In this document: positions 1 through 57,095 of the stretch, one piece after another
Layout of the letters: each line of letters opens with the position of its first letter
Position numbering within the stretch: the stretch's first letter is position 1
NCBI RefSeq assembly: GCF_003003775.1
Contig: NZ_PVWJ01000015.1
Coordinates: 1-57,095 of the forward strand
Reading direction: 5' to 3'
Origin: Merismopedia glauca CCAP 1448/3
GTDB taxonomy: Bacteria > Cyanobacteriota > Cyanobacteriia > Cyanobacteriales > CCAP-1448
Length of the DNA stretch: 57,095 nt
Program-made: the position numbers and the translations under genes
Notes under the pieces: model-generated
Told to the model about the DNA's origin: nothing
The model's input: the letters and a program-made list of their open reading frames with translations, nothing else
The model's database searches: none

Positions 1-79
1 GCCGAGTGCGGTGAAAGTCGCACGCTCGGATCTAACTGGGAGGGGCGGACGGTAATACGTCCCCTCGACCCAACCAAAC
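1..79 (+). mobile_element. Group II intron, 3' end (domains V-VI)
   Basis: The first 32 bases fold as a group II intron domain V: a GCCGAGTGCG arm, a GTGAAAGT internal segment and a CGCACGCTCGG return arm. A second hairpin (GAGGGG...CCCCTC, about 41-67) fits domain VI and is followed by the short pyrimidine/A-rich 3' end typical of these introns. The catalytic AGC triad would begin just outside the window. Directly downstream the reading frame of a PadR regulator resumes in mid-protein, which independently places the 3' splice site at about 75-82. The intron-encoded reverse transcriptase, if present, lies outside the window. The exact splice position is inferred. Confidence 0.75.
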
Positions 80-80
80 T

Positions 81-431
81 CGTTATGGAGGTTTCCGCAA
101 GCTAAGTCCTGGTTCAGTCTATCCTACTCTCCAAATGCTGGAGGAAGGTGGTTATTTAACCAGTTCTACTGAAGGTGGAAAGCGTATTTATACGATTACA
201 GACCAAGGTAGGCAATTATTAGCAGAACGCGGTCAACAGCCAACGTCAGACTCTCCTTGGGATGCTTTCAAGAATCCGCAAGAGTTACGGGAGTTGCGTC
301 ATGTTGCCACAGAATTAGCCTCTTTGCTGATGCAAGTTGCTCGTAAGGGCAAGACTGAGGAAATTCAGCGAGTCCGCCAACTTTTAGAGCAAGTAAAGCG
401 GGATATTTACCTGATGCTAGCTGAGAGGTAA
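81..431 (+). CDS. PadR-family transcriptional regulator, 3' exon (5' part outside window)
   Basis: From base 81 the frame reads RYGGFRKLSPGSVYPTLQ and continues through MLEEGGYL to LMLAER. SPGSVYPTLQ-LEEGGY is the recognition-helix and wing signature of PadR winged-helix repressors, and the following KRIYTITDQGRQLL is also diagnostic. A Met codon at 135 lies inside this DNA-binding motif, so it cannot be the true start; the N-terminal helices must be encoded upstream of the intron. The C-terminal half (about residues 55-117) is the helical dimerisation region. PadR proteins bind operators as dimers and often respond to phenolics or drugs; the ligand here is unknown. The gene is functional only if the intron splices out. 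Confidence 0.8.
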   Translation, partial: RYGGFRKLSPGSVYPTLQMLEEGGYLTSSTEGGKRIYTITDQGRQLLAERGQQPTSDSPWDAFKNPQELRELRHVATELASLLMQVARKGKTEEIQRVRQLLEQVKRDIYLMLAER

Positions 432-443
432 AGGAAGGTGTTA

Positions 444-474
444 GATATTCGACTTCTGCAAGAAGTCGAATATC
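444..474 (+). terminator. Perfect hairpin after the padR gene
   Basis: A 13-bp perfect stem (GATATTCGACTTC / GAAGTCGAATATC) with a 5-nt loop begins 13 bases after the padR stop codon. No T-tract follows, so it is either a weak or factor-assisted terminator or a mobile palindrome. Its position between two same-strand genes favours transcription termination or mRNA 3'-end protection. Confidence 0.45.
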
Positions 475-506
475 AGGTGAATCATTAAGGTAACCTAAGA
501 AGATTA

Positions 507-800
507 ATGCCTAAAATATTAATACTACTACTTGGACTTCTGCTATCTTTAGGACTAGCTTTTCCGGCTCAGGCATCTACTTGCAAAAACTATAATAATC
601 ACAAAATATGCATTCTCAATATTAAACGCAGTGCTAAATATGCTTGGGAATACCGAGTAGTTGTGAGTGTAGATGATATGAAAAGACCGTTAGAGGTTTA
701 TGATTGTCGCGATCGCGTTCGTGTGCAACCAGATGGTCATATAATTCCTTTTAGTCAAGATGAAGCTGGAAACTTAATTTGCAGTTTCTTTCGTAATTGA
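507..800 (+). CDS. Small exported protein of unknown function
   Basis: The 97-residue product starts with a clear Sec signal peptide (Lys, then a Leu/Ile-rich core of about 15 residues, then AQAS; cleavage expected after residue 23). The mature part is about 74 residues with four cysteines, enough for two disulfides, and is otherwise polar. I do not recognise a family. It stands between the padR terminator hairpin and the convergent metal-binding lipoprotein gene, so it is probably monocistronic. A periplasmic or secreted location is inferred from the signal peptide alone. Confidence 0.6.
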   Translation: MPKILILLLGLLLSLGLAFPAQASTCKNYNNHKICILNIKRSAKYAWEYRVVVSVDDMKRPLEVYDCRDRVRVQPDGHIIPFSQDEAGNLICSFFRN

Positions 801-851
801 ATAAATCAGGAAGCAGGAAATATTTTGAGTCAGAAATTACCCAATCTCCAC

Positions 852-1907
852 TTATGGCTTTTTCACAAAAGGGGTATATTTCCCGCCTAAACCTTCTACA
901 ATAGTTTGGGTGTTAGCCACCAACATTTTTTGATAGGTATCTCCTTCGCTATTCGGTTCACCTAATCCATCAGCAAATATTTCTCGGTTAGAAAGTTGTA
1001 CTTTTGCTTCTTTGGCGACAGTTTTAATCAGTTTGGGATTAACTGTTACTTCAGCAAAAATGGTTGGTACTTTGGTAGATTTAATTTCTTTAACTAACTC
1101 ACCAACTCTCGCTGCTGTTGGTTGTTGTTCCGTACTCAAACCACTCAACGCACCTTCAAAGTTTAATCCATAGGCATTAGTATAGTAACCTAAAGCATCA
1201 TGAGTGGTAACTAAATTTCTTTGTTGAGCAGGAATAGTCTGAATTTCTGATTTAATCCAAGTATCAATTTGTTGTAGTTCGTTGGTAATTTGTTGAGCGT
1301 TATTATGATAATTAGTTTCATTGTTAGGCGATATTTGGGTTAAATTATCCCGAATTGTGGCTATCATCCGAATGCCATTTTGAGCATTATGCCAAACATG
1401 GGGATCTGGTGTTTTTCCTTCAGTTTTTTCGGCTTGATGTTCGTGTTTGTGTTCGTCACCTTCACCGTATAAAGGCTGAGGAACTGCTACTTCATGAACT
1501 GCGATTTTGGGTGCAGGGTTATTGCTAGACTTAACTAGCTTTGCTAGGCTCGGATCGAAATCGTAACCTGCATAAAAAATTAATTTAGCAGTTTCAATCG
1601 ATTTGCGATCGCCTGATGTTGGTTGGTATGTGTGAGGATCTTGACCAGCTTGAATCAGGCACTTAAGATCTACTGTGGTCGCAGCAATTTGCTTAGTTAA
1701 ATCGCAAAGCACGCTGGTAGTCGCAACTACCACCGGAAGATTCTGATTAGAGGCAGAATTAGTCGGCTTTTCACCACCACCAATGGATGGATTGTTATTG
1801 CTGTTTGTCTGAGTAAGACTATTGCATCCAGTGCTGATTAATAACGCATATAGAGCAATTATCTTGGAAAATGGGTTGATAAGAGATTTCTGGTCGAAGA
1901 CTAGCAT
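852..1907 (-). CDS. znuA: Zinc (or manganese) ABC transporter substrate-binding lipoprotein
   Basis: This 351-residue protein belongs to the cluster A-I metal-binding family (TroA/ZnuA/MntC). The N-terminus has a hydrophobic stretch ending in the lipobox LISTGC, so it should be lipid-anchored. The mature protein shows VVATTSVLCDLTKQIA, the DPHTYQPTSGD metal-ligand His motif, and a His/acid-rich loop (HKHEHQAE) before PHVWHN. That loop is characteristic of zinc-specific members. Further His and Glu/Asp ligands lie in TTHDALGYY and FADGLGE. A Zur-like operator sits 13 bp upstream of the start. The ATPase and permease genes lie 3 kb away on the other strand, so the usual divergent znuA/znuCB layout has been split. 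Zinc is preferred over manganese because of the His loop and operator. Confidence 0.8.
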   Translation of the reverse strand: MLVFDQKSLINPFSKIIALYALLISTGCNSLTQTNSNNNPSIGGGEKPTNSASNQNLPVVVATTSVLCDLTKQIAATTVDLKCLIQAGQDPHTYQPTSGDRKSIETAKLIFYAGYDFDPSLAKLVKSSNNPAPKIAVHEVAVPQPLYGEGDEHKHEHQAEKTEGKTPDPHVWHNAQNGIRMIATIRDNLTQISPNNETNYHNNAQQITNELQQIDTWIKSEIQTIPAQQRNLVTTHDALGYYTNAYGLNFEGALSGLSTEQQPTAARVGELVKEIKSTKVPTIFAEVTVNPKLIKTVAKEAKVQLSNREIFADGLGEPNSEGDTYQKMLVANTQTIVEGLGGKYTPFVKKP

Positions 1908-1919
1908 AGAGGTTAAAAA

Positions 1920-1934
1920 TGAGAATGGTTATCA
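1920..1934. promoter_or_regulatory. Zur-like operator upstream of znuA
   Basis: TGAGAATGGTTATCA is a near-perfect inverted repeat (TGA-AA / TT-TCA halves) matching the general form of cyanobacterial Zur boxes (TGATAATNATTATCA). It lies 13 bp from the znuA start codon, where a repressor would block transcription when zinc is plentiful. An identical 15-mer precedes the ATPase gene at 4940. Confidence 0.65.
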
Positions 1935-1983
1935 ATATAGTTTAACTGGCTATGTTAGAAGTTCAACACCCATCTGTCAATTA
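1920..1983. repeat. 64-bp direct repeat, copy 1
   Basis: This copy matches 4940-5003 with only about five mismatches in 64 positions. It includes the Zur-like box, the leader and the first ten codons of the ABC ATPase gene. The two copies bracket a segment of about 3 kb (1984-4939) that separates znuA from its transporter partners. Confidence 0.85.
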
Positions 1984-1984
1984 G
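1952..1984 (+). pseudogene. Remnant of the 5' end of the ABC ATPase gene (znuC)
   Basis: The ATG at 1952 starts MLEVQHPSVN followed by a TAG stop. The intact gene at 4972 starts MLEVQDLSVN, so this is a truncated duplicate of its first codons still sitting in the ancestral divergent position next to znuA. It is either a scar of the insertion of the intervening segment or of a duplication event. Confidence 0.75.
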
Positions 1985-2081
1985 TTGAGTGAAGTACAAA
2001 TCTATTTCCTTCTTGCCTGCACGCAGCTATCCGCCTCTTACACTTATAATCGAAGTCATAGGCTTAATCCAAAATGGCTTT

Positions 2082-2399
2082 ATGACTGAAACAAAGTTAA
2101 ACTCTTCAATACGTCGAGGCAGAATATTTCCAGAAATTCAGTGGACGGAAGCACAAAAAAAAGAGTGGAAATCTGAACGGCAAGCATTTGCTCAGCGCTG
2201 CAAACTAATTTTTGAGCAGGTACAACCACAATTAATTAAAAATCACTATAACTGGTATATAGCAGTCGAGCCAGATAGTGGGGAATATTTTCTCGATAGA
2301 GATGCAATATTAGCTGCACAAAAAGCACATGAAAAGTATCCAAATCTTAGGTTGCACGTTTTCTGCCTCAATAACACTGGGGTGTGTGGCGCGATATGA
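2082..2399 (+). CDS. Small cyanobacterial protein paired with an aspartyl-protease-like protein
   Basis: I chose the ATG at 2082 (105 residues). An upstream in-frame GTG at 1989 would start within the repeat scar and adds 31 residues without conserved character. The C-terminal half reads WYIAVEPDSGEYFLDRD, then ALEK-like ...AQKAHEKYPN and a terminal FCLNNTGVCG. This resembles the small DUF5678-type proteins in which a short beta hairpin carrying 'xVxPxTGEYF' is followed by a helix. Its stop codon overlaps the start of the next gene (ATGA at 2396-2399), implying translational coupling and a joint role. Function is unknown. Confidence 0.6.
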   Translation: MTETKLNSSIRRGRIFPEIQWTEAQKKEWKSERQAFAQRCKLIFEQVQPQLIKNHYNWYIAVEPDSGEYFLDRDAILAAQKAHEKYPNLRLHVFCLNNTGVCGAI

Positions 2400-2758
2400 T
2401 TTCGGGTAAATTTGGTGATGAGGATGAATTATTTTTTGAGATAGAGTTGATAGCTGCTGACGGCTTGGAACTATCTGTAGAAGCACTCTTTGATACGGGT
2501 TTTTCTTGGTGGCTAGCAATTAATAATCAGGATTTACAAGCACTTGATTGGATGTATTTAGAACAGCAAACTTTGCAAACGGCTCAGGGAGATGCAGAAT
2601 TTGAGATCTATTTAGGTAAAATGCGGATTAACGGTCAACAATTTGATATTCCTGTCCATGTGGGACAAGGACTCACTGAAGTTTTACTTGGTCGTCAGTG
2701 GTTAAAAAATAGACGCTTGGTGGTCGATATCTCTTCTGGTATATTAACGCTGGGATAA
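2396..2758 (+). CDS. Clan AA retropepsin-like aspartyl protease-family protein
   Basis: The 120-residue product starts at the ATG overlapping the previous stop; GTG at 2384 is an alternative. It contains the aspartic-protease signature DTGFS at about residues 35-39, preceded by a beta-strand pattern (LELSVEALF), and ends with VLLGRQWLKNRRLVVDISSGILTLG. That ending corresponds to the second conserved strand and 'LLG' hydrophobic-hydrophobic-Gly motif of clan AA folds. A protein of this size would act as a homodimer, each chain giving one catalytic Asp. The family is common in cyanobacteria next to a small DUF5678-like gene. Substrate is unknown. Confidence 0.65.
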   Translation: MISGKFGDEDELFFEIELIAADGLELSVEALFDTGFSWWLAINNQDLQALDWMYLEQQTLQTAQGDAEFEIYLGKMRINGQQFDIPVHVGQGLTEVLLGRQWLKNRRLVVDISSGILTLG

Positions 2759-2850
2759 GCATCCTCCCATAGGTGTCAAGCTAATGATGAAACCTTGCTG
2801 GCTCTGCTCGCCAAGGGGTAAAGAAAAAAGGGGAAGAGGATAGAGTGTAA

Positions 2851-4692
2851 TTAAGTCCTGCCAGAAGACAACACGACGCGAAAACCGATATAGGAATTAC
2901 CGCGCAACCAAAAAAATCCACCGGAATTATTGTAGCGGTTGGCAGAACGGCAATCCCAGGAGCCTTTGTGGGAAGCACCACCTCGCACAATAGAACACTT
3001 ACCACTACCATCTTGTTCCCAAACACTACCATCCGAGGGCGCACCATTGTAACTGTCATGCCAAGGATCGGCGCACCATTCCCAAACATTGCCATGCATA
3101 TCGTATAAGCCAAAAGCATTAGCTGGAAAACTGCCTACATTGCCTACATCTGTAGTGTGTTGGTGATCGACATCTTCGCTGGTTTTGTAGTTAGCTACTT
3201 TTGGCGTAATTATGTTCCCAAAATGCCAACTTGTAGTAGTCCCAGCGCGACAAGCATATTCCCATTCTGCTTCACTAGGTAATCGATAGTTTTTACCAGT
3301 TTTTTGAGATAATTTTGCACAAAACTTCTTAGCATCATCCCAAGAAACATCTGTTACAGGTTTTTTGTCTCCTCTAAAGTAAGATGGGTTTTTACCCATT
3401 ACTGCTTTATACTGTGCTTGAGTGACTGGATATTTACCCATGTAAAAAGGTGGTACGGTCACTTGATGTTGTGGACTTTCACAATCTTTATGTCCTTTCT
3501 CACTTTGATGTGAACCCATCATAAATGTTCCACCAGGAATCGCTACCATGTCTAAAGATATTCCGTCTAAATATTCAGAGAAAAACTCTGCTTGATGGTG
3601 CTTGACTACAGTTTGTAACTTTGTTTCAGGGAATTGCCTAGTTGTTTTCTTACCCCAAAAACTTCTTTCCTCTATAAATTTGAATGCAGTTACTTCTTTT
3701 AAAAAGACTACATCAAATTCAAAAGATTGTAATTTGAGAGTATTTGCTTGAGAAGTTGAAATAGTTGGTGTAGATTCAATTAGCGAGACTTTTTGATGAA
3801 TTTGATTAATTACTACTTGAGGTTTGAGGACATTGATCGCTTCTTGAGCCGATTGATAGCGCCGCTTAGTTCCATTTTCAATCAATTTATCTAAAGTTTT
3901 TGCTAGTTCTTCACTAATTGGATTATCCACTAAAAACTGTCGCCATACCCAACTATCTTCACTTACATCAAATAGATCGAAAGGGGAAATTCCAGTCAGT
4001 AAATGAATGCAAGTTACTCCAAAACTATATAAATCGCTAGCGAAAACCGCTTTTCCTCTAGTTTGTTCTGGGGCAATATATTCAGCAGTTCCTATTACAG
4101 TTCCGGTTTTCATCAAAGCTGTACCAATCGCATATTTAGCCGCACCAAAATCAACTAAAAATAACTCACCATCGTGTTTTTGAATAATGTTTTCTGGTTT
4201 AATATCTCGATGGATGACATCGCGCTCGTGAATGAACTGTAAAACTGGTAATAAACTGTTTAATAAATGACGTATTTGTGCTTCTTTAAAAGTACCTTCT
4301 TGCTCTAAGATTTGAGCTAGGTTTTGTCCGTCGATGAATTGTTGAACTAAATATTGGCGATTATCTTGACTAAAATGAGCTAATAGTTCTGGTATTTGGG
4401 TATGCTTGCCTAAATCGTCTAAACGCACCGCTTCTCGGTCAAAAAGTTCGGCAGCTTTGGTAGCATTATCCGTTCCTTGTGCTTGAGGATAAAATTGTTT
4501 GATAATGCACCGTGGTTTGGATGGTTTATCTTGGTCTACGGCTAAGAAGGTTTTGCCAAAGCCACCTTGTCCGATTACCTTCAAGGCGCGGTAACGTTCT
4601 CGTAAAATAAGTTTTGAACCACAGTTGAGGCAAAATAGATTCTCTGGTGGATTATGGGGTTTGTGGCAGTTGGGGTTGAGGCAATAGCTCAT
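2851..4692 (-). CDS. Ser/Thr protein kinase fused to a formylglycine-generating-enzyme-like domain
   Basis: I chose the start at 4692 (613 residues; MSYCLNPNC) because the family begins with this zinc ribbon (CLNPNC...CLNC). The kinase domain follows: glycine loop GQGGFGKTF, catalytic HRDIKPEN, DFGAAKY, and TAEYIAPEQ. Residues about 385-613 form an FGE-sulfatase/SUMF1-like domain: MVAIPGGTFMMGS, RLPSEAEWEYACRAG, GNVWEWCAD, and terminal SYIGFRVV. In cyanobacteria such fusions are common signalling proteins; the FGE-like domain is thought to act as a binding fold (C-type-lectin-like) rather than as an oxidase. The extreme C-terminus (CRSANRYNNSGG...GFRVV) resembles the variable ends of some diversity-generating-retroelement targets, but no reverse transcriptase or template repeat is present here. 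Confidence 0.85.
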   Translation of the reverse strand: MSYCLNPNCHKPHNPPENLFCLNCGSKLILRERYRALKVIGQGGFGKTFLAVDQDKPSKPRCIIKQFYPQAQGTDNATKAAELFDREAVRLDDLGKHTQIPELLAHFSQDNRQYLVQQFIDGQNLAQILEQEGTFKEAQIRHLLNSLLPVLQFIHERDVIHRDIKPENIIQKHDGELFLVDFGAAKYAIGTALMKTGTVIGTAEYIAPEQTRGKAVFASDLYSFGVTCIHLLTGISPFDLFDVSEDSWVWRQFLVDNPISEELAKTLDKLIENGTKRRYQSAQEAINVLKPQVVINQIHQKVSLIESTPTISTSQANTLKLQSFEFDVVFLKEVTAFKFIEERSFWGKKTTRQFPETKLQTVVKHHQAEFFSEYLDGISLDMVAIPGGTFMMGSHQSEKGHKDCESPQHQVTVPPFYMGKYPVTQAQYKAVMGKNPSYFRGDKKPVTDVSWDDAKKFCAKLSQKTGKNYRLPSEAEWEYACRAGTTTSWHFGNIITPKVANYKTSEDVDHQHTTDVGNVGSFPANAFGLYDMHGNVWEWCADPWHDSYNGAPSDGSVWEQDGSGKCSIVRGGASHKGSWDCRSANRYNNSGGFFWLRGNSYIGFRVVLSSGRT

Positions 4693-4783
4693 AAATCGAC
4701 TGTTATTAACAGATAAATTCAATATAGCTGTTTTAAATGATTTACAGTACCAATTCTCTGAATACATACTACAGGTCGTATGG

Positions 4784-4813
4784 TTTAGGGGCGTAAAGCT
4801 TTACGCCCCTAAA
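4784..4813. repeat. 30-bp perfect palindrome
   Basis: TTTAGGGGCGTAAAG followed by its exact reverse complement forms a perfect palindrome about 90 bp upstream of the kinase start. A related 'gggcgcaa...ttgcgccc' hairpin occurs at 30449-30468. Such G/C-armed palindromes are dispersed in many cyanobacterial genomes; it could act as a bidirectional terminator or be a small mobile repeat. Confidence 0.7.
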
Positions 4814-4939
4814 ATTATCTGTTGTTTTCTTTTTCGGAATTGGTATGAGATTTGATGCATTTTGCCGCAAGTGGGACAGCTAAAGTAGGCTATCCCACCT
4901 CTGGCAAGATGCCACTAGCATAAAAGTTATGATATAAAG

Positions 4940-4954
4940 TGAGAATGGTTATCA
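4940..4954. promoter_or_regulatory. Zur-like operator upstream of znuC
   Basis: TGAGAATGGTTATCA is identical to the box in front of znuA. It lies 17 bp upstream of the ATPase start codon, so both halves of the transporter should respond to the same repressor despite being 3 kb apart. Confidence 0.65.
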
Positions 4955-5003
4955 ATTTAGTTTAACTTGTTATGTTAGAAGTTCAAGACCTATCTGTCAA
5001 TTA
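4940..5003. repeat. 64-bp direct repeat, copy 2
   Basis: This is the functional copy of the repeat described at 1920-1983; it contains the operator and the real start of the ATPase gene. It marks the right border of the segment separating znuA from the ATPase gene. Confidence 0.85.
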
Positions 5004-5721
5004 TCGAGGGGTACAAGCACTGAGAGAAATTTGTTTCCAGCTTAGCGGAGGTAAGATAGCTGGCTTAATTGGTCCTAATGGAGCAGGAAAGAGTACATTA
5101 CTCAAGTCTATGTTAGGATTAGTCCCGATTCAGGCTGGTAAGGTGCTTTATCAAGGTTGTCCTTTAAAACAGCAACGGCGACAAGTAGCCTATGTACCCC
5201 AGCGATCGCATATTGATTGGGATTATCCTATTACTGTCTGGAATGTGGTTATGATGGGACGTACCGCGCATACAGGTTGGTTTCAAGGTTATAGCAGACA
5301 ATCAAAGGAGATCGCCAAGCAAGCCTTAGAAAGAGTGGAATTAACTAATTTAGCTCATCGTCAGATTGGGGAGCTATCTGGAGGGCAGCAACAAAGGGTA
5401 TTCTTAGCTAGGGCGTTAGCACAGCAAGCAGATTTATTTTTATTAGATGAACCTTTGACTGGGGTTGATAAAAAAACAGAAGCTTTGATTTTAGAGATTT
5501 ATGAAGAACTGAAAGCTGAGGGAAAAACTTTATTAGTTAGCTGTCATGAATGGGGAGAAACATTGGAACAATACGATCGCTTGTTATTGATTAATCAAGA
5601 TTTAATTGCTAATGATATTCCTACCGCAGTAATGACACCAGAAAATATTCAAAAAGCTTACGGAACTAATTTAAACTTAAAGCGATCGCCTCAACATTTA
5701 GAAACTATGTTTTTCTGTTAA
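4972..5721 (+). CDS. znuC: Zinc/manganese ABC transporter ATP-binding protein
   Basis: The 249-residue ABC ATPase is complete: Walker A GPNGAGKST (about residues 34-42), the Q-loop region YVPQRSHIDWDYPITV, signature LSGGQQQR, Walker B LFLLDEP, and switch His in VSCHEWGE. The 'HIDWDYPITVWNVVMMGR' stretch is typical of the manganese/zinc/chelate importer subfamily. It energises uptake of the metal delivered by the lipoprotein encoded at 852-1907, with the permease encoded directly downstream. The switch segment CHEWGE is slightly different from the more usual HD but keeps the histidine. Zinc specificity is inferred from the Zur-like operator; mntA-type manganese transport is the alternative. 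Confidence 0.8.
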   Translation: MLEVQDLSVNYRGVQALREICFQLSGGKIAGLIGPNGAGKSTLLKSMLGLVPIQAGKVLYQGCPLKQQRRQVAYVPQRSHIDWDYPITVWNVVMMGRTAHTGWFQGYSRQSKEIAKQALERVELTNLAHRQIGELSGGQQQRVFLARALAQQADLFLLDEPLTGVDKKTEALILEIYEELKAEGKTLLVSCHEWGETLEQYDRLLLINQDLIANDIPTAVMTPENIQKAYGTNLNLKRSPQHLETMFFC

Positions 5722-5787
5722 TTGTTAATTGTTAATTGTTGATTGTCCCCCTTTTTCCTTTTTCCTTTTTCCCTCTTCCTTATTTTT
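5719..5787. repeat. Heptanucleotide tandem repeats between ABC genes
   Basis: Two short arrays follow one another: about three units of TTAATTG (5719-5741) and three units of TTTTTCC (about 5751-5772). Both have a 7-bp period. They fill the gap between the ATPase stop and the permease start, so the permease lacks an obvious upstream ribosome-binding site. Confidence 0.7.
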
Positions 5788-6669
5788 ATGCAATGGCTAA
5801 CTGAACCTTTAACTTTTGAGTATATGCGTCATGCCCTGATTATGGGTGTTTTAGTAGGGATTCTTTGCCCGATCGTTGGCACTTATTTAATTGTCCAACG
5901 CATGGCATTATTGGGAGATGTGATGGCGCACGCCGTGCTTCCAGGATTGGCGATCGCATTTTTTCTGCAAATCGAAATCCTTATTGGCGCTTTCGTTTCG
6001 GGAATTCTCAGTGCTTTTTTAATTGCTTGGTTACGTTCTCAAACTAGAGTTAAAGTTGATGCTGCAATGGCATTAATATTTTCTAGCTTTTTTGCTTTAG
6101 GAGTTCTTCTAATCAGTTTATTAAAAAACAAAATAGATTTAGATAGTTTTTTGTTTGGAGATATATTATCTGTGACCCCAGATGATATATGGCAAACTTT
6201 TTTATTAAGCATTTTTATTTTATTCCTAGTCAAACTTTTCTATAAAGAACTATTATTCTATACGTTTGATAGATCTGGCGCTCAGGCAATTGGATTGCCA
6301 ATTGATTGGCTATATCTAGGTTTGATGTCGGCTGTAACTTTAACTATAATTGCCAGTATGAAAGCGGCTGGAGTAATGTTAGTAATTGCTCTTTTAATAG
6401 GACCAGCTACTACAGCCTATTTACTGGTTAAAGAGTTACATCACATGATGATTTTAGGCAGCATTTTCGGCTCTATTTCTAGTATAATTGGGATATATAT
6501 TAGTTATGCTAAACAAGATGTGCCTTCAGGGCCATGTATAGTTTTAGTAGGTTTTTGTATGTTTATCTTGGCATTATTATTTAGTCCTTCACAGGGACTA
6601 TTAACTCGTCCCTACCCCAGTTATTTGCCCAAAAAACTGCCTAGAGAAAGCGGAAAACTTGAAAAGTGA
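5788..6669 (+). CDS. znuB: Zinc/manganese ABC transporter permease
   Basis: I chose ATG 5788 (293 residues; MQWLTEPLTFEYMRHAL) because the family starts with this amphipathic segment and because the upstream in-frame TTG at 5743 would translate the tandem repeat. The product is a polytopic membrane protein of the ABC-3 family with about eight or nine helices. The motif GDVMAHAVLPGLAIAF is the conserved family signature near helix 2, and GVMLVIALLIGPATTAYLL is the coupling-region helix. It forms the inner-membrane channel working with the ATPase upstream and the lipoprotein at 852-1907. It is co-transcribed with the ATPase gene and followed by a terminator-like hairpin. Confidence 0.8.
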   Translation: MQWLTEPLTFEYMRHALIMGVLVGILCPIVGTYLIVQRMALLGDVMAHAVLPGLAIAFFLQIEILIGAFVSGILSAFLIAWLRSQTRVKVDAAMALIFSSFFALGVLLISLLKNKIDLDSFLFGDILSVTPDDIWQTFLLSIFILFLVKLFYKELLFYTFDRSGAQAIGLPIDWLYLGLMSAVTLTIIASMKAAGVMLVIALLIGPATTAYLLVKELHHMMILGSIFGSISSIIGIYISYAKQDVPSGPCIVLVGFCMFILALLFSPSQGLLTRPYPSYLPKKLPRESGKLEK

Positions 6670-6696
6670 GTTTCCCACTTTCTATTTATTTTTATT
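6661..6696 (+). terminator. Probable terminator of the transporter operon
   Basis: AAAGTG (6663-6668) pairs with CACTTT (6676-6681) across a 7-nt loop and is followed by a T-rich run (CTATTTATTTTTATT). The stem is short and AT-rich and overlaps the permease stop codon, so it is probably weak. Confidence 0.4.
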
Positions 6697-6713
6697 GACT
6701 TACCGATAAACGA

Positions 6714-6817
6714 GCGTTCATCCCGTCGCCTTTAGGTATCGGGACGGTAGGCTGAAATAGGTGAATGCGATTCACCCATCGCCTACCTCATGAACGCGGT
6801 TGCGACTTTTAAGTCGC
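6714..6817 (+). other. Multi-stem left-end structure upstream of tnpB
   Basis: Three nested stems can be drawn: GCGTTCAT (6714-6721) with ATGAACGC (6790-6797), GGTAGGC (6746-6752) with GCCTACC (6781-6787), and GGTGAAT (6760-6766) with ATTCACC (6770-6776). A side hairpin CCCG...CGGG occupies 6722-6743. A further hairpin GCGACTT/AAGTCGC lies at 6802-6817. Subterminal hairpins at the left end are what TnpA recognises in IS200/IS605 elements; here the fold is unusually elaborate and also sits over the tnpB promoter. Confidence 0.65.
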
Positions 6818-6829
6818 CCGTGTTATAAT
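6800..6829 (+). promoter_or_regulatory. Candidate promoter of tnpB
   Basis: A TTGCGA -35 hexamer (6800-6805) and a perfect TATAAT -10 (6824-6829) are separated by 18 bp. The -35 region lies inside the GCGACTT/AAGTCGC hairpin. Transcription would begin about 15 bp before the tnpB start. Confidence 0.5.
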
Positions 6830-6854
6830 AATTACGCTGAGGTCGAAAGCGTAA

Positions 6855-8024
6855 ATGTTTGTCATAGAGTTTAAAGCTAAAGGTAAAACTAAACAGTACG
6901 AAGCAATAGATGATGCTATTCGTACATCTCAATTTATCCGCAATAAATGTATCAGATATTGGATGGATAATAAAGGTGTGGGTAAGTACGATCTAAGCGC
7001 TCACTGCAAGATTTTAGCTAAAGAATTTAAATTCGCCGACGAACTAAACTCTCAAGCTAGACAAGCATCAGCAGAACGTGCCTGGTCTTCAATTGCTAGA
7101 TTTTTTGAGAACTGCAAGAAACAGATGGCAGGACGCAAAGGATTCCCTAAGTTCAAGAAGAATGTTCGCTCTGTTGAATATAAAGGAACGGGGTGGAAAC
7201 TCATCAATCCTAAAACTATTCAATTCACTGATAAAAAGGGGATTGGAGTTTTAAAACTCAAAGGAACTTGGGACTTAGGATACTTCCAGAAAGAAGATAT
7301 CAAGCGCGTTCGACTAGTTAAAAGAGCAGACGGCTACTACTGTCAGTTTGTACTTTCAACTGAAGTTAAAGAAGAAGTAGAACCATCGAACAAGGCTATT
7401 GGTTTAGATGTAGGCTTAGCCGCTTTTTATACCGACAGTCTGGGTAATAAGATAGATAATCCTAGATTCCTACGGAAAGCTGAGAAGAAGTTAAAAAGAC
7501 TTCAGCGCAGGCTCTCTAAAAAAGTCAAAGGTTCTCAAAACAGAAACAAAGCAAGGGTGAAGCTAGGAAAGGCACATCTCAAAGTAAGTAGGCAGCGTAA
7601 AGATTTTGTCGTTAAGTTGGCAAGGTGCGTAATTCGCTCTCACGATGCTATAGCCTACGAGGATTTAAGGATAAGCAACCTAGTCAGAAACCATTGCCTA
7701 GCAAAGTCAATCAATGATGCTGCATGGTATCAATTTAGGGCTTGGTTAGAATATTTTGGGTGGAAGTTTGGCAAAATAACCATCGCTGTTCCGCCCCAAT
7801 ATACCAGTCAAGAGTGTTCAAATTGTGGCATTGTGGTCAAGAAAACTCTCTCTACTCGCACACACGCCTGTAAATGTGGGTGTAGCTTGGATAGGGATGA
7901 GAATGCAGCAGTTAACATTCTCAGGAAAGGTTTAAGTACGGTAGGGCATACCGGATTTCAAGCTTGGGGAGAAGCTACCTCTACTTTAGAAGGCGCAAGT
8001 CTTTTAGAGCAAGTAGCTTCGTAG
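6855..8024 (+). CDS. tnpB: RNA-guided endonuclease TnpB (IS200/IS605 family)
   Basis: The 389-residue protein has the full TnpB layout: an N-terminal RNA/TAM-recognition region, then a split RuvC nuclease with catalytic acids in AIGLDVGLAAF, IAYEDLRISNL and SLDRDENAAVNIL. A zinc finger (CSNCG...CKCGC) lies between the last two. All three acids and the cysteines are intact, so it could be an active guide-RNA-dependent DNA nuclease. TnpB uses an RNA (omega/reRNA) transcribed from the gene's 3' end and the element's right end. A GAGG sequence 12 nt upstream of ATG is the likely ribosome-binding site. No tnpA accompanies it. Confidence 0.9.
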   Translation: MFVIEFKAKGKTKQYEAIDDAIRTSQFIRNKCIRYWMDNKGVGKYDLSAHCKILAKEFKFADELNSQARQASAERAWSSIARFFENCKKQMAGRKGFPKFKKNVRSVEYKGTGWKLINPKTIQFTDKKGIGVLKLKGTWDLGYFQKEDIKRVRLVKRADGYYCQFVLSTEVKEEVEPSNKAIGLDVGLAAFYTDSLGNKIDNPRFLRKAEKKLKRLQRRLSKKVKGSQNRNKARVKLGKAHLKVSRQRKDFVVKLARCVIRSHDAIAYEDLRISNLVRNHCLAKSINDAAWYQFRAWLEYFGWKFGKITIAVPPQYTSQECSNCGIVVKKTLSTRTHACKCGCSLDRDENAAVNILRKGLSTVGHTGFQAWGEATSTLEGASLLEQVAS

Positions 8025-8064
8025 AACCAAGAATCTCGTCGGCTTTAGCCATCGAGAGTGTCAA
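7930..8064 (+). ncRNA. Probable TnpB guide RNA scaffold (omega RNA) and right end
   Basis: By family rule the TnpB-associated RNA spans the end of tnpB and the right end of the element. A hairpin TCTCG-tc-GGC-ttta-GCC-at-CGAGA at 8034-8057 and the terminal GTGTCAA (8058-8064) fit the 3' part of the scaffold. The guide would then be the flanking sequence from 8065 (TAAGATTACCGATTAG...), which covers the 3' end of the neighbouring minus-strand gene. The 5' limit of the RNA is not visible and is set arbitrarily. Confidence 0.5.
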
Positions 8065-8076
8065 TAAGATTACCGA

Positions 8077-8391
8077 TTAGCCCAATACCTCTGGTGAGTG
8101 ATGACAATTCAAACAGAAATTACTATAACCCATACAAGCACACCGAGAGCCATCGTCGGGCTTATTGTCACTAGTACCAGTTGATAAAGCTACCTCTTGC
8201 TCGTTTTTGGGAATATGATGCATTATTTCGGTAACTTCTGGGGCTAGATTGACACTGACTGCGGTTGCTGAATTTAAGCTAGTTTTACTTGGTGCAGACA
8301 CTTCACCTGCTTTAACCAGATTAGTTGTAGCTAGTATCAAAGCTACAGAGCTACAATAACCGATTAAAGTCAACTTTTGTGATTTATTCAT
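8077..8391 (-). CDS. Small exported cysteine-rich protein with a CXXCH motif
   Basis: The 104-residue product has an N-terminal signal segment (positively charged start, hydrophobic residues about 9-25, then VKAGEV). The mature region is polar and ends in a Cys/His cluster: CACMGYSNFCLNCHHSPEVLG. CLNCH matches the covalent haem-attachment motif CXXCH, but there are only about ten residues after it and no evident methionine ligand. A metal- or disulfide-binding role is therefore as likely. I do not recognise a family. The stop codon lies 12 bp from the right end of the tnpB element. Confidence 0.55.
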   Translation of the reverse strand: MNKSQKLTLIGYCSSVALILATTNLVKAGEVSAPSKTSLNSATAVSVNLAPEVTEIMHHIPKNEQEVALSTGTSDNKPDDGSRCACMGYSNFCLNCHHSPEVLG

Positions 8392-8453
8392 GGGGTTCTT
8401 TCCTCTCTAAATAAGTATGTCAAATTGAGCGATCGCCACCCTGGCAAATCAGA

Positions 8454-9836
8454 TCATTTACCGATACAGAAACGACTGAAAATTTGCTCTAAAACCGATT
8501 CAGTAACTTCTTCTCCAGTAATTTCTCCTAAAGCCTGGATTGCCGTCCTCAAATCAATCGTCCAAAAATCTAGGGGTAATTGAGTAGTAATAGTTGCTTG
8601 CACTTGTTCTAAAGCAATTTTAGCTTTAGTTAGGGCTGCTGCTTGCCTTTGATTGATGGCTAGATCGAGGTTAGCTGCATTAAGGCTGTTGGCTGCTACT
8701 GCATCAACTATAGCCTGCTCTAGCTTATCTATCCCCTGATTGAAGGCGGCGGCTGTCTCGACTACTTGGGTAATTGATTTAGGATAACTTACTGTACTAT
8801 TGGTTGCCAGATCGATTTTGTTAATTACCAAGATCAGTATTTTTTCGGATACTGTTTTGTAAATTTCGGCATCTTCAACCGTCCAACCTACTTGAGCATC
8901 GATCGCCAGTAACACCAAATCTGCCGCTTCAGCCACCTTTTGAGAGCGCGCTACTCCAATTTGTTCGACTAAATCCGCAGTTTCCCGAATTCCGGCGGTA
9001 TCTAGCACCTGGATCGGAATTCCCCGAACTACTAACTGAGATTCCACCACATCTCTAGTCGTACCAGGAAGATCTGTAACAATAGCGCGATCGCTTTGAC
9101 TCCAAGCATTCAGTAAACTCGATTTTCCCACATTCGGACGACCGACGATCGCCACCTTTAACCCACTTCTGAGTAACTCACCCGATGGCGCAGTCGCGAG
9201 AATTTGCTCAACTTGACTGAGTAAAGCTTCAATTTGCGCTTTAATACTGGGTTCATCCAAGGGAGGCAAATCGTCTTCAAAATCGATTCTGGCTTCAATT
9301 TCTGCCAAAATCCCAACCGCTACACCCCGCAACCGACTAATAGGTTCTCTCAGCTTCCCTTGTAACCCCGCTAAAGCAATGTGAGAAGCCGCTTCCGAAC
9401 GCGCACCAACTAGATCTGCAATACTTTCGGCTTGGGTTAAATCCAACCTGCCATTGAGGAATGCTCGTAAGGTAAACTCTCCAGGTAAGGCTAATCTTGC
9501 ACCCTGTTCGATACACAATTGTAAAACCTGCTGTACCGGAACAATTCCCCCATGACAATGGAATTCGATGATATCTTCTCGCGTATAAGAGCGAGGCGAT
9601 CGCATAATCAGTAATAAAGCTTCATCTATAGTGCGTTGAGTCTGAGGGTGACGCACATAGCCGTACAACAGACGATGGCTCTCCCAAACCTGTTTCCCTG
9701 GCGCGTAAAATAGAGTTTGGGCAATAGAAAAGGCTTGACTACCAGATATCCTCACAATACCAACACTACCTTGCTGCGGGACTATAGCCGTAGCTATAGC
9801 GGCGATCGTTTCTCCAGAAATCGAGGGGTGAGACAT
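8454..9836 (-). CDS. mnmE: tRNA uridine-5-carboxymethylaminomethyl modification GTPase MnmE
   Basis: The 460-residue protein has the three-part MnmE architecture. An N-terminal tetrahydrofolate-binding domain (DTIAAIATA-like start; [11 protein letters not shown]) is followed by a helical domain that carries an inserted Ras-like G domain: [25 protein letters not shown] and NKID. The C-terminus is the invariant FCIGK, whose cysteine is essential. With MnmG it installs the cmnm5 group on U34 of tRNAs read by split codon boxes. Length is normal for the family. It appears monocistronic and its upstream region is a HIP1-rich spacer. Confidence 0.95.
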
Positions 9837-9856
9837 TTTCTACCAAGTCGCGTTTA

Positions 9857-10035
9857 GATGGTAACTATAGAGGCAATTCACTCTGATGATTTTATCCTCG
9901 CCAGAGATCGCCCTGTGCTACAGATAAGCGAACTGACTCGTCAGCGCTGGCGCGATCGCCTACCCTACACCAAAATGCGATCGCACTCTCTTAATAAAAA
10001 GCGATCGCGTGCCCCGCACGAACAGGCGATCGCAC
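9857..10035. repeat. HIP1-rich intergenic spacer
   Basis: Several copies of GCGATCGC or its GATCGC half are packed into about 180 bp, separated by short CTCT/ACA-rich spacers. A 77-codon open frame crosses it but is a by-product of the repeats. It separates mnmE from the toxin-antitoxin island. Confidence 0.7.
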
Positions 10036-10248
10036 TCACACAGAAATCAAGTGCGATTTTGGTTCAGGTATTAAACGCCCTAATTCTTTAGCAGTTTCTA
10101 CCCACTCTTGCATAATAATTTCTACGTTTTGCACTGCTTCTCGATAAGTTTGTCCATCAGCCATACAACCTGGTAATTCTGGTACTTCTGCAATAAATGC
10201 TCGATCTTCTTCGCTCCAGTAAATCATAATTTCATAGCGAAGTGTCAT
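10036..10248 (-). CDS. HicB-like antitoxin
   Basis: The 70-residue protein shows the HicB partial RNase H fold pattern: YEIMIYWSEEDRAFIAEVPELPGCMADGQTYREAVQNV, followed by an amphipathic helix. HicB neutralises HicA and usually represses the operon; this short form lacks a separate C-terminal DNA-binding domain. A GGAGA sequence lies 5 nt before ATG. The start overlaps the end of the toxin gene by 17 bp, as is usual for hicA-hicB order. Confidence 0.85.
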   Translation of the reverse strand: MTLRYEIMIYWSEEDRAFIAEVPELPGCMADGQTYREAVQNVEIIMQEWVETAKELGRLIPEPKSHLISV

Positions 10249-10498
10249 TTCGATCTCCTAAATTGTACTTAATAATTACTGTGCGTATTTGCTTTACTTG
10301 ATAAGCTTTTGCTTGCGAACCTTTAGGTTGAAGATTGAGAATTTCTTCAACACCTTCCTTAGTAAAAATATGATGATTACCACGAATTCGCTCTTCAAAG
10401 CCTAAGTTGCGTAACAGGTGGCATAGCTGGGCAAATGGAATGTTAGCATCCGATGCTCCCAATAATATTTTAGCTAGAATTTTGTTTTGTTGACTCAC
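10232..10498 (-). CDS. HicA-like mRNA interferase toxin
   Basis: The 88-residue product (GTG start at 10498) contains the HicA double-stranded-RNA-binding-like core: LCHLLRNLGFEERIRGNHHIFTKEG, with the catalytic His in GNHHIF, then ILNLQPKGSQAKAYQVKQIR. HicA toxins cleave mRNA and arrest growth unless bound by HicB. The first ten residues extend slightly beyond the typical start. The module looks intact: both key motifs are present and the genes overlap by 17 bp. The promoter should lie in the AT-rich stretch just above 10500. Confidence 0.85.
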   Translation of the reverse strand: MSQQNKILAKILLGASDANIPFAQLCHLLRNLGFEERIRGNHHIFTKEGVEEILNLQPKGSQAKAYQVKQIRTVIIKYNLGDRNDTSL

Positions 10499-10733
10499 AA
10501 TTTTGAGTAATTATTTGATTTTGACATCTACAATGAAGACTGTAACTGACAAATATATCACTCAAACATTTCTACTTTTAAAGAGAAGATCGCACTCATG
10601 GTAACCGTTCATCAAAAGAATAAAGAGATCGCCTCTCCCAATAGAAAAAGCGATCGCTCTCAACCCATTTGATATTTATAGCAGTATCTTTTAGATTAAG
10701 CTCAAACACATTTAATTTGTATATTTAATTTTG
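10499..10733. other. Spacer with scattered HIP1 sites
   Basis: No gene is visible in this 235-bp stretch. The part nearest 10500 should hold the promoter for the hicA-hicB pair. Two or three HIP1-like units with CTCT-rich neighbours occupy 10585-10670, and the rest is AT-rich. Confidence 0.5.
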
Positions 10734-10949
10734 CTAAAACTCTTGTGGGGCGGGCATCTTGCCTGCCTTCATTACGATTCCGACTCTGACTGACCAAATA
10801 CTCTTTTTGGGTTTGACTTCCTTAAACTCTAGGCTCGAATGGAATGGATTCTCTTTCCAAAGCTGATAATTTTTCTTGGCAGTTTCTTGTATGCGCTGTG
10901 GCAACTCCAGAAATAATTCCCGAAACTTTCTGGTTCTGGATGACCGCAT
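10734..10949 (-). pseudogene. RelE/ParE-like toxin truncated at the C-terminus
   Basis: The reading frame (71 codons) begins as a standard RelE/ParE-superfamily toxin: SRTRKFRELFLELPQRIQETAKKNYQLWKENPFHSSLEFKEV...IWSVRVGI. Members of this subgroup continue with about 20 further residues containing the last beta strand and catalytic region ('...WFWIGSHxEYD'). Here the frame switches to VMKAGKMPAPQEF and stops; that tail is encoded by a palindromic repeat (GGGCATCTTGCC core at about 10752-10765). The start overlaps the antitoxin stop (TAATG). The toxin is probably inactive. Confidence 0.65.
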
Positions 10950-11176
10950 TACTCTTCACCGAACCCTTTATCCTCCGTCTTCCCTTCTCGATCTTCAATC
11001 AAGGCTTCGTGCGCCATCTGCTGGAGAACTCCTAGATCGATATCTGGATTCGATAAACTTTCTTGCCACTTCAATTCATTTTGAATATCTTCTAGTAGTT
11101 GTTGGGCAAGCTCATCTTGAAGATGAGTTGGGAGTTTCTGCATTTCTTGGAAAGCTTCTTCTACCAAGCTAGCCAT
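10949..11176 (-). CDS. Antitoxin of a RelE/ParE-like module
   Basis: The 75-residue protein (MASLVEEAFQEMQKLPTHLQDELAQQLLEDIQNELKWQESL...) belongs to a cyanobacterial antitoxin group whose members precede RelE/ParE-like toxins of the type found directly downstream. It is helical, acidic and lacks a recognisable separate DNA-binding motif. TAATG overlap with the toxin start implies translational coupling. Because the toxin is truncated by a repeat, the antitoxin may now be an orphan. Confidence 0.75.
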   Translation of the reverse strand: MASLVEEAFQEMQKLPTHLQDELAQQLLEDIQNELKWQESLSNPDIDLGVLQQMAHEALIEDREGKTEDKGFGEE

Positions 11177-11344
11177 AAATGTTTTCCTATGTAGTTTACT
11201 TTAAATAGTAAAGCGATCGCACTTAGGATTAAACCTGATCGCCCTACTTCAAACCTCAACGCGATCGCATCCATAACAGAAAAGGTGATCGCACTCATGG
11301 CAACTGTTGATGAAAAGTCAGTGGCAATTTCCTTGACTAAGGCT
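11177..11344. other. Spacer with HIP1 sites between two TA modules
   Basis: This stretch between divergently oriented TA modules carries at least three GCGATCGC/GATCGC units (about 11212-11300) and otherwise no coding signal. The 'GATCGCACTCATGGCAACTGTTGAT' like wording near 11288 resembles one at about 10592, so the HIP1 spacers share more than the octamer. Confidence 0.5.
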
Positions 11345-11367
11345 ATAGTATCAAATTATGATACTAT
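11345..11367. promoter_or_regulatory. Inverted-repeat operator candidate before hicA
   Basis: ATAGTATCA (11345-11353) and TGATACTAT (11359-11367) form a perfect 9-bp inverted repeat with a 5-bp centre. It ends 2 bp before the putative hicA start codon at 11370. Position and symmetry suit autoregulation by the HicB protein encoded downstream, whose C-terminus looks like an Arc/MetJ-type DNA-binding segment. Confidence 0.6.
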
Positions 11368-11369
11368 AA

Positions 11370-11685
11370 ATGACTCTAACTAAGAAACATCAAAACTCTT
11401 TCTAAGATATTTGAGAAACCAGTCAGAGCAGATATCGCTTGGGCTGATATCGAATCGATGCTGAAAGCTATGGGAGCGGAAATCTCTGAAGGTAGAGGTT
11501 CAAGAGTACGAATTGCCTTGCAAGGTGTCAAAGCAGTATTTCACAGACCGCACCCTGAAAAGGAAACAGACAAGGGATCTGTTGCTTCCATGAGGCGCTT
11601 TTTAACTGAAGCAGGAATGATGGAAGAAGCTAAGGACGAGCATGAGGAAAAGGATCTAAAAGATGATGAAATACAAGAATTATGA
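11370..11685 (+). pseudogene. HicA-type toxin with an N-terminal frameshift
   Basis: The ATG at 11370 opens MTLTKKHQNSF and hits TAA at 11403. In the next frame from 11401 the sequence continues SKIFEKPVRADIAWADIESML, then KAMGAEISEGRGSRVRIAL, VKAVFHRPHPEKETDKG and VASMRRFLTEAG, a normal HicA of this subgroup. The break is at a CTCTTTCT run (11396-11403), so a small indel or slippage is likely. An internal ATG at 11458 could yield a 75-residue product lacking the first helix. The catalytic-region His residues in FHRPHP are present. Whether any toxin is made is uncertain. Confidence 0.65.
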
Positions 11686-11992
11686 ATCTAGAGTCTCATT
11701 TGATGATGAAGCGGGTATTTTTCATGGTGAGGTGATAGGGATTCGAGATGTCATTACTTTCCAAGGTGAAAGTGTTGCAGAGTTAAGAAGAGCTTTTGCA
11801 GAATCAGTGGATGATTATCTGGCTTTTTGTGCTGAACGTGGAGAAGAACCGGATAAGCCGTTTTCCGGTCGTTTTGTACTCAGGATTAAGCCAGAGTTGC
11901 ACAAGCAAATTTATTTGGCAGCTAAACAGGAAGGAAAAAGCCTAAACGCTTGGGTTGAAGAAAAGTTGTCGTGGCAGAAATATTCAGCTTAA
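11663..11992 (+). CDS. HicB-family antitoxin with C-terminal DNA-binding segment
   Basis: The 109-residue protein has an N-terminal HicB core (YESRVSFDDEAGIFHGEVIGIRDVITFQG, ELRRAFAESVDDYLAFCAERGEEPDKP) and a C-terminal ribbon-helix-helix-like part (SGRFVLRIKPELHKQIYLAAKQEGKSLNAWVEEKL). It would bind HicA and repress the operon, perhaps at the inverted repeat 11345-11367. Its start overlaps the toxin frame by 23 bp; AAGGA lies about 8 nt upstream. The antitoxin is intact although the toxin frame is broken. Confidence 0.85.
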   Translation: MMKYKNYESRVSFDDEAGIFHGEVIGIRDVITFQGESVAELRRAFAESVDDYLAFCAERGEEPDKPFSGRFVLRIKPELHKQIYLAAKQEGKSLNAWVEEKLSWQKYSA

Positions 11993-12060
11993 AAATTAAA
12001 GCGATCGCCCCTCTTCAACAAAAAGCGATCCGATCGCTCAACTTCGATAGTTTCCTTTTA

Positions 12061-12462
12061 TCAAAACCTCTCTATAAAATCCTTGTGTTTTGATTTTTCT
12101 GCGATTAAGCTATACAGTTTTTGTTTGTATTCTGAATGCACCCAAGTCAAATCATCAACAGTAAGATTCATTGCGTTCATGGTTTCGGCTAAGACTGTAG
12201 GGATGTTTGGCTGATTATACCGCACGCAAATTTCTATACCAGGTTCGGGAGAATGGAGATGACGAACTAAACTGACTTGAGATCCAAAAGGTAAAACTAA
12301 GGTAGCAAAAACTAAGTAATCTAAGTCGTCGTAACTTTCTTTAAATTCCAGATTATTCGATCTACTTATTTCCGCAGGTTCTTGTCGAATCATGGCTACT
12401 AGCACAGTTTCGGCAACCAGATCTTCAAGTTGAACTAAATTCTGAGTGCGAGCGAAAGTCAT
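12061..12462 (-). CDS. Unrecognised protein, second gene of an overlapping pair
   Basis: I chose the ATG at 12462 (133 residues), which overlaps the previous stop as ATGA. A TTG 12 bp upstream is the alternative. The sequence is mixed alpha/beta (FKESYDDLDYLVFATLVLPFGSQVSLVRHLHSPEPGIEICVRYNQPNIPTVLAETM) and ends with a charged helix. There is no signal peptide or membrane segment. I do not recognise a family. Tight overlap with the upstream gene and its position within a toxin-antitoxin island suggest an immunity or antitoxin role, but this is inference. Confidence 0.55.
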   Translation of the reverse strand: MTFARTQNLVQLEDLVAETVLVAMIRQEPAEISRSNNLEFKESYDDLDYLVFATLVLPFGSQVSLVRHLHSPEPGIEICVRYNQPNIPTVLAETMNAMNLTVDDLTWVHSEYKQKLYSLIAEKSKHKDFIERF

Positions 12463-12761
12463 GGATAATAACAAATCTCCGTTACTCTAATTTTAGCGTA
12501 GTCACCTTCTGTATAAACTCCTGAGCGATCGCCGCTCCAAAGTGCTAAATGAGGTGGTGTGCCAGGATCTGGAGGAACATCTGTCATAAATTTTATCCCT
12601 CTCGATCCTTGTCCACCAATCCATCTGGTGTACGCTTTTACTTGTGGATTGATAGATTGAAGATAATTTCTGGGAACCTTTCCCCAAATCTCTTTACTTT
12701 GAATCTGTAATTTGATCGCTGTAGGATCGGTTTCAATCCGATATAATGGCCCATAAAGCAA
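12459..12761 (-). CDS. Unrecognised protein, first gene of an overlapping pair
   Basis: The 100-residue frame starts at TTG 12761, supported by an AGGAG 8 nt upstream; there is no good ATG. The C-terminal half holds RWIGGQGSRGIKFMTDVPPDP, PPHLALWSG and GDYAKIRVTEI. It reads like a compact beta-rich domain that ends a larger protein, possibly a stand-alone toxin-type module. No catalytic motif is certain. It overlaps the next gene by 4 bp. In this neighbourhood a toxin/antitoxin or toxin/immunity pair is plausible but not shown. Confidence 0.55.
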   Translation of the reverse strand: MLYGPLYRIETDPTAIKLQIQSKEIWGKVPRNYLQSINPQVKAYTRWIGGQGSRGIKFMTDVPPDPGTPPHLALWSGDRSGVYTEGDYAKIRVTEICYYP

Positions 12762-12853
12762 TTAATTTCTCCTGTTGGCGATCGCCTCCTTGTTTTATAA
12801 TCTCACCGATAAGATGCGATCGCACTCTCCCCAACAGAAACGCGATCGCACTT

Positions 12854-13180
12854 TTAAGAGCCTCCAACTTCAATTACTTCCCCTGGAGCAATTGTATTTA
12901 AGAGGTTACAAACATCTGGTATCAAAGGAACTAAATCTGGCAACCTATTACTACGTGCTACAAGAACGATGACTGCCACTCCAGCTTGCTTTAAGTTTTG
13001 CTGATAGCGCAAATTTTGGTCTGTAGTAAGCAGAACCGTGAAGCCCTCTTGAGTCATGAGTTGCAACAATTCACCGTTCTTTTTCCCCGACCATCCCATC
13101 TCAACAACTGTGCAGATCTCGTATTCGGCGAGTTCGCGTTTTAGGGGGCGTGGGGCGCATTCATCAAGCAGGATTCGCAT
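12854..13180 (-). CDS. DUF5615-type PIN-like toxin
   Basis: I chose ATG 13180 (108 residues; MRILLDECAPRPLKREL), which matches the conserved start of this family. The motif LLDEC supplies the first PIN acidic residue. VVEMGWSGKKNGELLQLMTQEGFTVLLTTDQNL carries the 'G..N..LL' and 'TTDQNL' motifs shared with PIN-like nucleases. The family is found as the toxin partner of DUF433 antitoxins. It overlaps the antitoxin gene by 17 bp and looks intact. Confidence 0.85.
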   Translation of the reverse strand: MRILLDECAPRPLKRELAEYEICTVVEMGWSGKKNGELLQLMTQEGFTVLLTTDQNLRYQQNLKQAGVAVIVLVARSNRLPDLVPLIPDVCNLLNTIAPGEVIEVGGS

Positions 13181-13388
13181 AGCCCACCAGCATATCTTTC
13201 GCCAATTCCAGGGCTGCGATCGCTTGCTCGCGTCTAACACTAGGGAAATGATCTAAGAATTCGTCGAGTCGATCGCCTGCTTCGAGATAATCGAGCAAAG
13301 TTTTGACGGGTACGCGAGTTCCTAAAAAAACTGGGGTTCCTCCCAGGATATCAGGGTCGCTATGAATAACAGGCGTTGTGGTTGTCAT
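13164..13388 (-). CDS. DUF433-family antitoxin
   Basis: The product from ATG 13388 is 74 residues: PVIHSDPDILGGTPVFLGTRVPVKTLLDYLEAGDRLDEFLDHFPSV, then an Ala-rich helix. This is the DUF433 helix-turn-helix-like fold (GG.PV..GTR..V). Such proteins are antitoxins and probable operon autorepressors. The downstream gene is the cognate DUF5615 toxin. An upstream in-frame start at 13466 would lie in HIP1 repeat sequence and is rejected. Confidence 0.85.
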   Translation of the reverse strand: MTTTTPVIHSDPDILGGTPVFLGTRVPVKTLLDYLEAGDRLDEFLDHFPSVRREQAIAALELAKDMLVGYANPA

Positions 13389-13439
13389 GTCAGTTATTCT
13401 GTATAGCTTAATTTTCTCCGATCTTAGCCTACAAATGCT

Positions 13440-13790
13440 GGAGAAAAATTGGCGATCGCTCCTCAAACCTCAACCGGATCGCTTCTCTCCAACAGAAAAT
13501 GCGATCGCTCCACCTCAACCCGATCGCCTCCCCTCTACACAAAAGCGATCGCACCCTCTTCCAACCCAAGCATGATCGCACTTCAAACCCACCTCTATCG
13601 CTCGATCTTAAACTCCACCCGATCGCCCTTCCCAACACAAAGCGATCGCCCTAACATAAAAGCGATCGCCCCTCTTCCAACCCAATCCGATCGCCTCACT
13701 TCAAACCTCAACCTGATCGCACTTTCTCAACAAAAAGCGATCACACTCCCCTACAGAACAAAAAACGCGATCGCCTTATATTTGCTTGGG
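13440..13790. repeat. Degenerate HIP1 array
   Basis: About 350 bp contain more than a dozen GATCGC units, many as full GCGATCGC, at roughly 20-30 bp intervals. The spacers alternate between two related wordings, 'CTCTTCCAACCCA' and 'CACTTCAAACCTCAACC', and A-runs often precede full octamers. The pattern suggests tandem amplification of a HIP1-plus-spacer unit followed by decay. It is non-coding on both strands in any plausible reading. Confidence 0.75.
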
Positions 13791-13798
13791 AATCTACT

Positions 13799-14125
13799 TT
13801 ATCTTATTACTTCAATATAATCCATACAATCTAAAGATATTCTACCTAAAGATATTCCACTTTGTGCATAGTACTCATTAACACAAGCTAATGTCTTTTG
13901 TTTATTGGCTGTTATTCTAGCTTGATACTGTTCTAGTATTCTTGCACAGTTCTCGTATGTTGATTTAGTGTAATTTTGATACGCACTGTCAGGAAGTTTA
14001 TAACAAAAATCTTCAGCAGCAGTTCTTTCAAACTTTTTATACTTAAATTCTTCAGCGTATGATTTTGCAGGAAAAAGTAAACTGCCTGCGATCGCTAAGC
14101 ACGCTAAAATGCCAATTTTATTCAT
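13799..14125 (-). CDS. Small exported protein with four cysteines
   Basis: The 108-residue product begins MNKIGILACLAIAGSLLFPAKSYAEE, a typical signal peptide with cleavage after SYA. The mature 84 residues are helical and charged, with paired cysteines (DFCYKLP, ENCARIL, TLACVNEY, LDCMDY) that suggest two disulfides. I do not recognise a family. It is transcribed away from chlH's terminator region and no operon partner is evident. Confidence 0.6.
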   Translation of the reverse strand: MNKIGILACLAIAGSLLFPAKSYAEEFKYKKFERTAAEDFCYKLPDSAYQNYTKSTYENCARILEQYQARITANKQKTLACVNEYYAQSGISLGRISLDCMDYIEVIR

Positions 14126-14265
14126 ATCATTTCAGGGAAAATCAACTTCAATAAGATTATTCCCATTTCCAACACCAAAATACTTGATAAATGTTTAATT
14201 TTAGAAATTTACGTGACATTACGGATAATAACTATCAATCCGGAAGTGCGATCGCCAATCGCCCG

Positions 14266-14300
14266 TAGGTTGGGTTGACGAAGGAAACCCAACACAACCG
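14266..14300. repeat. Dispersed TTGGGTT/AACCCAA repeat
   Basis: 'GTAGGTTGGGTTGACG' followed by GGAAACCCAAC forms an imperfect inverted repeat. Related copies occur at about 30423-30525 and 52486-52515. This wording is a widespread cyanobacterial interspersed repeat; function unknown. Confidence 0.6.
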
Positions 14301-14374
14301 ACAAATAACCGCTTCAAATCGGTATAAATAAAATTTGACCTATTGATGAAATAATTTTAAATCCCATAAATGAC

Positions 14375-14404
14375 AATCGGTGGCAGGTTAACCCCCCACC
14401 GATT
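14375..14404 (-). terminator. Probable chlH terminator
   Basis: AATCGGTGG and CCACCGATT form a perfect 9-bp stem with a 12-nt loop, 24 bp beyond the chlH stop codon. On the minus strand it is followed by TGTCATTTA, only modestly T-rich. Confidence 0.5.
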
Positions 14405-14427
14405 AAGTGCTTCTGACTCCCGATCTC

Positions 14428-17400
14428 TTACTCAATCCCCTCAATTTTGTCTTCGACTTCTTGATACAACTCGCGCAGCAAATCTAGGTTACTTTCGCTA
14501 GTTTCCCAATAACCGCGACCATTTACTTCTAACAAAGTAGAAACCACCTTGCGGAAAGAATGGGGATTCAGGTTCATCAGGCGATTCCGCATCTCCTCAT
14601 CTTGGATAAAGGTAGAATTGGTATCCTCATAAACCCAGTTATCTACCGCACCAGCAGTCGCACTCCAACCCATAGTATTAACTAACCGTTTGGAGAGTTC
14701 CCGCACCCCTTCATAGCCGTGAGACAGCATTCCCTCATACCATTTAGGATTGAGTAACTTGGTTCTTGCATCCAAACGCACGGTTTCTGATAAAGTACGG
14801 ACTTGAGCGTTAGCTGTGGTTGTATCGGCAATATATGCTGTGGGAGTCTTCCCATCAGCGCGCAAAGTTGCTACCAACTTAGTAGGATCTGAGTCGAAAT
14901 AGTGGGAAACGTCAGTTAAGCTGATTTCTGAAGAATCCAGGTTTTGGAAAGTTACTTCAGCTTTCTTCAGGGCGCTTTCAAAAATACCTCTAGACTCCTG
15001 CATGATTCCAGGATTGTCGCCATCAAAAGCAAAGGATTTGCGTTTTAGGTACATTTCCTGCAACTCAGTTTCATCTTCCCAAGTGCTATTTTCTACAGCT
15101 AGGTTGACATTAGAAGAATAGGAACCGGAAGCATTAGAAAAGACGCGGGTGGCTGCTTGACGCAGATTAATTCCCATTTCTTCGGCTTGCTGAAGGGCGT
15201 GTTTGCGAACGTAGTTCATTTCTAGAGGTTCGTCGGCTTCTGCTGCCATTTTCACGGCTTGGTCTAGCAAGTTCATCTGATTGATAAACAAGTCGCGGAA
15301 CACTCCAGAACAGTTGATTACTACGTCAATCCGAGGTCTACCTAACTCTTCTAAAGTCAGCAACTCTAGCTTATTGACTCTTCCCAAAGCATCGGGAACT
15401 GGACGCACCCCTACCATCCACATAATTTGAGCGAGGGATTCGCCATAGGTTTTGATGTTATCTGTACCCCAGAGGACGCAGGAGATGGTTTCAGGCATCT
15501 GACCGCCTGTATCTGCCATATGACGCGCCAAAAGCCTATCGACGACGATTTTGGCGGATTGAACGGCGGCGGTTGTCGGGATAGATTGAGGATCTAAGGC
15601 GTGAATGTTTTTTCCTGTAGGTAAAACATCGGGATTCCGAATCGGATCTCCACCAGGCCCTGGAAGGATATACTCACCTTCCAAACTTTTGAGTAATGCT
15701 CCTAGTTCATTATCAGCACAAACTTGCTGCAAACAGAATTCTAGGTACTCAAATAGGGGTTTTAAGACATCTGGATCTACCTTTTTATAGTCAGATTTAT
15801 GCAATGACTCGATCCAAGGTTCCTTTTTACCCATGTTGAAGAAGTTCAGCCGAGATACCAAAGAAACCCGTCCTTCAGCGTTAGTTTGCTCCTTAACTAA
15901 TGCTCCTACGGCTTCGCGAGTTGCCATAGTAATATCTTGCAGCAGTTGAACATCGGTTAAAATCCCCTTATCGCTGTTGCGGTAAATCTCATCGATATCT
16001 CTACCGATACTATTGGCGATTATTCGAGGAAGACTGAGAATTTCTTCTTCTGTTCGATCCAAAGCGGCGATATTAACCAAGGTAGCTACAGCTTCTTCGG
16101 CGGTAGGTGGTTTACCGACGACGTGTAACCCGCAAGGTAGCAAACGGGATTCGATTTCCATCAACTTGCGGTAGACAATCCCGACAATGTTATCGCGTTC
16201 CTCAGCACTCAATTCTCTCGCATCAGCTTCGGGTAACTCGATATCTCGATCTAAGTTCACCATCTTACATTTATCGACGATGGAGTTGACAATGGGGATA
16301 CCGCGACCAGAATTTTTCAGGGTTTGGTAAGAAGCAATTAACTCGCTAAGTTCCTTCAAACCTTTGTACAATCCAGCATTTTCGGCGGGAGGAGTCAGGT
16401 AAGATATTGTAGCGGCGTAACCCCGACGCTTAGCGATTGTAGCTTCACTAGGGTTATTCGCAGCGTAGTAATAGAGGTTGGGAATACTCCCAATCAGGTT
16501 ATCTGGATAGCAATCTCCAGACATCCCCATTTGCTTCCCTGGCATAAATTCTAAGGAACCGTGAGTTCCAAAGTGTAAAACTGCGTCAGCTTGCCAAACC
16601 TTCTCTAAATAGGTGTAATAGGCGGCAAAACCGTGATGAGGACTGGCAGAACGGGAGAATAACAACCGCATGGGATCGCCTTCATAACCAAAAGTAGGTT
16701 GAACGCCGATGAAGAGGTTACCAAAGTGCTTCCCGTAGATTAGTAAATTCTGTCCGTCACTATTGAGATGTCCTGGAGGTGCGCCCCAGTTTTCTTCTAA
16801 ACGCTGGGAATAGGGGGTCAATTCCTCATATTCGGGAACTGACATCCGATAAGCTACGTTTAATTCGGGGCTGCTGTATTGGGCTTGGGCATCATGGATG
16901 ACTTCTTGCATCAGCTTTTCGGCTGATTCGGGTAATTCTGGTAAGTCATAACCATTATTTTTGAGGGCTTTCATGACCTCGTAGATGGAACCAAATACAT
17001 CGAGATAAGCCGCACTTCCGACATTGCCTTTATCTGGAGGGAAGCTGAAGACTGTAATGGCAACTTTTTTGGTTAATTTGGGTTTGCGGCGGAGATTTGC
17101 CCATTTAATGGCGCGTCCAGCGATCGCTTCTATTCTATCTTGCAAGGCGATCGCTCTTCCTGTAGTTCCATCTCTTCCAGATAAGATAATTGGCTCAATC
17201 GCCCCATCTAGTTCAGGAATAGCAATTTGTAAGGCAACTTGAATGGGATGCAAGCCTAAATCGCTATCTAGCCACTCTTCAGTGGTTTGGAAGACTAAAG
17301 GTAATGCCACCATGTAGGGACGATTCAGCCTTTTCAAAGAATCGATCGCTTTCGGGTGATCTTGTCTGGCTGGCCCTCCCACTAGGGCAAATCCCGTCAA

Positions 17401-18414
17401 GGAGACGACTGTATCGACGATGGTTTGTTTCGTCACCGGATCGAAAAAGAAAGCCTCCACGGGCTTAGAAAAGTCCAATCCGGCAGCAAACACCGGAATA
17501 ACTCTGGCTCCCAAAGATTCTAACTCCTGGACGATCGCCACATAATGAGCATCATCGCCAGTAACTAGGTGAGTTCTTTGTAAAACCAACCCCACACAGG
17601 GAGACAGAGGATCTTTGAGATCGGCTGAGACATCTTTGCGACTGCTGAACCAGTTGAGATATTCTCTGACATCTTCAAACATGGTAGTCGCTAAAGGGTG
17701 CCAAATCCCCATATCTGGGTAGGTGACTGGATCTTGGTATTTTATCTCTGCATTTTGCAGTTTTTCTTGACCTGAGAAGATATATTTATCACTCAGCATC
17801 AGCAAGAAGTTTTCCAGATTTTCGGGAGAACCACCCAACCAATATTGGAAACTTAACATAAAGTTTCTCGCATCTTGGGCTTTATCTATGGGAAGATATT
17901 TCAAGACCTTGGGTAAAGTTTGCAATAGCTTCAGCATTCCATCTTGGAAGCCAGATCCCGACTTTTCTTTGCGCTTCCGCATGAACTGAGCGATCGCACT
18001 TTTAGATTGCCCCAATTGCGCCATCGAAAAGCTACCCATCTTGTTCAGACGCATCACTTGTGGCATTGATGGAAATACTACCGCAACATCTAAGCGATCG
18101 CGATGGGGTTCCACAGCAGCTACTACTTTATCGGCTAAATCCTCGATGAAGATTAGAGAAGCGATGAAAACATTCGCCTTCGCCATATCTGCCTGGAAAT
18201 CTGCGTAATTTTCGGGGCTTCGCAGTTCTTCCAACAGATAACCACTGATTTCAATGGCTAATTGCGGGTGGTTTTGATTGATATGACGCACGGCTTGAGA
18301 TAATGCGCTTTGATACTGAGGTTCTAACACGACATAGACCACCTTAATCAAAGATCTGCCTTTAATCTCATCTGGGGCAATGTGGCGAATGGTGGACTTG
18401 ACGTGAGTGAACAT
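14428..18414 (-). CDS. chlH: Magnesium chelatase subunit H
   Basis: This 1328-residue protein is full length for cyanobacterial ChlH (about 1330). It begins [20 protein letters not shown] and includes the porphyrin-binding/cobaltochelatase CobN-like core with [51 protein letters not shown] split over about residues 610-660. ChlH binds protoporphyrin IX and, with the AAA+ ChlI-ChlD complex and Gun4, inserts magnesium: the first committed step to chlorophyll. It is cytoplasmic or loosely membrane-associated. It appears monocistronic, with a terminator-like hairpin downstream and a 326-bp upstream gap expected to hold its promoter. Confidence 0.96.
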
Positions 18415-18740
18415 GCAGTGTTGCTCCTTTAATGGTCTTTTTTGCGACTTTAGGGTTTGGAGTTGACATTCATGAGTTCAAGAAACTTGGTTTTCTGGCA
18501 ACTCAGTACTCACTCTTTCTGTGAGGGCTATGTGTGGTTGTACCAGAAAATGCCTACCTGATGAGCATTTCAGCTTCCAACTGACACAATTTGATAAAAA
18601 TGTTGCTTCTTTTTGTTACTCTTCTTAATCTTTTTGTCAGCGTTTAAAATAAATTATCTTTACAATAATTTACACTTATTGATCGCTCCTACTAGCAAGT
18701 ATGTCAGCATGGAAACGGCGATCTTCAAGAGAGTATTTGA
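18415..18740. other. Divergent promoter region of chlH and the hydrolase gene
   Basis: No gene is visible. The sequence includes GGTTTTCTGG (18489-18498) and CCAGAAAATGCC (18541-18552), which can pair across about 40 bp, and an AT-rich core at 18640-18680. It must carry the divergent promoters for chlH and the hydrolase; I cannot assign -10/-35 boxes with confidence. Confidence 0.4.
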
Positions 18741-20381
18741 TTGAGTCAAAATAAATTACATCTTCAGCTTGCCTCCCTTGGTTTAGGGGCTTTTTGTGCT
18801 TTTTACAGCGTCTTACCAAGCCAAGCGGCGGAAAAAATTTACTTTACCTATGGTTCTCTTCTTTTTTCTTTAAGGGTCAGTTCCCTGAAAACCTTCGCCA
18901 CAGAAGGTAAAGTTAACCAAGATCTGAAATTTTATCTCAAACTCGTCGATCCAAAGCAGCAATCTAAGTTTCAGAAGGCTTTAACTCAAAAAGCAGATAT
19001 CAGCCCGATTTTGCTCTCTCGTTTCTTTAATAGCAGTGTGGGAGAGAAGATTTTAGACAGGTTTGGGAGAACTCTACAGATTCCAGGAGGTGTTAATGGT
19101 AAGTATGGTATTCGGGGTGCTTTAGTACAAGCTGCATTAGATCCTCAAGGGTTGACACTACTAAACTTTCTACAGAAATTCCCGACAGAGATTCAAGTCG
19201 ATCTCAATCGTGGTTTAGCAGTAGCCAAAGATGTTGAACAGTTCGTTACAGCTACTGAATCGATTGAGTCAGAAATGAGGAAAATCTCGACTCAGCAAAT
19301 CGCCACTCAACCAGTGAGAGATTTTTCTCGATACCCCGATTTGCGTCAGATGGGAAATATGGGGGTAGTAACAGAAAAATGGCAACTAGAAGATACCAGT
19401 AGAAACCGCAAATTTTTCGCCCTAGTCTACAAACCACAACGCTGGCGAGAGGGAAAAACCCCAGTTATCATTTTCTCCCACGGTTTGGCTTCTAAACCCG
19501 AAGATTTTGGGCAAATTGGGGAGTACATGGCTTCTTACGGTTATGTATTTGTGATCCCTCAACATCCAGGTAGCGATTATATTCAAATCCAAGATATGAT
19601 CGCTGGATACAAGCGGCAAGTTTTTGAAGTTCAAGAATTTATCGATCGCCCAAAAGATATCAGCTACATCATTGACGAACTGACTCGGCGTAACCAAGCT
19701 GAATTTGGAGGTAGGCTGAAGCTGGATTCAGTAGGAGTTGCGGGACATTCCTTTGGGGGTTATACAGCTTTGGCACTGGGAGGAGCTAAGATTGATTGGG
19801 ACAACCTCGAAGGGGAATGCGATCGCTACATCTGGCGCATTAATTTGTCTTTACTACTTCAGTGTCAAGCTTTAGAATTACCCCAGACCAACTATACCTT
19901 TAAAGACCCTCGTGTGGGGGCTATTTTTGCGATTAACCCCGCTAACAGTGCAATTTTTGGTCAAAAAGGGTTAAGTCAAATTTCTCTACCTGTAATGCTC
20001 GGATCTGGAAGTTACGATCCGGCTACTCCTATTGTGTACGAACAGAGTCGTTCTTTTTTGTGGTTGACTACCCCTGATAAGTATCTTGCCATTTTAGAAG
20101 GACAAGCTCACGTAGATGTGTCTAAATTAGATCCAGGAATTCAAGACATTATCAATTCAGTACCTGGATTAACGCTAGCCGATTCTCAACTACTATCAGA
20201 GTATACTAATGCTTTATTTTTAGGCTTTTTTGAAGTCTATATTGCTAAAAATGACAATTATCGTCCTTATCTAGAATCGAGTTACGCTAAGTTTATCAGT
20301 CAAGAACCTTTTGAACTTTTGACGATCGATGGTACTTCTAGCGAACAATTATCAGACGTAGTTAAGCAGATTGAAGACTAG
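18741..20381 (+). CDS. Exported alpha/beta hydrolase with N-terminal DUF1400
   Basis: The 546-residue frame starts at TTG 18741; a stop codon immediately precedes it, so no upstream start exists. Residues 1-29 form a signal peptide ending LPSQAAEK. The DUF1400 segment (IYFTYGSLLFSLRVSSLKTFATEGKV) is typical of cyanobacterial hydrolases. The alpha/beta-hydrolase core has the oxyanion stretch VIIFSHGLASKPEDF, nucleophile elbow GHSFGGYTA (Ser in GHSFG), and a late acid/His pair (YDPATPI; EGQAHVD). It resembles platelet-activating-factor acetylhydrolase/dienelactone-hydrolase-like esterases. The substrate is unknown; location should be periplasmic. Confidence 0.8.
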   Translation: MSQNKLHLQLASLGLGAFCAFYSVLPSQAAEKIYFTYGSLLFSLRVSSLKTFATEGKVNQDLKFYLKLVDPKQQSKFQKALTQKADISPILLSRFFNSSVGEKILDRFGRTLQIPGGVNGKYGIRGALVQAALDPQGLTLLNFLQKFPTEIQVDLNRGLAVAKDVEQFVTATESIESEMRKISTQQIATQPVRDFSRYPDLRQMGNMGVVTEKWQLEDTSRNRKFFALVYKPQRWREGKTPVIIFSHGLASKPEDFGQIGEYMASYGYVFVIPQHPGSDYIQIQDMIAGYKRQVFEVQEFIDRPKDISYIIDELTRRNQAEFGGRLKLDSVGVAGHSFGGYTALALGGAKIDWDNLEGECDRYIWRINLSLLLQCQALELPQTNYTFKDPRVGAIFAINPANSAIFGQKGLSQISLPVMLGSGSYDPATPIVYEQSRSFLWLTTPDKYLAILEGQAHVDVSKLDPGIQDIINSVPGLTLADSQLLSEYTNALFLGFFEVYIAKNDNYRPYLESSYAKFISQEPFELLTIDGTSSEQLSDVVKQIED

Positions 20382-20397
20382 AAAAACATTTTCAATT

Positions 20398-20532
20398 TAA
20401 AAACAATGGCGGTTGAAACCGCATCTATACAGATAAAACCTGCCTACGCAGGTTCAAAACGATCGCGCATTAGTCCGCGTAGGCGGACTTGGTTTGTGTA
20501 GCCGCGAATTCCATTCGCCAGGGCGATTTTTA
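20398..20532. repeat. ~130-bp dispersed repeat, copy 1
   Basis: This repeat reads AACAATGGCGGTTGAAACCGC, then an AACCTGCCTACGCAGGTT hairpin, GTCCGCGTAGGCGGAC hairpin, TTGGTTTGTGTAGCCGCG and TTCGCCAGGG. Near-identical copies lie at 23971-24105 and 24118-24255, so two copies abut the ends of the WD40-ATPase gene. Shorter relatives occur at 39035-39085, 46710-46760 and 56465-56512. Confidence 0.85.
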
Positions 20533-20545
20533 CTCCCCCTGTTTT

Positions 20546-23500
20546 CTATCTCCCTACTTCTCGACATATCTCTCGTACCTCTTGCTCTTGAGGATGACTG
20601 GCAATATAGTCTTTGAGCCACAGGCAACCGCGCGCCATTAGATCGTCGAGATTCAAACTCCACAGAATTACAGTTCCGTCGGCACTAGCAGAAGCAAGAG
20701 TTTGGCCATCTGGGCTAAAGGCGATACTGAAAACGAAATCGCGATGCCCAGTAAGAGTGGTAATCAAAGTCCCGTCACAGTGCCACAGTTTGACGGTGTT
20801 GTCTCTACTAGCAGAAGCAATGGTTTGCCCAATGCCTGACGGCAGGCTAACGCCAACTGGGCTGAATACTACCCTCGTAATCCCACCGCTATGCCCAGTC
20901 AGAGTGGTAATTAGAGTCCCGTCAAGTTTCCATAATTTGATGGTTTTGTCTCTACTGCCAGAAACGATTGTTTGCCCGTCTGGGCTGAAGGCGACACTAG
21001 TAACCCGATCTGTGTGTCCAGTTAGAGTGTTAATTAGAGTCCCATCAAGTTTCCACAATTTGATGGTTTTGTCCTCACTGGCAGAAGCAATGGTTTGCCC
21101 AATGCCTGACGGCAGGCTAACACCAACTGGACTAAACGCTATGCTGAAAACCTCACCACTATGCCCAGTGAGGGTGGTAATTAAAGTGCCGTCAAGTTTC
21201 CACAATTTGATGGTTTTGTCGTCACTGGCAGAAGCAATGGTTTCCCCATCTGGGCTGAAAGCAACGCTTCCAACCCCATCGCTATGCCCAGTCAGAGTGG
21301 TAATCAAAGTGCCGTCAAGTTTCCATAATTTGATGGTTTTGTCCTCACTGGCAGAAGCAATGGTTTCCCCATCGGGGCTGAAAGCAACGCTCCAAACCTC
21401 ACCACTATGCCCAGTCAGAGTGGTAATTAGAGTCCCGTCAAGTTTCCATAGTTTGATGGTCTTGTCTCTACTGGCAGAAGCAATGGTTTGCCCAATGCCT
21501 GACGGCAGGCTAACGCCAACTGGGCTGAAGGCAACACTCCAAACCACATAGCTATGCCCAGTAAGGGTGGTAATCAAAGTTCCGTTAAGTTTCCACAGTT
21601 TGATAGTTTTGTCGAGACTACCAGAAGCGAGGGTTTGCCCATCTGGGCTGAAGACTACACTATTAACCAAATCGCGATGCCCAGTGAGAGTGGTAATCGC
21701 AGTCCCGTCACTTTTCCACAATTTGATGGTTTTGTCACTAACAGAAGCAATGGTTTCTCCATCTGGGCTGAAAGCGATGCTTGCAACCCCAAAGCTATGC
21801 CCAGTGAAGGTGGTAATTAAAGTCCCGTCAAGTTTCCACAGTTTGATGGTTTTGTCATCACTACCAGAAGCAATAGTTTCCCCATCTGGGCTGAAAGCTA
21901 AGTTATAAACCCCATCGCTATGCCCAGTGAGGGTGGTAATTAAAGTCCCGTCTCGCTGCCAAAGCTTGATGGTTTTGTCATCACTACCAGAAGCAATAGT
22001 TTCTCCGTCTGGACTAAAGGCGACACTTGTAGTCATGCCATTATGCCCAATGATCGTGGTAATTAAAGTCCCGTCAAGTTGCCAAAGTTTGATAGTTTTG
22101 TCATCGCTGCCACAAGAAGCAATGGTTTGCCCGTCTGGGCTGAAGGCGACGCTCCAAACTTCACCACTATGACCAGTAAGGGTAGTAATTAGAGTCCCGT
22201 CAGGTTTCCACAATTTGATGGTTTTGTCCCAACTACCAGAAGCAATAGTTTGCCCATCTAGACTGAAGGCTACACTATTAACCTCAGCGCTATGCCCAGT
22301 GAGGGTGGTAATTAGAGTTCCGTCAAGTTGCCACAGTTTGATGGTTTTATCATCACTGCCACAAGAAGCAATGGTTTGCCCGTCTGGACTGAAGGCGACG
22401 CTCCAAACCTCACCACTATGACCTTCTAACTGATTTTGTTCGCGAATATTGAAAAGAATGTTCTGTAAAGTAAACAAGGAACTGGTGGTTGGATATTCTG
22501 CTAGAGAGCGTTTATCGCCAATGAGTTTCTTTAAATCTCGACTAGCCCGCATGGCTGAGAGTAAAGCCTCAAGCTGTGCCGATTCAAAATGTCGCCACGC
22601 ATTAGTTCCCTCCTGTTCCAGTCGCGTAACTTCTCGCGCTTCTTTGAGTTGATGTGAAGCCTTCTCCAAAGCAGCTTGAATTTCTCGCTTTTCAACTTCC
22701 TGAGCCGCCGCTAAAAACTGATAATCGCGATCGCTCAAGCTTTTCCCACTACTCCAAGCTAATGCATCCTGCAACGCTTGTCCTCGCAACAGTCGTGATT
22801 CATCATGACAATCAGAAGCTTCCCAAGCGGTGATCGCCTCGGCATAAGGACGCAAGTCGGCTAAGGCTTTTGCTGCCCAATTATGGTCAAATACTGCCGC
22901 ATAAATCTGGTTATAAACTCTTAGCTGTCCCTGCTGCTTGACTACTAATCCCGACAGGCGCAATTCTATTTGTTCGGGGCTGTTATCGCTGGGGATGAGG
23001 TGCGATCGCCACACTTGTTGATACAATCCCAAGAGTCTCCCTGTCCGTTCGCCACCACTACGCAACAGGCGATCGCTAATGGTTTTTAAATGCTCTGGTT
23101 CGTCTTGCGATGACCAATTGTCAATGATGCGCGATCGCACCAACTTTTCGACTATTTCTGGCTCTTTTCCTTCAGCAATCTCTTGAGAAGTATTGAGAAT
23201 CAACTTACACAACTTCTGAGTCAGAAAAGGTTGTCCTCCCGTCCAATTCAACACCTCTTGCAACACGGATTGAGGATCGCTAGCAATTCCCGCTAAACCT
23301 TCAGCTAAGGGATTTATTTCCTGAATTTGAAACCCATGCAGTTCAATTGCCCTACCAATGTTAAACGGGGTGCGAGTCTTATCTTGAATTAAATCGGAAG
23401 GGGTGGCGACTCCCAATAAAGCAAACGTGAGGCGGTTGTATTCTGGTTTGTCAGCGCGACGGTTGTAAAAAGCTCTAATTAAAGCAAAAAAGTCGTCTTT

Positions 23501-23950
23501 AAAGCTTAATCTGAGCATTGTATCAATTTCATCAATAAAGATGACTATTGGCTCTAGGATTTGTGCTAGTAGCACTTGTGCGATAAACTGACTGAAGCGA
23601 TGTACTGGTGAAAGATCGTCGCGATCGCTCAGCCATTGGCGGCGATTGATGCTCAAATCGAAACTGCTGGTGAGATCTTGAATAATGCCTCCATACCACT
23701 GTTCTGGAGTTACTTTATCGCTACCAATTCCGGTTAAATCGAGTTCTGCACAAGCAATTCCTTCGGTTTGCAACTTGTACATTGTCTGTACTCTGAGGGA
23801 AGATTTACCAGTCTGTCTGGAGTTGAGAACGTAACAGAATTCCCCCCGTTTTAAGGCTTCAGAAAATTCTTTATCTGCCTGTCGCACTACATAGGTAGGA
23901 TGATTAAAATCTAAGCTACCGCCAACTTTATATGAGTAATTTGATTTCAT
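20546..23950 (-). CDS. AAA_35/STAND-like ATPase with fourteen WD40 repeats
   Basis: The 1134-residue protein has an N-terminal AAA-like ATPase (AAA_35 type): GGSLDFNHPTYVVRQAD, Walker A NSRQTGKSSL (about residue 44-53) and Walker B IVIFIDEIDTM (about 135-145). A winged-helix-like and charged linker follow. Residues about 500-1110 carry fourteen WD40 blades with the wording 'LTGHSGEVWSVAFSPDGQ' / 'DKTIKLWKLDGTLITT', enough for two seven-bladed propellers. The blades are almost identical, implying recent amplification. Three blades have an eight-residue net insertion (VGVSLPSGI replacing D). STAND ATPases with such repeats act as ligand-triggered switches in signalling or defence; the trigger here is unknown. 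Confidence 0.85.
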   Translation of the reverse strand: MKSNYSYKVGGSLDFNHPTYVVRQADKEFSEALKRGEFCYVLNSRQTGKSSLRVQTMYKLQTEGIACAELDLTGIGSDKVTPEQWYGGIIQDLTSSFDLSINRRQWLSDRDDLSPVHRFSQFIAQVLLAQILEPIVIFIDEIDTMLRLSFKDDFFALIRAFYNRRADKPEYNRLTFALLGVATPSDLIQDKTRTPFNIGRAIELHGFQIQEINPLAEGLAGIASDPQSVLQEVLNWTGGQPFLTQKLCKLILNTSQEIAEGKEPEIVEKLVRSRIIDNWSSQDEPEHLKTISDRLLRSGGERTGRLLGLYQQVWRSHLIPSDNSPEQIELRLSGLVVKQQGQLRVYNQIYAAVFDHNWAAKALADLRPYAEAITAWEASDCHDESRLLRGQALQDALAWSSGKSLSDRDYQFLAAAQEVEKREIQAALEKASHQLKEAREVTRLEQEGTNAWRHFESAQLEALLSAMRASRDLKKLIGDKRSLAEYPTTSSLFTLQNILFNIREQNQLEGHSGEVWSVAFSPDGQTIASCGSDDKTIKLWQLDGTLITTLTGHSAEVNSVAFSLDGQTIASGSWDKTIKLWKPDGTLITTLTGHSGEVWSVAFSPDGQTIASCGSDDKTIKLWQLDGTLITTIIGHNGMTTSVAFSPDGETIASGSDDKTIKLWQRDGTLITTLTGHSDGVYNLAFSPDGETIASGSDDKTIKLWKLDGTLITTFTGHSFGVASIAFSPDGETIASVSDKTIKLWKSDGTAITTLTGHRDLVNSVVFSPDGQTLASGSLDKTIKLWKLNGTLITTLTGHSYVVWSVAFSPVGVSLPSGIGQTIASASRDKTIKLWKLDGTLITTLTGHSGEVWSVAFSPDGETIASASEDKTIKLWKLDGTLITTLTGHSDGVGSVAFSPDGETIASASDDKTIKLWKLDGTLITTLTGHSGEVFSIAFSPVGVSLPSGIGQTIASASEDKTIKLWKLDGTLINTLTGHTDRVTSVAFSPDGQTIVSGSRDKTIKLWKLDGTLITTLTGHSGGITRVVFSPVGVSLPSGIGQTIASASRDNTVKLWHCDGTLITTLTGHRDFVFSIAFSPDGQTLASASADGTVILWSLNLDDLMARGCLWLKDYIASHPQEQEVREICREVGR

Positions 23951-23970
23951 AATAAGATAACTCCTAATTT

Positions 23971-24105
23971 TAAAAACAATGGCGGTTAAAACCGCATCTA
24001 TACAGACGAAACCTGCCTACGCAGGTTCATAATTTCTACGTATTAGTCCGCGTAGGCGGACTTGGTTTGTGTAGCCGCGAATTCCATTCGCCAGGGCAAT
24101 TAATT
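23971..24105. repeat. ~130-bp dispersed repeat, copy 2
   Basis: This second copy lies just upstream of the WD40-ATPase start, in the same orientation as copy 1. It differs from copy 1 at a few positions (for example TTCATAATTTCTACG in place of the GATCGCGC stretch). Confidence 0.85.
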
Positions 24106-24117
24106 TCGGGCTTTTAC

Positions 24118-24255
24118 TAATTAAAACCAATGGCGGTTGAAACCGCATCTATACAGACGAAACCTGCCTACGCAGGTTCACAATTTCTACGTATTAGTCC
24201 GCGTAGGCGAACTTGGTTTGTGTAGCCGCAAATTGATTCGCCAGGTCAATTTTTA
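24118..24255. repeat. ~130-bp dispersed repeat, copy 3
   Basis: This third copy follows copy 2 as an imperfect tandem with only a short spacer. Its end overlaps the stop region of the next minus-strand gene, so that gene's last codons may have been reshaped by the repeat. Confidence 0.85.
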
Positions 24256-25536
24256 TGACAAGCGATCGCCGAAATAAAAACTATATAAATTACACCGAGA
24301 TTTGACTTCATTCCCTTGCAATTTTACCAGTCCCATTCTTTGTAAATTCCAAATTTCCATCGGTGACAAACGCACATTTTCTGTGGCGGTAATCACCTTT
24401 TTTAGAGCTACAGCGAGAGCGGGATTTTTTTGCAGATTTAACAAATGTTCTCGCAACCGATTGCTATAAATTCCGGCTTCAGTCGGTGCAGTTTCTAACA
24501 ATTGTTTGAGGGATATTTCTGGACGATTTTTTAGATAATATAGAGCCTGCTGCACCATATCTGAATGTCCTCCTACCATCTGCATCAATTCTTCGACATC
24601 ATCCGTCTTCCAATTGAGTCCGTGTTGCTTAGCTAAATCCTGAACTTGCGCTTGAGAAAATTCTGGCAACTCAATCGGTAAACCCACGTTAAATGGGGAC
24701 TGATCGATATTCAAGCGAATATAAATTTCGGTGGAATGGATGACGACTAATCGCAACTTTTTCCACTGCTTTCGAGTTCTGCCTTTTTCATACCAAGAAC
24801 GCAGCAAAGCAAAAAAATCTTCCGAAACTTCTGGGTATGGAAATACCAAATCTACATCATCCAATCCCAAAACTAAAGGTGTCTCTGCTTGCGCTAACAA
24901 ATACTCTTCAAAATAAGTAGAACAACTACTTTTACTGCCAATGCCTTCTTCATCCCAATACTCATCTAACTGACTTGGTAATCCCAATTCTCGACTAACA
25001 TTAGTAGATAGCCAGCGCAACAACTTATCCAAGCTCGAAAAATGAATGCGATCTGCTAACTTAAAACTCAGACTAACAGTTCTATATCCTCGATCTGCTA
25101 TCTTTTCCAAGATTTTTTGCAGCAACAAAGTTTTACCCATTTGTTGCGGTGCTTTAATTCTAATTAGCGATCCAGGATTTAAAAGTTCCCGATAACATTC
25201 CTCTTCATAAGGAACTCGTTCGACATAAAACTCGCGAATCGATTCTGTTGCATCTCGATTGAAATTTGAAGTGCAAACTTCTTGCCAATTCAATCCTAAA
25301 ACTTGACAGAAAATCTGAAAAGCTGGGACTTTAATCGACTCTTTTCCGGCTAAAAACCTTTTCCAAGTTGGCATTGATAAACCATCAGCAAAAGGTCCTT
25401 CTGGCTGCCAATTTACATTTGGTTCTAATAACTGACTAGCTTGCCACAACCAGCGAGGATCGTCAACAGTCCATCCCTTATACATTCTAGCTTGTCTAAT
25501 TTTTACTAATCCTTCGGTAGAAGCGCGCAGAGTCAT
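24253..25536 (-). CDS. AAA_35-type ATPase with N-terminal regulatory domain
   Basis: I chose ATG 25536 (427 residues; MTLRASTEGLVKIRQARMYKGW), preceded by GGGGG at suitable distance; ATG 25545 is nearly equivalent. Residues 1-105 are a small helical domain (WKRFLAGKESIKVPAFQIFCQVLGLNW) seen in cyanobacterial NTPase signalling proteins and resembling a helix-turn-helix. The ATPase follows: YREL-LNPGSLIRIKAPQQMGKTLLL is Walker A and PLVLGLDDVDLVF is Walker B. The C-terminus is winged-helix-like. Unlike its neighbour it lacks WD40 repeats, so it may be the truncated or regulatory partner. Function unknown. Confidence 0.75.
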   Translation of the reverse strand: MTLRASTEGLVKIRQARMYKGWTVDDPRWLWQASQLLEPNVNWQPEGPFADGLSMPTWKRFLAGKESIKVPAFQIFCQVLGLNWQEVCTSNFNRDATESIREFYVERVPYEEECYRELLNPGSLIRIKAPQQMGKTLLLQKILEKIADRGYRTVSLSFKLADRIHFSSLDKLLRWLSTNVSRELGLPSQLDEYWDEEGIGSKSSCSTYFEEYLLAQAETPLVLGLDDVDLVFPYPEVSEDFFALLRSWYEKGRTRKQWKKLRLVVIHSTEIYIRLNIDQSPFNVGLPIELPEFSQAQVQDLAKQHGLNWKTDDVEELMQMVGGHSDMVQQALYYLKNRPEISLKQLLETAPTEAGIYSNRLREHLLNLQKNPALAVALKKVITATENVRLSPMEIWNLQRMGLVKLQGNEVKSRCNLYSFYFGDRLS

Positions 25537-25859
25537 TTTTCTCATCCCCCACTTACTTAAACACAATTATTACTGTGTTTAGAGTTTATGACGATTCCCA
25601 GTTTCAGATCACTTTGGGATCAGTTGGATGACAGGCGGAAAAAATAAGCGATAGCTTCAATATTATCTCTATTTCAGGAATATAACCACCCAATCTAAGA
25701 CTAACTCAGCATTAATTAACCGATCTAAAACTGAGGATTGAAAGCTTTAAATAAATCGCGCATTCTGGAAGTATGAAACAGGTTGATTCGCTGAGACAGA
25801 CAAAACCAGTTGTTTAACCCAGTTAATCAAATTAAACCAAATTAACAGGATATTAAGTT

Positions 25860-26036
25860 ATGTCATTACTCAATATAATACTGCGCCGCAAACCTGAAAC
25901 TCAATTAAATTCCTACCCATCAGAAACGCAATTAGAATCGGATGTTTCACGCCAAGTTCAGACAGAAGTAGCTGCACAAATTCGTCAGATTCGAGAAAAC
26001 TATTATTTAGAACAGCGTTCTTTTTGGTATCGATAG
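25860..26036 (+). CDS. Small protein, 58 residues, unknown
   Basis: ATG 25860 opens a 58-codon frame: MSLLNIILRRKPETQLNSY, then a Gln/Glu-rich helix (RQVQTEVAAQIRQIRENYYLEQ) and a terminal RSFWYR. AGGA lies about 11 nt upstream. Codon use and the amphipathic pattern look protein-like, and it is the only plausible gene in the 750-bp gap before the LpxB-related gene. No family recognised. Confidence 0.45.
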   Translation: MSLLNIILRRKPETQLNSYPSETQLESDVSRQVQTEVAAQIRQIRENYYLEQRSFWYR

Positions 26037-26288
26037 AAACTACCAGAGCCAAAATTACGCCAATTCAGGTAAATGGGATAACTGAGCTACGTCTCACTGA
26101 GTCTGGTCAACTCAAGCTTCTCAGTTAACTAGATCTCTGGCGAAAGTGTCGGGTGATGTCTACCAGTATCGCCTACCCCATTGTATTAAGTTTGCAGTTA
26201 AGCTGGTATTTGTCGATCCAAGATACGGTTCAGCGATCGCAATTTTAAAACTTAAACGCCCAAAAATAACAGGATTCCCCAATCCCCA

Positions 26289-27662
26289 ATGTCAAAAGTC
26301 GATATCCTAATTCTTTCCAATGGCCCTGGAGAGTTGGTAACCTGGGTTAGACCAGTAGTGCGATCGCTGCGTCAACTTTTAGGCGATCGCATCCGCATTT
26401 CAGTTATACTTTCTCCTTGTACTCATGCTACTGGCAAAGAGGCAGATATTGCTAGTAGTTACCCAGAAGTAGATCGAGTTCAAGCTGCATCGGATTTTTG
26501 GCGCTTTCTAGTTTTAGGAAAGACAGCAGCTAATTGGGATTGGTACAGCCAAGGTATAGTTTTATTTTTAGGCGGAGATCAGTTTTTTACAGTAGTTATA
26601 GCCAAGCGTTTGGGTTACCAAAGTGTAGTTTACGCTGAATGGGATGCCCGTTGGTTGAGGTGGATTGACTGTTTTGGGGTGATGAATCAGCAGGTGGTAG
26701 ATAAAGTTCCCCAGCAGTATCGTCATAAGTTGACTGTGGTGGGAGATTTGATGGCTTCAGCAGCAGCAGAGATGACGATGGCGAATTTAAATGCGGATCG
26801 AGTTGAAGCAAAGACGCAAAGACAAGGAGATAACCAGGTTACATCCTCAGTGTCAAAAAAGATTATACCTCAGATTGCTAGTATTGAAAGCATTGAAAAC
26901 AATAATTTAGGTTCTGAAAAAACGCCAGAAATTATCGGTTTACTTCCAGGTTCCAAAGCTGCAAAATTAGCCCAAGGAGTACCTTTAGTATTGGCGATCG
27001 CCGAACGCATCCACGCAGCTAAACCCCAAACCAAGTTTGTCATTCCAGTGGCACCAACTCTGGATTTATCTACTTTAGCTCACTTTGCCGATCTAGAATC
27101 TAATCCTGTTATTAAATTAGTTGATGGGGTGAGTGCAAAATTAATTACTTCTGAAACCAGTCCACCCTATTTAGAAACAGAAAATGGTTTGAAGGTAGAA
27201 CTATTTACAGATTTTCCCGCCTATAATTTGTTATCAAAATGCAGTTTGTGTTTGACTACTGTAGGCGCGAATACGGCTGAATTAGGTTCGTTAGGAATTC
27301 CTGCGATCGTGTTATTACCAAGCAACCAATTAGATGCCATGCGCGCTTGGGATGGATTGCCTGGGTTATTAGTTAATTTACCTTTTATTGGTTCTCCCAT
27401 AGCCAAACTAACTAATGCACTTTTCTTCAAGTTTACCAAAGGAAAATTGTTTGCATGGCCCAATATTTGGGCGAAAAGAGAAATCGTTCCCGAACTAGTT
27501 GGTAAACTCCATCCTCAACCAATCGCAGATCTAGTTTTAGATTATTTAAATTCACCAGAAAAGTTACAAAAAATGCGAGAAGAATTACAAAGCATTAGAG
27601 GTAAATCTGGCGCACCACAAAAACTTGCAGATTTAGTTATATCTGTCATCAATCAAACTTAA
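26289..27662 (+). CDS. Lipid-A-disaccharide-synthase-related glycosyltransferase-like protein
   Basis: The 457-residue protein starts MSKVDILILSNGPGELVTWV, the conserved nucleotide-sugar-binding N-terminus of LpxB-like proteins. It continues with FLGGDQFFTVVIAKRLGYQSVVYAEWDARW, GLLPGSKAAKLAQGVPLVLAIAERI and TVGANTAELGSLGIPAIVLLP, the latter two being GT-B-fold donor-site motifs. Cyanobacteria without classical lipid A keep this protein, so its product is probably another membrane glycolipid; the reaction is unproven. A segment around residues 175-215 is low-complexity and poorly conserved. It is probably cytoplasmic or peripheral membrane and monocistronic. Confidence 0.75.
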   Translation: MSKVDILILSNGPGELVTWVRPVVRSLRQLLGDRIRISVILSPCTHATGKEADIASSYPEVDRVQAASDFWRFLVLGKTAANWDWYSQGIVLFLGGDQFFTVVIAKRLGYQSVVYAEWDARWLRWIDCFGVMNQQVVDKVPQQYRHKLTVVGDLMASAAAEMTMANLNADRVEAKTQRQGDNQVTSSVSKKIIPQIASIESIENNNLGSEKTPEIIGLLPGSKAAKLAQGVPLVLAIAERIHAAKPQTKFVIPVAPTLDLSTLAHFADLESNPVIKLVDGVSAKLITSETSPPYLETENGLKVELFTDFPAYNLLSKCSLCLTTVGANTAELGSLGIPAIVLLPSNQLDAMRAWDGLPGLLVNLPFIGSPIAKLTNALFFKFTKGKLFAWPNIWAKREIVPELVGKLHPQPIADLVLDYLNSPEKLQKMREELQSIRGKSGAPQKLADLVISVINQT

Positions 27663-27771
27663 AAGGACTGAAATTATAATTAAATGATGAGAAAGTTGCA
27701 AAATCAGAAATTGCGTGAGTGTCAATTTTTCTGCTCTATTGCATACAAGACATTAGATTTTTATTTATATT

Positions 27772-28566
27772 ATGGACAAAAACGATAGCGATCTCATAGA
27801 TGAGGTGTTGAAAAAAATAGGAAAAAATATCCTAATATTTCAACAAATAGAAAAAGGTTTAAAGATACTTATTCCATTTATTCATCCGAATGCTGGTGCT
27901 AAGGGCATGGATAGTTTGAGAAAATATAGAGAAGGAGTCAAATCACAAACTCTAGGAAATCTCATCAAGTCTTTTCTTGATTGTGTTGATTACGATCCTG
28001 AATACTTCGCAGAAGGTTTGAAAAATATAGTTGCTAACCGCAACCAACTCGTTCATGGTTTAGGCGAATTTAAAAACTTAAATTTATTAGATACCCAAGA
28101 AGGGTGTAGAAAATACATTAGCTACTTAGATTCTCAACATCAAGAAGCAGTTGAATTTTATAAGGATATAAAGCTATATGTAGGTGTATTACTTTACTTT
28201 TTACAAGAAAATTATGCTGAATCTAACCGAGATTTTAACTTATTATATGAGCGTGTAAAATCCATTTTACCCTCTGATGTTGAATACATAAATCTATCTA
28301 ATCCCTCTGATACAATATGGAAAAATACAAAAATCGTCGAACTACTGCGTTTAGCTGAAATACACACAGTAAAAATAAATAATATGACTTCACTAAATTT
28401 AGCAGAGCAATTTATTAAGAATCAAGCTCCTGAATGTACTCCCAAAAAGTATGGAATCAAAACTTTGAAAGGTGTCTTAAAAGCATCTGGTTTATTTGAA
28501 ATTATTGAAACTAAAAAAAATGAAAAAGGAAGTATATCGATATTGTACAGGAGCAAAATAACGTAG
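27772..28566 (+). CDS. HEPN-like protein with C-terminal LOTUS/OST-HTH-like domain
   Basis: The 264-residue protein is helical in its first 150 residues and contains IVANRNQLVHGLGEF (about residue 88-102). R-N-Q-L-V-H is the RX4-6H motif typical of HEPN RNases and HEPN-like dimerisation bundles. The C-terminal 75 residues (LAEQFIKNQAPECTPKKYGIKTLKGVLKASGLFEIIETKK) resemble an OST-HTH/LOTUS winged helix, which binds RNA. Together they suggest an RNA-targeting defence or regulatory protein. Both assignments come from motif reading and need profile confirmation. The gene stands alone, convergent with a small membrane-protein gene. Confidence 0.55.
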   Translation: MDKNDSDLIDEVLKKIGKNILIFQQIEKGLKILIPFIHPNAGAKGMDSLRKYREGVKSQTLGNLIKSFLDCVDYDPEYFAEGLKNIVANRNQLVHGLGEFKNLNLLDTQEGCRKYISYLDSQHQEAVEFYKDIKLYVGVLLYFLQENYAESNRDFNLLYERVKSILPSDVEYINLSNPSDTIWKNTKIVELLRLAEIHTVKINNMTSLNLAEQFIKNQAPECTPKKYGIKTLKGVLKASGLFEIIETKKNEKGSISILYRSKIT

Positions 28567-28582
28567 AAACTTTTACAGAAAA

Positions 28583-28894
28583 TTACTTGTACGCATTTGT
28601 TAGTGATAGCCAACAAGCACTATTAAGGAGTGCGACAATAACTGCACCAATAATTAGTCCTTTCATCATAGCGATTTGTCCATCTCGTTTGAGTTTCATC
28701 GCATAAGGAATAATATACAAAACTTGAAAAATTCCAATTCCGGCGATCGCGAATAAACACATCTGAGCCAAGATAGCACTTATTTGACCGATTGACGCAG
28801 CCAAGAAAAATAACGTACCTGCGGCTATAATATTAAAACCAAATGCTATAACAATGCCATTGAATATGTCTAATGGTTCATTTCTATTGCTCAT
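28583..28894 (-). CDS. Small membrane protein, three transmembrane helices
   Basis: ATG 28894 is chosen because GAGGTG lies 6 nt upstream; an in-frame GTG at 28903 is less likely. The 103-residue product has three hydrophobic helices (about 13-38, 42-63 and 78-99) joined by a short charged loop (MKLKRDGQIAMMKG). No family is recognised. It is convergent with the HEPN-like gene and follows the radical SAM gene by about 60 bp in the opposite direction of reading, so co-transcription with the radical SAM gene upstream (30372 to 28954) is possible. Confidence 0.6.
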   Translation of the reverse strand: MSNRNEPLDIFNGIVIAFGFNIIAAGTLFFLAASIGQISAILAQMCLFAIAGIGIFQVLYIIPYAMKLKRDGQIAMMKGLIIGAVIVALLNSACWLSLTNAYK

Positions 28895-28953
28895 AGCAAA
28901 CACCTCTAAGTGATAGTTTTGAAAAGTTTATAATAACTGGACTATTTACAAAA

Positions 28954-30372
28954 TTAAGCCTGGATTCGATTGATTAACTCATAACCAATACTTCCCTCTC
29001 TGTAAAACATATTAAATGTATCAAATGGAATAATCCTACCATCTGGATGCACGATATGAATGCAAGAACGTTTGACTGAACGAACATCAAAGTTATATGG
29101 ATCTAGAAATTGAACTATCATTACCCGAAACACATTTTCGTAAGTAATTCCTTCGGGAACTGGTAACATTGGCAAACAGCAGAGTAACTGTTTTAAAGAA
29201 TTGACTGATGATGCTGGCGAATGACTCGTAGAAAATAGATCGAAAAGCTTAGTTTTTAGTTCTTCATTTTGTTCGTATAAAACAGAGTTAGGCATAATTT
29301 CGACAAACTTGTTTGGTTCAAACAAACCCGTCAAAGGAATAACTTTACCATCAATTTTAAGTGCATAAGCCATCGCCAAACAATCGGGATGACAGGGAAC
29401 TGGAAGAATATCTTCTGGTTTGAAATGAGGACTTTGTTCTAATATTTCTCGCCGCACTTCTGTTAACGTATATCTATCGGTTTTGGGATTAAAACCTTCC
29501 AAACGTCCTGCTGCTTGAATTGGTTGAAATGTGACTCCCCTGACACATTTTTGCTGTAAGGCATAGTCAATTATTTTGCCAATCTCGTGATTATTCAAAC
29601 CTTTTTTTAAAGTAACTACTAAAGTCGTAGAAATGTTAAACTCATTGAGATGAGCGATCGCTCTTTTCCTCACTTCCCTTAAATCTACTCCTCTCAAATC
29701 TTGGAGTGCTGTAGTTTCCAGACTATCAAACTGCAAATAAACTTCAATCCCAGGTAAGTATTGGCTGAGGCGATCGCAAAAAGATTTATCATTAGCTATG
29801 CGGATGCCATTTGTATTGATCATTAAATGTTTGATTGGCTTACTTTTTGCCAAATCCATAATCTCAAAAAACTCTGGATGAATGGTTGGTTCGCCACCAC
29901 TAAGTTGGACAATTTGAGGTTCGCCTTCGTTGGCTACAATCGCATCCAACATCCCTTCAATTTCTAGTAAACTGCGATGCTGACGGGTTTGATTAGTATT
30001 ATCTGAAACCTCTGCAACTCCAGAATCTGCATAACAAATTGGACAATCAAGATTGCATTTATCTGTAACTTCAACTAATGTCAAACAGCTATGTTGTTCG
30101 TGATCTGGACACAATCCGCAATCGTAAGGACATCCATATTTAATAGGTGTATTAAATTTAAGTGGTAAATCTCCAGGTTTAATAAAATCTTGGCATTTCT
30201 TATAGTATTCAACATCGTCTGCAATTAGAACTTCTTCACATCCATGATCGAAACAATGCTTAACTAAATAAACACAATCATCACGGAAAATGATTTTTGC
30301 TTCTGCTTTAACTAAACACTGAGAACAAACACTATTTGTTAAAGCATAAAATAGATAGGGACGAGTTGGCAT
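28954..30372 (-). CDS. Radical SAM protein of the tetraether-lipid-synthase-like (Tes-like) group
   Basis: The 472-residue protein carries the radical SAM cluster motif in VTDKCNLDCPICYAD (CX3CX2C) and the GGEPTIHPEF SAM-contact motif. Before it lies an unusual Cys-rich region (SVCSQCLVK, KHCFDHGCEE, KYGCPYDCGLCPDHEQHSC), and later PVPCHPDCLAMAY. These extra cysteines and the architecture match the family that includes archaeal tetraether lipid synthase, which joins lipid tails by radical C-C coupling. The C-terminus (RSCIHIVHPDGRIIPFDTFNMFYR) is also typical. Next to it is an Lgt-like membrane enzyme, which supports a lipid-modifying role. The actual substrate is unknown. Confidence 0.75.
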   Translation of the reverse strand: MPTRPYLFYALTNSVCSQCLVKAEAKIIFRDDCVYLVKHCFDHGCEEVLIADDVEYYKKCQDFIKPGDLPLKFNTPIKYGCPYDCGLCPDHEQHSCLTLVEVTDKCNLDCPICYADSGVAEVSDNTNQTRQHRSLLEIEGMLDAIVANEGEPQIVQLSGGEPTIHPEFFEIMDLAKSKPIKHLMINTNGIRIANDKSFCDRLSQYLPGIEVYLQFDSLETTALQDLRGVDLREVRKRAIAHLNEFNISTTLVVTLKKGLNNHEIGKIIDYALQQKCVRGVTFQPIQAAGRLEGFNPKTDRYTLTEVRREILEQSPHFKPEDILPVPCHPDCLAMAYALKIDGKVIPLTGLFEPNKFVEIMPNSVLYEQNEELKTKLFDLFSTSHSPASSVNSLKQLLCCLPMLPVPEGITYENVFRVMIVQFLDPYNFDVRSVKRSCIHIVHPDGRIIPFDTFNMFYREGSIGYELINRIQA

Positions 30373-30419
30373 TATTTTACTTTATATTTGTGGTTAGAAA
30401 ATCTTGAAAAAATATCAAT

Positions 30420-30525
30420 TTAATGTTGGGTTTCCTACACTTCTGTACGGGCGCAATGCTTTGCGCCCCTCGTTGTGACTTCATTTAATGTTGGGTTTCC
30501 TGTCGTCAACCCAACCTACAGCTAA
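30420..30525. repeat. Dispersed repeat cluster between radical SAM and Lgt-like genes
   Basis: Two copies of TTAATGTTGGGTTTCCT (about 30419 and 30485) flank a GGGCGCAA/TTGCGCCC hairpin (30449-30468). The second copy runs into CGTCAACCCAACCTAC. The same wording occurs at 14266 and 52486. Confidence 0.7.
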
Positions 30526-30606
30526 CGTGAATTAATAATAATTTAGGTCAACATCTAAATTTTTTCATCAAAATTAGCTATTACCTATCTCAACTATGCC
30601 ACTTAA

Positions 30607-31365
30607 TTAACTGTCACTATCAGATTTCTTCATAAACTTACTCAATTTAATTAGACTATCGCGATAATAAATTATTCCCAATAAACAAGCAAATTGAATC
30701 GCACTCATTCTCCAAACAGCATGAAAATCGGGTTTGATAAAATCAATTAACAAGCGGAAAATCAAGTAGCTAACCACATAGAATTTAAATAAATCGCCTA
30801 CTTGAATTTGATAGCGACTGCGGAATTTGAGGTATACGATTAAAAGGAGGAGAAAGATAATTTCGTATAACTGAGTGGGGTGTCGAAAAATACCGTCGCC
30901 AAAGTCTACACCCCAAGGTAAACTAGTAGCAATACCGTAAGTGCGATCGCTCAATCCTGTCAAGAAACAACCAATTCTCCCAATCGCCGTTCCTAAAATT
31001 AGGGGATAAACAAACACATCACCTGTCGATTGTTTCACCCCAATTAACTTCTTGGTGAATTCCACCCCAAGAATTCCACCTAACAAAGCACCAACGACGG
31101 TTTTACCTTGAACTAATAATAACAACCACAGTCGCCAATCTTCCCAAAGCAAATAGATATGTTGCAGAATTACTAGTAGCTTCGCACCGACTAATGCACC
31201 TACCATTCCACCAACAATTAGTGATGTTTTTTGACTATCTTTTAGAGTACCGCGACGAGAATTAAACAACAGCAAACGAAAAGCTGTTGCATAAGCTAAT
31301 GATTCAAATAATAGATGAGGATGAATGCGCCAGTTACCTAACCAAATATAAACTGGAAATTCCAT
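30607..31365 (-). CDS. Prolipoprotein diacylglyceryl transferase (Lgt)-like membrane protein
   Basis: The 252-residue protein has about seven transmembrane segments and Lgt-type motifs: MVGALVGAKLL, GGILGVEF, the family signature IGRIGCFLTG (the Lgt 'GRIGNFxNGE' loop), and HPTQLYEIIF. In bona fide Lgt the signature contains Asn and Glu (GNF-N-E); here it reads GCFLTGL, so the donor-site chemistry may differ. A paralogue acting on glycerolipids instead of lipoproteins is likely, especially as a Tes-like radical SAM gene follows on the same strand. It could be a two-gene lipid-modification unit separated by a repeat. Confidence 0.7.
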   Translation of the reverse strand: MEFPVYIWLGNWRIHPHLLFESLAYATAFRLLLFNSRRGTLKDSQKTSLIVGGMVGALVGAKLLVILQHIYLLWEDWRLWLLLLVQGKTVVGALLGGILGVEFTKKLIGVKQSTGDVFVYPLILGTAIGRIGCFLTGLSDRTYGIATSLPWGVDFGDGIFRHPTQLYEIIFLLLLIVYLKFRSRYQIQVGDLFKFYVVSYLIFRLLIDFIKPDFHAVWRMSAIQFACLLGIIYYRDSLIKLSKFMKKSDSDS

Positions 31366-31431
31366 ATACGTTCGTTAACTGGATTATTTGAATCTAATTT
31401 TATTGTGACTGCGGTAACATCCTGACTTCAT

Positions 31432-32070
31432 TTATGTTCCTTCGCGCTGACGTAGTTCTAATGGTAGGTGGTAGCGATCGCCCAACACTTCCAAAAGTGG
31501 ACCATAAGTGTCAAACTTAACTATACTGAGGGAAGCTGCCAAGACATTAATGCGATCGCGGTATCTTCCCAAGTCTATTCCCAAAAGACTACACAGCATA
31601 ATCCGAATTGTTGCCTTGTGAGAGACGACGAGAACGTTACCTGTTAGATAGTTTTGCTGAATTTCCGCAATTACCAAAGAAGCGCGACTGGCAATTTCCA
31701 CAGATGTTTCCCCTCCTGGTGGTGGGTTCCAAGCAGGTTCAGTCATCCAACTGATATAATCTTCTGCATATTCTTGCTTTACTTGTTCAACGGTTTTTCC
31801 TTCCCACTCTCCAAACGCAATTTCTTTCAAACCATCTCTGAGTTGCATCTCAATATTCAAAGCTTGGCATAAAGGTTTGGCGGTAGCAACTGCGCGCTGT
31901 TTGGGACTTGCATAGATTGCTGTCCAAGGTGTAGAACTGTAGGTATCTGCAAACCCTTGTGCCATTTTTAAACCCGATGGTGTGAGTTCTGGATCTAAAT
32001 CTCCACAAAACCCACCACCTATACTATAAGTCGTCTCTCCGTGGCGTAGAAAGTAGATTTTTAAACACAT
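31432..32070 (-). CDS. Histidine phosphatase-family protein
   Basis: I chose ATG 32070 (212 residues; MCLKIYFLRHGETTYS) since the catalytic RHGE must be close to the N-terminus; longer starts at 32106 and 32151 would overlap the upstream gene. It has the phosphoglycerate-mutase-like features LRHGET (phosphohistidine), YASPKQRAVATA, Glu in EIAFGEWEG, and second His in VVSHKATIRIML. These enzymes hydrolyse small phosphoesters or sugar phosphates. It lies 62 bp behind the vWA lipoprotein gene on the same strand and may be co-transcribed with it. Confidence 0.8.
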   Translation of the reverse strand: MCLKIYFLRHGETTYSIGGGFCGDLDPELTPSGLKMAQGFADTYSSTPWTAIYASPKQRAVATAKPLCQALNIEMQLRDGLKEIAFGEWEGKTVEQVKQEYAEDYISWMTEPAWNPPPGGETSVEIASRASLVIAEIQQNYLTGNVLVVSHKATIRIMLCSLLGIDLGRYRDRINVLAASLSIVKFDTYGPLLEVLGDRYHLPLELRQREGT

Positions 32071-32131
32071 TTGGCTCTTCGGTATTGGTGCTGTCGAGAA
32101 AACCATAACTATTAATCCGATTGTTTCCGGT

Positions 32132-33457
32132 TTATTCCTTTTGGATTCCATAGCAGAAACGAGCTATCAGTGGCGGATTTTTTGTCATTAGCTCGTTAGA
32201 AATGGTACTTAAACCTTGCAAAAATGTCGATAAACCGCGAGTTTTAGCACCGTTTTCTTTTCTGTCTGTTTCTGAATTCCAATTCCAATCATTCCACTGC
32301 GATTCGGGATTATCTAAACCCTTAGCAAAGACATCAACAGTAAATTTGTATATTCCTGAATTAGCTAATTCTTGCGCCTTTATTTGATTGCTAAACTCTA
32401 ATTTGTTACTAGATACTTTCCAATCTTTGAATGTCATTAAAGACTTAGTAGTATCTTCTCTAAATTCTTTTCTATCAAAAACCTCAGTATTAATTTTAGG
32501 TTCAATTTGTTCGGGATCTAGCTTGACTGTATGGTTAGCTAGAGGAAGATCTACTTGATAGTTTAACCTTAATTCTGAAGGCGCTTTTTTGAAAATTTTC
32601 AGCATTTGCACTTCAGAGTTACCTTGCAAAACTACTTTACCATTATTCAGAGACTTGAGAATTCTAAATTCTTGAGGATTATTATCTTTAGGTTCGTTCA
32701 AATAAACTATATTATTAGATACTTGCTGGGGCAAAAATAGAGATATTTGGCTATTTTTAGTTAAATTGTTGCCATTTTTTTGCAGCTTTTCCAGATAGCT
32801 AGATACAGATTTCTGAGAACCAATTAAGATTATATAAAAGGGTCTGAGTTTTTGGGTACTGCGATCGTAATTAAAGAAAATATTGGGGTTAGATGGATTA
32901 TATACTTTGCCGTTAAATTCACTTCTAATCCCGATTATGGCTACTGCGTTACCGAGAGTATTTACATTTATGTATTTGCTCTGAATTTCTTTGGTAACGT
33001 TTGTGGTATCTTCGCCATCTTGTTCTAAATCTGTCACTAAAACTAGCAGTTGTTCCGCATCTTTTTGAGATCTTATTTCGCCAGCTAAATCGCTACTTAC
33101 ACCAGGAAACTTAGGATCTGTTCCATTATAAAAAACTGGTTTCTGGGCTTGTTGAAATTGCGATCTGCTCAGTTTATTTTTAATGCCAAACCGATAATAT
33201 CCCGCGTTAGAAGTTAGAGAAAAAGTATTATCGAGTAGCTTGAGTGTTTCAACATAACTGCTATTAGGATTGCTGACATATCCCAGCATTGAACCCGAAC
33301 CATCTATATGAATAGCGACATTAGTATTAGATAGATTAGGACTCGATTCATTTCCTGGGGATGGAGGGTTGCAGGTAAAGAGAACTTTTTTAGGACTACA
33401 AGAAATTAGAAATAACGAGAGAGATACTGTCAAACTTAGCCATCTGAGTTTATTCAT
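32132..33457 (-). CDS. vWA-domain lipoprotein divergent from the tubulin/Hsp70-like cluster
   Basis: ATG 33457 gives 441 residues beginning MNKLRWLSLTVSLSLFLISC, a lipoprotein signal with lipobox LISC. Residues about 45-210 form a von Willebrand A domain: VAIHIDGSGSMLGYV is the MIDAS (DXSXS) metal site, and LLVLVTDLEQDG supplies the later acidic loop. The C-terminal half is beta-rich and unrecognised. It would be held on the periplasmic face of a membrane and bind a protein partner through Mg/Ca. The divergent promoter region shared with the membrane/tubulin-like operon suggests a common role. An upstream ATG at 33472 would add five residues. Confidence 0.75.
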   Translation of the reverse strand: MNKLRWLSLTVSLSLFLISCSPKKVLFTCNPPSPGNESSPNLSNTNVAIHIDGSGSMLGYVSNPNSSYVETLKLLDNTFSLTSNAGYYRFGIKNKLSRSQFQQAQKPVFYNGTDPKFPGVSSDLAGEIRSQKDAEQLLVLVTDLEQDGEDTTNVTKEIQSKYINVNTLGNAVAIIGIRSEFNGKVYNPSNPNIFFNYDRSTQKLRPFYIILIGSQKSVSSYLEKLQKNGNNLTKNSQISLFLPQQVSNNIVYLNEPKDNNPQEFRILKSLNNGKVVLQGNSEVQMLKIFKKAPSELRLNYQVDLPLANHTVKLDPEQIEPKINTEVFDRKEFREDTTKSLMTFKDWKVSSNKLEFSNQIKAQELANSGIYKFTVDVFAKGLDNPESQWNDWNWNSETDRKENGAKTRGLSTFLQGLSTISNELMTKNPPLIARFCYGIQKE

Positions 33458-33763
33458 ACTAGAGTGGCACATTTCGGCTGATTATTACTACAAAATTATA
33501 TATAGCCGATCGATTCTCAAGTCAAGCGATCGCTGATTAACTTTGGTTTAGTTCTGTGTACTTATCAGTTATTGTAAATCAATATTAATTATATTCACGA
33601 ATATAGCTACAAATAGTGACAAATAACGTAGCAAGTGGTATTTTAAGAGAAATAATTGCATCGGCATATGTTCTTATAGGTTCAAGCTTGACCTTACGGG
33701 CTTGCTATTGAATCGCGATTATAGCATCGCCAACTCGGAAAGTAATTATCAGGAAAAAAAAAG
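33458..33763. promoter_or_regulatory. Divergent promoter region of the tubulin/Hsp70-like cluster
   Basis: This 306-bp gap separates the vWA lipoprotein (-) from the cluster (+). It contains the near-palindrome GGTTCAAGCTTGACC (33679-33693), which could be a repressor site, and AT-rich stretches at 33560-33640. No coding signal is visible. Promoter boxes cannot be fixed by eye. Confidence 0.4.
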
Positions 33764-34243
33764 ATGAAAGCAGGCGAAATCATTCGCGTCATTGTTTTCT
33801 ATTTAATCGGCGCTATTTTAGTTTTTGTAGGGCAACCACTTCTATATCGTAATGGAATTATCGCTGTCAATGACGTACCAGAAGTCGAAACTTGGGTTAG
33901 CGATTATTATACGCCAGCAGCCGCAATAGTGTTTGGCATCTGCTTGCTCGCTACCATAATTTGGTTGGTTATAACTGCTATTTCTAAAGCAGATCTGGCT
34001 GAAGATATAGAAAAGTCAAGATTGTGGTGGTGGTTAATTGGGTTGCTACCAGTAATTAGTATCTGTGCGGCTATAGCTTTGTATAAAGAAGGAAGCGGTG
34101 AAGCACAATTGTCATTAGCTGTACTTTTCGTCTTAGATTTCCTCTGGTTATATTGGTTGACTACTGCTAGCAGTACCCCAGGATTATTCATGTTTATTCC
34201 GCCATTGGCAAGGCAACTGCGCGGCATGATAGGAGCGATATAA
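33764..34243 (+). CDS. Small membrane protein, first gene of the cluster
   Basis: The 159-residue protein has four hydrophobic helices (about residues 6-25, 44-68, 86-106 and 113-135), separated by short polar loops, and a short basic tail (PPLARQLRGMIGAI). There is no signal peptide cleavage site. No family is recognised. The stop codon overlaps the start of the tubulin-like gene (TAATG at 34241-34245), with AGGAG just before it, so the two are translationally coupled. It is a likely membrane partner for the tubulin-like protein. Confidence 0.7.
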   Translation: MKAGEIIRVIVFYLIGAILVFVGQPLLYRNGIIAVNDVPEVETWVSDYYTPAAAIVFGICLLATIIWLVITAISKADLAEDIEKSRLWWWLIGLLPVISICAAIALYKEGSGEAQLSLAVLFVLDFLWLYWLTTASSTPGLFMFIPPLARQLRGMIGAI

Positions 34244-35730
34244 TGGGAGTCTATTTAATTGGAGTTGGTGGTAGCGGGGCTAAATGCATTGAAGGTGTAA
34301 TTCAATTAGCCGCAGTGGGTTTGTTTACTGAAGAACCAATTAAAGTTTTATTTGTCGATGCCGATGAAACTAATGGTAACCTAGAACGTTCTCGTAACAG
34401 TCTGAAAACCTATCAAAGATGTTACGAATTGACGGCGGAAGGAGATAAACAAGAATGCCCTTGGATGAAGACTAAAATTGAATCTTTCGATTTATGGTCG
34501 CCCTTTGCCGAACAGAGCTTGAATAAAACTATCAAAACATTTTTCCAGTATAATACTATCAAGCAAAATCAACCAGCTTTAGGCAACTTATTCGATGTTT
34601 TGTATACTAAAGAAGAGCAAGATGCCGAGTTAGATGTTGGGTTTCGCGGCAGACCAGCTATAGGTTCAGCCGTGATGAGCCAAGTAGATTTAAACAGGTT
34701 AGAGCAAGAACCCTGGGGCAGTTTCATCAAGCAGATTCAGGCAGATACAGGTAGTGGAAAAATCCCAAAGATCCTGCTCTGCGGTTCAATTTTTGGTGGC
34801 ACGGGAGCATCGGGATTGCCCACAATTGCTCGTCTGATTGCTAATAAATTAAATGCCGTCAACGTGCGCGCTCGCGTGCAAATTGGTTGCCTTTTCTTAT
34901 TACCATACTTTGGCTTTGCAGCACCTCCAGGAGAAGATCCAGATGGAGTTTATGCCCGTTCAGAACAGTTTTTACTGAACACCGAAGCTGCATTACGTTA
35001 CTACCTTACCCAAGGCAAAGAAATCTTCGATACAGTCTATCTGCTGGGTAGTCAAAACCTATCGCGAGTCAACTTCAGTATCGGCAAAAATAGCCAACGC
35101 AATGAACCTCACTTTGTAGAACTCTATGGGGCGCTAGCTGTGAGGCATTTCCTCTTCCAACCTCCTTCAGAACCAGGTACAGTTGTCTTAGTGAGTCGAG
35201 AGAGTATTGGCAGGCTAACTTGGAATGACCTTCCAGATCGAGAGCAAGTCAAAGCAGATTTGATTAATGCTGCCAGATTTGCTTTTAGCTGGCTGTCGGG
35301 AATCGCCCCCGAATTAGAGAAGGCTAAAACTCAAGGTTTCGGCAGATTTGGCAACCTAGCTCCTTGGTTAACCAAATTTTACAGTAACGGTCGCGGAAAT
35401 CTACCTGATTTTAACGATCCTAACCAGCAAAATGCTATTGCGATCGTGAGCTACTGGTGTAAAGGTTTTCTGTGGTGGCTCTATTACTTGCATCAAGCAG
35501 AAGGAGAGGTAGTCGAGCTATTTAACGTTAAAGCTTGGGAAAACCTAAATGGAGAGCTAAAAGGCGAAGAATTGCCAAATTTAGCCATTAGAGACAACCG
35601 CGATCGCACCAGACAATCTCAAGACACCCCCGCTAGACTCAAAAATAACCTCGATCCCAAACGCCTCAAAGCCCCCAACCAAGGCACGATTGGACTTGCT
35701 AGAGCCTTGTACATCCTCTGTCGTCTTTAG
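34243..35730 (+). CDS. Tubulin/FtsZ-like GTPase (Tubulin_2-type)
   Basis: The 495-residue protein starts MGVYLIGVGGSGAKCIEGV, a Rossmann-type first loop as in the tubulin/FtsZ superfamily. It carries CGSIFGGTGASGLPTIARL at about residues 180-198; GGTGASG corresponds to the GGGTG[S/T]G phosphate-binding signature. Between them KVLFVDADETN matches the conserved second strand. The remainder is helical and divergent, as in the distant bacterial tubulin-like families reported near membrane-associated gene sets (FtsZl/Tubulin_2 groups). GTP binding and polymerisation are inferred from homology only. The gene is coupled to the membrane protein upstream and followed by an Hsp70/actin-fold ATPase. Confidence 0.75.
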   Translation: MGVYLIGVGGSGAKCIEGVIQLAAVGLFTEEPIKVLFVDADETNGNLERSRNSLKTYQRCYELTAEGDKQECPWMKTKIESFDLWSPFAEQSLNKTIKTFFQYNTIKQNQPALGNLFDVLYTKEEQDAELDVGFRGRPAIGSAVMSQVDLNRLEQEPWGSFIKQIQADTGSGKIPKILLCGSIFGGTGASGLPTIARLIANKLNAVNVRARVQIGCLFLLPYFGFAAPPGEDPDGVYARSEQFLLNTEAALRYYLTQGKEIFDTVYLLGSQNLSRVNFSIGKNSQRNEPHFVELYGALAVRHFLFQPPSEPGTVVLVSRESIGRLTWNDLPDREQVKADLINAARFAFSWLSGIAPELEKAKTQGFGRFGNLAPWLTKFYSNGRGNLPDFNDPNQQNAIAIVSYWCKGFLWWLYYLHQAEGEVVELFNVKAWENLNGELKGEELPNLAIRDNRDRTRQSQDTPARLKNNLDPKRLKAPNQGTIGLARALYILCRL

Positions 35731-35734
35731 TTAA

Positions 35735-35757
35735 GGAAGAAGGAAGAAGGAAGAAGG
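35735..35757. repeat. GGAAGAA heptamer repeat
   Basis: Three tandem GGAAGAA units lie in the 61-bp gap between the tubulin-like and Hsp70-like genes. They are about 35-55 nt upstream of the next start codon, too far to serve directly as a ribosome-binding site. Confidence 0.65.
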
Positions 35758-35791
35758 GCTCAATCTCCCAAATACTTACTTATTACCGATC

Positions 35792-38700
35792 ATGACCATC
35801 CTCATCTTACCCAAGCTCAAGTCCGATAGCGACGTTAGACCTGCTGATGAATCTGGAAAATGGGATCTGCAACAAGCTAAAGCCTTTCAAGATGTTGCCT
35901 CTAGTTTAGATTATAAGGCTCCAGGGCAGGTCAAAAGCGTCAGTTCCGTCCCCACCATGTGGGCGCGTGCCCTATCGATGGAAATGGCGCTACACAACCC
36001 CTATTATCCCATTCGCCAGGAAATGATTCAACAATGGCAGGGAATGCTAGGTGCGATAGCTCTAGCAGAGGTGCGGGGATTTCCCCTCAAAGCTCAATTA
36101 GTCTGCTTGGGTAGCCTTAAAGATAAAGAGCCGTTTGCCCATTCTCTCTACGAACTTCTGCCAGATCCAGTCAATTCCCTGTATAGTTTAACCTCTCCTC
36201 CCAAACACGCTTGGGAAGACATTTATATCTTCCTCTGGCACGATAAAGCTGTTGGGATGAGTTCCCCCAGTACCTTAGTAGTTCCTGCTGAAGAAGGGAT
36301 ATGGACTAACTTACCTTGGTGGAACGATAAAACGGGTAAATTGGAATCTCCTCACCATCGTCTCAACAACACCGAAAGAGCTTTATTGTGGCGTTGGTTA
36401 GAAAATTTGCGGGATGAAGTTGGGAATAAAGAAAATAAATATCGAGGACAGAAACAAGCAATTAACACTATTGGCGGCTTAATTGAAGACTTTCGGCAAA
36501 GCTTGGGTAACTACCCCGAACAAATTCTAACTTTGAGCAATAACCCCCAATTCTTTCAAGTTCCTTTAAATCGAGGGGTACTTATTGCTCTCAACAAACC
36601 AGTCAAAGTCGAAGCGAAACCATCTTCTGTTAGGTTAATTAAAAGTCCAGAAAAAACTAACGTTCTCGATCTGTTAATTTTAGATCGGGAAATATCTACA
36701 GCTTGGAATGAATCGCCCCAAAATATCTGGGTTTATGGCAATCAAACTTTAGCATCTTTAAATATTGAAGCTCTCAAAAATAAAACTATTATTTGGGAGG
36801 GAGTCAGATGGATTGAATCGAAAGATTTATTCTTACCAGAATTCAAGTTTGTCGATTTAGAAGATGCTCTACCTGGTGCTTTTTTACCTCCAGGAATTCA
36901 GATTAATTTTAACGGACAGCGAGTTACCCCATTACTGCCCCTCAACCCAATTTTATTAGAGTATTTCACTTCAGAAGAATTAATTCGACACATTCAATTA
37001 AACCAGATTCAAAGTAGTGAAGGTTCTGTCTTAAGGTTCAGTTTAGATCTGCCACTTTCTGGGACAAATGGGACGCAGAATTATCGCATTTTCAAAGATT
37101 ACCAAATTAAAGAAGAAAACGCTTTACCAGAAGTTCCAGTCCTGGAAATATGGCCCCATTTTAGAGCAGAAGGTTGGCGCTCTTATTATGCATTTTACTA
37201 TGATGCTGAATTTGGAGACGAAACCTTCCAAGTCAATTTACCATCTGCAAGAGAACCTCATTTATTTAAAGATGGCAGAGGCTCTTATCAGATTACCAGA
37301 TTAGAAGAGTTTCCTTCATATATTAACTGCCAAGATCGCGATCGCCGAACTATCGGTTTGATTTTGCTCAGAACTCCCGAACTGAATAGATCTACTGGAA
37401 GTTGGCGAGTTGGAGTTGATTTCGGAACTTCCTTTACTAACATTTATGTGAATCGCAAAGGAGTTGTTGAGTCTCTCCCTTTACAGAGTTTGCATCTCAA
37501 AGTTACAGAAGTCCAAATAGATACTCGCAACCCTGTTTTATTTGAATACTTTGTCCCCGAAAGTTTTATTCCACCCGATAAACCATTACCTTTATCTAGC
37601 ATTCTGACAATTAGGGGAAATACTCATAGTCCTCAAGGAAAAGAACGTCCGATTTATGATGGGAGAATCTACGTTCCAGATCGGAATCGATTTAAGCCTC
37701 AAGAAGATTGGATCGAGACAGATTTGAAGTGGACAAACTTGGTGGCTAATCGCTTATTTCTACAGCATTTAGGCTTGCATATTTCGGCTTTGGCGGCTCA
37801 AAATAATGTCAAACAGGTACAATGGTGTTTATCTTATCCTTCAGCATTTTCTAATCGGGATCGCAAACTTTACGCTCAAAATTGGCAAGATTTAACTAAA
37901 GAATTACATGCACAAACCGGAATTACACATCTTTGTCCAGAAGTAGATGAACTAGACTATTTCCGCACTGAAAGTTTAGCTATTGCTCAATATTTTGCAG
38001 ATCGAGAAGGATACGATTTAGTTGGTAGTACCTGTATTGATATGGGTGGTGGAACTTCTGATATTTCCATTTGGGAAGATAATCAATTACTCCATCAATG
38101 TTCAGTGCAGTTAGCTGGAAGGGATTTATTTTCTCAGTTTCTCGAACTCAATCCTAAGTTTATTCAAAAGTTTGATGTTAAAGCCAATGAATTACAAGGG
38201 TTAAAAGAAGGTAATTTTAATGCCAAGCTGGACGTATTATTGCGGTTAGAAAGTGATAATTGGTTGAAGAAAATCGCCTTTTTGCAAGAAGATCCTGAAT
38301 TCCAAGGACTAATTAGATTGGTGGCGATCGGCACGGCTGGATTGTATTATTATGTAGGTACGATCTTGGGCGTTTTATCTAAAGAAGAAAAGTATCAGCG
38401 CAACGAAATTACTCCAGTTTATGTTGGTGGAAATGGCTCTAGGTTGCTGAATTGGTTGGATGTAAGAGGTAAATTTGATCGCAATTCTGAAATAAATGAA
38501 TTATTCAGCCGGATGCTGAGTAAAGGATCGGATTTTGAAGATACGGAAGAAAAAACTCGCTTGAGTCAACAACCTAAAGATGAGGTGGCTTGCGGTTTGG
38601 TTTTGAGCGATACTAAGTTACAGGGACTCAAGAAAAAAGCGAAAGATCCCTTGATTGCTGGAGAAAATTGCGAACTCAACAATGAGCTAATTAACTATCA

Positions 38701-39022
38701 AGATAGGTTGGAATTTGATGGCGAAATTAAAAACTTTAAAATCTCTCGCGATTTAGAACAGTTAAAGAGATTTTTATACGAGTTTAATTTGGGTTTAAGA
38801 GACTTAGAAATAGAAGGGATTACTCCCATGCCAGGTTTTAGACCAAAAGTCGGCTTAGAATCTAGCTATGACAGTCAACTTTGGCGAAATACTCTGAGAG
38901 AATTGGATAATACTTTGCTCAAAATTAAGGGCAATTCCGAAAATATTCGGGTAGAGCCTCCCTTTATTTTAGCCCTAAAGGCACTGTTACGGGTGTTAGG
39001 GAAGGAATGGGCGGGTAAGTGA
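35792..39022 (+). CDS. Large Hsp70/actin-fold ATPase with novel N-terminal region
   Basis: The 1076-residue protein has an actin/Hsp70-type ATPase in its C-terminal half: phosphate-1 WRVGVDFGTSFTNIYVN (about residues 538-554), phosphate-2 CIDMGGGTSDISIWE (about 748-762), and adenosine-type VYVGGNGSRLLNWL (about 875-888). All key residues (Asp of DFGT, GGGT) are present, so it should bind and hydrolyse ATP. About 535 N-terminal residues are unrecognised and contain beta-rich stretches (LDLLILDREISTAW; WEGVRWIESKDLF) that recur in the paralogue at 43642-46686. No signal peptide or membrane helix is seen. It sits directly behind the tubulin-like gene and is probably in the same operon. Confidence 0.8.
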   Translation: MTILILPKLKSDSDVRPADESGKWDLQQAKAFQDVASSLDYKAPGQVKSVSSVPTMWARALSMEMALHNPYYPIRQEMIQQWQGMLGAIALAEVRGFPLKAQLVCLGSLKDKEPFAHSLYELLPDPVNSLYSLTSPPKHAWEDIYIFLWHDKAVGMSSPSTLVVPAEEGIWTNLPWWNDKTGKLESPHHRLNNTERALLWRWLENLRDEVGNKENKYRGQKQAINTIGGLIEDFRQSLGNYPEQILTLSNNPQFFQVPLNRGVLIALNKPVKVEAKPSSVRLIKSPEKTNVLDLLILDREISTAWNESPQNIWVYGNQTLASLNIEALKNKTIIWEGVRWIESKDLFLPEFKFVDLEDALPGAFLPPGIQINFNGQRVTPLLPLNPILLEYFTSEELIRHIQLNQIQSSEGSVLRFSLDLPLSGTNGTQNYRIFKDYQIKEENALPEVPVLEIWPHFRAEGWRSYYAFYYDAEFGDETFQVNLPSAREPHLFKDGRGSYQITRLEEFPSYINCQDRDRRTIGLILLRTPELNRSTGSWRVGVDFGTSFTNIYVNRKGVVESLPLQSLHLKVTEVQIDTRNPVLFEYFVPESFIPPDKPLPLSSILTIRGNTHSPQGKERPIYDGRIYVPDRNRFKPQEDWIETDLKWTNLVANRLFLQHLGLHISALAAQNNVKQVQWCLSYPSAFSNRDRKLYAQNWQDLTKELHAQTGITHLCPEVDELDYFRTESLAIAQYFADREGYDLVGSTCIDMGGGTSDISIWEDNQLLHQCSVQLAGRDLFSQFLELNPKFIQKFDVKANELQGLKEGNFNAKLDVLLRLESDNWLKKIAFLQEDPEFQGLIRLVAIGTAGLYYYVGTILGVLSKEEKYQRNEITPVYVGGNGSRLLNWLDVRGKFDRNSEINELFSRMLSKGSDFEDTEEKTRLSQQPKDEVACGLVLSDTKLQGLKKKAKDPLIAGENCELNNELINYQDRLEFDGEIKNFKISRDLEQLKRFLYEFNLGLRDLEIEGITPMPGFRPKVGLESSYDSQLWRNTLRELDNTLLKIKGNSENIRVEPPFILALKALLRVLGKEWAGK

Positions 39023-39025
39023 TAG

Positions 39026-39088
39026 GAGAGCCTTCAGATTGAAATCTGAGGCTATACAAGCTAAGTCCGCCTGCGCGGACTTTTGAAG
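39026..39088. repeat. Short dispersed repeat with two hairpins
   Basis: CAGATTGAAATCTG and GTCCGCCTGCGCGGAC hairpins flank GGCTATACAAGCTAA. A decayed version (CAGATTGAAGTCTG...GGCTATACAAACTAAGTC) follows the second Hsp70-like gene at 46710-46745. The repeat belongs to the family seen at 20398 and 23971. Confidence 0.7.
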
Positions 39089-39152
39089 GGTGTTAGGTTG
39101 GGTAGAGTCAGCCAAACTCAACCTATCTAGCAAAATGGGGAAGGTAGCGCGT

Positions 39153-40358
39153 ATGGCAAAATGTCCGGTTTGTAATACTGAATATACTCAAGGACAAGAC
39201 GAATTGTGTCCAAAATGCCGTCTACCGTTTGAATTGTATTCCCTGCTTTACGAGAGAGATAAAATATTAGCAGAAAGGTGGATAACTTGGGCTAGAGGGT
39301 TATTTCACAGCAAATTAAACAACTTCGGAATTTTAACTCCATCTTATCCTCAAACAACGTCCCCTGAGATTCAACCTGAGTTCTTGGCAACAATAACTCA
39401 AGCTGTAAATCGCCAAAAAGAGATCGATCGGCGAGTTCGACATTTAGAAGAGCTTGAGAAAGAACGGGAGAATAAACAGTATCAAATTGATTTAGAGCGC
39501 TCAAGAATGATATCTGATGTCAAAACCGAGGTGAACCGCCAAATCGACAAGGAGAGAGCCAATTTACACTTTCAAATCTCTCAACTAGAAGAGCAGTTAA
39601 GAAAGGAAAAACAAGAGCGATCGCATTTCCAATCTCACATATCTAATTTAGCAGCAGAATTCACCCCTAGACTATCAAATCTCGAAACTCAGTTAGACCA
39701 AGATAGAAAAGAGCGATCGCATTTCCCATCTCAGATCTCTCAATTACAACAAAATGTATCCCAAACTTTTAGCAACTATGAAACTTGGTGTCAAAACACT
39801 AATCAATCTATCAATTCTTTGACTACTAAGGTAGGAGAAATTCAAACTAACGTCGCACAACTTCAAGAGTATTCCCGAAATAACCAACGGCTAAATAGTG
39901 TAACTCAAATTAATGCACCTACCCCTACATCTAGATCCACAACACCAATAGAATCTAGTCAAGTTAACGTAAGTCAAGCTTTAAGCTTGGACGAATCCAA
40001 CTTAGTTAGTAAATACAATAATAATCCTAACATTTTTACCAACAAAATCGAAGTTTCAGAAACTAAAGAAAGTAACGATAACCGTCGTGGTGGAAGTAAC
40101 CAATCGCCAATTTTAGAAACATCTCGTCGTGCTAACTACTGGATTATTAGTGAATCCGGTTTTTACTACTTAGTTCCCAGTCCAAATTTGAAACTGAATG
40201 AATTTAATTATAAAACTGTGGAAGCCTTTTTCAAATGCCATAATTACGGAGAAAACTCTTCTCGAAACGTGCGACTTTTCAAACCCGCTCAAGTATCTGC
40301 TTTACCAGGAGGAGAAAAATGGGAACTGATCCAACCTGGCGTGATTCAGTTTGAGTAA
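39153..40358 (+). CDS. Zinc-ribbon, coiled-coil protein with one copy of the cluster's ~115-residue domain
   Basis: I chose ATG 39153 (401 residues; MAKCPVC), with AAGGT upstream; earlier starts lie in repeat sequence. Residues 4-22 form a Cys4 zinc ribbon (CPVC...CPKC). Residues about 85-255 are coiled coil (heptads rich in Glu, Gln, Arg, Leu). The C-terminal ~117 residues form the recurrent domain: LVSKYNNNPNIF, ANYWIISESGFYYLVP, LNEFNYKTVEAFF, LFKPAQV, WELIQPGVIQFE. The last ~210 codons are almost identical to the middle of the gene at 41956-43572. It is cytoplasmic, with no signal or membrane segment. The role is probably scaffold or adaptor. Confidence 0.7.
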   Translation: MAKCPVCNTEYTQGQDELCPKCRLPFELYSLLYERDKILAERWITWARGLFHSKLNNFGILTPSYPQTTSPEIQPEFLATITQAVNRQKEIDRRVRHLEELEKERENKQYQIDLERSRMISDVKTEVNRQIDKERANLHFQISQLEEQLRKEKQERSHFQSHISNLAAEFTPRLSNLETQLDQDRKERSHFPSQISQLQQNVSQTFSNYETWCQNTNQSINSLTTKVGEIQTNVAQLQEYSRNNQRLNSVTQINAPTPTSRSTTPIESSQVNVSQALSLDESNLVSKYNNNPNIFTNKIEVSETKESNDNRRGGSNQSPILETSRRANYWIISESGFYYLVPSPNLKLNEFNYKTVEAFFKCHNYGENSSRNVRLFKPAQVSALPGGEKWELIQPGVIQFE

Positions 40359-40380
40359 ATTACATAATAAGCGAGGGATT

Positions 40381-41856
40381 ATGAATATAGTTAAGGGGAA
40401 TTATATCAAAGTATTATTAGCTTTATTAGTGGCGATCGCACCTGTCCTTGTATTAGATTATCGACCTTCAGGAGCGCAATCAAGTCCGTCTAGCACTCCA
40501 GCAGTAAACCAAACAAACAATGCATTTAACCAACTTAAAAAGTCTAGAGATGAGTTGAAAGCATCGCTAGATAAATTCAAGGAAGCCATTAAAAAAGCAG
40601 TTAAAGATAAAAAACTCAATGGTATAGATAGTCAAGAGGTTACTGCTAAAATCGCTGCTCTAAAGACAGCCAAAACAGATTTTTTTAAATCGGAAACCTC
40701 CGCTCAATCTAAAGAAACGGCGACTCAAATAGATGAAGCGATCGCCGCCATATCTCAAGTTATCGATCCATTAAACCAAGGATTGACCAAGACAAATGAA
40801 GATAAAATTGCACAAGTTCAAAGATATCTAAAATTAGACAAAAAAGATCAAACTAAAGGTAAATTTAGTGAACCTCCCAATAAAAAAGGTTACGGTGATT
40901 TTGGAGATGCAACTCAAGGAGCAATAGATACATTCTTAACTGACGAGTTTGGAAAATTAGATAATGCCATTAATCAATTAGAGAATTTAAGCGCAGAAAA
41001 GCCAACAGTAAATTCCGACAAACCTACTGGAGCAAGTAAAGAAAAAACAGCCTCAGACAATAACTCATCCAACTGGTTTCCTCTTTTCGCAGCAGCATTA
41101 TTCGGTGCAATTTTAGGTTCTATAGCTTCCATTTTTGGAGCAGAATTTTTCCGCAGGCGCTCCCAGATTCCAACTCAACAAACACCACCAAAAACACAAG
41201 AATCCCAATCGACAGAATCCTCCCAAATCAAATATCTGAATGCAAGAATTGATAGTCTAACCACCAACGGAAAAACCGATTCTGGACGCATTGAGAATCT
41301 AGAAAATCAAATACGAAGATTACAAGGCGAGGTAATAGCTCTCAGTCACAGTGGCTCTAGCAACGTCACTTCAACGAGTTGGGAGATAAATCCAACTCCA
41401 TCACCATACCAAAATCCAATTTCGCTACCCTTCGACGATCCACAAGCATATTCAGCAGTAAGCTACGAAACTAATACACCTCAAGCTTCCCAAACTCCTC
41501 AATTAGTAGATATTTATAATCATAATCCGCGCTCTTTATCGGGGAAAGCGATAGAAGTAGGAGAAACGGAAGAGAGTATTAATAATCGTCGCTTGAGTGG
41601 TAATCAATTAGCTATATTAGAAAACAAGCGGGGTGGTAGTTATTGGATTATCAAAGAAGACAGCATCGATTATATGCTTCCAAAGCAAAATCTTAAAATT
41701 AATGAATACAACTATTCAACAGTTGAAGTGTTATTTGAATGTCGTAATTATGACGCTAATTACTCTGACTATAAACTGGTAAAGCCTGCTAGAGTTCAAA
41801 TGGTTTCTGGCGGTACTTGGCAGTTACAAGAACGAGGAATTATCGAATTTTACTAA
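40381..41856 (+). CDS. Envelope-spanning protein: signal peptide, PG-binding-like segment, TM helix, cluster domain
   Basis: ATG 40381 has GAGGG 5 nt upstream (491 residues). Residues 1-33 are a signal peptide or anchor ending PSGAQ. A Lys-rich helical part follows, then IAQVQRYLKL...GYGDFGDATQGAIDTFL (about residues 143-186), which resembles a peptidoglycan-binding domain ('VQ..L...G.FG.AT..A'). A transmembrane helix lies at 232-254 (FPLFAAALFGAILGSIASIF), flanked by basic FFRRR, so the C-terminus should be cytoplasmic. After a coiled coil the recurrent domain occupies about 375-491 (LVDIYNHNPRSL...GGSYWII...EYNYSTVEVLFECRNY...QERGIIEFY). It could tie the cytoplasmic components to the cell wall. 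Confidence 0.65.
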   Translation: MNIVKGNYIKVLLALLVAIAPVLVLDYRPSGAQSSPSSTPAVNQTNNAFNQLKKSRDELKASLDKFKEAIKKAVKDKKLNGIDSQEVTAKIAALKTAKTDFFKSETSAQSKETATQIDEAIAAISQVIDPLNQGLTKTNEDKIAQVQRYLKLDKKDQTKGKFSEPPNKKGYGDFGDATQGAIDTFLTDEFGKLDNAINQLENLSAEKPTVNSDKPTGASKEKTASDNNSSNWFPLFAAALFGAILGSIASIFGAEFFRRRSQIPTQQTPPKTQESQSTESSQIKYLNARIDSLTTNGKTDSGRIENLENQIRRLQGEVIALSHSGSSNVTSTSWEINPTPSPYQNPISLPFDDPQAYSAVSYETNTPQASQTPQLVDIYNHNPRSLSGKAIEVGETEESINNRRLSGNQLAILENKRGGSYWIIKEDSIDYMLPKQNLKINEYNYSTVEVLFECRNYDANYSDYKLVKPARVQMVSGGTWQLQERGIIEFY

Positions 41857-41955
41857 GTTTATAGCACTAAACAGATAATAATATGTTTGAGGAATGTCAA
41901 AACCTGGAGTTAATGTAAAAATCCGAAGCGATCGCTATGTAACTAGCTAATTTAT

Positions 41956-43572
41956 ATGTTCGATTTACCTGAGTCTGACTTGATAGAGATCTACAATTAC
42001 CTGCCACAAATTTTACTGCGAAAGGCTATCAAAATACTAGTAAAGGAGAGTGATAATTCTGGTGATCGCTTAATCTTAACAGAAGAAAGAAATGGAAATT
42101 ATTGGGCGATCGCCACTGAAGAAAAAACTAACTTTCTCTTTCCCAAAGCATACTATAAGATCAATGAATTTAACATCAATACGGTTAATCAGTTATTTGA
42201 TTGCCAAAACTTTGAATCAAAAGAAACTAGAGAATTTATTGTGAAGAAACCAGCAATAGTTTCTCGTCTACCCGATGCAGAACAATGGAAGCTAGAAGCG
42301 AAAGGTATACTAGAGTTTGGAAATAAGTCTTCATCGGAATTAGAACAGCTAAAAAATAGGTGCGATCGCCTACAATCTCAAGTCGAAGATTTAATGCAAG
42401 AACGCGATCGCTTAGCATTAGAATTAGCAGAACTAGCTTGCGATCGCCTCTCTGAAATACGCTCTCAATTAGTCACAAAAGATGAATTTAAAAAAGAAAT
42501 AGAGTTGATAAAACAAGAGCGATCGCAATTTTCATCTCAGATTTCTCAATTACAACAAAATGTATCCCAAACTTTTAGCAACTATGAAGCTTGGTGTCAA
42601 AACACTAATCAATCTATCAATTCTCTGACGACTAAGGTAGGAGAAATTCAAACTAAAGTCGCACAACTTCAAGAGTATTCCCGAAATAATCAACGGCTAA
42701 ATAGTGTAACTCAAATTAATGCACCTACCCCCACATCTAGCTCGGTAAAGCCTACAGAATTCCGTCAAGTTAATCTAAGTCAAGCTTTAAGCTGGGAAGA
42801 AGCCAACTTAGTTAGTAAATATAATAATAATCCTAACATTTTTACCAACAAAATCGAAGTTTCAGAAACTAAAGAAAGTAACGATAACCGTCATGGTGGA
42901 AGTAACCAATCACCAATTTTAGAAATATCTCGTCGCGGTAACTACTGGATTATTAGTGAATCCGATTTTTACTACTTAGTTCCCAATCCAAATTTGAAAC
43001 TGAATGAATTTAATTATAAAACTGTCGAAGCCTTTTTCAAATACCATAATTACCCAAAAGATTTTTCTCAAAAATTGCGACTTTTCAAACCTGCTCAAGT
43101 ATCTCCTTTACCAGGAGGAGAAAAATGGGAACTGATTCAACCTGGTGTGATTCAGGCAACAACAAAAACAGAATATAATGAAGACGAATTTTTGTTTTAT
43201 ATTCCGCCATATTATCATTTGCTAAATGTTTATAATCGCAATCCGCATACTTTATTGGGAAAAGCCATAGAAGTAAGAGAAACGGAAGATAGTATTAACA
43301 TTCGTCGCTTGAGTGGCGATTCTTCAGCTACCTTAGAGAGGCAAAATGGTGGTAGTTATTGGATTATAAAAGAAGAAAATACTGATTACGTGCTTTTGAA
43401 GAAAAATTTCAAAATTAATGACTACAACCATTTCACTGTTGAAGTGTTATTTGAATGTCGTAATTATTATTCTAATTACTCTGACTATAAACTTGTAAAG
43501 CCTGCTACAGTTCAAATGATTTCTGGCGGTACTTGGCAGTTACAAGAACGAGGAGTCTTGGAATTTCATTAA
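41956..43572 (+). CDS. Protein with three copies of the cluster's ~115-residue domain
   Basis: The 538-residue product has three domain copies: about 9-122 (LIEIYNYLPQIL...GNYWAIAT...KPAIVSRLP), 284-400 (LVSKYNNNPNIF) and 420-538 (LLNVYNRNPHTL). Copies 1 and 2 are separated by a coiled coil. The stretch from the coiled coil through copy 2 is nearly identical to the end of the 39153 gene; copy 3 closely matches the end of the 40381 gene; copy 1 resembles the start of the 43642 gene. It is therefore a mosaic assembled from neighbouring genes. No membrane segment is visible. A multivalent scaffold is the simplest reading. Confidence 0.7.
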   Translation: MFDLPESDLIEIYNYLPQILLRKAIKILVKESDNSGDRLILTEERNGNYWAIATEEKTNFLFPKAYYKINEFNINTVNQLFDCQNFESKETREFIVKKPAIVSRLPDAEQWKLEAKGILEFGNKSSSELEQLKNRCDRLQSQVEDLMQERDRLALELAELACDRLSEIRSQLVTKDEFKKEIELIKQERSQFSSQISQLQQNVSQTFSNYEAWCQNTNQSINSLTTKVGEIQTKVAQLQEYSRNNQRLNSVTQINAPTPTSSSVKPTEFRQVNLSQALSWEEANLVSKYNNNPNIFTNKIEVSETKESNDNRHGGSNQSPILEISRRGNYWIISESDFYYLVPNPNLKLNEFNYKTVEAFFKYHNYPKDFSQKLRLFKPAQVSPLPGGEKWELIQPGVIQATTKTEYNEDEFLFYIPPYYHLLNVYNRNPHTLLGKAIEVRETEDSINIRRLSGDSSATLERQNGGSYWIIKEENTDYVLLKKNFKINDYNHFTVEVLFECRNYYSNYSDYKLVKPATVQMISGGTWQLQERGVLEFH

Positions 43573-43641
43573 TTGCATGAGAATGTTCTTGATGATTTTA
43601 CAATTCAGAAAAACAAAAAAAGCCCAAAAAATTGCATAAAT

Positions 43642-46600
43642 ATGGATACAGAAAATAATCAGCAACATACTAACAACCCGCAGACTTCAAATACAAATTT
43701 TACTGAAGATGAACTGCTGGAAATATACAATCGTATTCCAAGACTTTTAGCCAACAATATCATTAAAGTTTCAGTATTAGAAGTAAAACAAGCACTGAAT
43801 TATAATTACCAAGTTTTATTGGTAGAAGAAAGAAATGGAAACTATTGGGTAATAAATACAAAATCGACAGAAGATGAAACTTACTGGCTCGTACCTAAAG
43901 GCTCTTTCAGAATTAATCAGCATAATATCAATACTATCAAGTCCTTATTTGAATGTTTGGAATTTAAACTGGAGCAAACTAGAGAGTTTATCCTGAAAAA
44001 ACCTGCTAAAATCTCTCGTTTACCTAACCAAGATCAATGGAGTCTACAAGCGAAAGGAATACTAGATTTTGGTAATAGGTCTTCATCAGAGTTGGAACTG
44101 AAAAAAAACAAGCGCGATCGCCTACAATCTCAGATAGAAGAATTGATTCAAGAACGCGATCGCCTCGCATCTCAATTAGCACAAACTGGTTCAGATCGCC
44201 TCACTAAAGTTGAAAAACCAACAGAAGATATAAAGGAAGACAAAGCGGATAAGTTGCAACAGGAAAAACAAGAGCGATCGCACGTCCGATTAATCCCTAG
44301 TCCTGAAAAAAATAATACAATAGATCTCCTAATTATCGATAGTGGTATTGCGACTACTTGGAAGGAATCGCCTGAAAATATCCGAGTCTATGACAACCAA
44401 ACTCTAGCATCTTTAAATGTTGAGGAATTCAAGAGTCAAAAAATTGTCTGGGAGGGGATAAGATTAATTGAATCAAAAGATTTATTCTTGCCAGAATTCA
44501 AATTTATCGATCTAGAAGATGCCTTGCCAGGGGCTTTTTTACCTCCTAACATTGAAATTAATTTTATCGGACAACGGATTACTCCTTTACTCCCACTTAA
44601 CCCAATTTTATTAGAGTATTTCACGTCAGAAGAACTAATTAAACGCATCCAAATAACTCCTATTCAAAAAAGTTCTCTGTTACGAGTTAGTTTAGATCTG
44701 CCACTGTCTGGAGTTAATAATAGCAACCAATCGCAGATTTATTGCATCTTCAAAGATTACCAAATTAAAGAAGAAAATGCTTTACCCGAAGTTCCAGTAT
44801 TAGAAATTTGGCCCCATTTTCAAGCCGAAGGGTGGCGATCTTATTATGCATTTTACTACGATGCTGAGTTTGGAGACGAAACATTTCAAGTGAGTTTACC
44901 ATCAGCTAGGGAACCCCATTTGTTCAAAGATGGCAGAGAATCTTTTCAAATTAGTAGACTCGAAGAATTTCCATCATACATCAACTGCCAAGATCGCGAT
45001 CGCCAAACTATTGGTTTGATTTTACTCAGAAGTCCAAAAGTTACTATATTAAAGGACTATTGGAAAGTTGGTGTTCATTTCAGTACATCTTTTACTAACG
45101 TTTATGTGAATCGAAAAGGTATAGTTGAATCGTTACCTCTAGAAAGCTTGCATCTGAAAGTTACAGAAGTCGGAACAGAAACCCGTATCCCCGTTTTATT
45201 TGAATATTTTGTTCCTGAAAATTTTATACCACTAGATAAACCATTACCCCTATCTAACGTTCTGACAACGAGGGGAAATAGTCACAGTCCCCAAGGAAAA
45301 GAACGCCCAATTTATGATGGTAGAATTTACTTCCCAGATCGCAATCGATTTAAACCCCAAGAAGACTGGCTTGAGACAGATTTGAGTTTTAAAAACTTCG
45401 TTGCTCATCGATTGTTTTTACAGCATTTAGGCTTGCACATCTCGGCTTTGGCAGCTAAAAATAACGTTAGGGAAGTGCAATGGTGTTTATCTTATCTTTC
45501 AAATGCCTCCAAGCGCGATCGCAAACTGTACGCCCAAAACTGGCAGAATATAACTAAGGAATTACAAACCCAAACAGGAATAACCCATCGCTGTCCTGAA
45601 GTAGATGAATTAGAATACTTCCGTACTGAAAGTTTGGCGATCGCTCAATATTTTGCCGATAGGGAAGGGTATAATTTAGTCAATAGCACCTGTATCGATC
45701 TGGGTGGTGAAACTTCCGATATTTCAATTTGGGAAAATAACCAACTCCTACATCAATGTTCTGTTCAGTTAGCGGGAAGAGATTTATTTTCTCAATTTCT
45801 AGAACTCAATCCTAAGTTCATTCAAAAGTTTGATGTCAAAGTTAATGAATTACAAAAATTAAAGGAAGGTAACTTCAATGCAAAATTAGATGTACTGCTG
45901 CGTTTAGAAAGTCAAAATTGGTTAGAGAAAATAGTTTTTCTGCAAGACGATGTGGAATTTCAAGGATTGATTCGATTAGTGGCGATCGGCACTGCTGGGT
46001 TGTATTACTACCTTGGTATAATATTGAAGACTTTGCACCAAGAAAGAAAATATCAACATCAAAAAATTACCTCGGTTTATGTTGGTGGATATAATTCTAG
46101 TGTACTGAATTGGCTAGATGAAAGAGGTAAATTTGATCGCAATTCCGAAATCAATCAGTTATTCAGTCGGATGCTGAGTAAAGGATCTGGTTTTGAAAAT
46201 ACAGACGAAATCACTAGGTTAAGTTCCAACCCAGGAGATGAGATAGCCTGTGGATTGGTACTAACTAATACTAAGTTAAGAATGGCGACAACTATAGCAA
46301 AAGATCCTTTAATTGCTGGGGAAAATTGTGAACTGAACGGACAAAATATTACCAGTCAAGGAAGATTAGAGTTTGACGGAGAAATTAAAGACTTCCGAAT
46401 CTCTCGCGAACTAGAACATTTAAAGCGGTTTTTATACGAGTTCAATCTGGGTTTAAGAGAGTTAGATATGGAAGGAATTAAACCTATGTCTGGATTTAGA
46501 CCAGGTACGGGTTTAGAATCTAGTTATGACAGTCAACTTTGGCGCAATACTTTGAGAGAATTGGATAATACCTTGCTCAAAATTAAGGGTGATTCCGAAA

Positions 46601-46686
46601 ATATTCGGGTAGAGCCTCCCTTTATTTTAGCTTTGAAGGCATTACTGCGGGTTTTGGGTAAGGAATGGGCAGGAAAAAAAGAATAA
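43642..46686 (+). CDS. Hsp70/actin-fold paralogue with degenerate nucleotide-binding motifs
   Basis: I chose ATG 43642 (1014 residues); an upstream TTG at 43573 is less likely. The N-terminal ~145 residues are the recurrent cluster domain (LLEIYNRIPRLL...GNYWVINT...LKKPAKISRLP), then a coiled coil. From about residue 213 it is collinear with the 35792 protein at high identity. However, the phosphate-1 motif reads VGVHFSTSFTN (DFGTS changed to HFSTS) and phosphate-2 reads DLGGETSDIS (GGGT changed to GGET). The catalytic Asp and two glycines that contact phosphates are therefore lost, while VYVGGYNSS is mostly kept. It is probably a non-hydrolysing partner of the active ATPase. Confidence 0.8.
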   Translation: MDTENNQQHTNNPQTSNTNFTEDELLEIYNRIPRLLANNIIKVSVLEVKQALNYNYQVLLVEERNGNYWVINTKSTEDETYWLVPKGSFRINQHNINTIKSLFECLEFKLEQTREFILKKPAKISRLPNQDQWSLQAKGILDFGNRSSSELELKKNKRDRLQSQIEELIQERDRLASQLAQTGSDRLTKVEKPTEDIKEDKADKLQQEKQERSHVRLIPSPEKNNTIDLLIIDSGIATTWKESPENIRVYDNQTLASLNVEEFKSQKIVWEGIRLIESKDLFLPEFKFIDLEDALPGAFLPPNIEINFIGQRITPLLPLNPILLEYFTSEELIKRIQITPIQKSSLLRVSLDLPLSGVNNSNQSQIYCIFKDYQIKEENALPEVPVLEIWPHFQAEGWRSYYAFYYDAEFGDETFQVSLPSAREPHLFKDGRESFQISRLEEFPSYINCQDRDRQTIGLILLRSPKVTILKDYWKVGVHFSTSFTNVYVNRKGIVESLPLESLHLKVTEVGTETRIPVLFEYFVPENFIPLDKPLPLSNVLTTRGNSHSPQGKERPIYDGRIYFPDRNRFKPQEDWLETDLSFKNFVAHRLFLQHLGLHISALAAKNNVREVQWCLSYLSNASKRDRKLYAQNWQNITKELQTQTGITHRCPEVDELEYFRTESLAIAQYFADREGYNLVNSTCIDLGGETSDISIWENNQLLHQCSVQLAGRDLFSQFLELNPKFIQKFDVKVNELQKLKEGNFNAKLDVLLRLESQNWLEKIVFLQDDVEFQGLIRLVAIGTAGLYYYLGIILKTLHQERKYQHQKITSVYVGGYNSSVLNWLDERGKFDRNSEINQLFSRMLSKGSGFENTDEITRLSSNPGDEIACGLVLTNTKLRMATTIAKDPLIAGENCELNGQNITSQGRLEFDGEIKDFRISRELEHLKRFLYEFNLGLRELDMEGIKPMSGFRPGTGLESSYDSQLWRNTLRELDNTLLKIKGDSENIRVEPPFILALKALLRVLGKEWAGKKE

Positions 46687-46697
46687 TTAAAATTCAC

Positions 46698-46862
46698 CCA
46701 AAATTGCCATCAGATTGAAGTCTGTGGCTATACAAACTAAGTCACCTACGCTAAAATTTCAGGACGTTACAGATTGGGTTTCACTTGCTACAATCAAAGA
46801 AAATAGCGATTGCTACAAACAGCTTCTATATTTGAATAGATAAATCTGGAAATAAATTAGTT
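46698..46862. other. Intergenic gap with decayed dispersed repeat
   Basis: This gap begins with the decayed copy of the repeat found after the first Hsp70-like gene (CAGATTGAAGTCTG, GGCTATACAAACTAAGTC). The remainder up to the next GTG start is AT-rich with no clear signal. Confidence 0.55.
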
Positions 46863-47750
46863 GTGGAAGAAAACACGAATATTGCTCAGCAAAACACACC
46901 TGATGCAAGTACAGAAAATCTGTTAGATGCGAGGATTCAAACGCTAGAATCCAAATTAACTCAACTGGAATCTCAACAAAATTCCTTCAACTTTGTTCCT
47001 ATTTTCTTAGCTGCTATTATAGGTGCTATTTTAGGTTCAATCTTCACCGCAGTAATTTTCCGTCAGCTATTATCTGGGAATAATCGCTCCAAAAAAGGTA
47101 GATTAGCGGCTGAACAAACTCAACCAAATCAAGAAGTAGAATCTCAAACCACACAATATTTAACTGCTACTGTCAATCATCTTTCTACCAAATTCAAAAC
47201 CATTTCTGAACAAGTTAAAAATCTAGAAAGTCAGTTATCAGATTTTGAGGTTGGATCGAGAAGTAGCAGTCAAAGTATATCTAATACCCTTCAATCTTCT
47301 GAGACAAATTTAGAACAAACTACACCATCATATTTGAGTGAAAGTAGATCGGAAACAGCAACAAAAAATGATTATAGTATTTCTCTAACCCCTAAACTGG
47401 TAGATATTTACAATCGCGATCGCAATGCTCTATCCTACAAAGGTATAGAAGTCGCAGAAACTGAAGAAAGCAGCAATAATCGTCGCCTTAGTGAGACTAA
47501 AGTAGTAATTTTTGAAAATAAGCGTCAGGGAAATTATCGGATAGTTAAAGAAAAAGGCATTAATTATCTAATTCCCCAGCCAAATTTCCAAATCGATGCA
47601 TCTAACTATTCAGAAATTCAAGCTGTATTTGAATGTCAGAATTATTCAGCCAACTATTCTAATTTTCAATTGGTTCAACCAGCTACCGTTTTACCCATTT
47701 CTGGCGGACTCAATTGGTGTTTAGAAGAAAGAGGAATATTGAAATTTTAG
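46863..47750 (+). CDS. Membrane-anchored protein with one cluster domain
   Basis: The 295-residue product starts at GTG 46863. A coiled coil is followed by one transmembrane helix at about 41-66 (FVPIFLAAIIGAILGSIFTAVIF). This helix shares GAILGSI with the helix of the 40381 protein. A second coiled coil (residues 95-135) and a Ser/Thr-rich linker lead to the recurrent domain (about 178-295: LVDIYNRDRNALSY...GNYRIVKE...NYSEIQAVFECQNY...EERGILKF). The N-terminus probably faces the periplasm and the domain the cytoplasm. It looks like a shortened version of the 40381 protein without the peptidoglycan-binding-like part. Confidence 0.65.
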   Translation: MEENTNIAQQNTPDASTENLLDARIQTLESKLTQLESQQNSFNFVPIFLAAIIGAILGSIFTAVIFRQLLSGNNRSKKGRLAAEQTQPNQEVESQTTQYLTATVNHLSTKFKTISEQVKNLESQLSDFEVGSRSSSQSISNTLQSSETNLEQTTPSYLSESRSETATKNDYSISLTPKLVDIYNRDRNALSYKGIEVAETEESSNNRRLSETKVVIFENKRQGNYRIVKEKGINYLIPQPNFQIDASNYSEIQAVFECQNYSANYSNFQLVQPATVLPISGGLNWCLEERGILKF

Positions 47751-47817
47751 GCAAACTAAAATAGTTGTTAATAATAAGTAAATAATTGATTTTGAGTAAT
47801 ACTCAATCATCAAGATT

Positions 47818-48630
47818 ATGAAAAACTCTGAGAATAACTTGGAAAATCTAAATCAAGAAATTATTCGCCTCAGAAAGCGATTGGATAACATAGAAAGCTC
47901 ATTAGCTTTCCCAGAATCGAGACAACTCAACAAAGCCTTGGAAATACCTAAAGTTAGCAAAATTAAATTATCAGAAGGCAAACTAGTTGAAGTTTTTAAT
48001 GATGTGCCACAGTTGTTATCTGCATATGCAACTTCTGTTTCTTTAACAGCTTCCAGCTATCGGCAAATTAACCAAATGCCAATAGTGTTAGAGAATGCTA
48101 ATTGGGGTAATTATTGGGTTATTGCCACAGAAGATGATTATTGGCTTTTACCAAACATAAAACTGAAGCTGAATATCCATAAACTTAAGACAATTAAATA
48201 TTTGTTCAAGTTAGAAAAAAAATCATCTGCCAATACCGATGAATACTCTCTAATTAAACCAGCTAAAGTTTCTCTAATGCCAAATGGATGTGAGTGGAAA
48301 CTAGAAGCATCAGGAAAAATAGAATTTGGCAGTTACAGAGAATTTCAATGGCGATCTGAACTAGAAATAATTGACTTACAAAGCCAAAAACTTCAGTCTT
48401 TATTAGAACAAGCAGATCGACAAAGCCAGGAACTTCAATCCCAAATCGATCGCATACCAGAAGAACGTTCTCTCCTCATTTCTCAGCTATCAGAATCACT
48501 TAATAATTGGCGCAAAAACCTAACTTCTCAACTGGATCTAGATTCACCACAATTAGAGACATCTGAACCTGTTAATGCAGCTATCAAAAAGTTTATGAAC
48601 TTCACCCGCACCTTGAGGGACAAATTTTAA
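47818..48630 (+). CDS. Coiled-coil protein with one cluster domain
   Basis: The 270-residue soluble protein has an N-terminal coiled coil (NLNQEIIRLRKRLDNIESS), the recurrent domain at about 57-172 (LVEVFNDVPQLLSAYATSVSLTASSYRQ...GNYWVIATEDDYWLLP...KPAKVSLMP...WKLEASGKIEFG), and a C-terminal coiled coil (LQSLLEQADRQSQELQSQID). The domain variant with SYRQ and NIHK-TIK-LF is shared with the first domain of the 49911 protein, marking a subfamily. It lies at the end of the first run of cluster genes, before a minus-strand Rpn-type gene. Confidence 0.65.
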   Translation: MKNSENNLENLNQEIIRLRKRLDNIESSLAFPESRQLNKALEIPKVSKIKLSEGKLVEVFNDVPQLLSAYATSVSLTASSYRQINQMPIVLENANWGNYWVIATEDDYWLLPNIKLKLNIHKLKTIKYLFKLEKKSSANTDEYSLIKPAKVSLMPNGCEWKLEASGKIEFGSYREFQWRSELEIIDLQSQKLQSLLEQADRQSQELQSQIDRIPEERSLLISQLSESLNNWRKNLTSQLDLDSPQLETSEPVNAAIKKFMNFTRTLRDKF

Positions 48631-48661
48631 TTTTAAGAGGTCAAAACCCCAGCTAGTACAT

Positions 48662-48690
48662 GAAGTCAGAAGTCAGAAGTCAGAAGTCAA
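48662..48690. repeat. GAAGTCA heptamer repeat
   Basis: Four tandem units of GAAGTCA occur here, another 7-bp-period array. It sits in the gap between the cluster and the Rpn-type gene. Confidence 0.75.
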
Positions 48691-48804
48691 AATCTTCGAT
48701 CTATGAGTTTTTGAGCTTTTTTGAACTGACTGGTTATTCATGCCTTGCTGCACTAGATCGTCTCAACTTCAGTCAATTATATTGGTCAAACAGGCGATCG
48801 CACT

Positions 48805-49815
48805 TCAGTTTGAACGATAAATATGACGCAACTCATCCAGTGTATTAACTGTTTTCATTCTCCTTTGAATTGCTCTTAATTGCTCCATATCTTCTATCTG
48901 GGAAATTTCTGGTAACAAACTTAAACCCATAGAGCCGAATTTTAACTCTAAATTCACTTCAATGCTTTCTAATAGCACTTGCTTCATCTCAGCTTTGCTT
49001 TGCTCGATTCCTTGCTCGATTCCTTGCTCAATTCCTTGTTCAATTCCTTGTTCAATTCCTTTTTGGATTGCTCTTCTCTCAAAATTACTAATATATGGCA
49101 TTTTCTGCGCCTCCTCGTATTGGTTTAACTCCCGTTCAAACTGCTGTTGCAACTCTTCAGATAAAGTCATCATCCAATCAATAAACTTAAAAAGATTGAT
49201 AATATCTTGCCTTTCGTAACCTTGCTCGTATAACCTTTTACTCAGATTCAGTTTCCACTGTTTGCGCTCATTTCTATCAGTCCGAGTTTCCAGCGCTTTT
49301 AAATGTGCCATCACCACTGTAGCAAAAGGATTTCGGCTAACTTCTAGTTCTGACCACCTCTGATTGTAGTCTAGCAATTTCACTATCGGGAACTGAAACC
49401 TAACTTCACAACCAAATAGTTGATAGCCAAATTGATTAGGTCGCCAATTTGAACGTTCGTCTCCTAAGACAGCTAGAGAAGCCACAGAACGCTGATAACG
49501 GTCATAAATACGGTAGTTGTAGACAAACATCCGTTCGGCAAAATTACTTTCCTCCTGGCTTTGGACTTCCACATGGATCAAAACCCAAGCTTCTTCGCCA
49601 TCAAGACGATAAATCTTAACTAGCTTATCAACCAATCTTCGTCCTAGTTCCGCATCTCGTACCACTTGTTGTAGTTCGTTGTCTAAAAACTCAAATCCTC
49701 GACTCCAATCGATTTCTACATAAGCTTCTGGAAAAAAGAATAGAATAAAGTCGGCAAAATATTGCTGTAAAATATCTTTCCAAGGCGTATCAAACTCGGT
49801 TTGCGGTTCATTCAT
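48805..49815 (-). CDS. Rpn/PD-(D/E)XK-type nuclease-family protein
   Basis: The 336-residue protein starts FDTPWKDILQQYFADFILFFFPEAYVEIDW and continues with RRLVDKLVKIYRLDGEEAWVLIHVEVQSQEESNFAERMFVYNYRIYDRY in pieces. LVKIY and LIHVEVQ provide the catalytic D/E-x-K-like core of the PD-(D/E)XK fold used by Rpn (recombination-promoting nuclease) and related putative transposases. Residues about 254-273 are tandem GIEQ repeats (five units, 12-bp period). The C-terminal 50 residues are typical of this cyanobacterial group. The gene lies against the direction of the surrounding cluster, suggesting insertion. Confidence 0.75.
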   Translation of the reverse strand: MNEPQTEFDTPWKDILQQYFADFILFFFPEAYVEIDWSRGFEFLDNELQQVVRDAELGRRLVDKLVKIYRLDGEEAWVLIHVEVQSQEESNFAERMFVYNYRIYDRYQRSVASLAVLGDERSNWRPNQFGYQLFGCEVRFQFPIVKLLDYNQRWSELEVSRNPFATVVMAHLKALETRTDRNERKQWKLNLSKRLYEQGYERQDIINLFKFIDWMMTLSEELQQQFERELNQYEEAQKMPYISNFERRAIQKGIEQGIEQGIEQGIEQGIEQSKAEMKQVLLESIEVNLELKFGSMGLSLLPEISQIEDMEQLRAIQRRMKTVNTLDELRHIYRSN

Positions 49816-49910
49816 GAAAGAATAATTTGATAGTCTAGACTATTGCCTTAATTTTACCTTAAAATAGATTCAATACCGGAGTTAGTAATAGTTTTTTACT
49901 TTTCAAAAAT

Positions 49911-52031
49911 ATGACTGAACGCGAGCCAGATCTTACAGAAATTATTAAAGAATTTTCTTCTTTACAAGAGCGCGTATCAAAATTAGAAAATAATGGCAAA
50001 ACTGAAAGTTTTAGCCAAAAAGATGTCAAAATAAATGGCAATGTGGAAGTTGTTCAAGCCACCCGAATCGACTTATCTGAACTTAAGTTATTGGAACTAT
50101 ATCATGACTGTCCGCAAATATTAGAAATTATAGCTATTAGAGTTAACTTAACTGCGGATAGCTATCGTCAAACAAGTGAAGAGAAAATATTTTTAGAAAA
50201 AGTTGCTAACGGTAATTATTGGGTTATGGCTGCCCAGAATGATGATTACTGGCTATTTCCTCATATCAAGCTTAGCCTGAATATTCATAAAGTCAAGACG
50301 ATTAAACAGTTATTCAACTGTTCTGGAGAAGCAAAAAAAGACTTTATTGTCACCAAAGCAGCTAAAGTTTCTTTAATGCCTAGCGGACAAGAGTGGAAGT
50401 TAGAAAAGAAAGGAGATCTAGAATTTACAGATTCTCCATTCGTGAAACAACAATCAGAAATAGAAAAAGTAGATCGAAAATATAGAAAGCTTGAAGGTGA
50501 AGTAGTCAAAGCAAATCGCCAACAACATTTACTCGAATTAAAGCTAGAAAAAGCTTTGGAATTACTCAAGAAGTATGGATTGGAAATCAAGAATCTTAAA
50601 AGTCAAGTTTACGATCTGAAAAAAAATTTAGAATATCAATTTGCTACAGGTACAAAACAGCAACAATTAGTCTCGATATATAATAAAAATCCTCAAACTT
50701 TATCAAATCAAATAATACTAGTTTCCGAGACTTCTAATAGTATCAATCAGCGCCATATCGGAAATAGTAAACAAGTTGAGTTTGTGAATAATATTAATGG
50801 GATATATTGGATAATTAGCGTAGAAGATGAACATTACCTAGTTCACGATAAAAGTCAATTTCAGATTAATGAACATAACTTGAAAACGGTAGAAGCTATG
50901 TTTAAATATAGTCACTATCAAGCTGGAAAGTCTCAAGAAATAGAGTTAATTAAACCAGCTAGAGTATGTTCTATCGGCGAAAATATGTGGAGACTGTTAG
51001 AAAAAGGAGTTTTCAAGTTTAAAAATGATGATTTGGAAGTGCAAATAACAGAAGAAATAGATGATTTAGACTGGGAAGAAATAGATAAAATTGAAATTTT
51101 AGAAATTAGAGAGGAAGTGGAACAACAGGAAGAAACCCTTCCTCAAGTACAATTGATACGTACTCTGACTGGACATACCAAAGCGGTGCGATCGCTCGCC
51201 ATTAGTCGCTGGGAAGCAGATAACCACAAGCAAATCCTAGCTAGTGGAAGTTTTGACCAAACTATCAAGCTATGGGAACTCAAGAGTGGAGAACAGATCG
51301 GAACTCTGACAGCAGGAGAAATGGTAAATGCTCTAGCACTCACGCTTGATGGTAAAACCCTAGTAGCTAACAGCAGACAGGATTCCCTCGAAGTCTGGAA
51401 CTTATACAATGCCAAGCGTACCACTATTGGAGAACATACAGACTGGATTTTTAGCCTGGTTCTTAGCTTAGATGGTGAAATTATCGCCAGTGGTTCTCGC
51501 GATGAAACCATCAAGATTTGGGATCTGGAAACTCAGGAACTGGTACAAACCCTCACTGGTAATTGTCAAGGCGCACTAGCCATTGCGATCGCCCCCGATA
51601 ATCATACCCTAGTTAGTAGTTGCGGTGACAAAGCCATTAGAATTTGGAACCTGGAAACTGGCGCTTTAATTGCCACCTACTGTCAACCAGAGTTAATTTG
51701 GAGTCTTGTCATTACTCCAGATGGCAAAACCTTGATTTGCGGGAGTCGCGATCGCACTATCTCCCTATTAGATCTCAATACAGGGGCAGTAAAATCTACC
51801 CTGATGGGTCATACTGAACCAGTATGGTGTCTGGCGATCGCACCCGACGGGAAGACATTAGCTAGTGGTAGTGGCGATCGCACCATTAAGTTATGGAATC
51901 TCAATCGTGGCGAATTAATTACCACTTTAAACGAGCATACAGATGAAGTCTACACGCTGGCGATCGCTTCAGATAGCAAAACCCTAGTCAGTGGTAGTCG
52001 AGACAATACCATCAAGATTTGGCAACTCTAA
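49911..52031 (+). CDS. Two cluster domains fused to a seven-bladed WD40 propeller
   Basis: The 706-residue protein has a short N-terminal coiled coil, domain copy 1 (about 59-173: LLELYHDCPQIL...SYRQ...GNYWVMAAQNDDYWLFP), a coiled coil (180-245), and domain copy 2 (253-373: LVSIYNKNPQTL...GIYWIISVEDEHYLVH). A very acidic linker (about 376-408) follows, then seven WD40 blades (LTGHTKAVRSLAISRW...TIKLWELKSGE; last ITTLNEHTDEVYTLAIASD...IKIWQL). Several blades have degenerate GH or WD dipeptides. It combines the cluster domain with a protein-interaction propeller and closes the cluster, after the Rpn-type insertion. No signal or membrane segment is present. Confidence 0.75.
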   Translation: MTEREPDLTEIIKEFSSLQERVSKLENNGKTESFSQKDVKINGNVEVVQATRIDLSELKLLELYHDCPQILEIIAIRVNLTADSYRQTSEEKIFLEKVANGNYWVMAAQNDDYWLFPHIKLSLNIHKVKTIKQLFNCSGEAKKDFIVTKAAKVSLMPSGQEWKLEKKGDLEFTDSPFVKQQSEIEKVDRKYRKLEGEVVKANRQQHLLELKLEKALELLKKYGLEIKNLKSQVYDLKKNLEYQFATGTKQQQLVSIYNKNPQTLSNQIILVSETSNSINQRHIGNSKQVEFVNNINGIYWIISVEDEHYLVHDKSQFQINEHNLKTVEAMFKYSHYQAGKSQEIELIKPARVCSIGENMWRLLEKGVFKFKNDDLEVQITEEIDDLDWEEIDKIEILEIREEVEQQEETLPQVQLIRTLTGHTKAVRSLAISRWEADNHKQILASGSFDQTIKLWELKSGEQIGTLTAGEMVNALALTLDGKTLVANSRQDSLEVWNLYNAKRTTIGEHTDWIFSLVLSLDGEIIASGSRDETIKIWDLETQELVQTLTGNCQGALAIAIAPDNHTLVSSCGDKAIRIWNLETGALIATYCQPELIWSLVITPDGKTLICGSRDRTISLLDLNTGAVKSTLMGHTEPVWCLAIAPDGKTLASGSGDRTIKLWNLNRGELITTLNEHTDEVYTLAIASDSKTLVSGSRDNTIKIWQL

Positions 52032-52067
52032 TAACGTAAGTTACTAGTTACTATTTTTGACTTGTTT

Positions 52068-52160
52068 ATATTGTTGATTGTTGATTGTTAATTGTTGATT
52101 GCTAATTAAATTTTCCTCCCCATGTCCCCCAATCCCTAATCCCCAATCCCTCAAGAGTAC
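52068..52160. repeat. TTGATTG/TTAATTG heptamer array and AATCCC repeats
   Basis: Four units related to TTGTTGATTG/TTGTTAATTG (7-bp period) at 52072-52106 are followed by CCCCAATCCCTAATCCCCAATCCC (also a 7-bp rhythm). The same heptamer wording appears at 5719 and, inverted, near 56930. Confidence 0.7.
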
Positions 52161-52208
52161 ATCCAATTTATCACTAGCAACTTGGGTTAATAGGCGATCG
52201 CTCTTTTG

Positions 52209-52386
52209 TCACTCCGTCAGCAAAGGCAAAAAAGCGCTAGCTAACACAGCCGCTTGAGTGCGATCGCGCAAATCTAACTGACTTAGAATGCTGTTACTTG
52301 TGGTTTTTAACATTTATTTCAGAAATGTAAAGTTTTTGGGCAATTTATCGGTTGCTATAACCTTGAGCAATTAACGCTAGTACCTG
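52209..52386 (-). pseudogene. Remnant of a LuxR/NarL-type response-regulator DNA-binding domain
   Basis: Reading the minus strand: QVLALIAQGYSNR, stop, IAQKLYISEINVKN, frameshift, TSNSILSQLDLRDRTQAAVLASAFLPLLTE, stop. This is the C-terminal helix-turn-helix of a LuxR-type regulator (LIAQGYSN.QIA..L.ISE.TVK.H...IL.QL..RDRTQA). One in-frame TAA and one frameshift are present, and the upstream receiver domain is missing. It is a decayed gene end between the cluster and rtcB. Confidence 0.75.
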
Positions 52387-52454
52387 CACAGCTTAATGCT
52401 TGACTAACCCCTCGTAACACTCTCTCATGATGACTAGTAATTTTAGGTAGTATT

Positions 52455-52484
52455 AATATTGTATTACAATTATAATACAATATT
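52455..52484. promoter_or_regulatory. Palindromic operator candidate overlapping the rtcB -10 box
   Basis: AATATTGTATTA (52455-52466) and TAATACAATATT (52473-52484) form a perfect 12-bp inverted repeat with a 6-bp centre. A perfect TATAAT (52471-52476) lies inside the second arm, so a dimeric repressor bound here would block this promoter. It is 59 bp upstream of the rtcB start codon. Confidence 0.55.
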
Positions 52485-52485
52485 G

Positions 52486-52515
52486 TAGGTTGGGTTGACG
52501 ATAGTCAACCCAATA
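52486..52515. repeat. TTGGGTTGAC inverted repeat
   Basis: TTGGGTTGAC (52490-52499) and GTCAACCCAA (52504-52513) form a perfect 10-bp hairpin with a GATA loop in the rtcB leader. It belongs to the dispersed family seen at 14266 and 30485. Confidence 0.65.
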
Positions 52516-52542
52516 CCCAATCGTTCAATATTTTCTCAACTT

Positions 52543-53724
52543 ATGCCCTACGAAAAATTATCCCTATCTACACCTAACCCAGTCTTATCTTGGGCAAATC
52601 ACCCACTGGCTAAAGATGAAAGTAAAATGGCGCAAAATGTCGCCTCATTGCCATTTGTGTTTAAACACGTCGCTTTAATGCCGGATGTACACTTAGGTAA
52701 AGGGGCGCTAGTCGGTTCTGTAATTGCCACTAAAGAAGCAATAATGCCTGCTGCTGTGGGCGTGGATATTGGTTGTGGGATGTGCGCGATCGCCACTCCT
52801 TTTGATGGCGATAAACTAGAAGGTAAATTAAAGAAAATTCGCCTAGAAATTGAAGCGGCAATTCCCACCGGATTTAACGAAAATAAAGAGATTGAAAAGA
52901 CTGTTACTAACTGGCAAAATTGGACTGATTTTAAAGAACTACATCCAGGGGTTCAACACTTAGAAAATAAAGCCCTCAAGCAAATGGGTTCTTTGGGAGG
53001 TGGCAATCATTTCATCGAAGTTTGTTTAGACAGCAAAAACAAAGTTTGGCTGATGTTACATTCTGGTTCTCGCCACATCGGCAATATACTAGCTCAATCT
53101 CATATAAATACAGCGAAAGAGTTAGCTAAGTTGGCAGAACTGCGCTTACCCGATCCAGATTTAGCGTACTTTGTTGCTGGAACCCCTGAATTTGCCGCTT
53201 ACTGGCGAGACTTGCAATGGGCGCAAAATTACGCTCGTTACAATCGAGAAGTAATGATGGCTCGGTTCCAAAGAATTATCGAAAAACATTTAGCTGGTGG
53301 GAAGCAAACTAAACCTTTACTAACTGTTAATTGTCATCACAATTATGCGGAAAAAGAAGTACATTTTGGCGAAGATGTCTATGTAACTCGCAAAGGTGCA
53401 GTACGCGCTCAAACTGAAGATTACGGGATTATTCCTGGTTCAATGGGAGCTAAATCTTTCATTGTTAAAGGTAAAGGTAACCATGAAAGTTACTGTAGCT
53501 GTTCCCACGGTGCAGGTAGGTTAATGTCTCGAAATAAAGCCAAACTCAATTTTACTCTTGACGATCTGATTAACCAAACTCAAGGAGTAGAATGTCGCAA
53601 AGATGATGGTGTTTTAGACGAGATTCCTGGAGCTTATAAACCTATAGATGAAGTGATGAATAATCAATCCGATTTGGTAGAAATAGTTGCTACCTTGAAA
53701 CAAGTAGTTTGTGTCAAAGGCTGA
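52543..53724 (+). CDS. rtcB: RtcB-family RNA ligase
   Basis: I chose ATG 52543 (393 residues; MPYEKLSL) since the upstream GTG/TTG starts lie in the repeat hairpin. RtcB joins 2',3'-cyclic-phosphate or 3'-phosphate RNA ends to 5'-OH ends using GTP and Mn. The metal ligands are visible: MPDVHLGKG, VGVDIGCGM (Asp/Cys), GGGNHFIEV, MLHSGSRHIGN and NCHHNYA. The guanylylated histidine lies in SCSHGAGRLMSR. At 393 residues it is shorter than Escherichia coli RtcB (about 408) and much shorter than archaeal forms, in the range of bacterial RtcB paralogues. An operator-like palindrome precedes it, hinting at induced expression. Confidence 0.88.
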   Translation: MPYEKLSLSTPNPVLSWANHPLAKDESKMAQNVASLPFVFKHVALMPDVHLGKGALVGSVIATKEAIMPAAVGVDIGCGMCAIATPFDGDKLEGKLKKIRLEIEAAIPTGFNENKEIEKTVTNWQNWTDFKELHPGVQHLENKALKQMGSLGGGNHFIEVCLDSKNKVWLMLHSGSRHIGNILAQSHINTAKELAKLAELRLPDPDLAYFVAGTPEFAAYWRDLQWAQNYARYNREVMMARFQRIIEKHLAGGKQTKPLLTVNCHHNYAEKEVHFGEDVYVTRKGAVRAQTEDYGIIPGSMGAKSFIVKGKGNHESYCSCSHGAGRLMSRNKAKLNFTLDDLINQTQGVECRKDDGVLDEIPGAYKPIDEVMNNQSDLVEIVATLKQVVCVKG

Positions 53725-54074
53725 AGCCATAAAAGTCGGGCTAAACTAACTTTTTGGGCTTTAAACAATCAAGTTGACCGCCAAATCAACCAACCTGGCT
53801 TAAGAAATCAGATTGGCAAAGCTAGAAAAGTGAAACTAACTTGAATTTTACTGGGAGCGAAGATGATTTAAATAACTACAAACAACTATTAATATTCATC
53901 AACTATTATAGGTTGGGGATCGCCAAAGACTATCAGAGCGTGCTAGCCTCGAATTAATATTATACTTGGATTAGTAGCTCTGGAAATATGATGAAATCCT
54001 AGTGGTGGTATTGAGATGGATAGTAACTAACCAGAGTCACACAAATCCCAGTTTTTGCGATCGCTGAGGGTTAA
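53725..54074. other. Intergenic region, no gene seen
   Basis: This 350-bp gap between rtcB and the transporter gene has no coding potential that I trust. A single HIP1-like GCGATCGC lies at its right end (54057-54064), and the last part should hold the transporter promoter. Confidence 0.5.
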
Positions 54075-55484
54075 ATGTCTTTGATAGATCGACCGATCGT
54101 GCAAAAGACTAACTTGTCTTTTGTGATTTTTATCGCTAGTGCCGCAGCTTTGGGCGGTTTTCTGTTTGGATTCGATACAGCAGTAATTAATGGGGCTGTT
54201 AAATCTGTAGAAACTGCATTCAGCATGAATAGCGTCATGACTGGAATTGCTGTCTCCTCTGCTTTATTGGGTTCTGCGTTGGGAGCCTTCATAGCTGGCA
54301 CGATCGCCGATCGCTATGGACGAACTCGGACGATGGTAATTGCCTCCATCTTATTTACTCTCAGTGCGATCGGTTCTGGGATTGCCTTTGGAGTTTGGGA
54401 CTTTATTTTCTGGCGCGCCTTGGGCGGGATTGCAGTGGGAATGGCGAGTGTAATTGCGCCAGCATACATTGCCGAAGTTGCACCAGCCGAATTGCGGGGT
54501 AGGCTTGGTTCTTTGCAACAGATGGCAATTGTAGTTGGGATATTTGTGGCTTTACTATGTGACTACTTTATTGCTGTCGCTGCTGGTTCTGCCAGTAACC
54601 TATTTTGGTTTAATATTCCCGCTTGGCGCTGGATGTTTTGGACGGAAGTACCCCCAGCCGTATTGTATGGTATAGCCGCCCTGATGATTCCAGAATCTCC
54701 TCGTTATTTGGTTGCTAAACGTCGAGAAGCTGAAGCAAGTATTGTTTTAGCTAAGGCGATTGGAGGCAATGTAGAAGCTAAAATTGCCGAAATTAAGCAA
54801 ACTGTAGCCACAGAAAGACCTGCCCGTTTTTCCGATCTCCTCAGTCGTCGTGGCGGCTTATTGCCGATTGTCTGGGTGGGAATCGGACTCTCAATTTTGC
54901 AGCAATTTGTCGGAATTAATGTCATTTTCTACTACAGCAGCGTTTTGTGGCAGGCGGTAGGATTTTCGGAAAAAGATTCTCTGACAATTACAGTAATTAC
55001 TAGCATCGTCAACATTGTCACTACCTTGATTGCGATCGCAACTGTTGATAAATTTGGGCGCAAACCCCTATTACTGTTGGGTTCAATCGGGATGACTCTG
55101 ATGTTAGGCACCCTCACCGTAATTTTTGCCAATGCTGCCATCAATCCAGCGACTGGAAACCCCCAATTAGTCGGAAATCAGGGATTAATTGCCCTCATAG
55201 CTGCCAATTTGTATGTGGTTTGCTTTGGCTTCTCTTGGGGACCAATAGTTTGGGTGCTGCTAGGGGAAATCTTTAATAATCAGATTCGAGCAGCAGCTTT
55301 GTCTGTAGCTGCATCGATTCAGTGGTTAGCCAACTTTGCCATTTCGACTAGTTTCCCGCCATTACTGCAAAACTTTGGGCTAGGTAGTGCTTATGGTTTA
55401 TATACCATATCTTCGGCGATTTCCATCTTTTTTGTCTGGTTTTTGGTTAAGGAAACGAAGGGTAAGGAATTAGAGCATATGTAA
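54075..55484 (+). CDS. Sugar-porter family MFS transporter
   Basis: The 469-residue protein has twelve predicted transmembrane helices. The sugar-porter signatures are clear: GGFLFGFDTAVINGA in helix 1, DRYGRTRTMV (loop 2-3), PESPRYLV after helix 6, QQFVGINVIFYYSSVLW in helix 7, DKFGRKPLLLLG (loop 8-9), and FGFSWGPIVWVLLGEIF in helix 10. It is related to XylE/GlcP-type proton-coupled or facilitative glucose/xylose carriers; the QQ(F)xGIN and PESPRYL motifs favour a hexose or pentose substrate. Cyanobacteria that grow on glucose use a homologue, but the substrate here is not established. The gene looks monocistronic. Confidence 0.88.
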   Translation: MSLIDRPIVQKTNLSFVIFIASAAALGGFLFGFDTAVINGAVKSVETAFSMNSVMTGIAVSSALLGSALGAFIAGTIADRYGRTRTMVIASILFTLSAIGSGIAFGVWDFIFWRALGGIAVGMASVIAPAYIAEVAPAELRGRLGSLQQMAIVVGIFVALLCDYFIAVAAGSASNLFWFNIPAWRWMFWTEVPPAVLYGIAALMIPESPRYLVAKRREAEASIVLAKAIGGNVEAKIAEIKQTVATERPARFSDLLSRRGGLLPIVWVGIGLSILQQFVGINVIFYYSSVLWQAVGFSEKDSLTITVITSIVNIVTTLIAIATVDKFGRKPLLLLGSIGMTLMLGTLTVIFANAAINPATGNPQLVGNQGLIALIAANLYVVCFGFSWGPIVWVLLGEIFNNQIRAAALSVAASIQWLANFAISTSFPPLLQNFGLGSAYGLYTISSAISIFFVWFLVKETKGKELEHM

Positions 55485-55553
55485 GGCGATCGTTTTTTTG
55501 GGCTGACAATTGGGTAAATTAAATAGGCAATAGATTTTACCTATCTATCCCCC

Positions 55554-56471
55554 ATGAAAAGACGAAATTTTATTACCCTCAGCGCCTTGGGCGGATTGGG
55601 TTTATCTTTAGCAACTCATCACCTGTTAGCGCAAGATCCGGTAGATGGCTGCACCGCGAAAGTTAGAAAATCAATCCAAGAACCTCTATTGCGCTTCGTG
55701 GCAGTTGCAGATACTGGTATGGGGGATAAAGGGCAATATGCCGTAGCTAATGCCATGACTTGCTACCATCAGTCGCATCCTTTCGATTTAGTGTTGCTGG
55801 GTGGGGATAATATCTATTACAACGGGGAAATAGAGAAAATAAACTCAGTTTTTGAAGAACCTTACCAAGCCCTTCTACAGCAAAATGTGAAGTTCCAAGC
55901 AGTTTTAGGAAATCACGATATTCGCACTAATAACGGGGAAGATGAGCTAAGGTATGCCGCTTTTAATATGACTGGGCGTTACTATACTTTCAGCCGCGAT
56001 CGCGTCCAGTTTTTTGCTCTAGATACTAATGATAATGCCCCTTGGGACGAGCAACTTAAGTGGTTAGAAGAGAATTTGGCTGCTAGTAAAGCTACTTGGA
56101 AAATAGTTTACGGACATCATCCCCTATATTCTTCTGGGGTGCATGGGGGAAGCGACGAATTAATTAAGCTGTTATCGCCTTTATTTAGTCGTTATGGCGT
56201 ACAAGTTTACATTTGCGGTCACGATCATCACTATGAACGCACAAATCCCATCAAAGGTACGACTTACCTCATTTGTGGTGGAGGTGCAGGAACTAGGATT
56301 GTCGGCAGTTCTGCATATACGGCTTACTCGGCTTCAATCTTGAGTTTTGCCTCATTTGAGGTTTATCCCAACCGCTTAGAAATTAGAGGGATTGATAACA
56401 AGGGTGATTTATTTGATGAAAAAACAATAATGGTGGCGGCTGAATCTAGATCTGAGAGATTGGGCGGTTGA
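55554..56471 (+). CDS. Tat-exported metallophosphoesterase (purple-acid-phosphatase-like)
   Basis: The 305-residue protein starts MKRRNFITLSALGGLGLSLA, a twin-arginine signal. The metallophosphoesterase motifs follow: VAVADTGMGDKG, LVLLGGDNIYYNG, VLGNHDIR, VYGHHPLYSSG and ICGHDHHYER, together giving the two-metal site of tartrate-resistant/purple acid phosphatases. It should release phosphate from organic esters in the periplasm. The last ~10 codons (AAESRSERLGG) run into a dispersed repeat whose GGTTGA provides the stop, so the native C-terminus may have been altered. No Pho-box is obvious upstream. Confidence 0.85.
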   Translation: MKRRNFITLSALGGLGLSLATHHLLAQDPVDGCTAKVRKSIQEPLLRFVAVADTGMGDKGQYAVANAMTCYHQSHPFDLVLLGGDNIYYNGEIEKINSVFEEPYQALLQQNVKFQAVLGNHDIRTNNGEDELRYAAFNMTGRYYTFSRDRVQFFALDTNDNAPWDEQLKWLEENLAASKATWKIVYGHHPLYSSGVHGGSDELIKLLSPLFSRYGVQVYICGHDHHYERTNPIKGTTYLICGGGAGTRIVGSSAYTAYSASILSFASFEVYPNRLEIRGIDNKGDLFDEKTIMVAAESRSERLGG

Positions 56472-56512
56472 AACCGCATCTACACAACCAAAGTCCGCCT
56501 GCACGGACTAAT
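56462..56512. repeat. Short dispersed repeat (GGTTGAAACCGC family)
   Basis: GGCGGTTGAAACCGCATCTACACAAC followed in pieces by AGTCCGCCTGCACGGACTAAT matches the family at 20398 and 39026. It supplies the stop codon of the metallophosphatase gene and abuts the gene fragment that follows. Confidence 0.7.
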
Positions 56513-56521
56513 TAGACCTCT

Positions 56522-56719
56522 GCAAAAGTATTTTTCGGTAAACATACTTGGATTGAGCAAAATCTGGCTGATATCCAGTTAATTTCTTGGGATAAGTTGC
56601 GAGCAGAAATGGATATTCAACCTGATGAAGAGCAAGGATTAGTGGTTAATCGCGCTAAGGCGATCGCTGGAAAGGCAAAACCTAGCTCCCACCACTCCGA
56701 CTGGAGCAGCAGCAGCTAG
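56522..56719 (+). pseudogene. Fragment of a protein gene without start
   Basis: In the frame ending at TAG 56717-56719 the sequence reads AKVFFGKHTWIEQNLADIQ, LISWDKLRAEMDIQPDEEQG, LVVNRAKAIAGKAKPSSHHS and DWSSSS. It has protein-like composition but no start codon before a TAG in the repeat. It appears to be the 3' end of a gene whose 5' part was removed when the repeat arrived. I do not recognise the family. Confidence 0.5.
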
Positions 56720-57095
56720 GTATATTTCTCCAATCTAATTTATGAATTAAATTGAACTTATAAGCTAATAGTAACAGATAAAAATATAAAGTGCAAGTAA
56801 ATATTGTAATTTTAAGTAAATTGATCGATTTATTTTAATATGTACTCGATCTATAAACAATAAGGCGATCGCAGTTGCAGAGGTTAAGTAGGAATAGTGA
56901 GAGATCGGGGCGAAAGAAAACCCGATCAACAATTAACAATTAACAATCAACATTAAACTGAATTTGGTATTTTGCTTAGGGGTAGTTGACGAAGTTAATA
57001 GGCTTTCAGCCTCTAAGAAGGTCTTTTTTGCTGTTTTTGACATATCAAGCCTGAGATAATTCAGTATACCATAAGTGCCTCAAACAACGCAAGTA
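56720..57095. other. Terminal intergenic region with a heptamer array
   Basis: This 376-bp stretch is AT-rich and apparently non-coding. It contains a HIP1 site (about 56865-56871), three units of CAATTAA-type heptamers (56929-56953), and a small AGGCTTTCAGCCT hairpin (57000-57012) followed by a T-run. The window ends before the next gene. Confidence 0.5.

Follow-up and report, generated by a model that had tools for sequence, protein, structure and literature searches.

The window, the whole stretch of 57,095 nucleotides that was analysed (Merismopedia glauca CCAP 1448/3, assembly GCF_003003775.1, contig NZ_PVWJ01000015.1, positions 1-57,095), holds at 32132-52031 a gene cluster that begins with: (i) a divergently transcribed ORF for a vWA-domain lipoprotein of 446 aa (32132..33472, minus strand) with an LISC lipobox, a DGSGS MIDAS and a [TS]D motif, (ii) an ORF for a 4-TM membrane protein of 159 aa (33764..34243, plus strand), which has four hydrophobic windows and orthologues encoded 5' of the tubulin gene, (iii) a gene for a tubulin-like GTPase of 495 aa (34243..35730, plus strand), assigned from invariant columns, including the GGxG and FGGTGASG loops, and from AlphaFold and VIA-align, and (iv) a gene for an actin/Hsp70-fold ATPase of 1076 aa, copy A (35792..39022, plus strand), which has a long N-terminal region and intact nucleotide motifs and is assigned from the motif alignment and from FtsA/MreB profile matches. 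The plus strand continues with an ORF for a zinc-ribbon and coiled-coil protein ending in one repeat domain (39090..40358; domain 39993-40355) and a gene for a protein with a signal peptide, periplasmic region, TM segment, coiled coil and cytoplasmic repeat domain (40351..41856, likely start 40381; domain 41497-41853). A three-repeat-domain protein (41956..43572; copies 41971-42336, 42799-43158 and 43210-43569) precedes ATPase copy B (43573..46686), in which a repeat domain (43705-44088) and linker stand in place of the N-terminal part and the ATP motifs are degenerate. Further plus-strand genes encode a TM and coiled-coil protein with a repeat domain (46863..47750; domain 47391-47747), a coiled-coil protein with one repeat domain (47818..48630; domain 47974-48339) and a WD40 propeller fused to two repeat domains (49911..52031; domains 50073-50447 and 50658-51017), the WD40 part of which matches Pfam at 3.9e-59.

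Every gene named in the first-pass annotation is an ORF at the position it gave, and its WD40 fusion and triple-domain protein stand as described. The overlap it noted between the first two cluster genes amounts to one base, at 34243, shared by the 4-TM and tubulin genes, and most of the remaining intergenic gaps are short. Its gene descriptions are broadly right but incomplete, as a terminal repeat domain is present too in the zinc-ribbon protein, the signal-peptide/TM protein and the second TM protein. The plus-strand run is not unbroken; an Rpn/PD-(D/E)XK transposase-like ORF, assigned by sequence appearance alone, lies inside it on the minus strand (48805..49815) and is probably outside the system.

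The tubulin-like protein matches Pfam Tubulin_2 (PF13809) below threshold (E 1.7e-4, 21.4 bits versus a cut-off of 27). Setting its family profile against FtsZ and nothing else gave too little depth (Prob 11%), so structure prediction was undertaken. The AlphaFold model (pLDDT 81, pTM 0.86) superposes by VIA-align, over residues 1-318 to 347, on CetZ1 (Z 16.7), FtsZ (16.5) and tubulin (16.2), with rmsd values of about 3.1-3.5 over about 190-213 residues, and the best Foldseek match is FtsZ (E 4.9e-4). The GGxG and FGGTGA[SA]G loops are conserved among the orthologues. Fold and GTP-binding loops together place the protein, on this model, in the FtsZ/tubulin superfamily, and the earlier tubulin-like call thus survives structure comparison with a Z of about 16. 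The suggested tie to the FtsZl families holds as kinship to FtsZl1 and not as membership, given the sub-threshold Tubulin_2 score and the length of about 495 aa; classical FtsZl1 proteins in relatives score 319-381 bits against Tubulin_2, and a cassette homologue, G302, narrowly clears the cut-off at 29.1 bits. Identity with FtsZl1 was considered and rejected: the protein has 495 aa and its orthologues are similar in length, compared with about 1,000 aa, a central coiled coil and a helical C-terminal domain in FtsZl1. The same genome separately encodes FtsZ and a true FtsZl1 of 1,093 aa.

In ATPase copy A and all aligned first-copy orthologues, the phosphate-1, connect-1, phosphate-2 and adenosine motifs occur in order, which points to membership of the actin/Hsp70 (ASKHA) superfamily. 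The family profile matches FtsA at 9.7e-5, MreB at 2e-4 and mitochondrial Hsp70, representing DnaK-type chains, at 0.8; the FtsA match, the best in the PDB, is confined to one motif. Because FtsA and MreB outrank the DnaK-type chains, 'actin/Hsp70 superfamily' is a safer label than the 'Hsp70' first applied, although the nucleotide motifs expected from that call are all present. Copy B (43573-46686), previously described as an inactive second protein of this kind, is indeed degenerate at three of the four motifs; over the shared part it is 78-82% identical to copy A (dN 0.12, dS 1.07). Truncated second ATPases have arisen by duplication at least four times independently, and motifs have decayed in three of these duplicates, namely all three cyanobacterial copies, which are still protein-coding. 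A dead ATPase copy that has evolved several times over allows the reasons for the origin of pseudo-enzymes to be studied as a natural experiment.

Attachment to the envelope, also proposed in the first-pass annotation, is supported by the conservation of the lipoprotein and by the presence of the 4-TM protein and of adaptor proteins with TM segments. Since the single lipoprotein sequence of the window has no Pfam match, its assignment rests on motifs: an alignment of 52 sequences, drawn from the two phyla in which the cassette occurs, shows the lipobox, the D-x-S-x-S MIDAS and the [TS]D motif retained in most of them. The MIDAS is mostly D-x-[ST]-x-S in cyanobacteria and mostly E-x-S-x-S in Bacteroidota, and the downstream [TS]D motif is found in nearly all aligned sequences. 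The orthologues thus bear out a vWA lipoprotein. Anchoring to the wall through the 40381 protein is weakly indicated, as a match to PG_binding_1, below threshold (E 0.0022), appears in a single orthologue and in none of four others.

The repeat domain, of about 115 aa, is present in 10 copies in seven window proteins, all within 39.9-51.1 kb. The copy at 41497-41853 is modelled with confidence (pLDDT 94) and has no match in the PDB (Foldseek best E 0.46, VIA best Z 2.3) or among viral models (best E 0.43); a model that lacks a detectable PDB relative draws attention to the domain but does not prove a new fold. At E<1e-6 the domain is found in 22/23 cassette genomes versus 1/23 others (Fisher p 1.3e-10). 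In cyanobacteria it is joined to membrane-spanning coiled-coil proteins, the pseudo-ATPase copy and exchangeable modules, and none is detected by sequence in Bacteroidota. The last proteins of the cassettes end in such swappable modules, either WD40 (the window and loci L281 and L258) or FGE-sulfatase (E 1e-57). Small, non-enzymatic, common to several genes and fused to variable modules, the domain fits the definition of an effector-associated domain (EAD); matches to the described EADs are limited to EAD9, weak and located outside the repeat domain. WD40 domains are also used in conflict systems. FGS domains appear among the conflict-system effectors described by Kaur et al. 2020 (PMC7159879).

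The cassette recurs with a core order of vWA lipoprotein, 4-TM protein, tubulin-like GTPase (~500 aa) and actin/Hsp70-fold ATPase (~1,080 aa). Its distribution is patchy: 21 of 292 sampled cyanobacteria (about 7%) have it, and 16 of 395 Bacteroidota have any tubulin match. All four components occur together at 18/28 cyanobacterial and 65/92 Bacteroidota loci, many of the loci without the full set being ended by contig edges. A six-gene operon form occurs in many Bacteroidota and is frequent in Prevotellaceae, where parts of the flanks look shared. Some copies are on plasmids, among them NZ_CP016476.1 of Picosynechococcus sp. PCC 7003 and Cy782204 of Gloeothece verrucosa PCC 7822, and two IMG/VR copies adjoin phage terminase or tail genes. 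In a distant branch, tubulin and ATPase form single chains of 1,686 and 1,681 aa. The gene set therefore does recur together across cyanobacteria, and even across two phyla in the same order, which contradicts a scattered distribution of never-adjacent homologues and indicates that the genes belong together rather than being chance neighbours. The earlier idea of one system with GTP-binding and ATP-binding parts is strongly supported by the conserved operons and the natural fusions, which identify the tubulin-fold and actin/Hsp70-superfamily proteins as its paired core. These folds represent the two great polymer families, and a compact cassette that couples both, even in one polypeptide, allows joint control by GTP and ATP to be tested directly.

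The cassette resembles several known systems. The FtsZl1/vWA operons of Makarova and Koonin 2010 (PMC2875224) likewise combine a divergent tubulin-superfamily GTPase, a vWA protein and membrane proteins, and FtsZl1 has profile similarity to the cassette tubulin around the GTP loop (E 2.4e-7); FtsZl1 pairs, however, with a P-loop GTPase, kinases and OmpA proteins, whereas the cassette partner is an actin/Hsp70-superfamily ATPase. The GAP1-N2 DO-GTPase conflict systems, in the available parts of Kaur et al. 2020 (PMC7159879), also place tubulin, vWA and HSP70 near the membrane, with zinc ribbons, variable modules and, in the wider set, adaptor domains common to core and effector genes. As presented there, they have a DO-GTPase and GAP1 as their defining components, occur in other phyla and have tubulin and HSP70 in separate, non-overlapping themes, and their adaptors are different domains from that of the cassette. 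The cluster proteins that were scanned (47818-48630 left out; for the 41956 and WD40 proteins, among the matches listed) showed no DO-GTPase, and none matched a P-loop GTPase or GAP1 family even with E values as high as 1. CoCoNuT and TerY-P systems (PMC11090510) have Hsp70-like domains, vWA, coiled coils and zinc ribbons in defence operons; the cassette has no McrB/McrC, HEPN, kinase or phosphatase, and tubulin is not mentioned for CoCoNuTs. A Zorya-type MotA/ZorA-like and MotB/ZorB-like pair, absent from the window cluster, lies shortly 3' of the ATPase in distant branches (best 1.6e-9 and 1.9e-7); these matches are weak and partly driven by coiled coil, and no ZorC, ZorD or ZorE was seen. 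No description of the gene set was found in the literature searched, which did not extend to dedicated preprint servers or to the majority of subscription papers, and within that literature the set is a variant of vWA/tubulin systems not previously described.

The favoured explanation, with a probability of roughly 0.4, is a single accessory membrane-attached NTPase sensor-adaptor system, whose likeliest role appears to be in conflict with phages or competitors or in the response to envelope intrusion. The vWA lipoprotein would sense at the periplasmic face and pass a signal on by way of the 4-TM protein, after which the tubulin/ATPase core would assemble under the control of GTP and ATP; the adaptor domain may recruit coiled-coil proteins and variable modules by like-with-like contact; these modules would recognise or act on the target; and the pseudo-ATPase copy could serve as scaffold, cap or decoy of the active ATPase. 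The ordered core in two phyla, patchy occurrence, plasmid carriage and tubulin-ATPase fusion argue for this explanation, as do the near-confinement of the adaptor to cassette genomes, the swappable ends, the repeated ATPase truncations, the ZorA/ZorB-like genes and the phage genes near IMG/VR copies. If the cassette is a conflict system, the vWA/tubulin/HSP70 systems predicted by Kaur et al. would extend, in a form whose core is simpler, to cyanobacteria and Bacteroidota. A mobile membrane immune system not described before, with a dedicated tubulin-actin pair as its switch, a new-fold adaptor that plugs in variable WD40 or FGE-sulfatase recognition modules, and pseudo-ATPase scaffolds or decoys that evolved repeatedly, is conceivable but doubtful.

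Several results weigh against the favoured explanation. The cyanobacterial cassette flanks show no visible enrichment of known defence families: with 127 near-flank ORFs set against 127 others, taken from arbitrary parts of cyanobacterial genomes that carry a cassette, the generic models PD-T4-6, PDC-S03 and mad dominate in each list. The window cluster has no recognisable killing or cutting enzyme, and PADLOC returned only coiled-coil or WD40 matches for the window proteins. The undetected adaptor in Bacteroidota and the weak ZorA/B matches count likewise, and the Prevotellaceae operon also fits a resident function. Nine flank ORFs are of Uma2 type, a figure that has no Pfam control count beside it. 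A search for an empty site carries no information, because the phosphatase-like and RtcB genes that flank the cassette fall on separate contigs in its closest relatives.

Membrane remodelling or polarity is rather unlikely. The tubulin would polymerise at the inner membrane, tethered by the actin-like ATPase, and shape membranes or place envelope complexes much as the FtsZ/FtsA division pair also sets tubulin-fold and actin-fold proteins at the membrane. The tubulin fold, the FtsA profile match, the fusion and the membrane proteins are consistent with this role, which has been proposed for the related FtsZl1/vWA operons (PMC2875224). The FtsA match covers one motif only, however; the cassette ATPase is about 2.5 times longer than FtsA with a distinct N-terminal half, the cells already have FtsZ, and a shape or division function does not usually go with scattered occurrence, carriage on plasmids and WD40/FGS modules that can be exchanged. 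An envelope-stress or regulated transport/secretion function is less probable still; under it the vWA lipoprotein would keep watch on the wall or on envelope proteins, and the NTPases would power a complex for transport or repair. This function accords with the conserved periplasmic lipoprotein, the periplasm-spanning adaptor protein, for which a single orthologue has a weak PG_binding_1 match, the Zorya-like motor partners of distant branches and the preference of a reviewer of PMC2875224 for transport or signalling; the conserved set nevertheless has no transporter or protease, and the wall-binding match is isolated. Chaperone-like proteostasis, with an Hsp70 relative and a tubulin-like scaffold handling misfolded proteins, is highly improbable: the nucleotide motifs and a DnaK-like gene adjoining the distant copy L137 agree with it, but among the cluster proteins scanned with Pfam (47818-48630 left out) none showed a J-domain, GrpE or a substrate-binding domain, and the profile is nearer to FtsA/MreB. 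That the genes are functionally unrelated has a negligible chance of being correct, as no support for it was found, though variable genes and the inserted Rpn-like ORF occur in the run, and it is already contradicted by the order kept in two phyla, the fusions and the co-occurrence of domains.

In the cluster at 32132-52031, ten plus-strand genes lie divergent to a gene for a vWA lipoprotein, and their run is broken by one minus-strand Rpn/PD-(D/E)XK transposase-like ORF (48805-49815, with an EQGI repeat) between the coiled-coil and WD40 genes. In single-sequence family scans of the cluster proteins the WD40 propeller is nearly the sole match over curated cut-offs, and a PADLOC scan of the window proteins returns nothing meaningful; thus, identification draws on alignments, structure and genomic context. 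The draft genome measures 5.2 Mb, the window belongs to its contig 15, and sequence searches place its relatives among the cyanobacteria. An RtcB homologue adjoins the cassette here (52495-53724) and in genome G151 (L039, 17317-18495, minus strand); the two are 77% identical and lie on opposite sides of the cassette, and the association may be due to chance.

Of 292 cyanobacteria sampled, 21 carry the tubulin gene of the cassette; G292, the one same-family relative searched, lacks it. In cyanobacteria the vWA lipoprotein, 4-TM protein, tubulin and ATPase recur in that order, and the cassette is plasmid-borne in Gloeothece verrucosa PCC 7822 and [Synechococcus] sp. NIES-970; the adjacency from which the first-pass annotation had read a single machine extends, for the core genes, to other cyanobacteria and to plasmids. 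From a GTDB-wide scan the best 80 of 431 relatives, nearly all from Bacteroidota, were kept. The Bacteroidota order is vWA, TM, tubulin, ATPase, coiled-coil protein (with a conserved C-terminal domain and often a signal peptide and TM segment) and zinc-ribbon protein. Profile searches find the four core genes (vWA, TM, tubulin, ATPase) together at 18/28 cyanobacterial and 65/92 Bacteroidota loci, counts that include many loci on truncated contigs, and the lipobox and D/E-x-S-x-S motif of the vWA lipoprotein are kept in both phyla. A draw of Bacteroidota genomes gives a tubulin match in 16 of 395. For three of the 16 the matching ORF is 1,622-1,688 aa long, and two of these long ORFs are confirmed tubulin-ATPase fusions. 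At the distant loci L211 (8159-13219) and L212 (8097-13142) the two form a single polypeptide (1,686 and 1,681 aa) with profile matches to both halves; such fusion is the strongest evidence that tubulin and ATPase act as a unit. Downstream of the fusion gene, L211 and L212 encode a lipoprotein that has a vWA-like region, and they also carry motor-like genes there.

In an alignment of 22 homologues of the tubulin-like protein (34243-35730, plus strand), the GGxG loop near the N-terminus and FGGTGA[SA]G are conserved. The match of the window protein to Tubulin_2 is sub-threshold (E 1.7e-4), as is that of a Prevotella homologue (7.7e-5), which also matches the Tubulin family at E 6.7e-4. The AlphaFold model (39 sequences; pLDDT 81, pTM 0.86) aligns by VIA-align with CetZ1 (Z 16.7) and with FtsZ and tubulins (Z ~16). 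Most of these alignments span residues 1-318 or 1-347, and the last ~150 residues are hardly covered. The best Foldseek match of the model is FtsZ (E 4.9e-4); structure comparison thus upholds the tubulin-like call. The genome separately encodes a canonical FtsZ and a classical FtsZl1 (Tubulin_2 family of vWA operons; 1,093 aa, G000:C120:3654-4712), and, of 30 relatives, over half were found to have classical FtsZl1 genes. Of the earlier FtsZl link, kinship stands, as the two families resemble each other around the GTP loop (profile comparison, E 2.4e-7), while membership is ruled out by length, domain make-up and score.

In the first ATPase (copy A, 35792-39022) and in the first-copy orthologues aligned with it, the phosphate-1, connect-1, phosphate-2 and adenosine motifs are intact; copy A reads DFGTS at phosphate-1, DMGGGTSD at phosphate-2 and GGNGS at the adenosine motif. 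Against PDB, the family profile matches FtsA and MreB at about 1e-4 and DnaK-type proteins at 0.8; copy A is therefore named, on sequence grounds, a predicted actin/Hsp70-superfamily ATPase, a broader label and a more secure one than Hsp70. Copy B (43573-46686) is shorter: in place of the ~275 N-terminal residues stand a repeat domain and linker, and residues are lost from the phosphate-1, phosphate-2 and adenosine motifs, in agreement with the active and inactive-looking pair described at first pass. Copies A and B differ by dN 0.12 and dS 1.07, which argues that copy B is retained as a protein. Truncated second copies have at least four independent origins in the tree: the window lineage, L032, L036 and a single origin among Bacteroidota (L116, L122). 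The three cyanobacterial copies show motif decay at different residues in each; the Bacteroidota copies retain the motifs.

The ~115-aa repeat domain occurs in ten copies across seven window proteins, and every copy in the genome lies within the cluster. Its carriers are coiled-coil proteins, TM proteins (in which it is predicted by charge pattern to be cytoplasmic), copy B and terminal proteins. The latter have the repeat domain in front; at their other end lies WD40 in the window, G157 and G207, and an FGE-sulfatase domain in G302 (E 1e-57). An FGE-sulfatase-like domain, a module of the G302 type, also appears, judged by the look of the sequence, to be fused to a protein kinase at window 2851-4767 (minus strand). 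Among 46 genomes, the domain is found at E<1e-6 in 22/23 with the cassette and 1/23 without (Fisher p 1.3e-10), or 3/23 without at 1e-3 (p 1.2e-8). G042 is the sole genome that has the cassette but not the domain; an ORF separates the two parts of its split ATPase gene (L031, 7554-12455), and its cassette may be decaying. For the alpha+beta model (pLDDT 93.9), neither PDB (Foldseek E no better than 0.46, VIA Z at most 2.3) nor the viral models gave a convincing match, and the fold is possibly new. The placement of the domain resembles the sharing and fusion pattern by which effector-associated domains are defined in Kaur et al. 2020 (PMC7159879); no described one was found to match it.

The composition, linkage, core pairing and membrane attachment of the cassette are demonstrated at the level of sequence. 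In the mechanism favoured here, the vWA lipoprotein would sense at the periplasmic side, the 4-TM protein would pass the signal on, the tubulin/ATPase core would assemble under NTP control, and the adaptor (repeat) domain would bring in coiled-coil and variable modules by homotypic recruitment; these steps and their outcome are inferred. Alternatively, the cassette may be a membrane remodelling machine, the idea published for FtsZl1 operons (PMC2875224). A further alternative is a module for envelope stress or transport. With FtsZl1/vWA operons and with GAP1-N2 DO-GTPase systems the cassette has ingredients in common, though not what defines either. These are the two closest kinds, and no description of the gene set itself was found in the literature searched.

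Compared with control stretches, the cyanobacterial flanks have no clear excess of defence families. Among distant relatives, the genes that follow at L211, L212 and L139 resemble the Zorya motor pair ZorA/ZorB (best 1.6e-9 and 1.9e-7; weak and partly coiled-coil driven). At L139 this pair precedes a protein matching PDC-S14, a PADLOC candidate (16899-18401, 1.6e-24), and a DNA/RNA non-specific endonuclease (18414-19340, 7e-48). The IMG/VR copies L137 and L138 adjoin phage terminase or tail-like genes, and the Prevotella copy is close to McrBC genes. Such neighbours hint at mobile, conflict-related biology, against which the result for the cyanobacterial flanks counts. On the L137 contig, which also has a phage terminase and a resolvase, a second, DnaK-like gene (19981-20987) follows the cassette.

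Follow-up and report, generated by a model that had tools for sequence, protein, structure and literature searches.

An actin-fold paralogue with a degenerate nucleotide site, probably a pseudo-ATPase partner, in a conserved cyanobacterial cassette

In the ribosome-associated complex, the non-canonical Hsp70 Ssz1 does not hydrolyse ATP and supports its active relative Ssb (PMC7083937). The second actin homologue of Magnetospirillum magneticum AMB-1, MamK-like, has been proposed to interact laterally with active MamK (cited in PMC5059902). Tubulin-like GTPases are encoded in operons with membrane proteins in FtsZl1/Tubulin_2 systems and are thought to remodel membranes (PMC2875224). Tubulin-like proteins or HSP70 also occur in the mobile neighbourhoods of GTPase-centric (DO-GTPase/GAP1-N2) conflict systems, a subset of which has a second gene carrying an HSP70 domain alone (PMC7159879).

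A cassette of actin-like, tubulin-like and X-domain proteins

The window, that is, the whole stretch of DNA analysed, comprises 57,095 nucleotides of Merismopedia glauca CCAP 1448/3 (contig NZ_PVWJ01000015.1), whose genome spans 5.2 Mb; relatives carrying the gene studied here are cyanobacteria. Two proteins of the window, A and B, are members of a conserved cyanobacterial cassette that also encodes a small membrane protein, a tubulin-like GTPase and several X-domain proteins, as defined by profiles built in this analysis. Its extent in the window is 33764 to 52031:

33764..34243, + strand: small membrane protein of 159 amino acids with several predicted transmembrane stretches, first cassette gene; in 48 of the 54 named loci with A, the gene directly before the tubulin-like one matches the TM profile
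34243..35730, + strand: tubulin/FtsZ-like GTPase, 495 amino acids, GGTGASG loop; Tubulin_2 (PF13809) E=1.7e-4, below the Pfam cut-off
35792..39022, + strand: protein A, intact actin/Hsp70-fold ATPase, 1076 amino acids; N-terminal AN domain 1-280, core 330-1076
39090..40358, + strand: zinc-ribbon-like N-terminus, coiled coil and X domain (E=2e-41)
40351..41856, + strand: coiled-coil X-domain protein with a hydrophobic stretch (X domain E=5e-42)
41956..43572, + strand: three X domains and a coiled coil; its N-terminus is the nearest known relative of the B N-terminus (51% identity, ~196 amino acids)
43642..46686, + strand: protein B, 1014 amino acids from ATG; X domain and coiled coil joined to an actin-fold core whose nucleotide site is destroyed
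46863..47750, + strand: X-domain protein with a hydrophobic stretch (X domain E=2e-37)
47818..48630, + strand: X-domain protein (X domain E=3e-37)
49911..52031, + strand: two X domains and a WD40 propeller (WD40 E=3.9e-59), probable final cassette gene

The gene order is membrane protein, tubulin-like GTPase, A (AN and core) and then, usually, several proteins that contain X or have it at their C-terminal end, often with coiled coils. Across 54 named loci with an AN-bearing A, the tubulin-like gene was found in 52, the membrane protein in 48 and at least one X protein in 45. The tubulin-like protein of the window scores 21.4 bits against Tubulin_2, short of the Pfam cut-off of 27; 14 of its 15 relatives match the family (best E 3.7e-10), and the GGTGASG and GxGGxGAK-type loops are invariant in all 15. 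X is a domain of ~115 residues without a Pfam match. Seven window proteins (39090-52031) contain 10 copies of it, with as many as three in one protein, and most related cassettes encode it as well; the system may in fact centre on this domain. On a Gloeothece plasmid, too, the cassette is followed by a WD40 protein with X (L161 6200-8020).

Inserted after the X genes of the window and ahead of its WD40 gene is an opposite-strand gene (48805-49815) with a weak Transposase_31 match (PF04754, E=0.005, below cut-off). A lipoprotein with a vWA-like sequence (NIDGSESM; L110 22275-23243) lies near four cassettes and recalls the vWA partners of other tubulin-like systems. The A protein of Planktothrix rubescens (L125 9101-12397, the same as L060) has intact motifs and a first ~350 residues that are not recognised as AN, and the tubulin-like gene is absent from the flanks examined at that locus. 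PADLOC identified no known defence system: its hits were confined to weak coiled-coil matches and a repeat-based one to the WD40 protein. The cassette is apparently unnamed: no description of an actin-like/tubulin-like/X cassette was found in a literature search that covered few subscription journals.

Both A and B were modelled with AlphaFold from family alignments, with mean pLDDT of 87.0 and 81.4, respectively; the core of B was mostly above 90 and its X domain was of low confidence. Both models have the two-lobed actin-like fold of the ASKHA superfamily. Against Caulobacter crescentus MreB (4czk), the A model superposed over residues 536-940 (Z 18.7, rmsd 3.3, 279 residues) and the B model over 472-876 (Z 17.9, rmsd 3.4, 281 residues). 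FtsA and actin stood near MreB among the structural matches of both, with DnaK and Hsp110 also among those of B; the top Foldseek match for B was DnaK, and the top Z-scores of a second structural search were to MreB. These matches span mainly residues 535-949 of A and barely cover the C-terminal part, which bears on the question of an Hsp70 substrate-binding domain. No Pfam or NCBIfam family scored above cut-off for A or B. The Hsp70 family gave no match in either database for A or B, nor in Pfam for 38 relatives of A, and FtsA and MreB, both below cut-off, were the only sequence-family matches. The proteins had been described from the sequence as Hsp70-like; the actin/Hsp70 superfamily fold is borne out, and the Hsp70 label is too narrow because no Hsp70 family matches at the sequence level and the structural matches include MreB, FtsA, actin and Hsp70 alike.

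The degenerate nucleotide site of B

The cores of A and B are 80% identical over B residues 210-1012 (~800 residues, the actin/Hsp70-fold core). The N-terminal ~210 residues of B, by contrast, have no relation to A; they best match the N-terminus of the 41956 protein, in an alignment that takes in the beginning of the coiled coil of the latter. The B reading frame is also open from TTG at 43573. The nucleotide-site features of the pair are as follows:

37409..37432, + strand: A phosphate-1 motif VGVDFGTS, A residues 540-547
38039..38062, + strand: A phosphate-2 motif DMGGGTSD, A residues 750-757
45067..45090, + strand: B degenerate phosphate-1 motif VGVHFSTS, B residues 476-483; D543H and G545S (A numbering)
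45385..45387, + strand: B serine in place of conserved Lys646 (A numbering), a lysine lost in 6/6 dead lineages tested and kept in the Gloeothece copy
45490..45510, + strand: B degenerate connecting motif SYLSNAS (SYPSAFS in A)
45697..45720, + strand: B degenerate phosphate-2 motif DLGGETSD, B residues 686-693; G754E (A numbering)
46084..46101, + strand: B degenerate adenosine motif GGYNSS (GGNGSR in A)

The canonical phosphate-1, phosphate-2 and adenosine motifs of the ASKHA superfamily are present in A and its intact relatives and absent as such from B. The initial annotation had quoted the phosphate-1 and phosphate-2 motifs of both reading frames, and all four were found as quoted; its count of two damaged motifs was too low, as conserved residues are lost from four motifs of B and from two lysines, K646 and K929 (A numbering; glycine in B). 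It had also described the rest of the protein as closely conserved, which holds for the core and does not extend to the unrelated N-terminal residues. Where intact copies are at least 90% conserved, B is altered at 8 of 31 positions within motifs versus 4 of 91 elsewhere (Fisher p=0.0018), and A at 0 of 31 and 1 of 91, respectively.

Positions equivalent to Asp543 and Gly545 contact Mg and phosphate in the actin/Hsp70 superfamily. Because both are replaced in B, and because the glutamate in its phosphate-2 loop should clash with phosphate, B probably does not bind Mg-ATP, as judged from its sequence. It is distinctly unlikely that B instead has an altered activity, binding another nucleotide or ligand, or binding ATP without hydrolysis as Ssz1 does (PMC7083937). 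The phosphate-2 residues D, GG and TSD and the adenosine GG that B retains would suit such an activity, but B has replaced Asp543, Gly545, Lys646 and the third glycine of GGGT, this glycine with the glutamate that should clash, and in other lineages this loop contains Arg, Asp or Glu.

Divergence of the pair is constrained. The A/B dN/dS is 0.114 (NG86) or 0.085 (YN00), with dS of 1.1-1.4, and B contains no stop codons, which agrees with the earlier argument that conservation away from the motifs speaks against random decay. Polarised residue changes number 99 on the B branch versus 44 on that of A, so that B evolves about twice as fast, yet under constraint. When this region was evolved neutrally in a crude simulation, ~20 to 35 stops arose over the range of rates tried and identity fell to between 64% and 30%, against the 0 stops and 80% observed. 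With catalytic residues lost and both the fold, as predicted, and purifying selection kept, B has the attributes of a pseudoenzyme. The duplicate in the window also appears to be old, since A and B agree at only ~50% of fourfold sites across the core.

Dead second copies in other cyanobacteria

Second copies with broken motifs, here called dead, were found in at least six other lineages, mostly downstream of A within the same cassette:

Lyngbya confervoides BDU141951 (L118): dead copy, X-core fusion
Richelia sinica and Sphaerospermopsis kisseleviana (Nostocales; L111/L112): dead copies, core only
Family f14, genome G116 (L044): dead copy, X-core fusion
Family f14, CG_2015-22 (L135): dead copy, core only
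Genome G265 (L045): dead copy away from its cassette
Trichodesmium (L049/L141): dead copies, incomplete
Gloeothece verrucosa plasmid (L161 747-3239): dead copy

For each dead copy an A with intact motifs is present in the same genome, Trichodesmium MAG_R04, where A was not sought, aside; in Trichodesmium G152, a stop divides A. The AN domain is missing from every dead copy long enough to judge. Three or more critical changes were found in 1 of 97 AN-bearing copies (Westiellopsis, L107) versus 10 of 21 AN-less copies, counts that include near-duplicates and contig-cut copies and hence carry no p value; AN-less copies with intact motifs also exist (L047, L052/L053). A candidate in genome G238 (L051) was dropped as a dead copy, as it is altered within the critical set only at R884Q, which also occurs in AN-bearing copies.

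Some individual loci deserve mention. In the Trichodesmium erythraeum metagenome-assembled genome GBRTRLIN201, a TAG stop splits an intact-motif A into two reading frames in a cassette that is otherwise complete (L103 1952-5224, the same as L050). The mobilizable plasmid Cy782204 of Gloeothece verrucosa PCC 7822 carries a complete cassette together with its dead second copy (L160 17935-26218, L161 8-8020), annotated as hypothetical proteins except for tubulin-like, WD40 and ABC-substrate-binding labels, and two TIR-domain genes lie close by. The cassette could serve in defence, in membrane work or in the organisation of plasmid or cell. Partial motif loss is seen in two AN-bearing copies, the third copy of Xenococcus sp. 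MO_188.B8 (L155 10001-13399; DISGSTSE) and that of Westiellopsis prolifica (L107 9104-13243; SYRSSF, DVGGNTSD, IAGNGG); these are possible intermediates toward dead copies.

Relatives were sought with A-family patterns that include the phosphate-1 motif, and dead copies were found mainly within 10 kb of A; they are consequently under-counted. A scan of genome contigs with B alone gave no matches. Most cassette-bearing genomes yielded no dead copy, and the dead copy is therefore an accessory, non-essential part.

The initial annotation held that B would be simply a degenerating duplicate if second copies elsewhere kept the canonical motifs, and the opposite is seen, with the motifs lost in these other lineages as well. 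Its treatment of the second copies as orthologues of one ancestral dead gene gives way to repeated origins. In a tree computed without the motif columns, each dead copy or dead pair has as its sister the live copy from the same genome or clade (support 100 for the window pair), and the dead/live label changes seven times, once at L051, which is not counted as dead. A single origin was rejected: an AU test on a reduced sequence set under a simpler model spoke against grouping the dead copies in one clade, with p=8.6e-5 and an lnL difference of 910. For the Gloeothece copy, identity was the sole basis of placement, at 69.5% to its own A and 55% to the next best. In each of three X-core fusions the nearest relative of the fused X domain is another X of the same genome (51%, 60% and 61% identity), and for this reason the fusions seem, from the sequences, to have arisen separately. 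An assembly error as the source of B was ruled out by the independent recurrence and the constrained divergence.

Gene conversion, by which one ancient dead gene would have been held A-like, would make A and B look like sisters in each genome and would suit the similar cassette position in several genomes. We judge it very improbable as an account of origin, the only matter it concerns, since it fits any function: no converted tract is seen in the window pair (fourfold identity averages ~50% with no extended near-identical stretch, and the longest identical run is 40 nt), the dead motifs differ among lineages, and the fused X domains derive from different local X genes. No dead signature or fusion junction common across lineages was found.

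The losses fall largely on the same sites. Across six lineages, K646, A685 and R884 are altered in all six and five positions in at least five, compared with means of 0.002 (all six) and 0.07 (at least five) under a null of random placement of equal numbers of changes with all conserved positions equally changeable; none of 20,000 permutations reached the observed values. This shows that constraint on these residues, as read from the alignment, was lifted each time, which is what nucleotide-site loss predicts. Neither K646 nor R884 is diagnostic alone, because the Gloeothece copy keeps K646 and R884Q occurs in some AN-bearing copies. A search for the same His, Ser and Glu in orthologues had been suggested; most of the sites are the same, and the substitutions differ in detail, being D543H/G545S/G754E here and DIGN, YMRR, HIED or YLLD elsewhere. 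The orthologous pair in Richelia and Sphaerospermopsis has IDFR[NS]DYTS and DIGN..SNIS in common and evolves at a dN/dS of 0.22 (YN00) to 0.40 (NG86).

Such values exceed the ~0.09-0.18 of A (YN00 dS is unusable for most distant pairs), and because dead copies outpace A, some of the pattern is relaxed constraint. Core duplicates might arise often, lose the ATP site first and head for loss without any function, a course consistent with this faster evolution, the patchy distribution and the presence of its own duplicate in most lineages. That reading is already weakened, and we hold it quite improbable: dN/dS lies well under 1, full-length dead reading frames are uninterrupted, orthologous dead copies have substitutions in common across genera (Richelia/Sphaerospermopsis and G116/CG_2015-22), and the window duplicate is old by its fourfold sites.

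Conservation beyond the motifs is high: dead copies retain on average 82% of the positions that are at least 80% conserved in intact copies, and retention is lowest in 736-795, the stretch with the phosphate-2 loop. Such full-length preservation exceeds the needs of a minimal scaffold, and dead copies mostly co-occur with intact A. Both points make it unlikely that the B core is a rigid binding platform for X proteins or the tubulin-like GTPase and does not pair with A, an explanation that draws on the X fusions of B-type cores in three lineages, the absence of AN from all dead copies and the several dead lineages with a bare core adjoining X genes.

Interpretation and comparison with known systems

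We favour, at a probability of roughly 0.6, the reading of B as a pseudo-ATPase that has been retained and that pairs or co-assembles with A, within an assembly of two NTPases, one actin-like and one tubulin-like. We infer the pairing from the preservation of the whole core and from the occurrence of dead copies mostly where intact A is also found, and the separate loss of the same site in at least six cyanobacterial lineages suggests that the dead copy probably serves the live one as a partner. The core of A would have been duplicated and joined to a local X-domain adaptor, and the duplicate would have lost nucleotide binding or hydrolysis and retained the fold, making B a nucleotide-independent subunit of A. 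Its X domain would tie A to the membrane and coiled-coil X proteins beside the tubulin-like GTPase, and A-B would form an inactive/active heteromer, in principle like Ssz1 with Ssb. More tentatively, the cassette could encode an undescribed accessory cytoskeleton-like machine of cyanobacteria, with an actin-like ATPase and a tubulin-like GTPase as its components, for which dead actin-like subunits, often fused to X, were repeatedly invented to cap, seed or anchor a live filament or dimer; in such a machine these subunits would be a bacterial parallel to nucleotide-independent actin-related proteins.

The locus resembles FtsA-FtsZ and MreB in its pairing of actin-like with tubulin-like genes and in the superposition of the modelled A and B cores on MreB and FtsA (highest Z 18.7 and 17.9, respectively); it differs in sequence matches below curated cut-offs, in its N-terminal domains and in its partners. 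To our knowledge, MamK-like belongs to the MamK family, where the X domain and the tubulin-like gene are absent. The likeness is that of a second actin homologue proposed to act beside an active bacterial actin (cited in PMC5059902). Ssz1 is likewise a non-hydrolysing protein of the actin/Hsp70 fold that works beside an active relative (PMC7083937), but it still binds ATP and keeps the Hsp70 substrate-binding domain, whereas B has lost more of the site and no such domain is recognised in it. FtsZl1 proteins are mostly long with a coiled coil and have vWA, kinase, GTPase and OmpA partners, an actin-fold partner not being known among those described (PMC2875224). GTPase-centric conflict systems differ in their DO-GTPases, GAP1 and FNIII repeats; in them tubulin and HSP70 belong to separate themes, and cyanobacteria almost entirely lack such systems (PMC7159879). 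Neither a TRAFAC GTPase nor GAP1 was recognised by Pfam profiles among the cassette proteins scanned.

This comparison draws attention to a conserved, apparently unnamed cassette of actin-like and tubulin-like proteins. The purpose of a dead actin-fold subunit can be approached here through comparison and through simple deletions in cyanobacterial cultures. Active/inactive pairs have so far been known singly, as in Ssz1, prozymes and MamK-like, whereas in the present family one and the same nucleotide site was lost in parallel at least six times next to a live copy, each time in a protein without AN, and an adaptor was gained at least three times.
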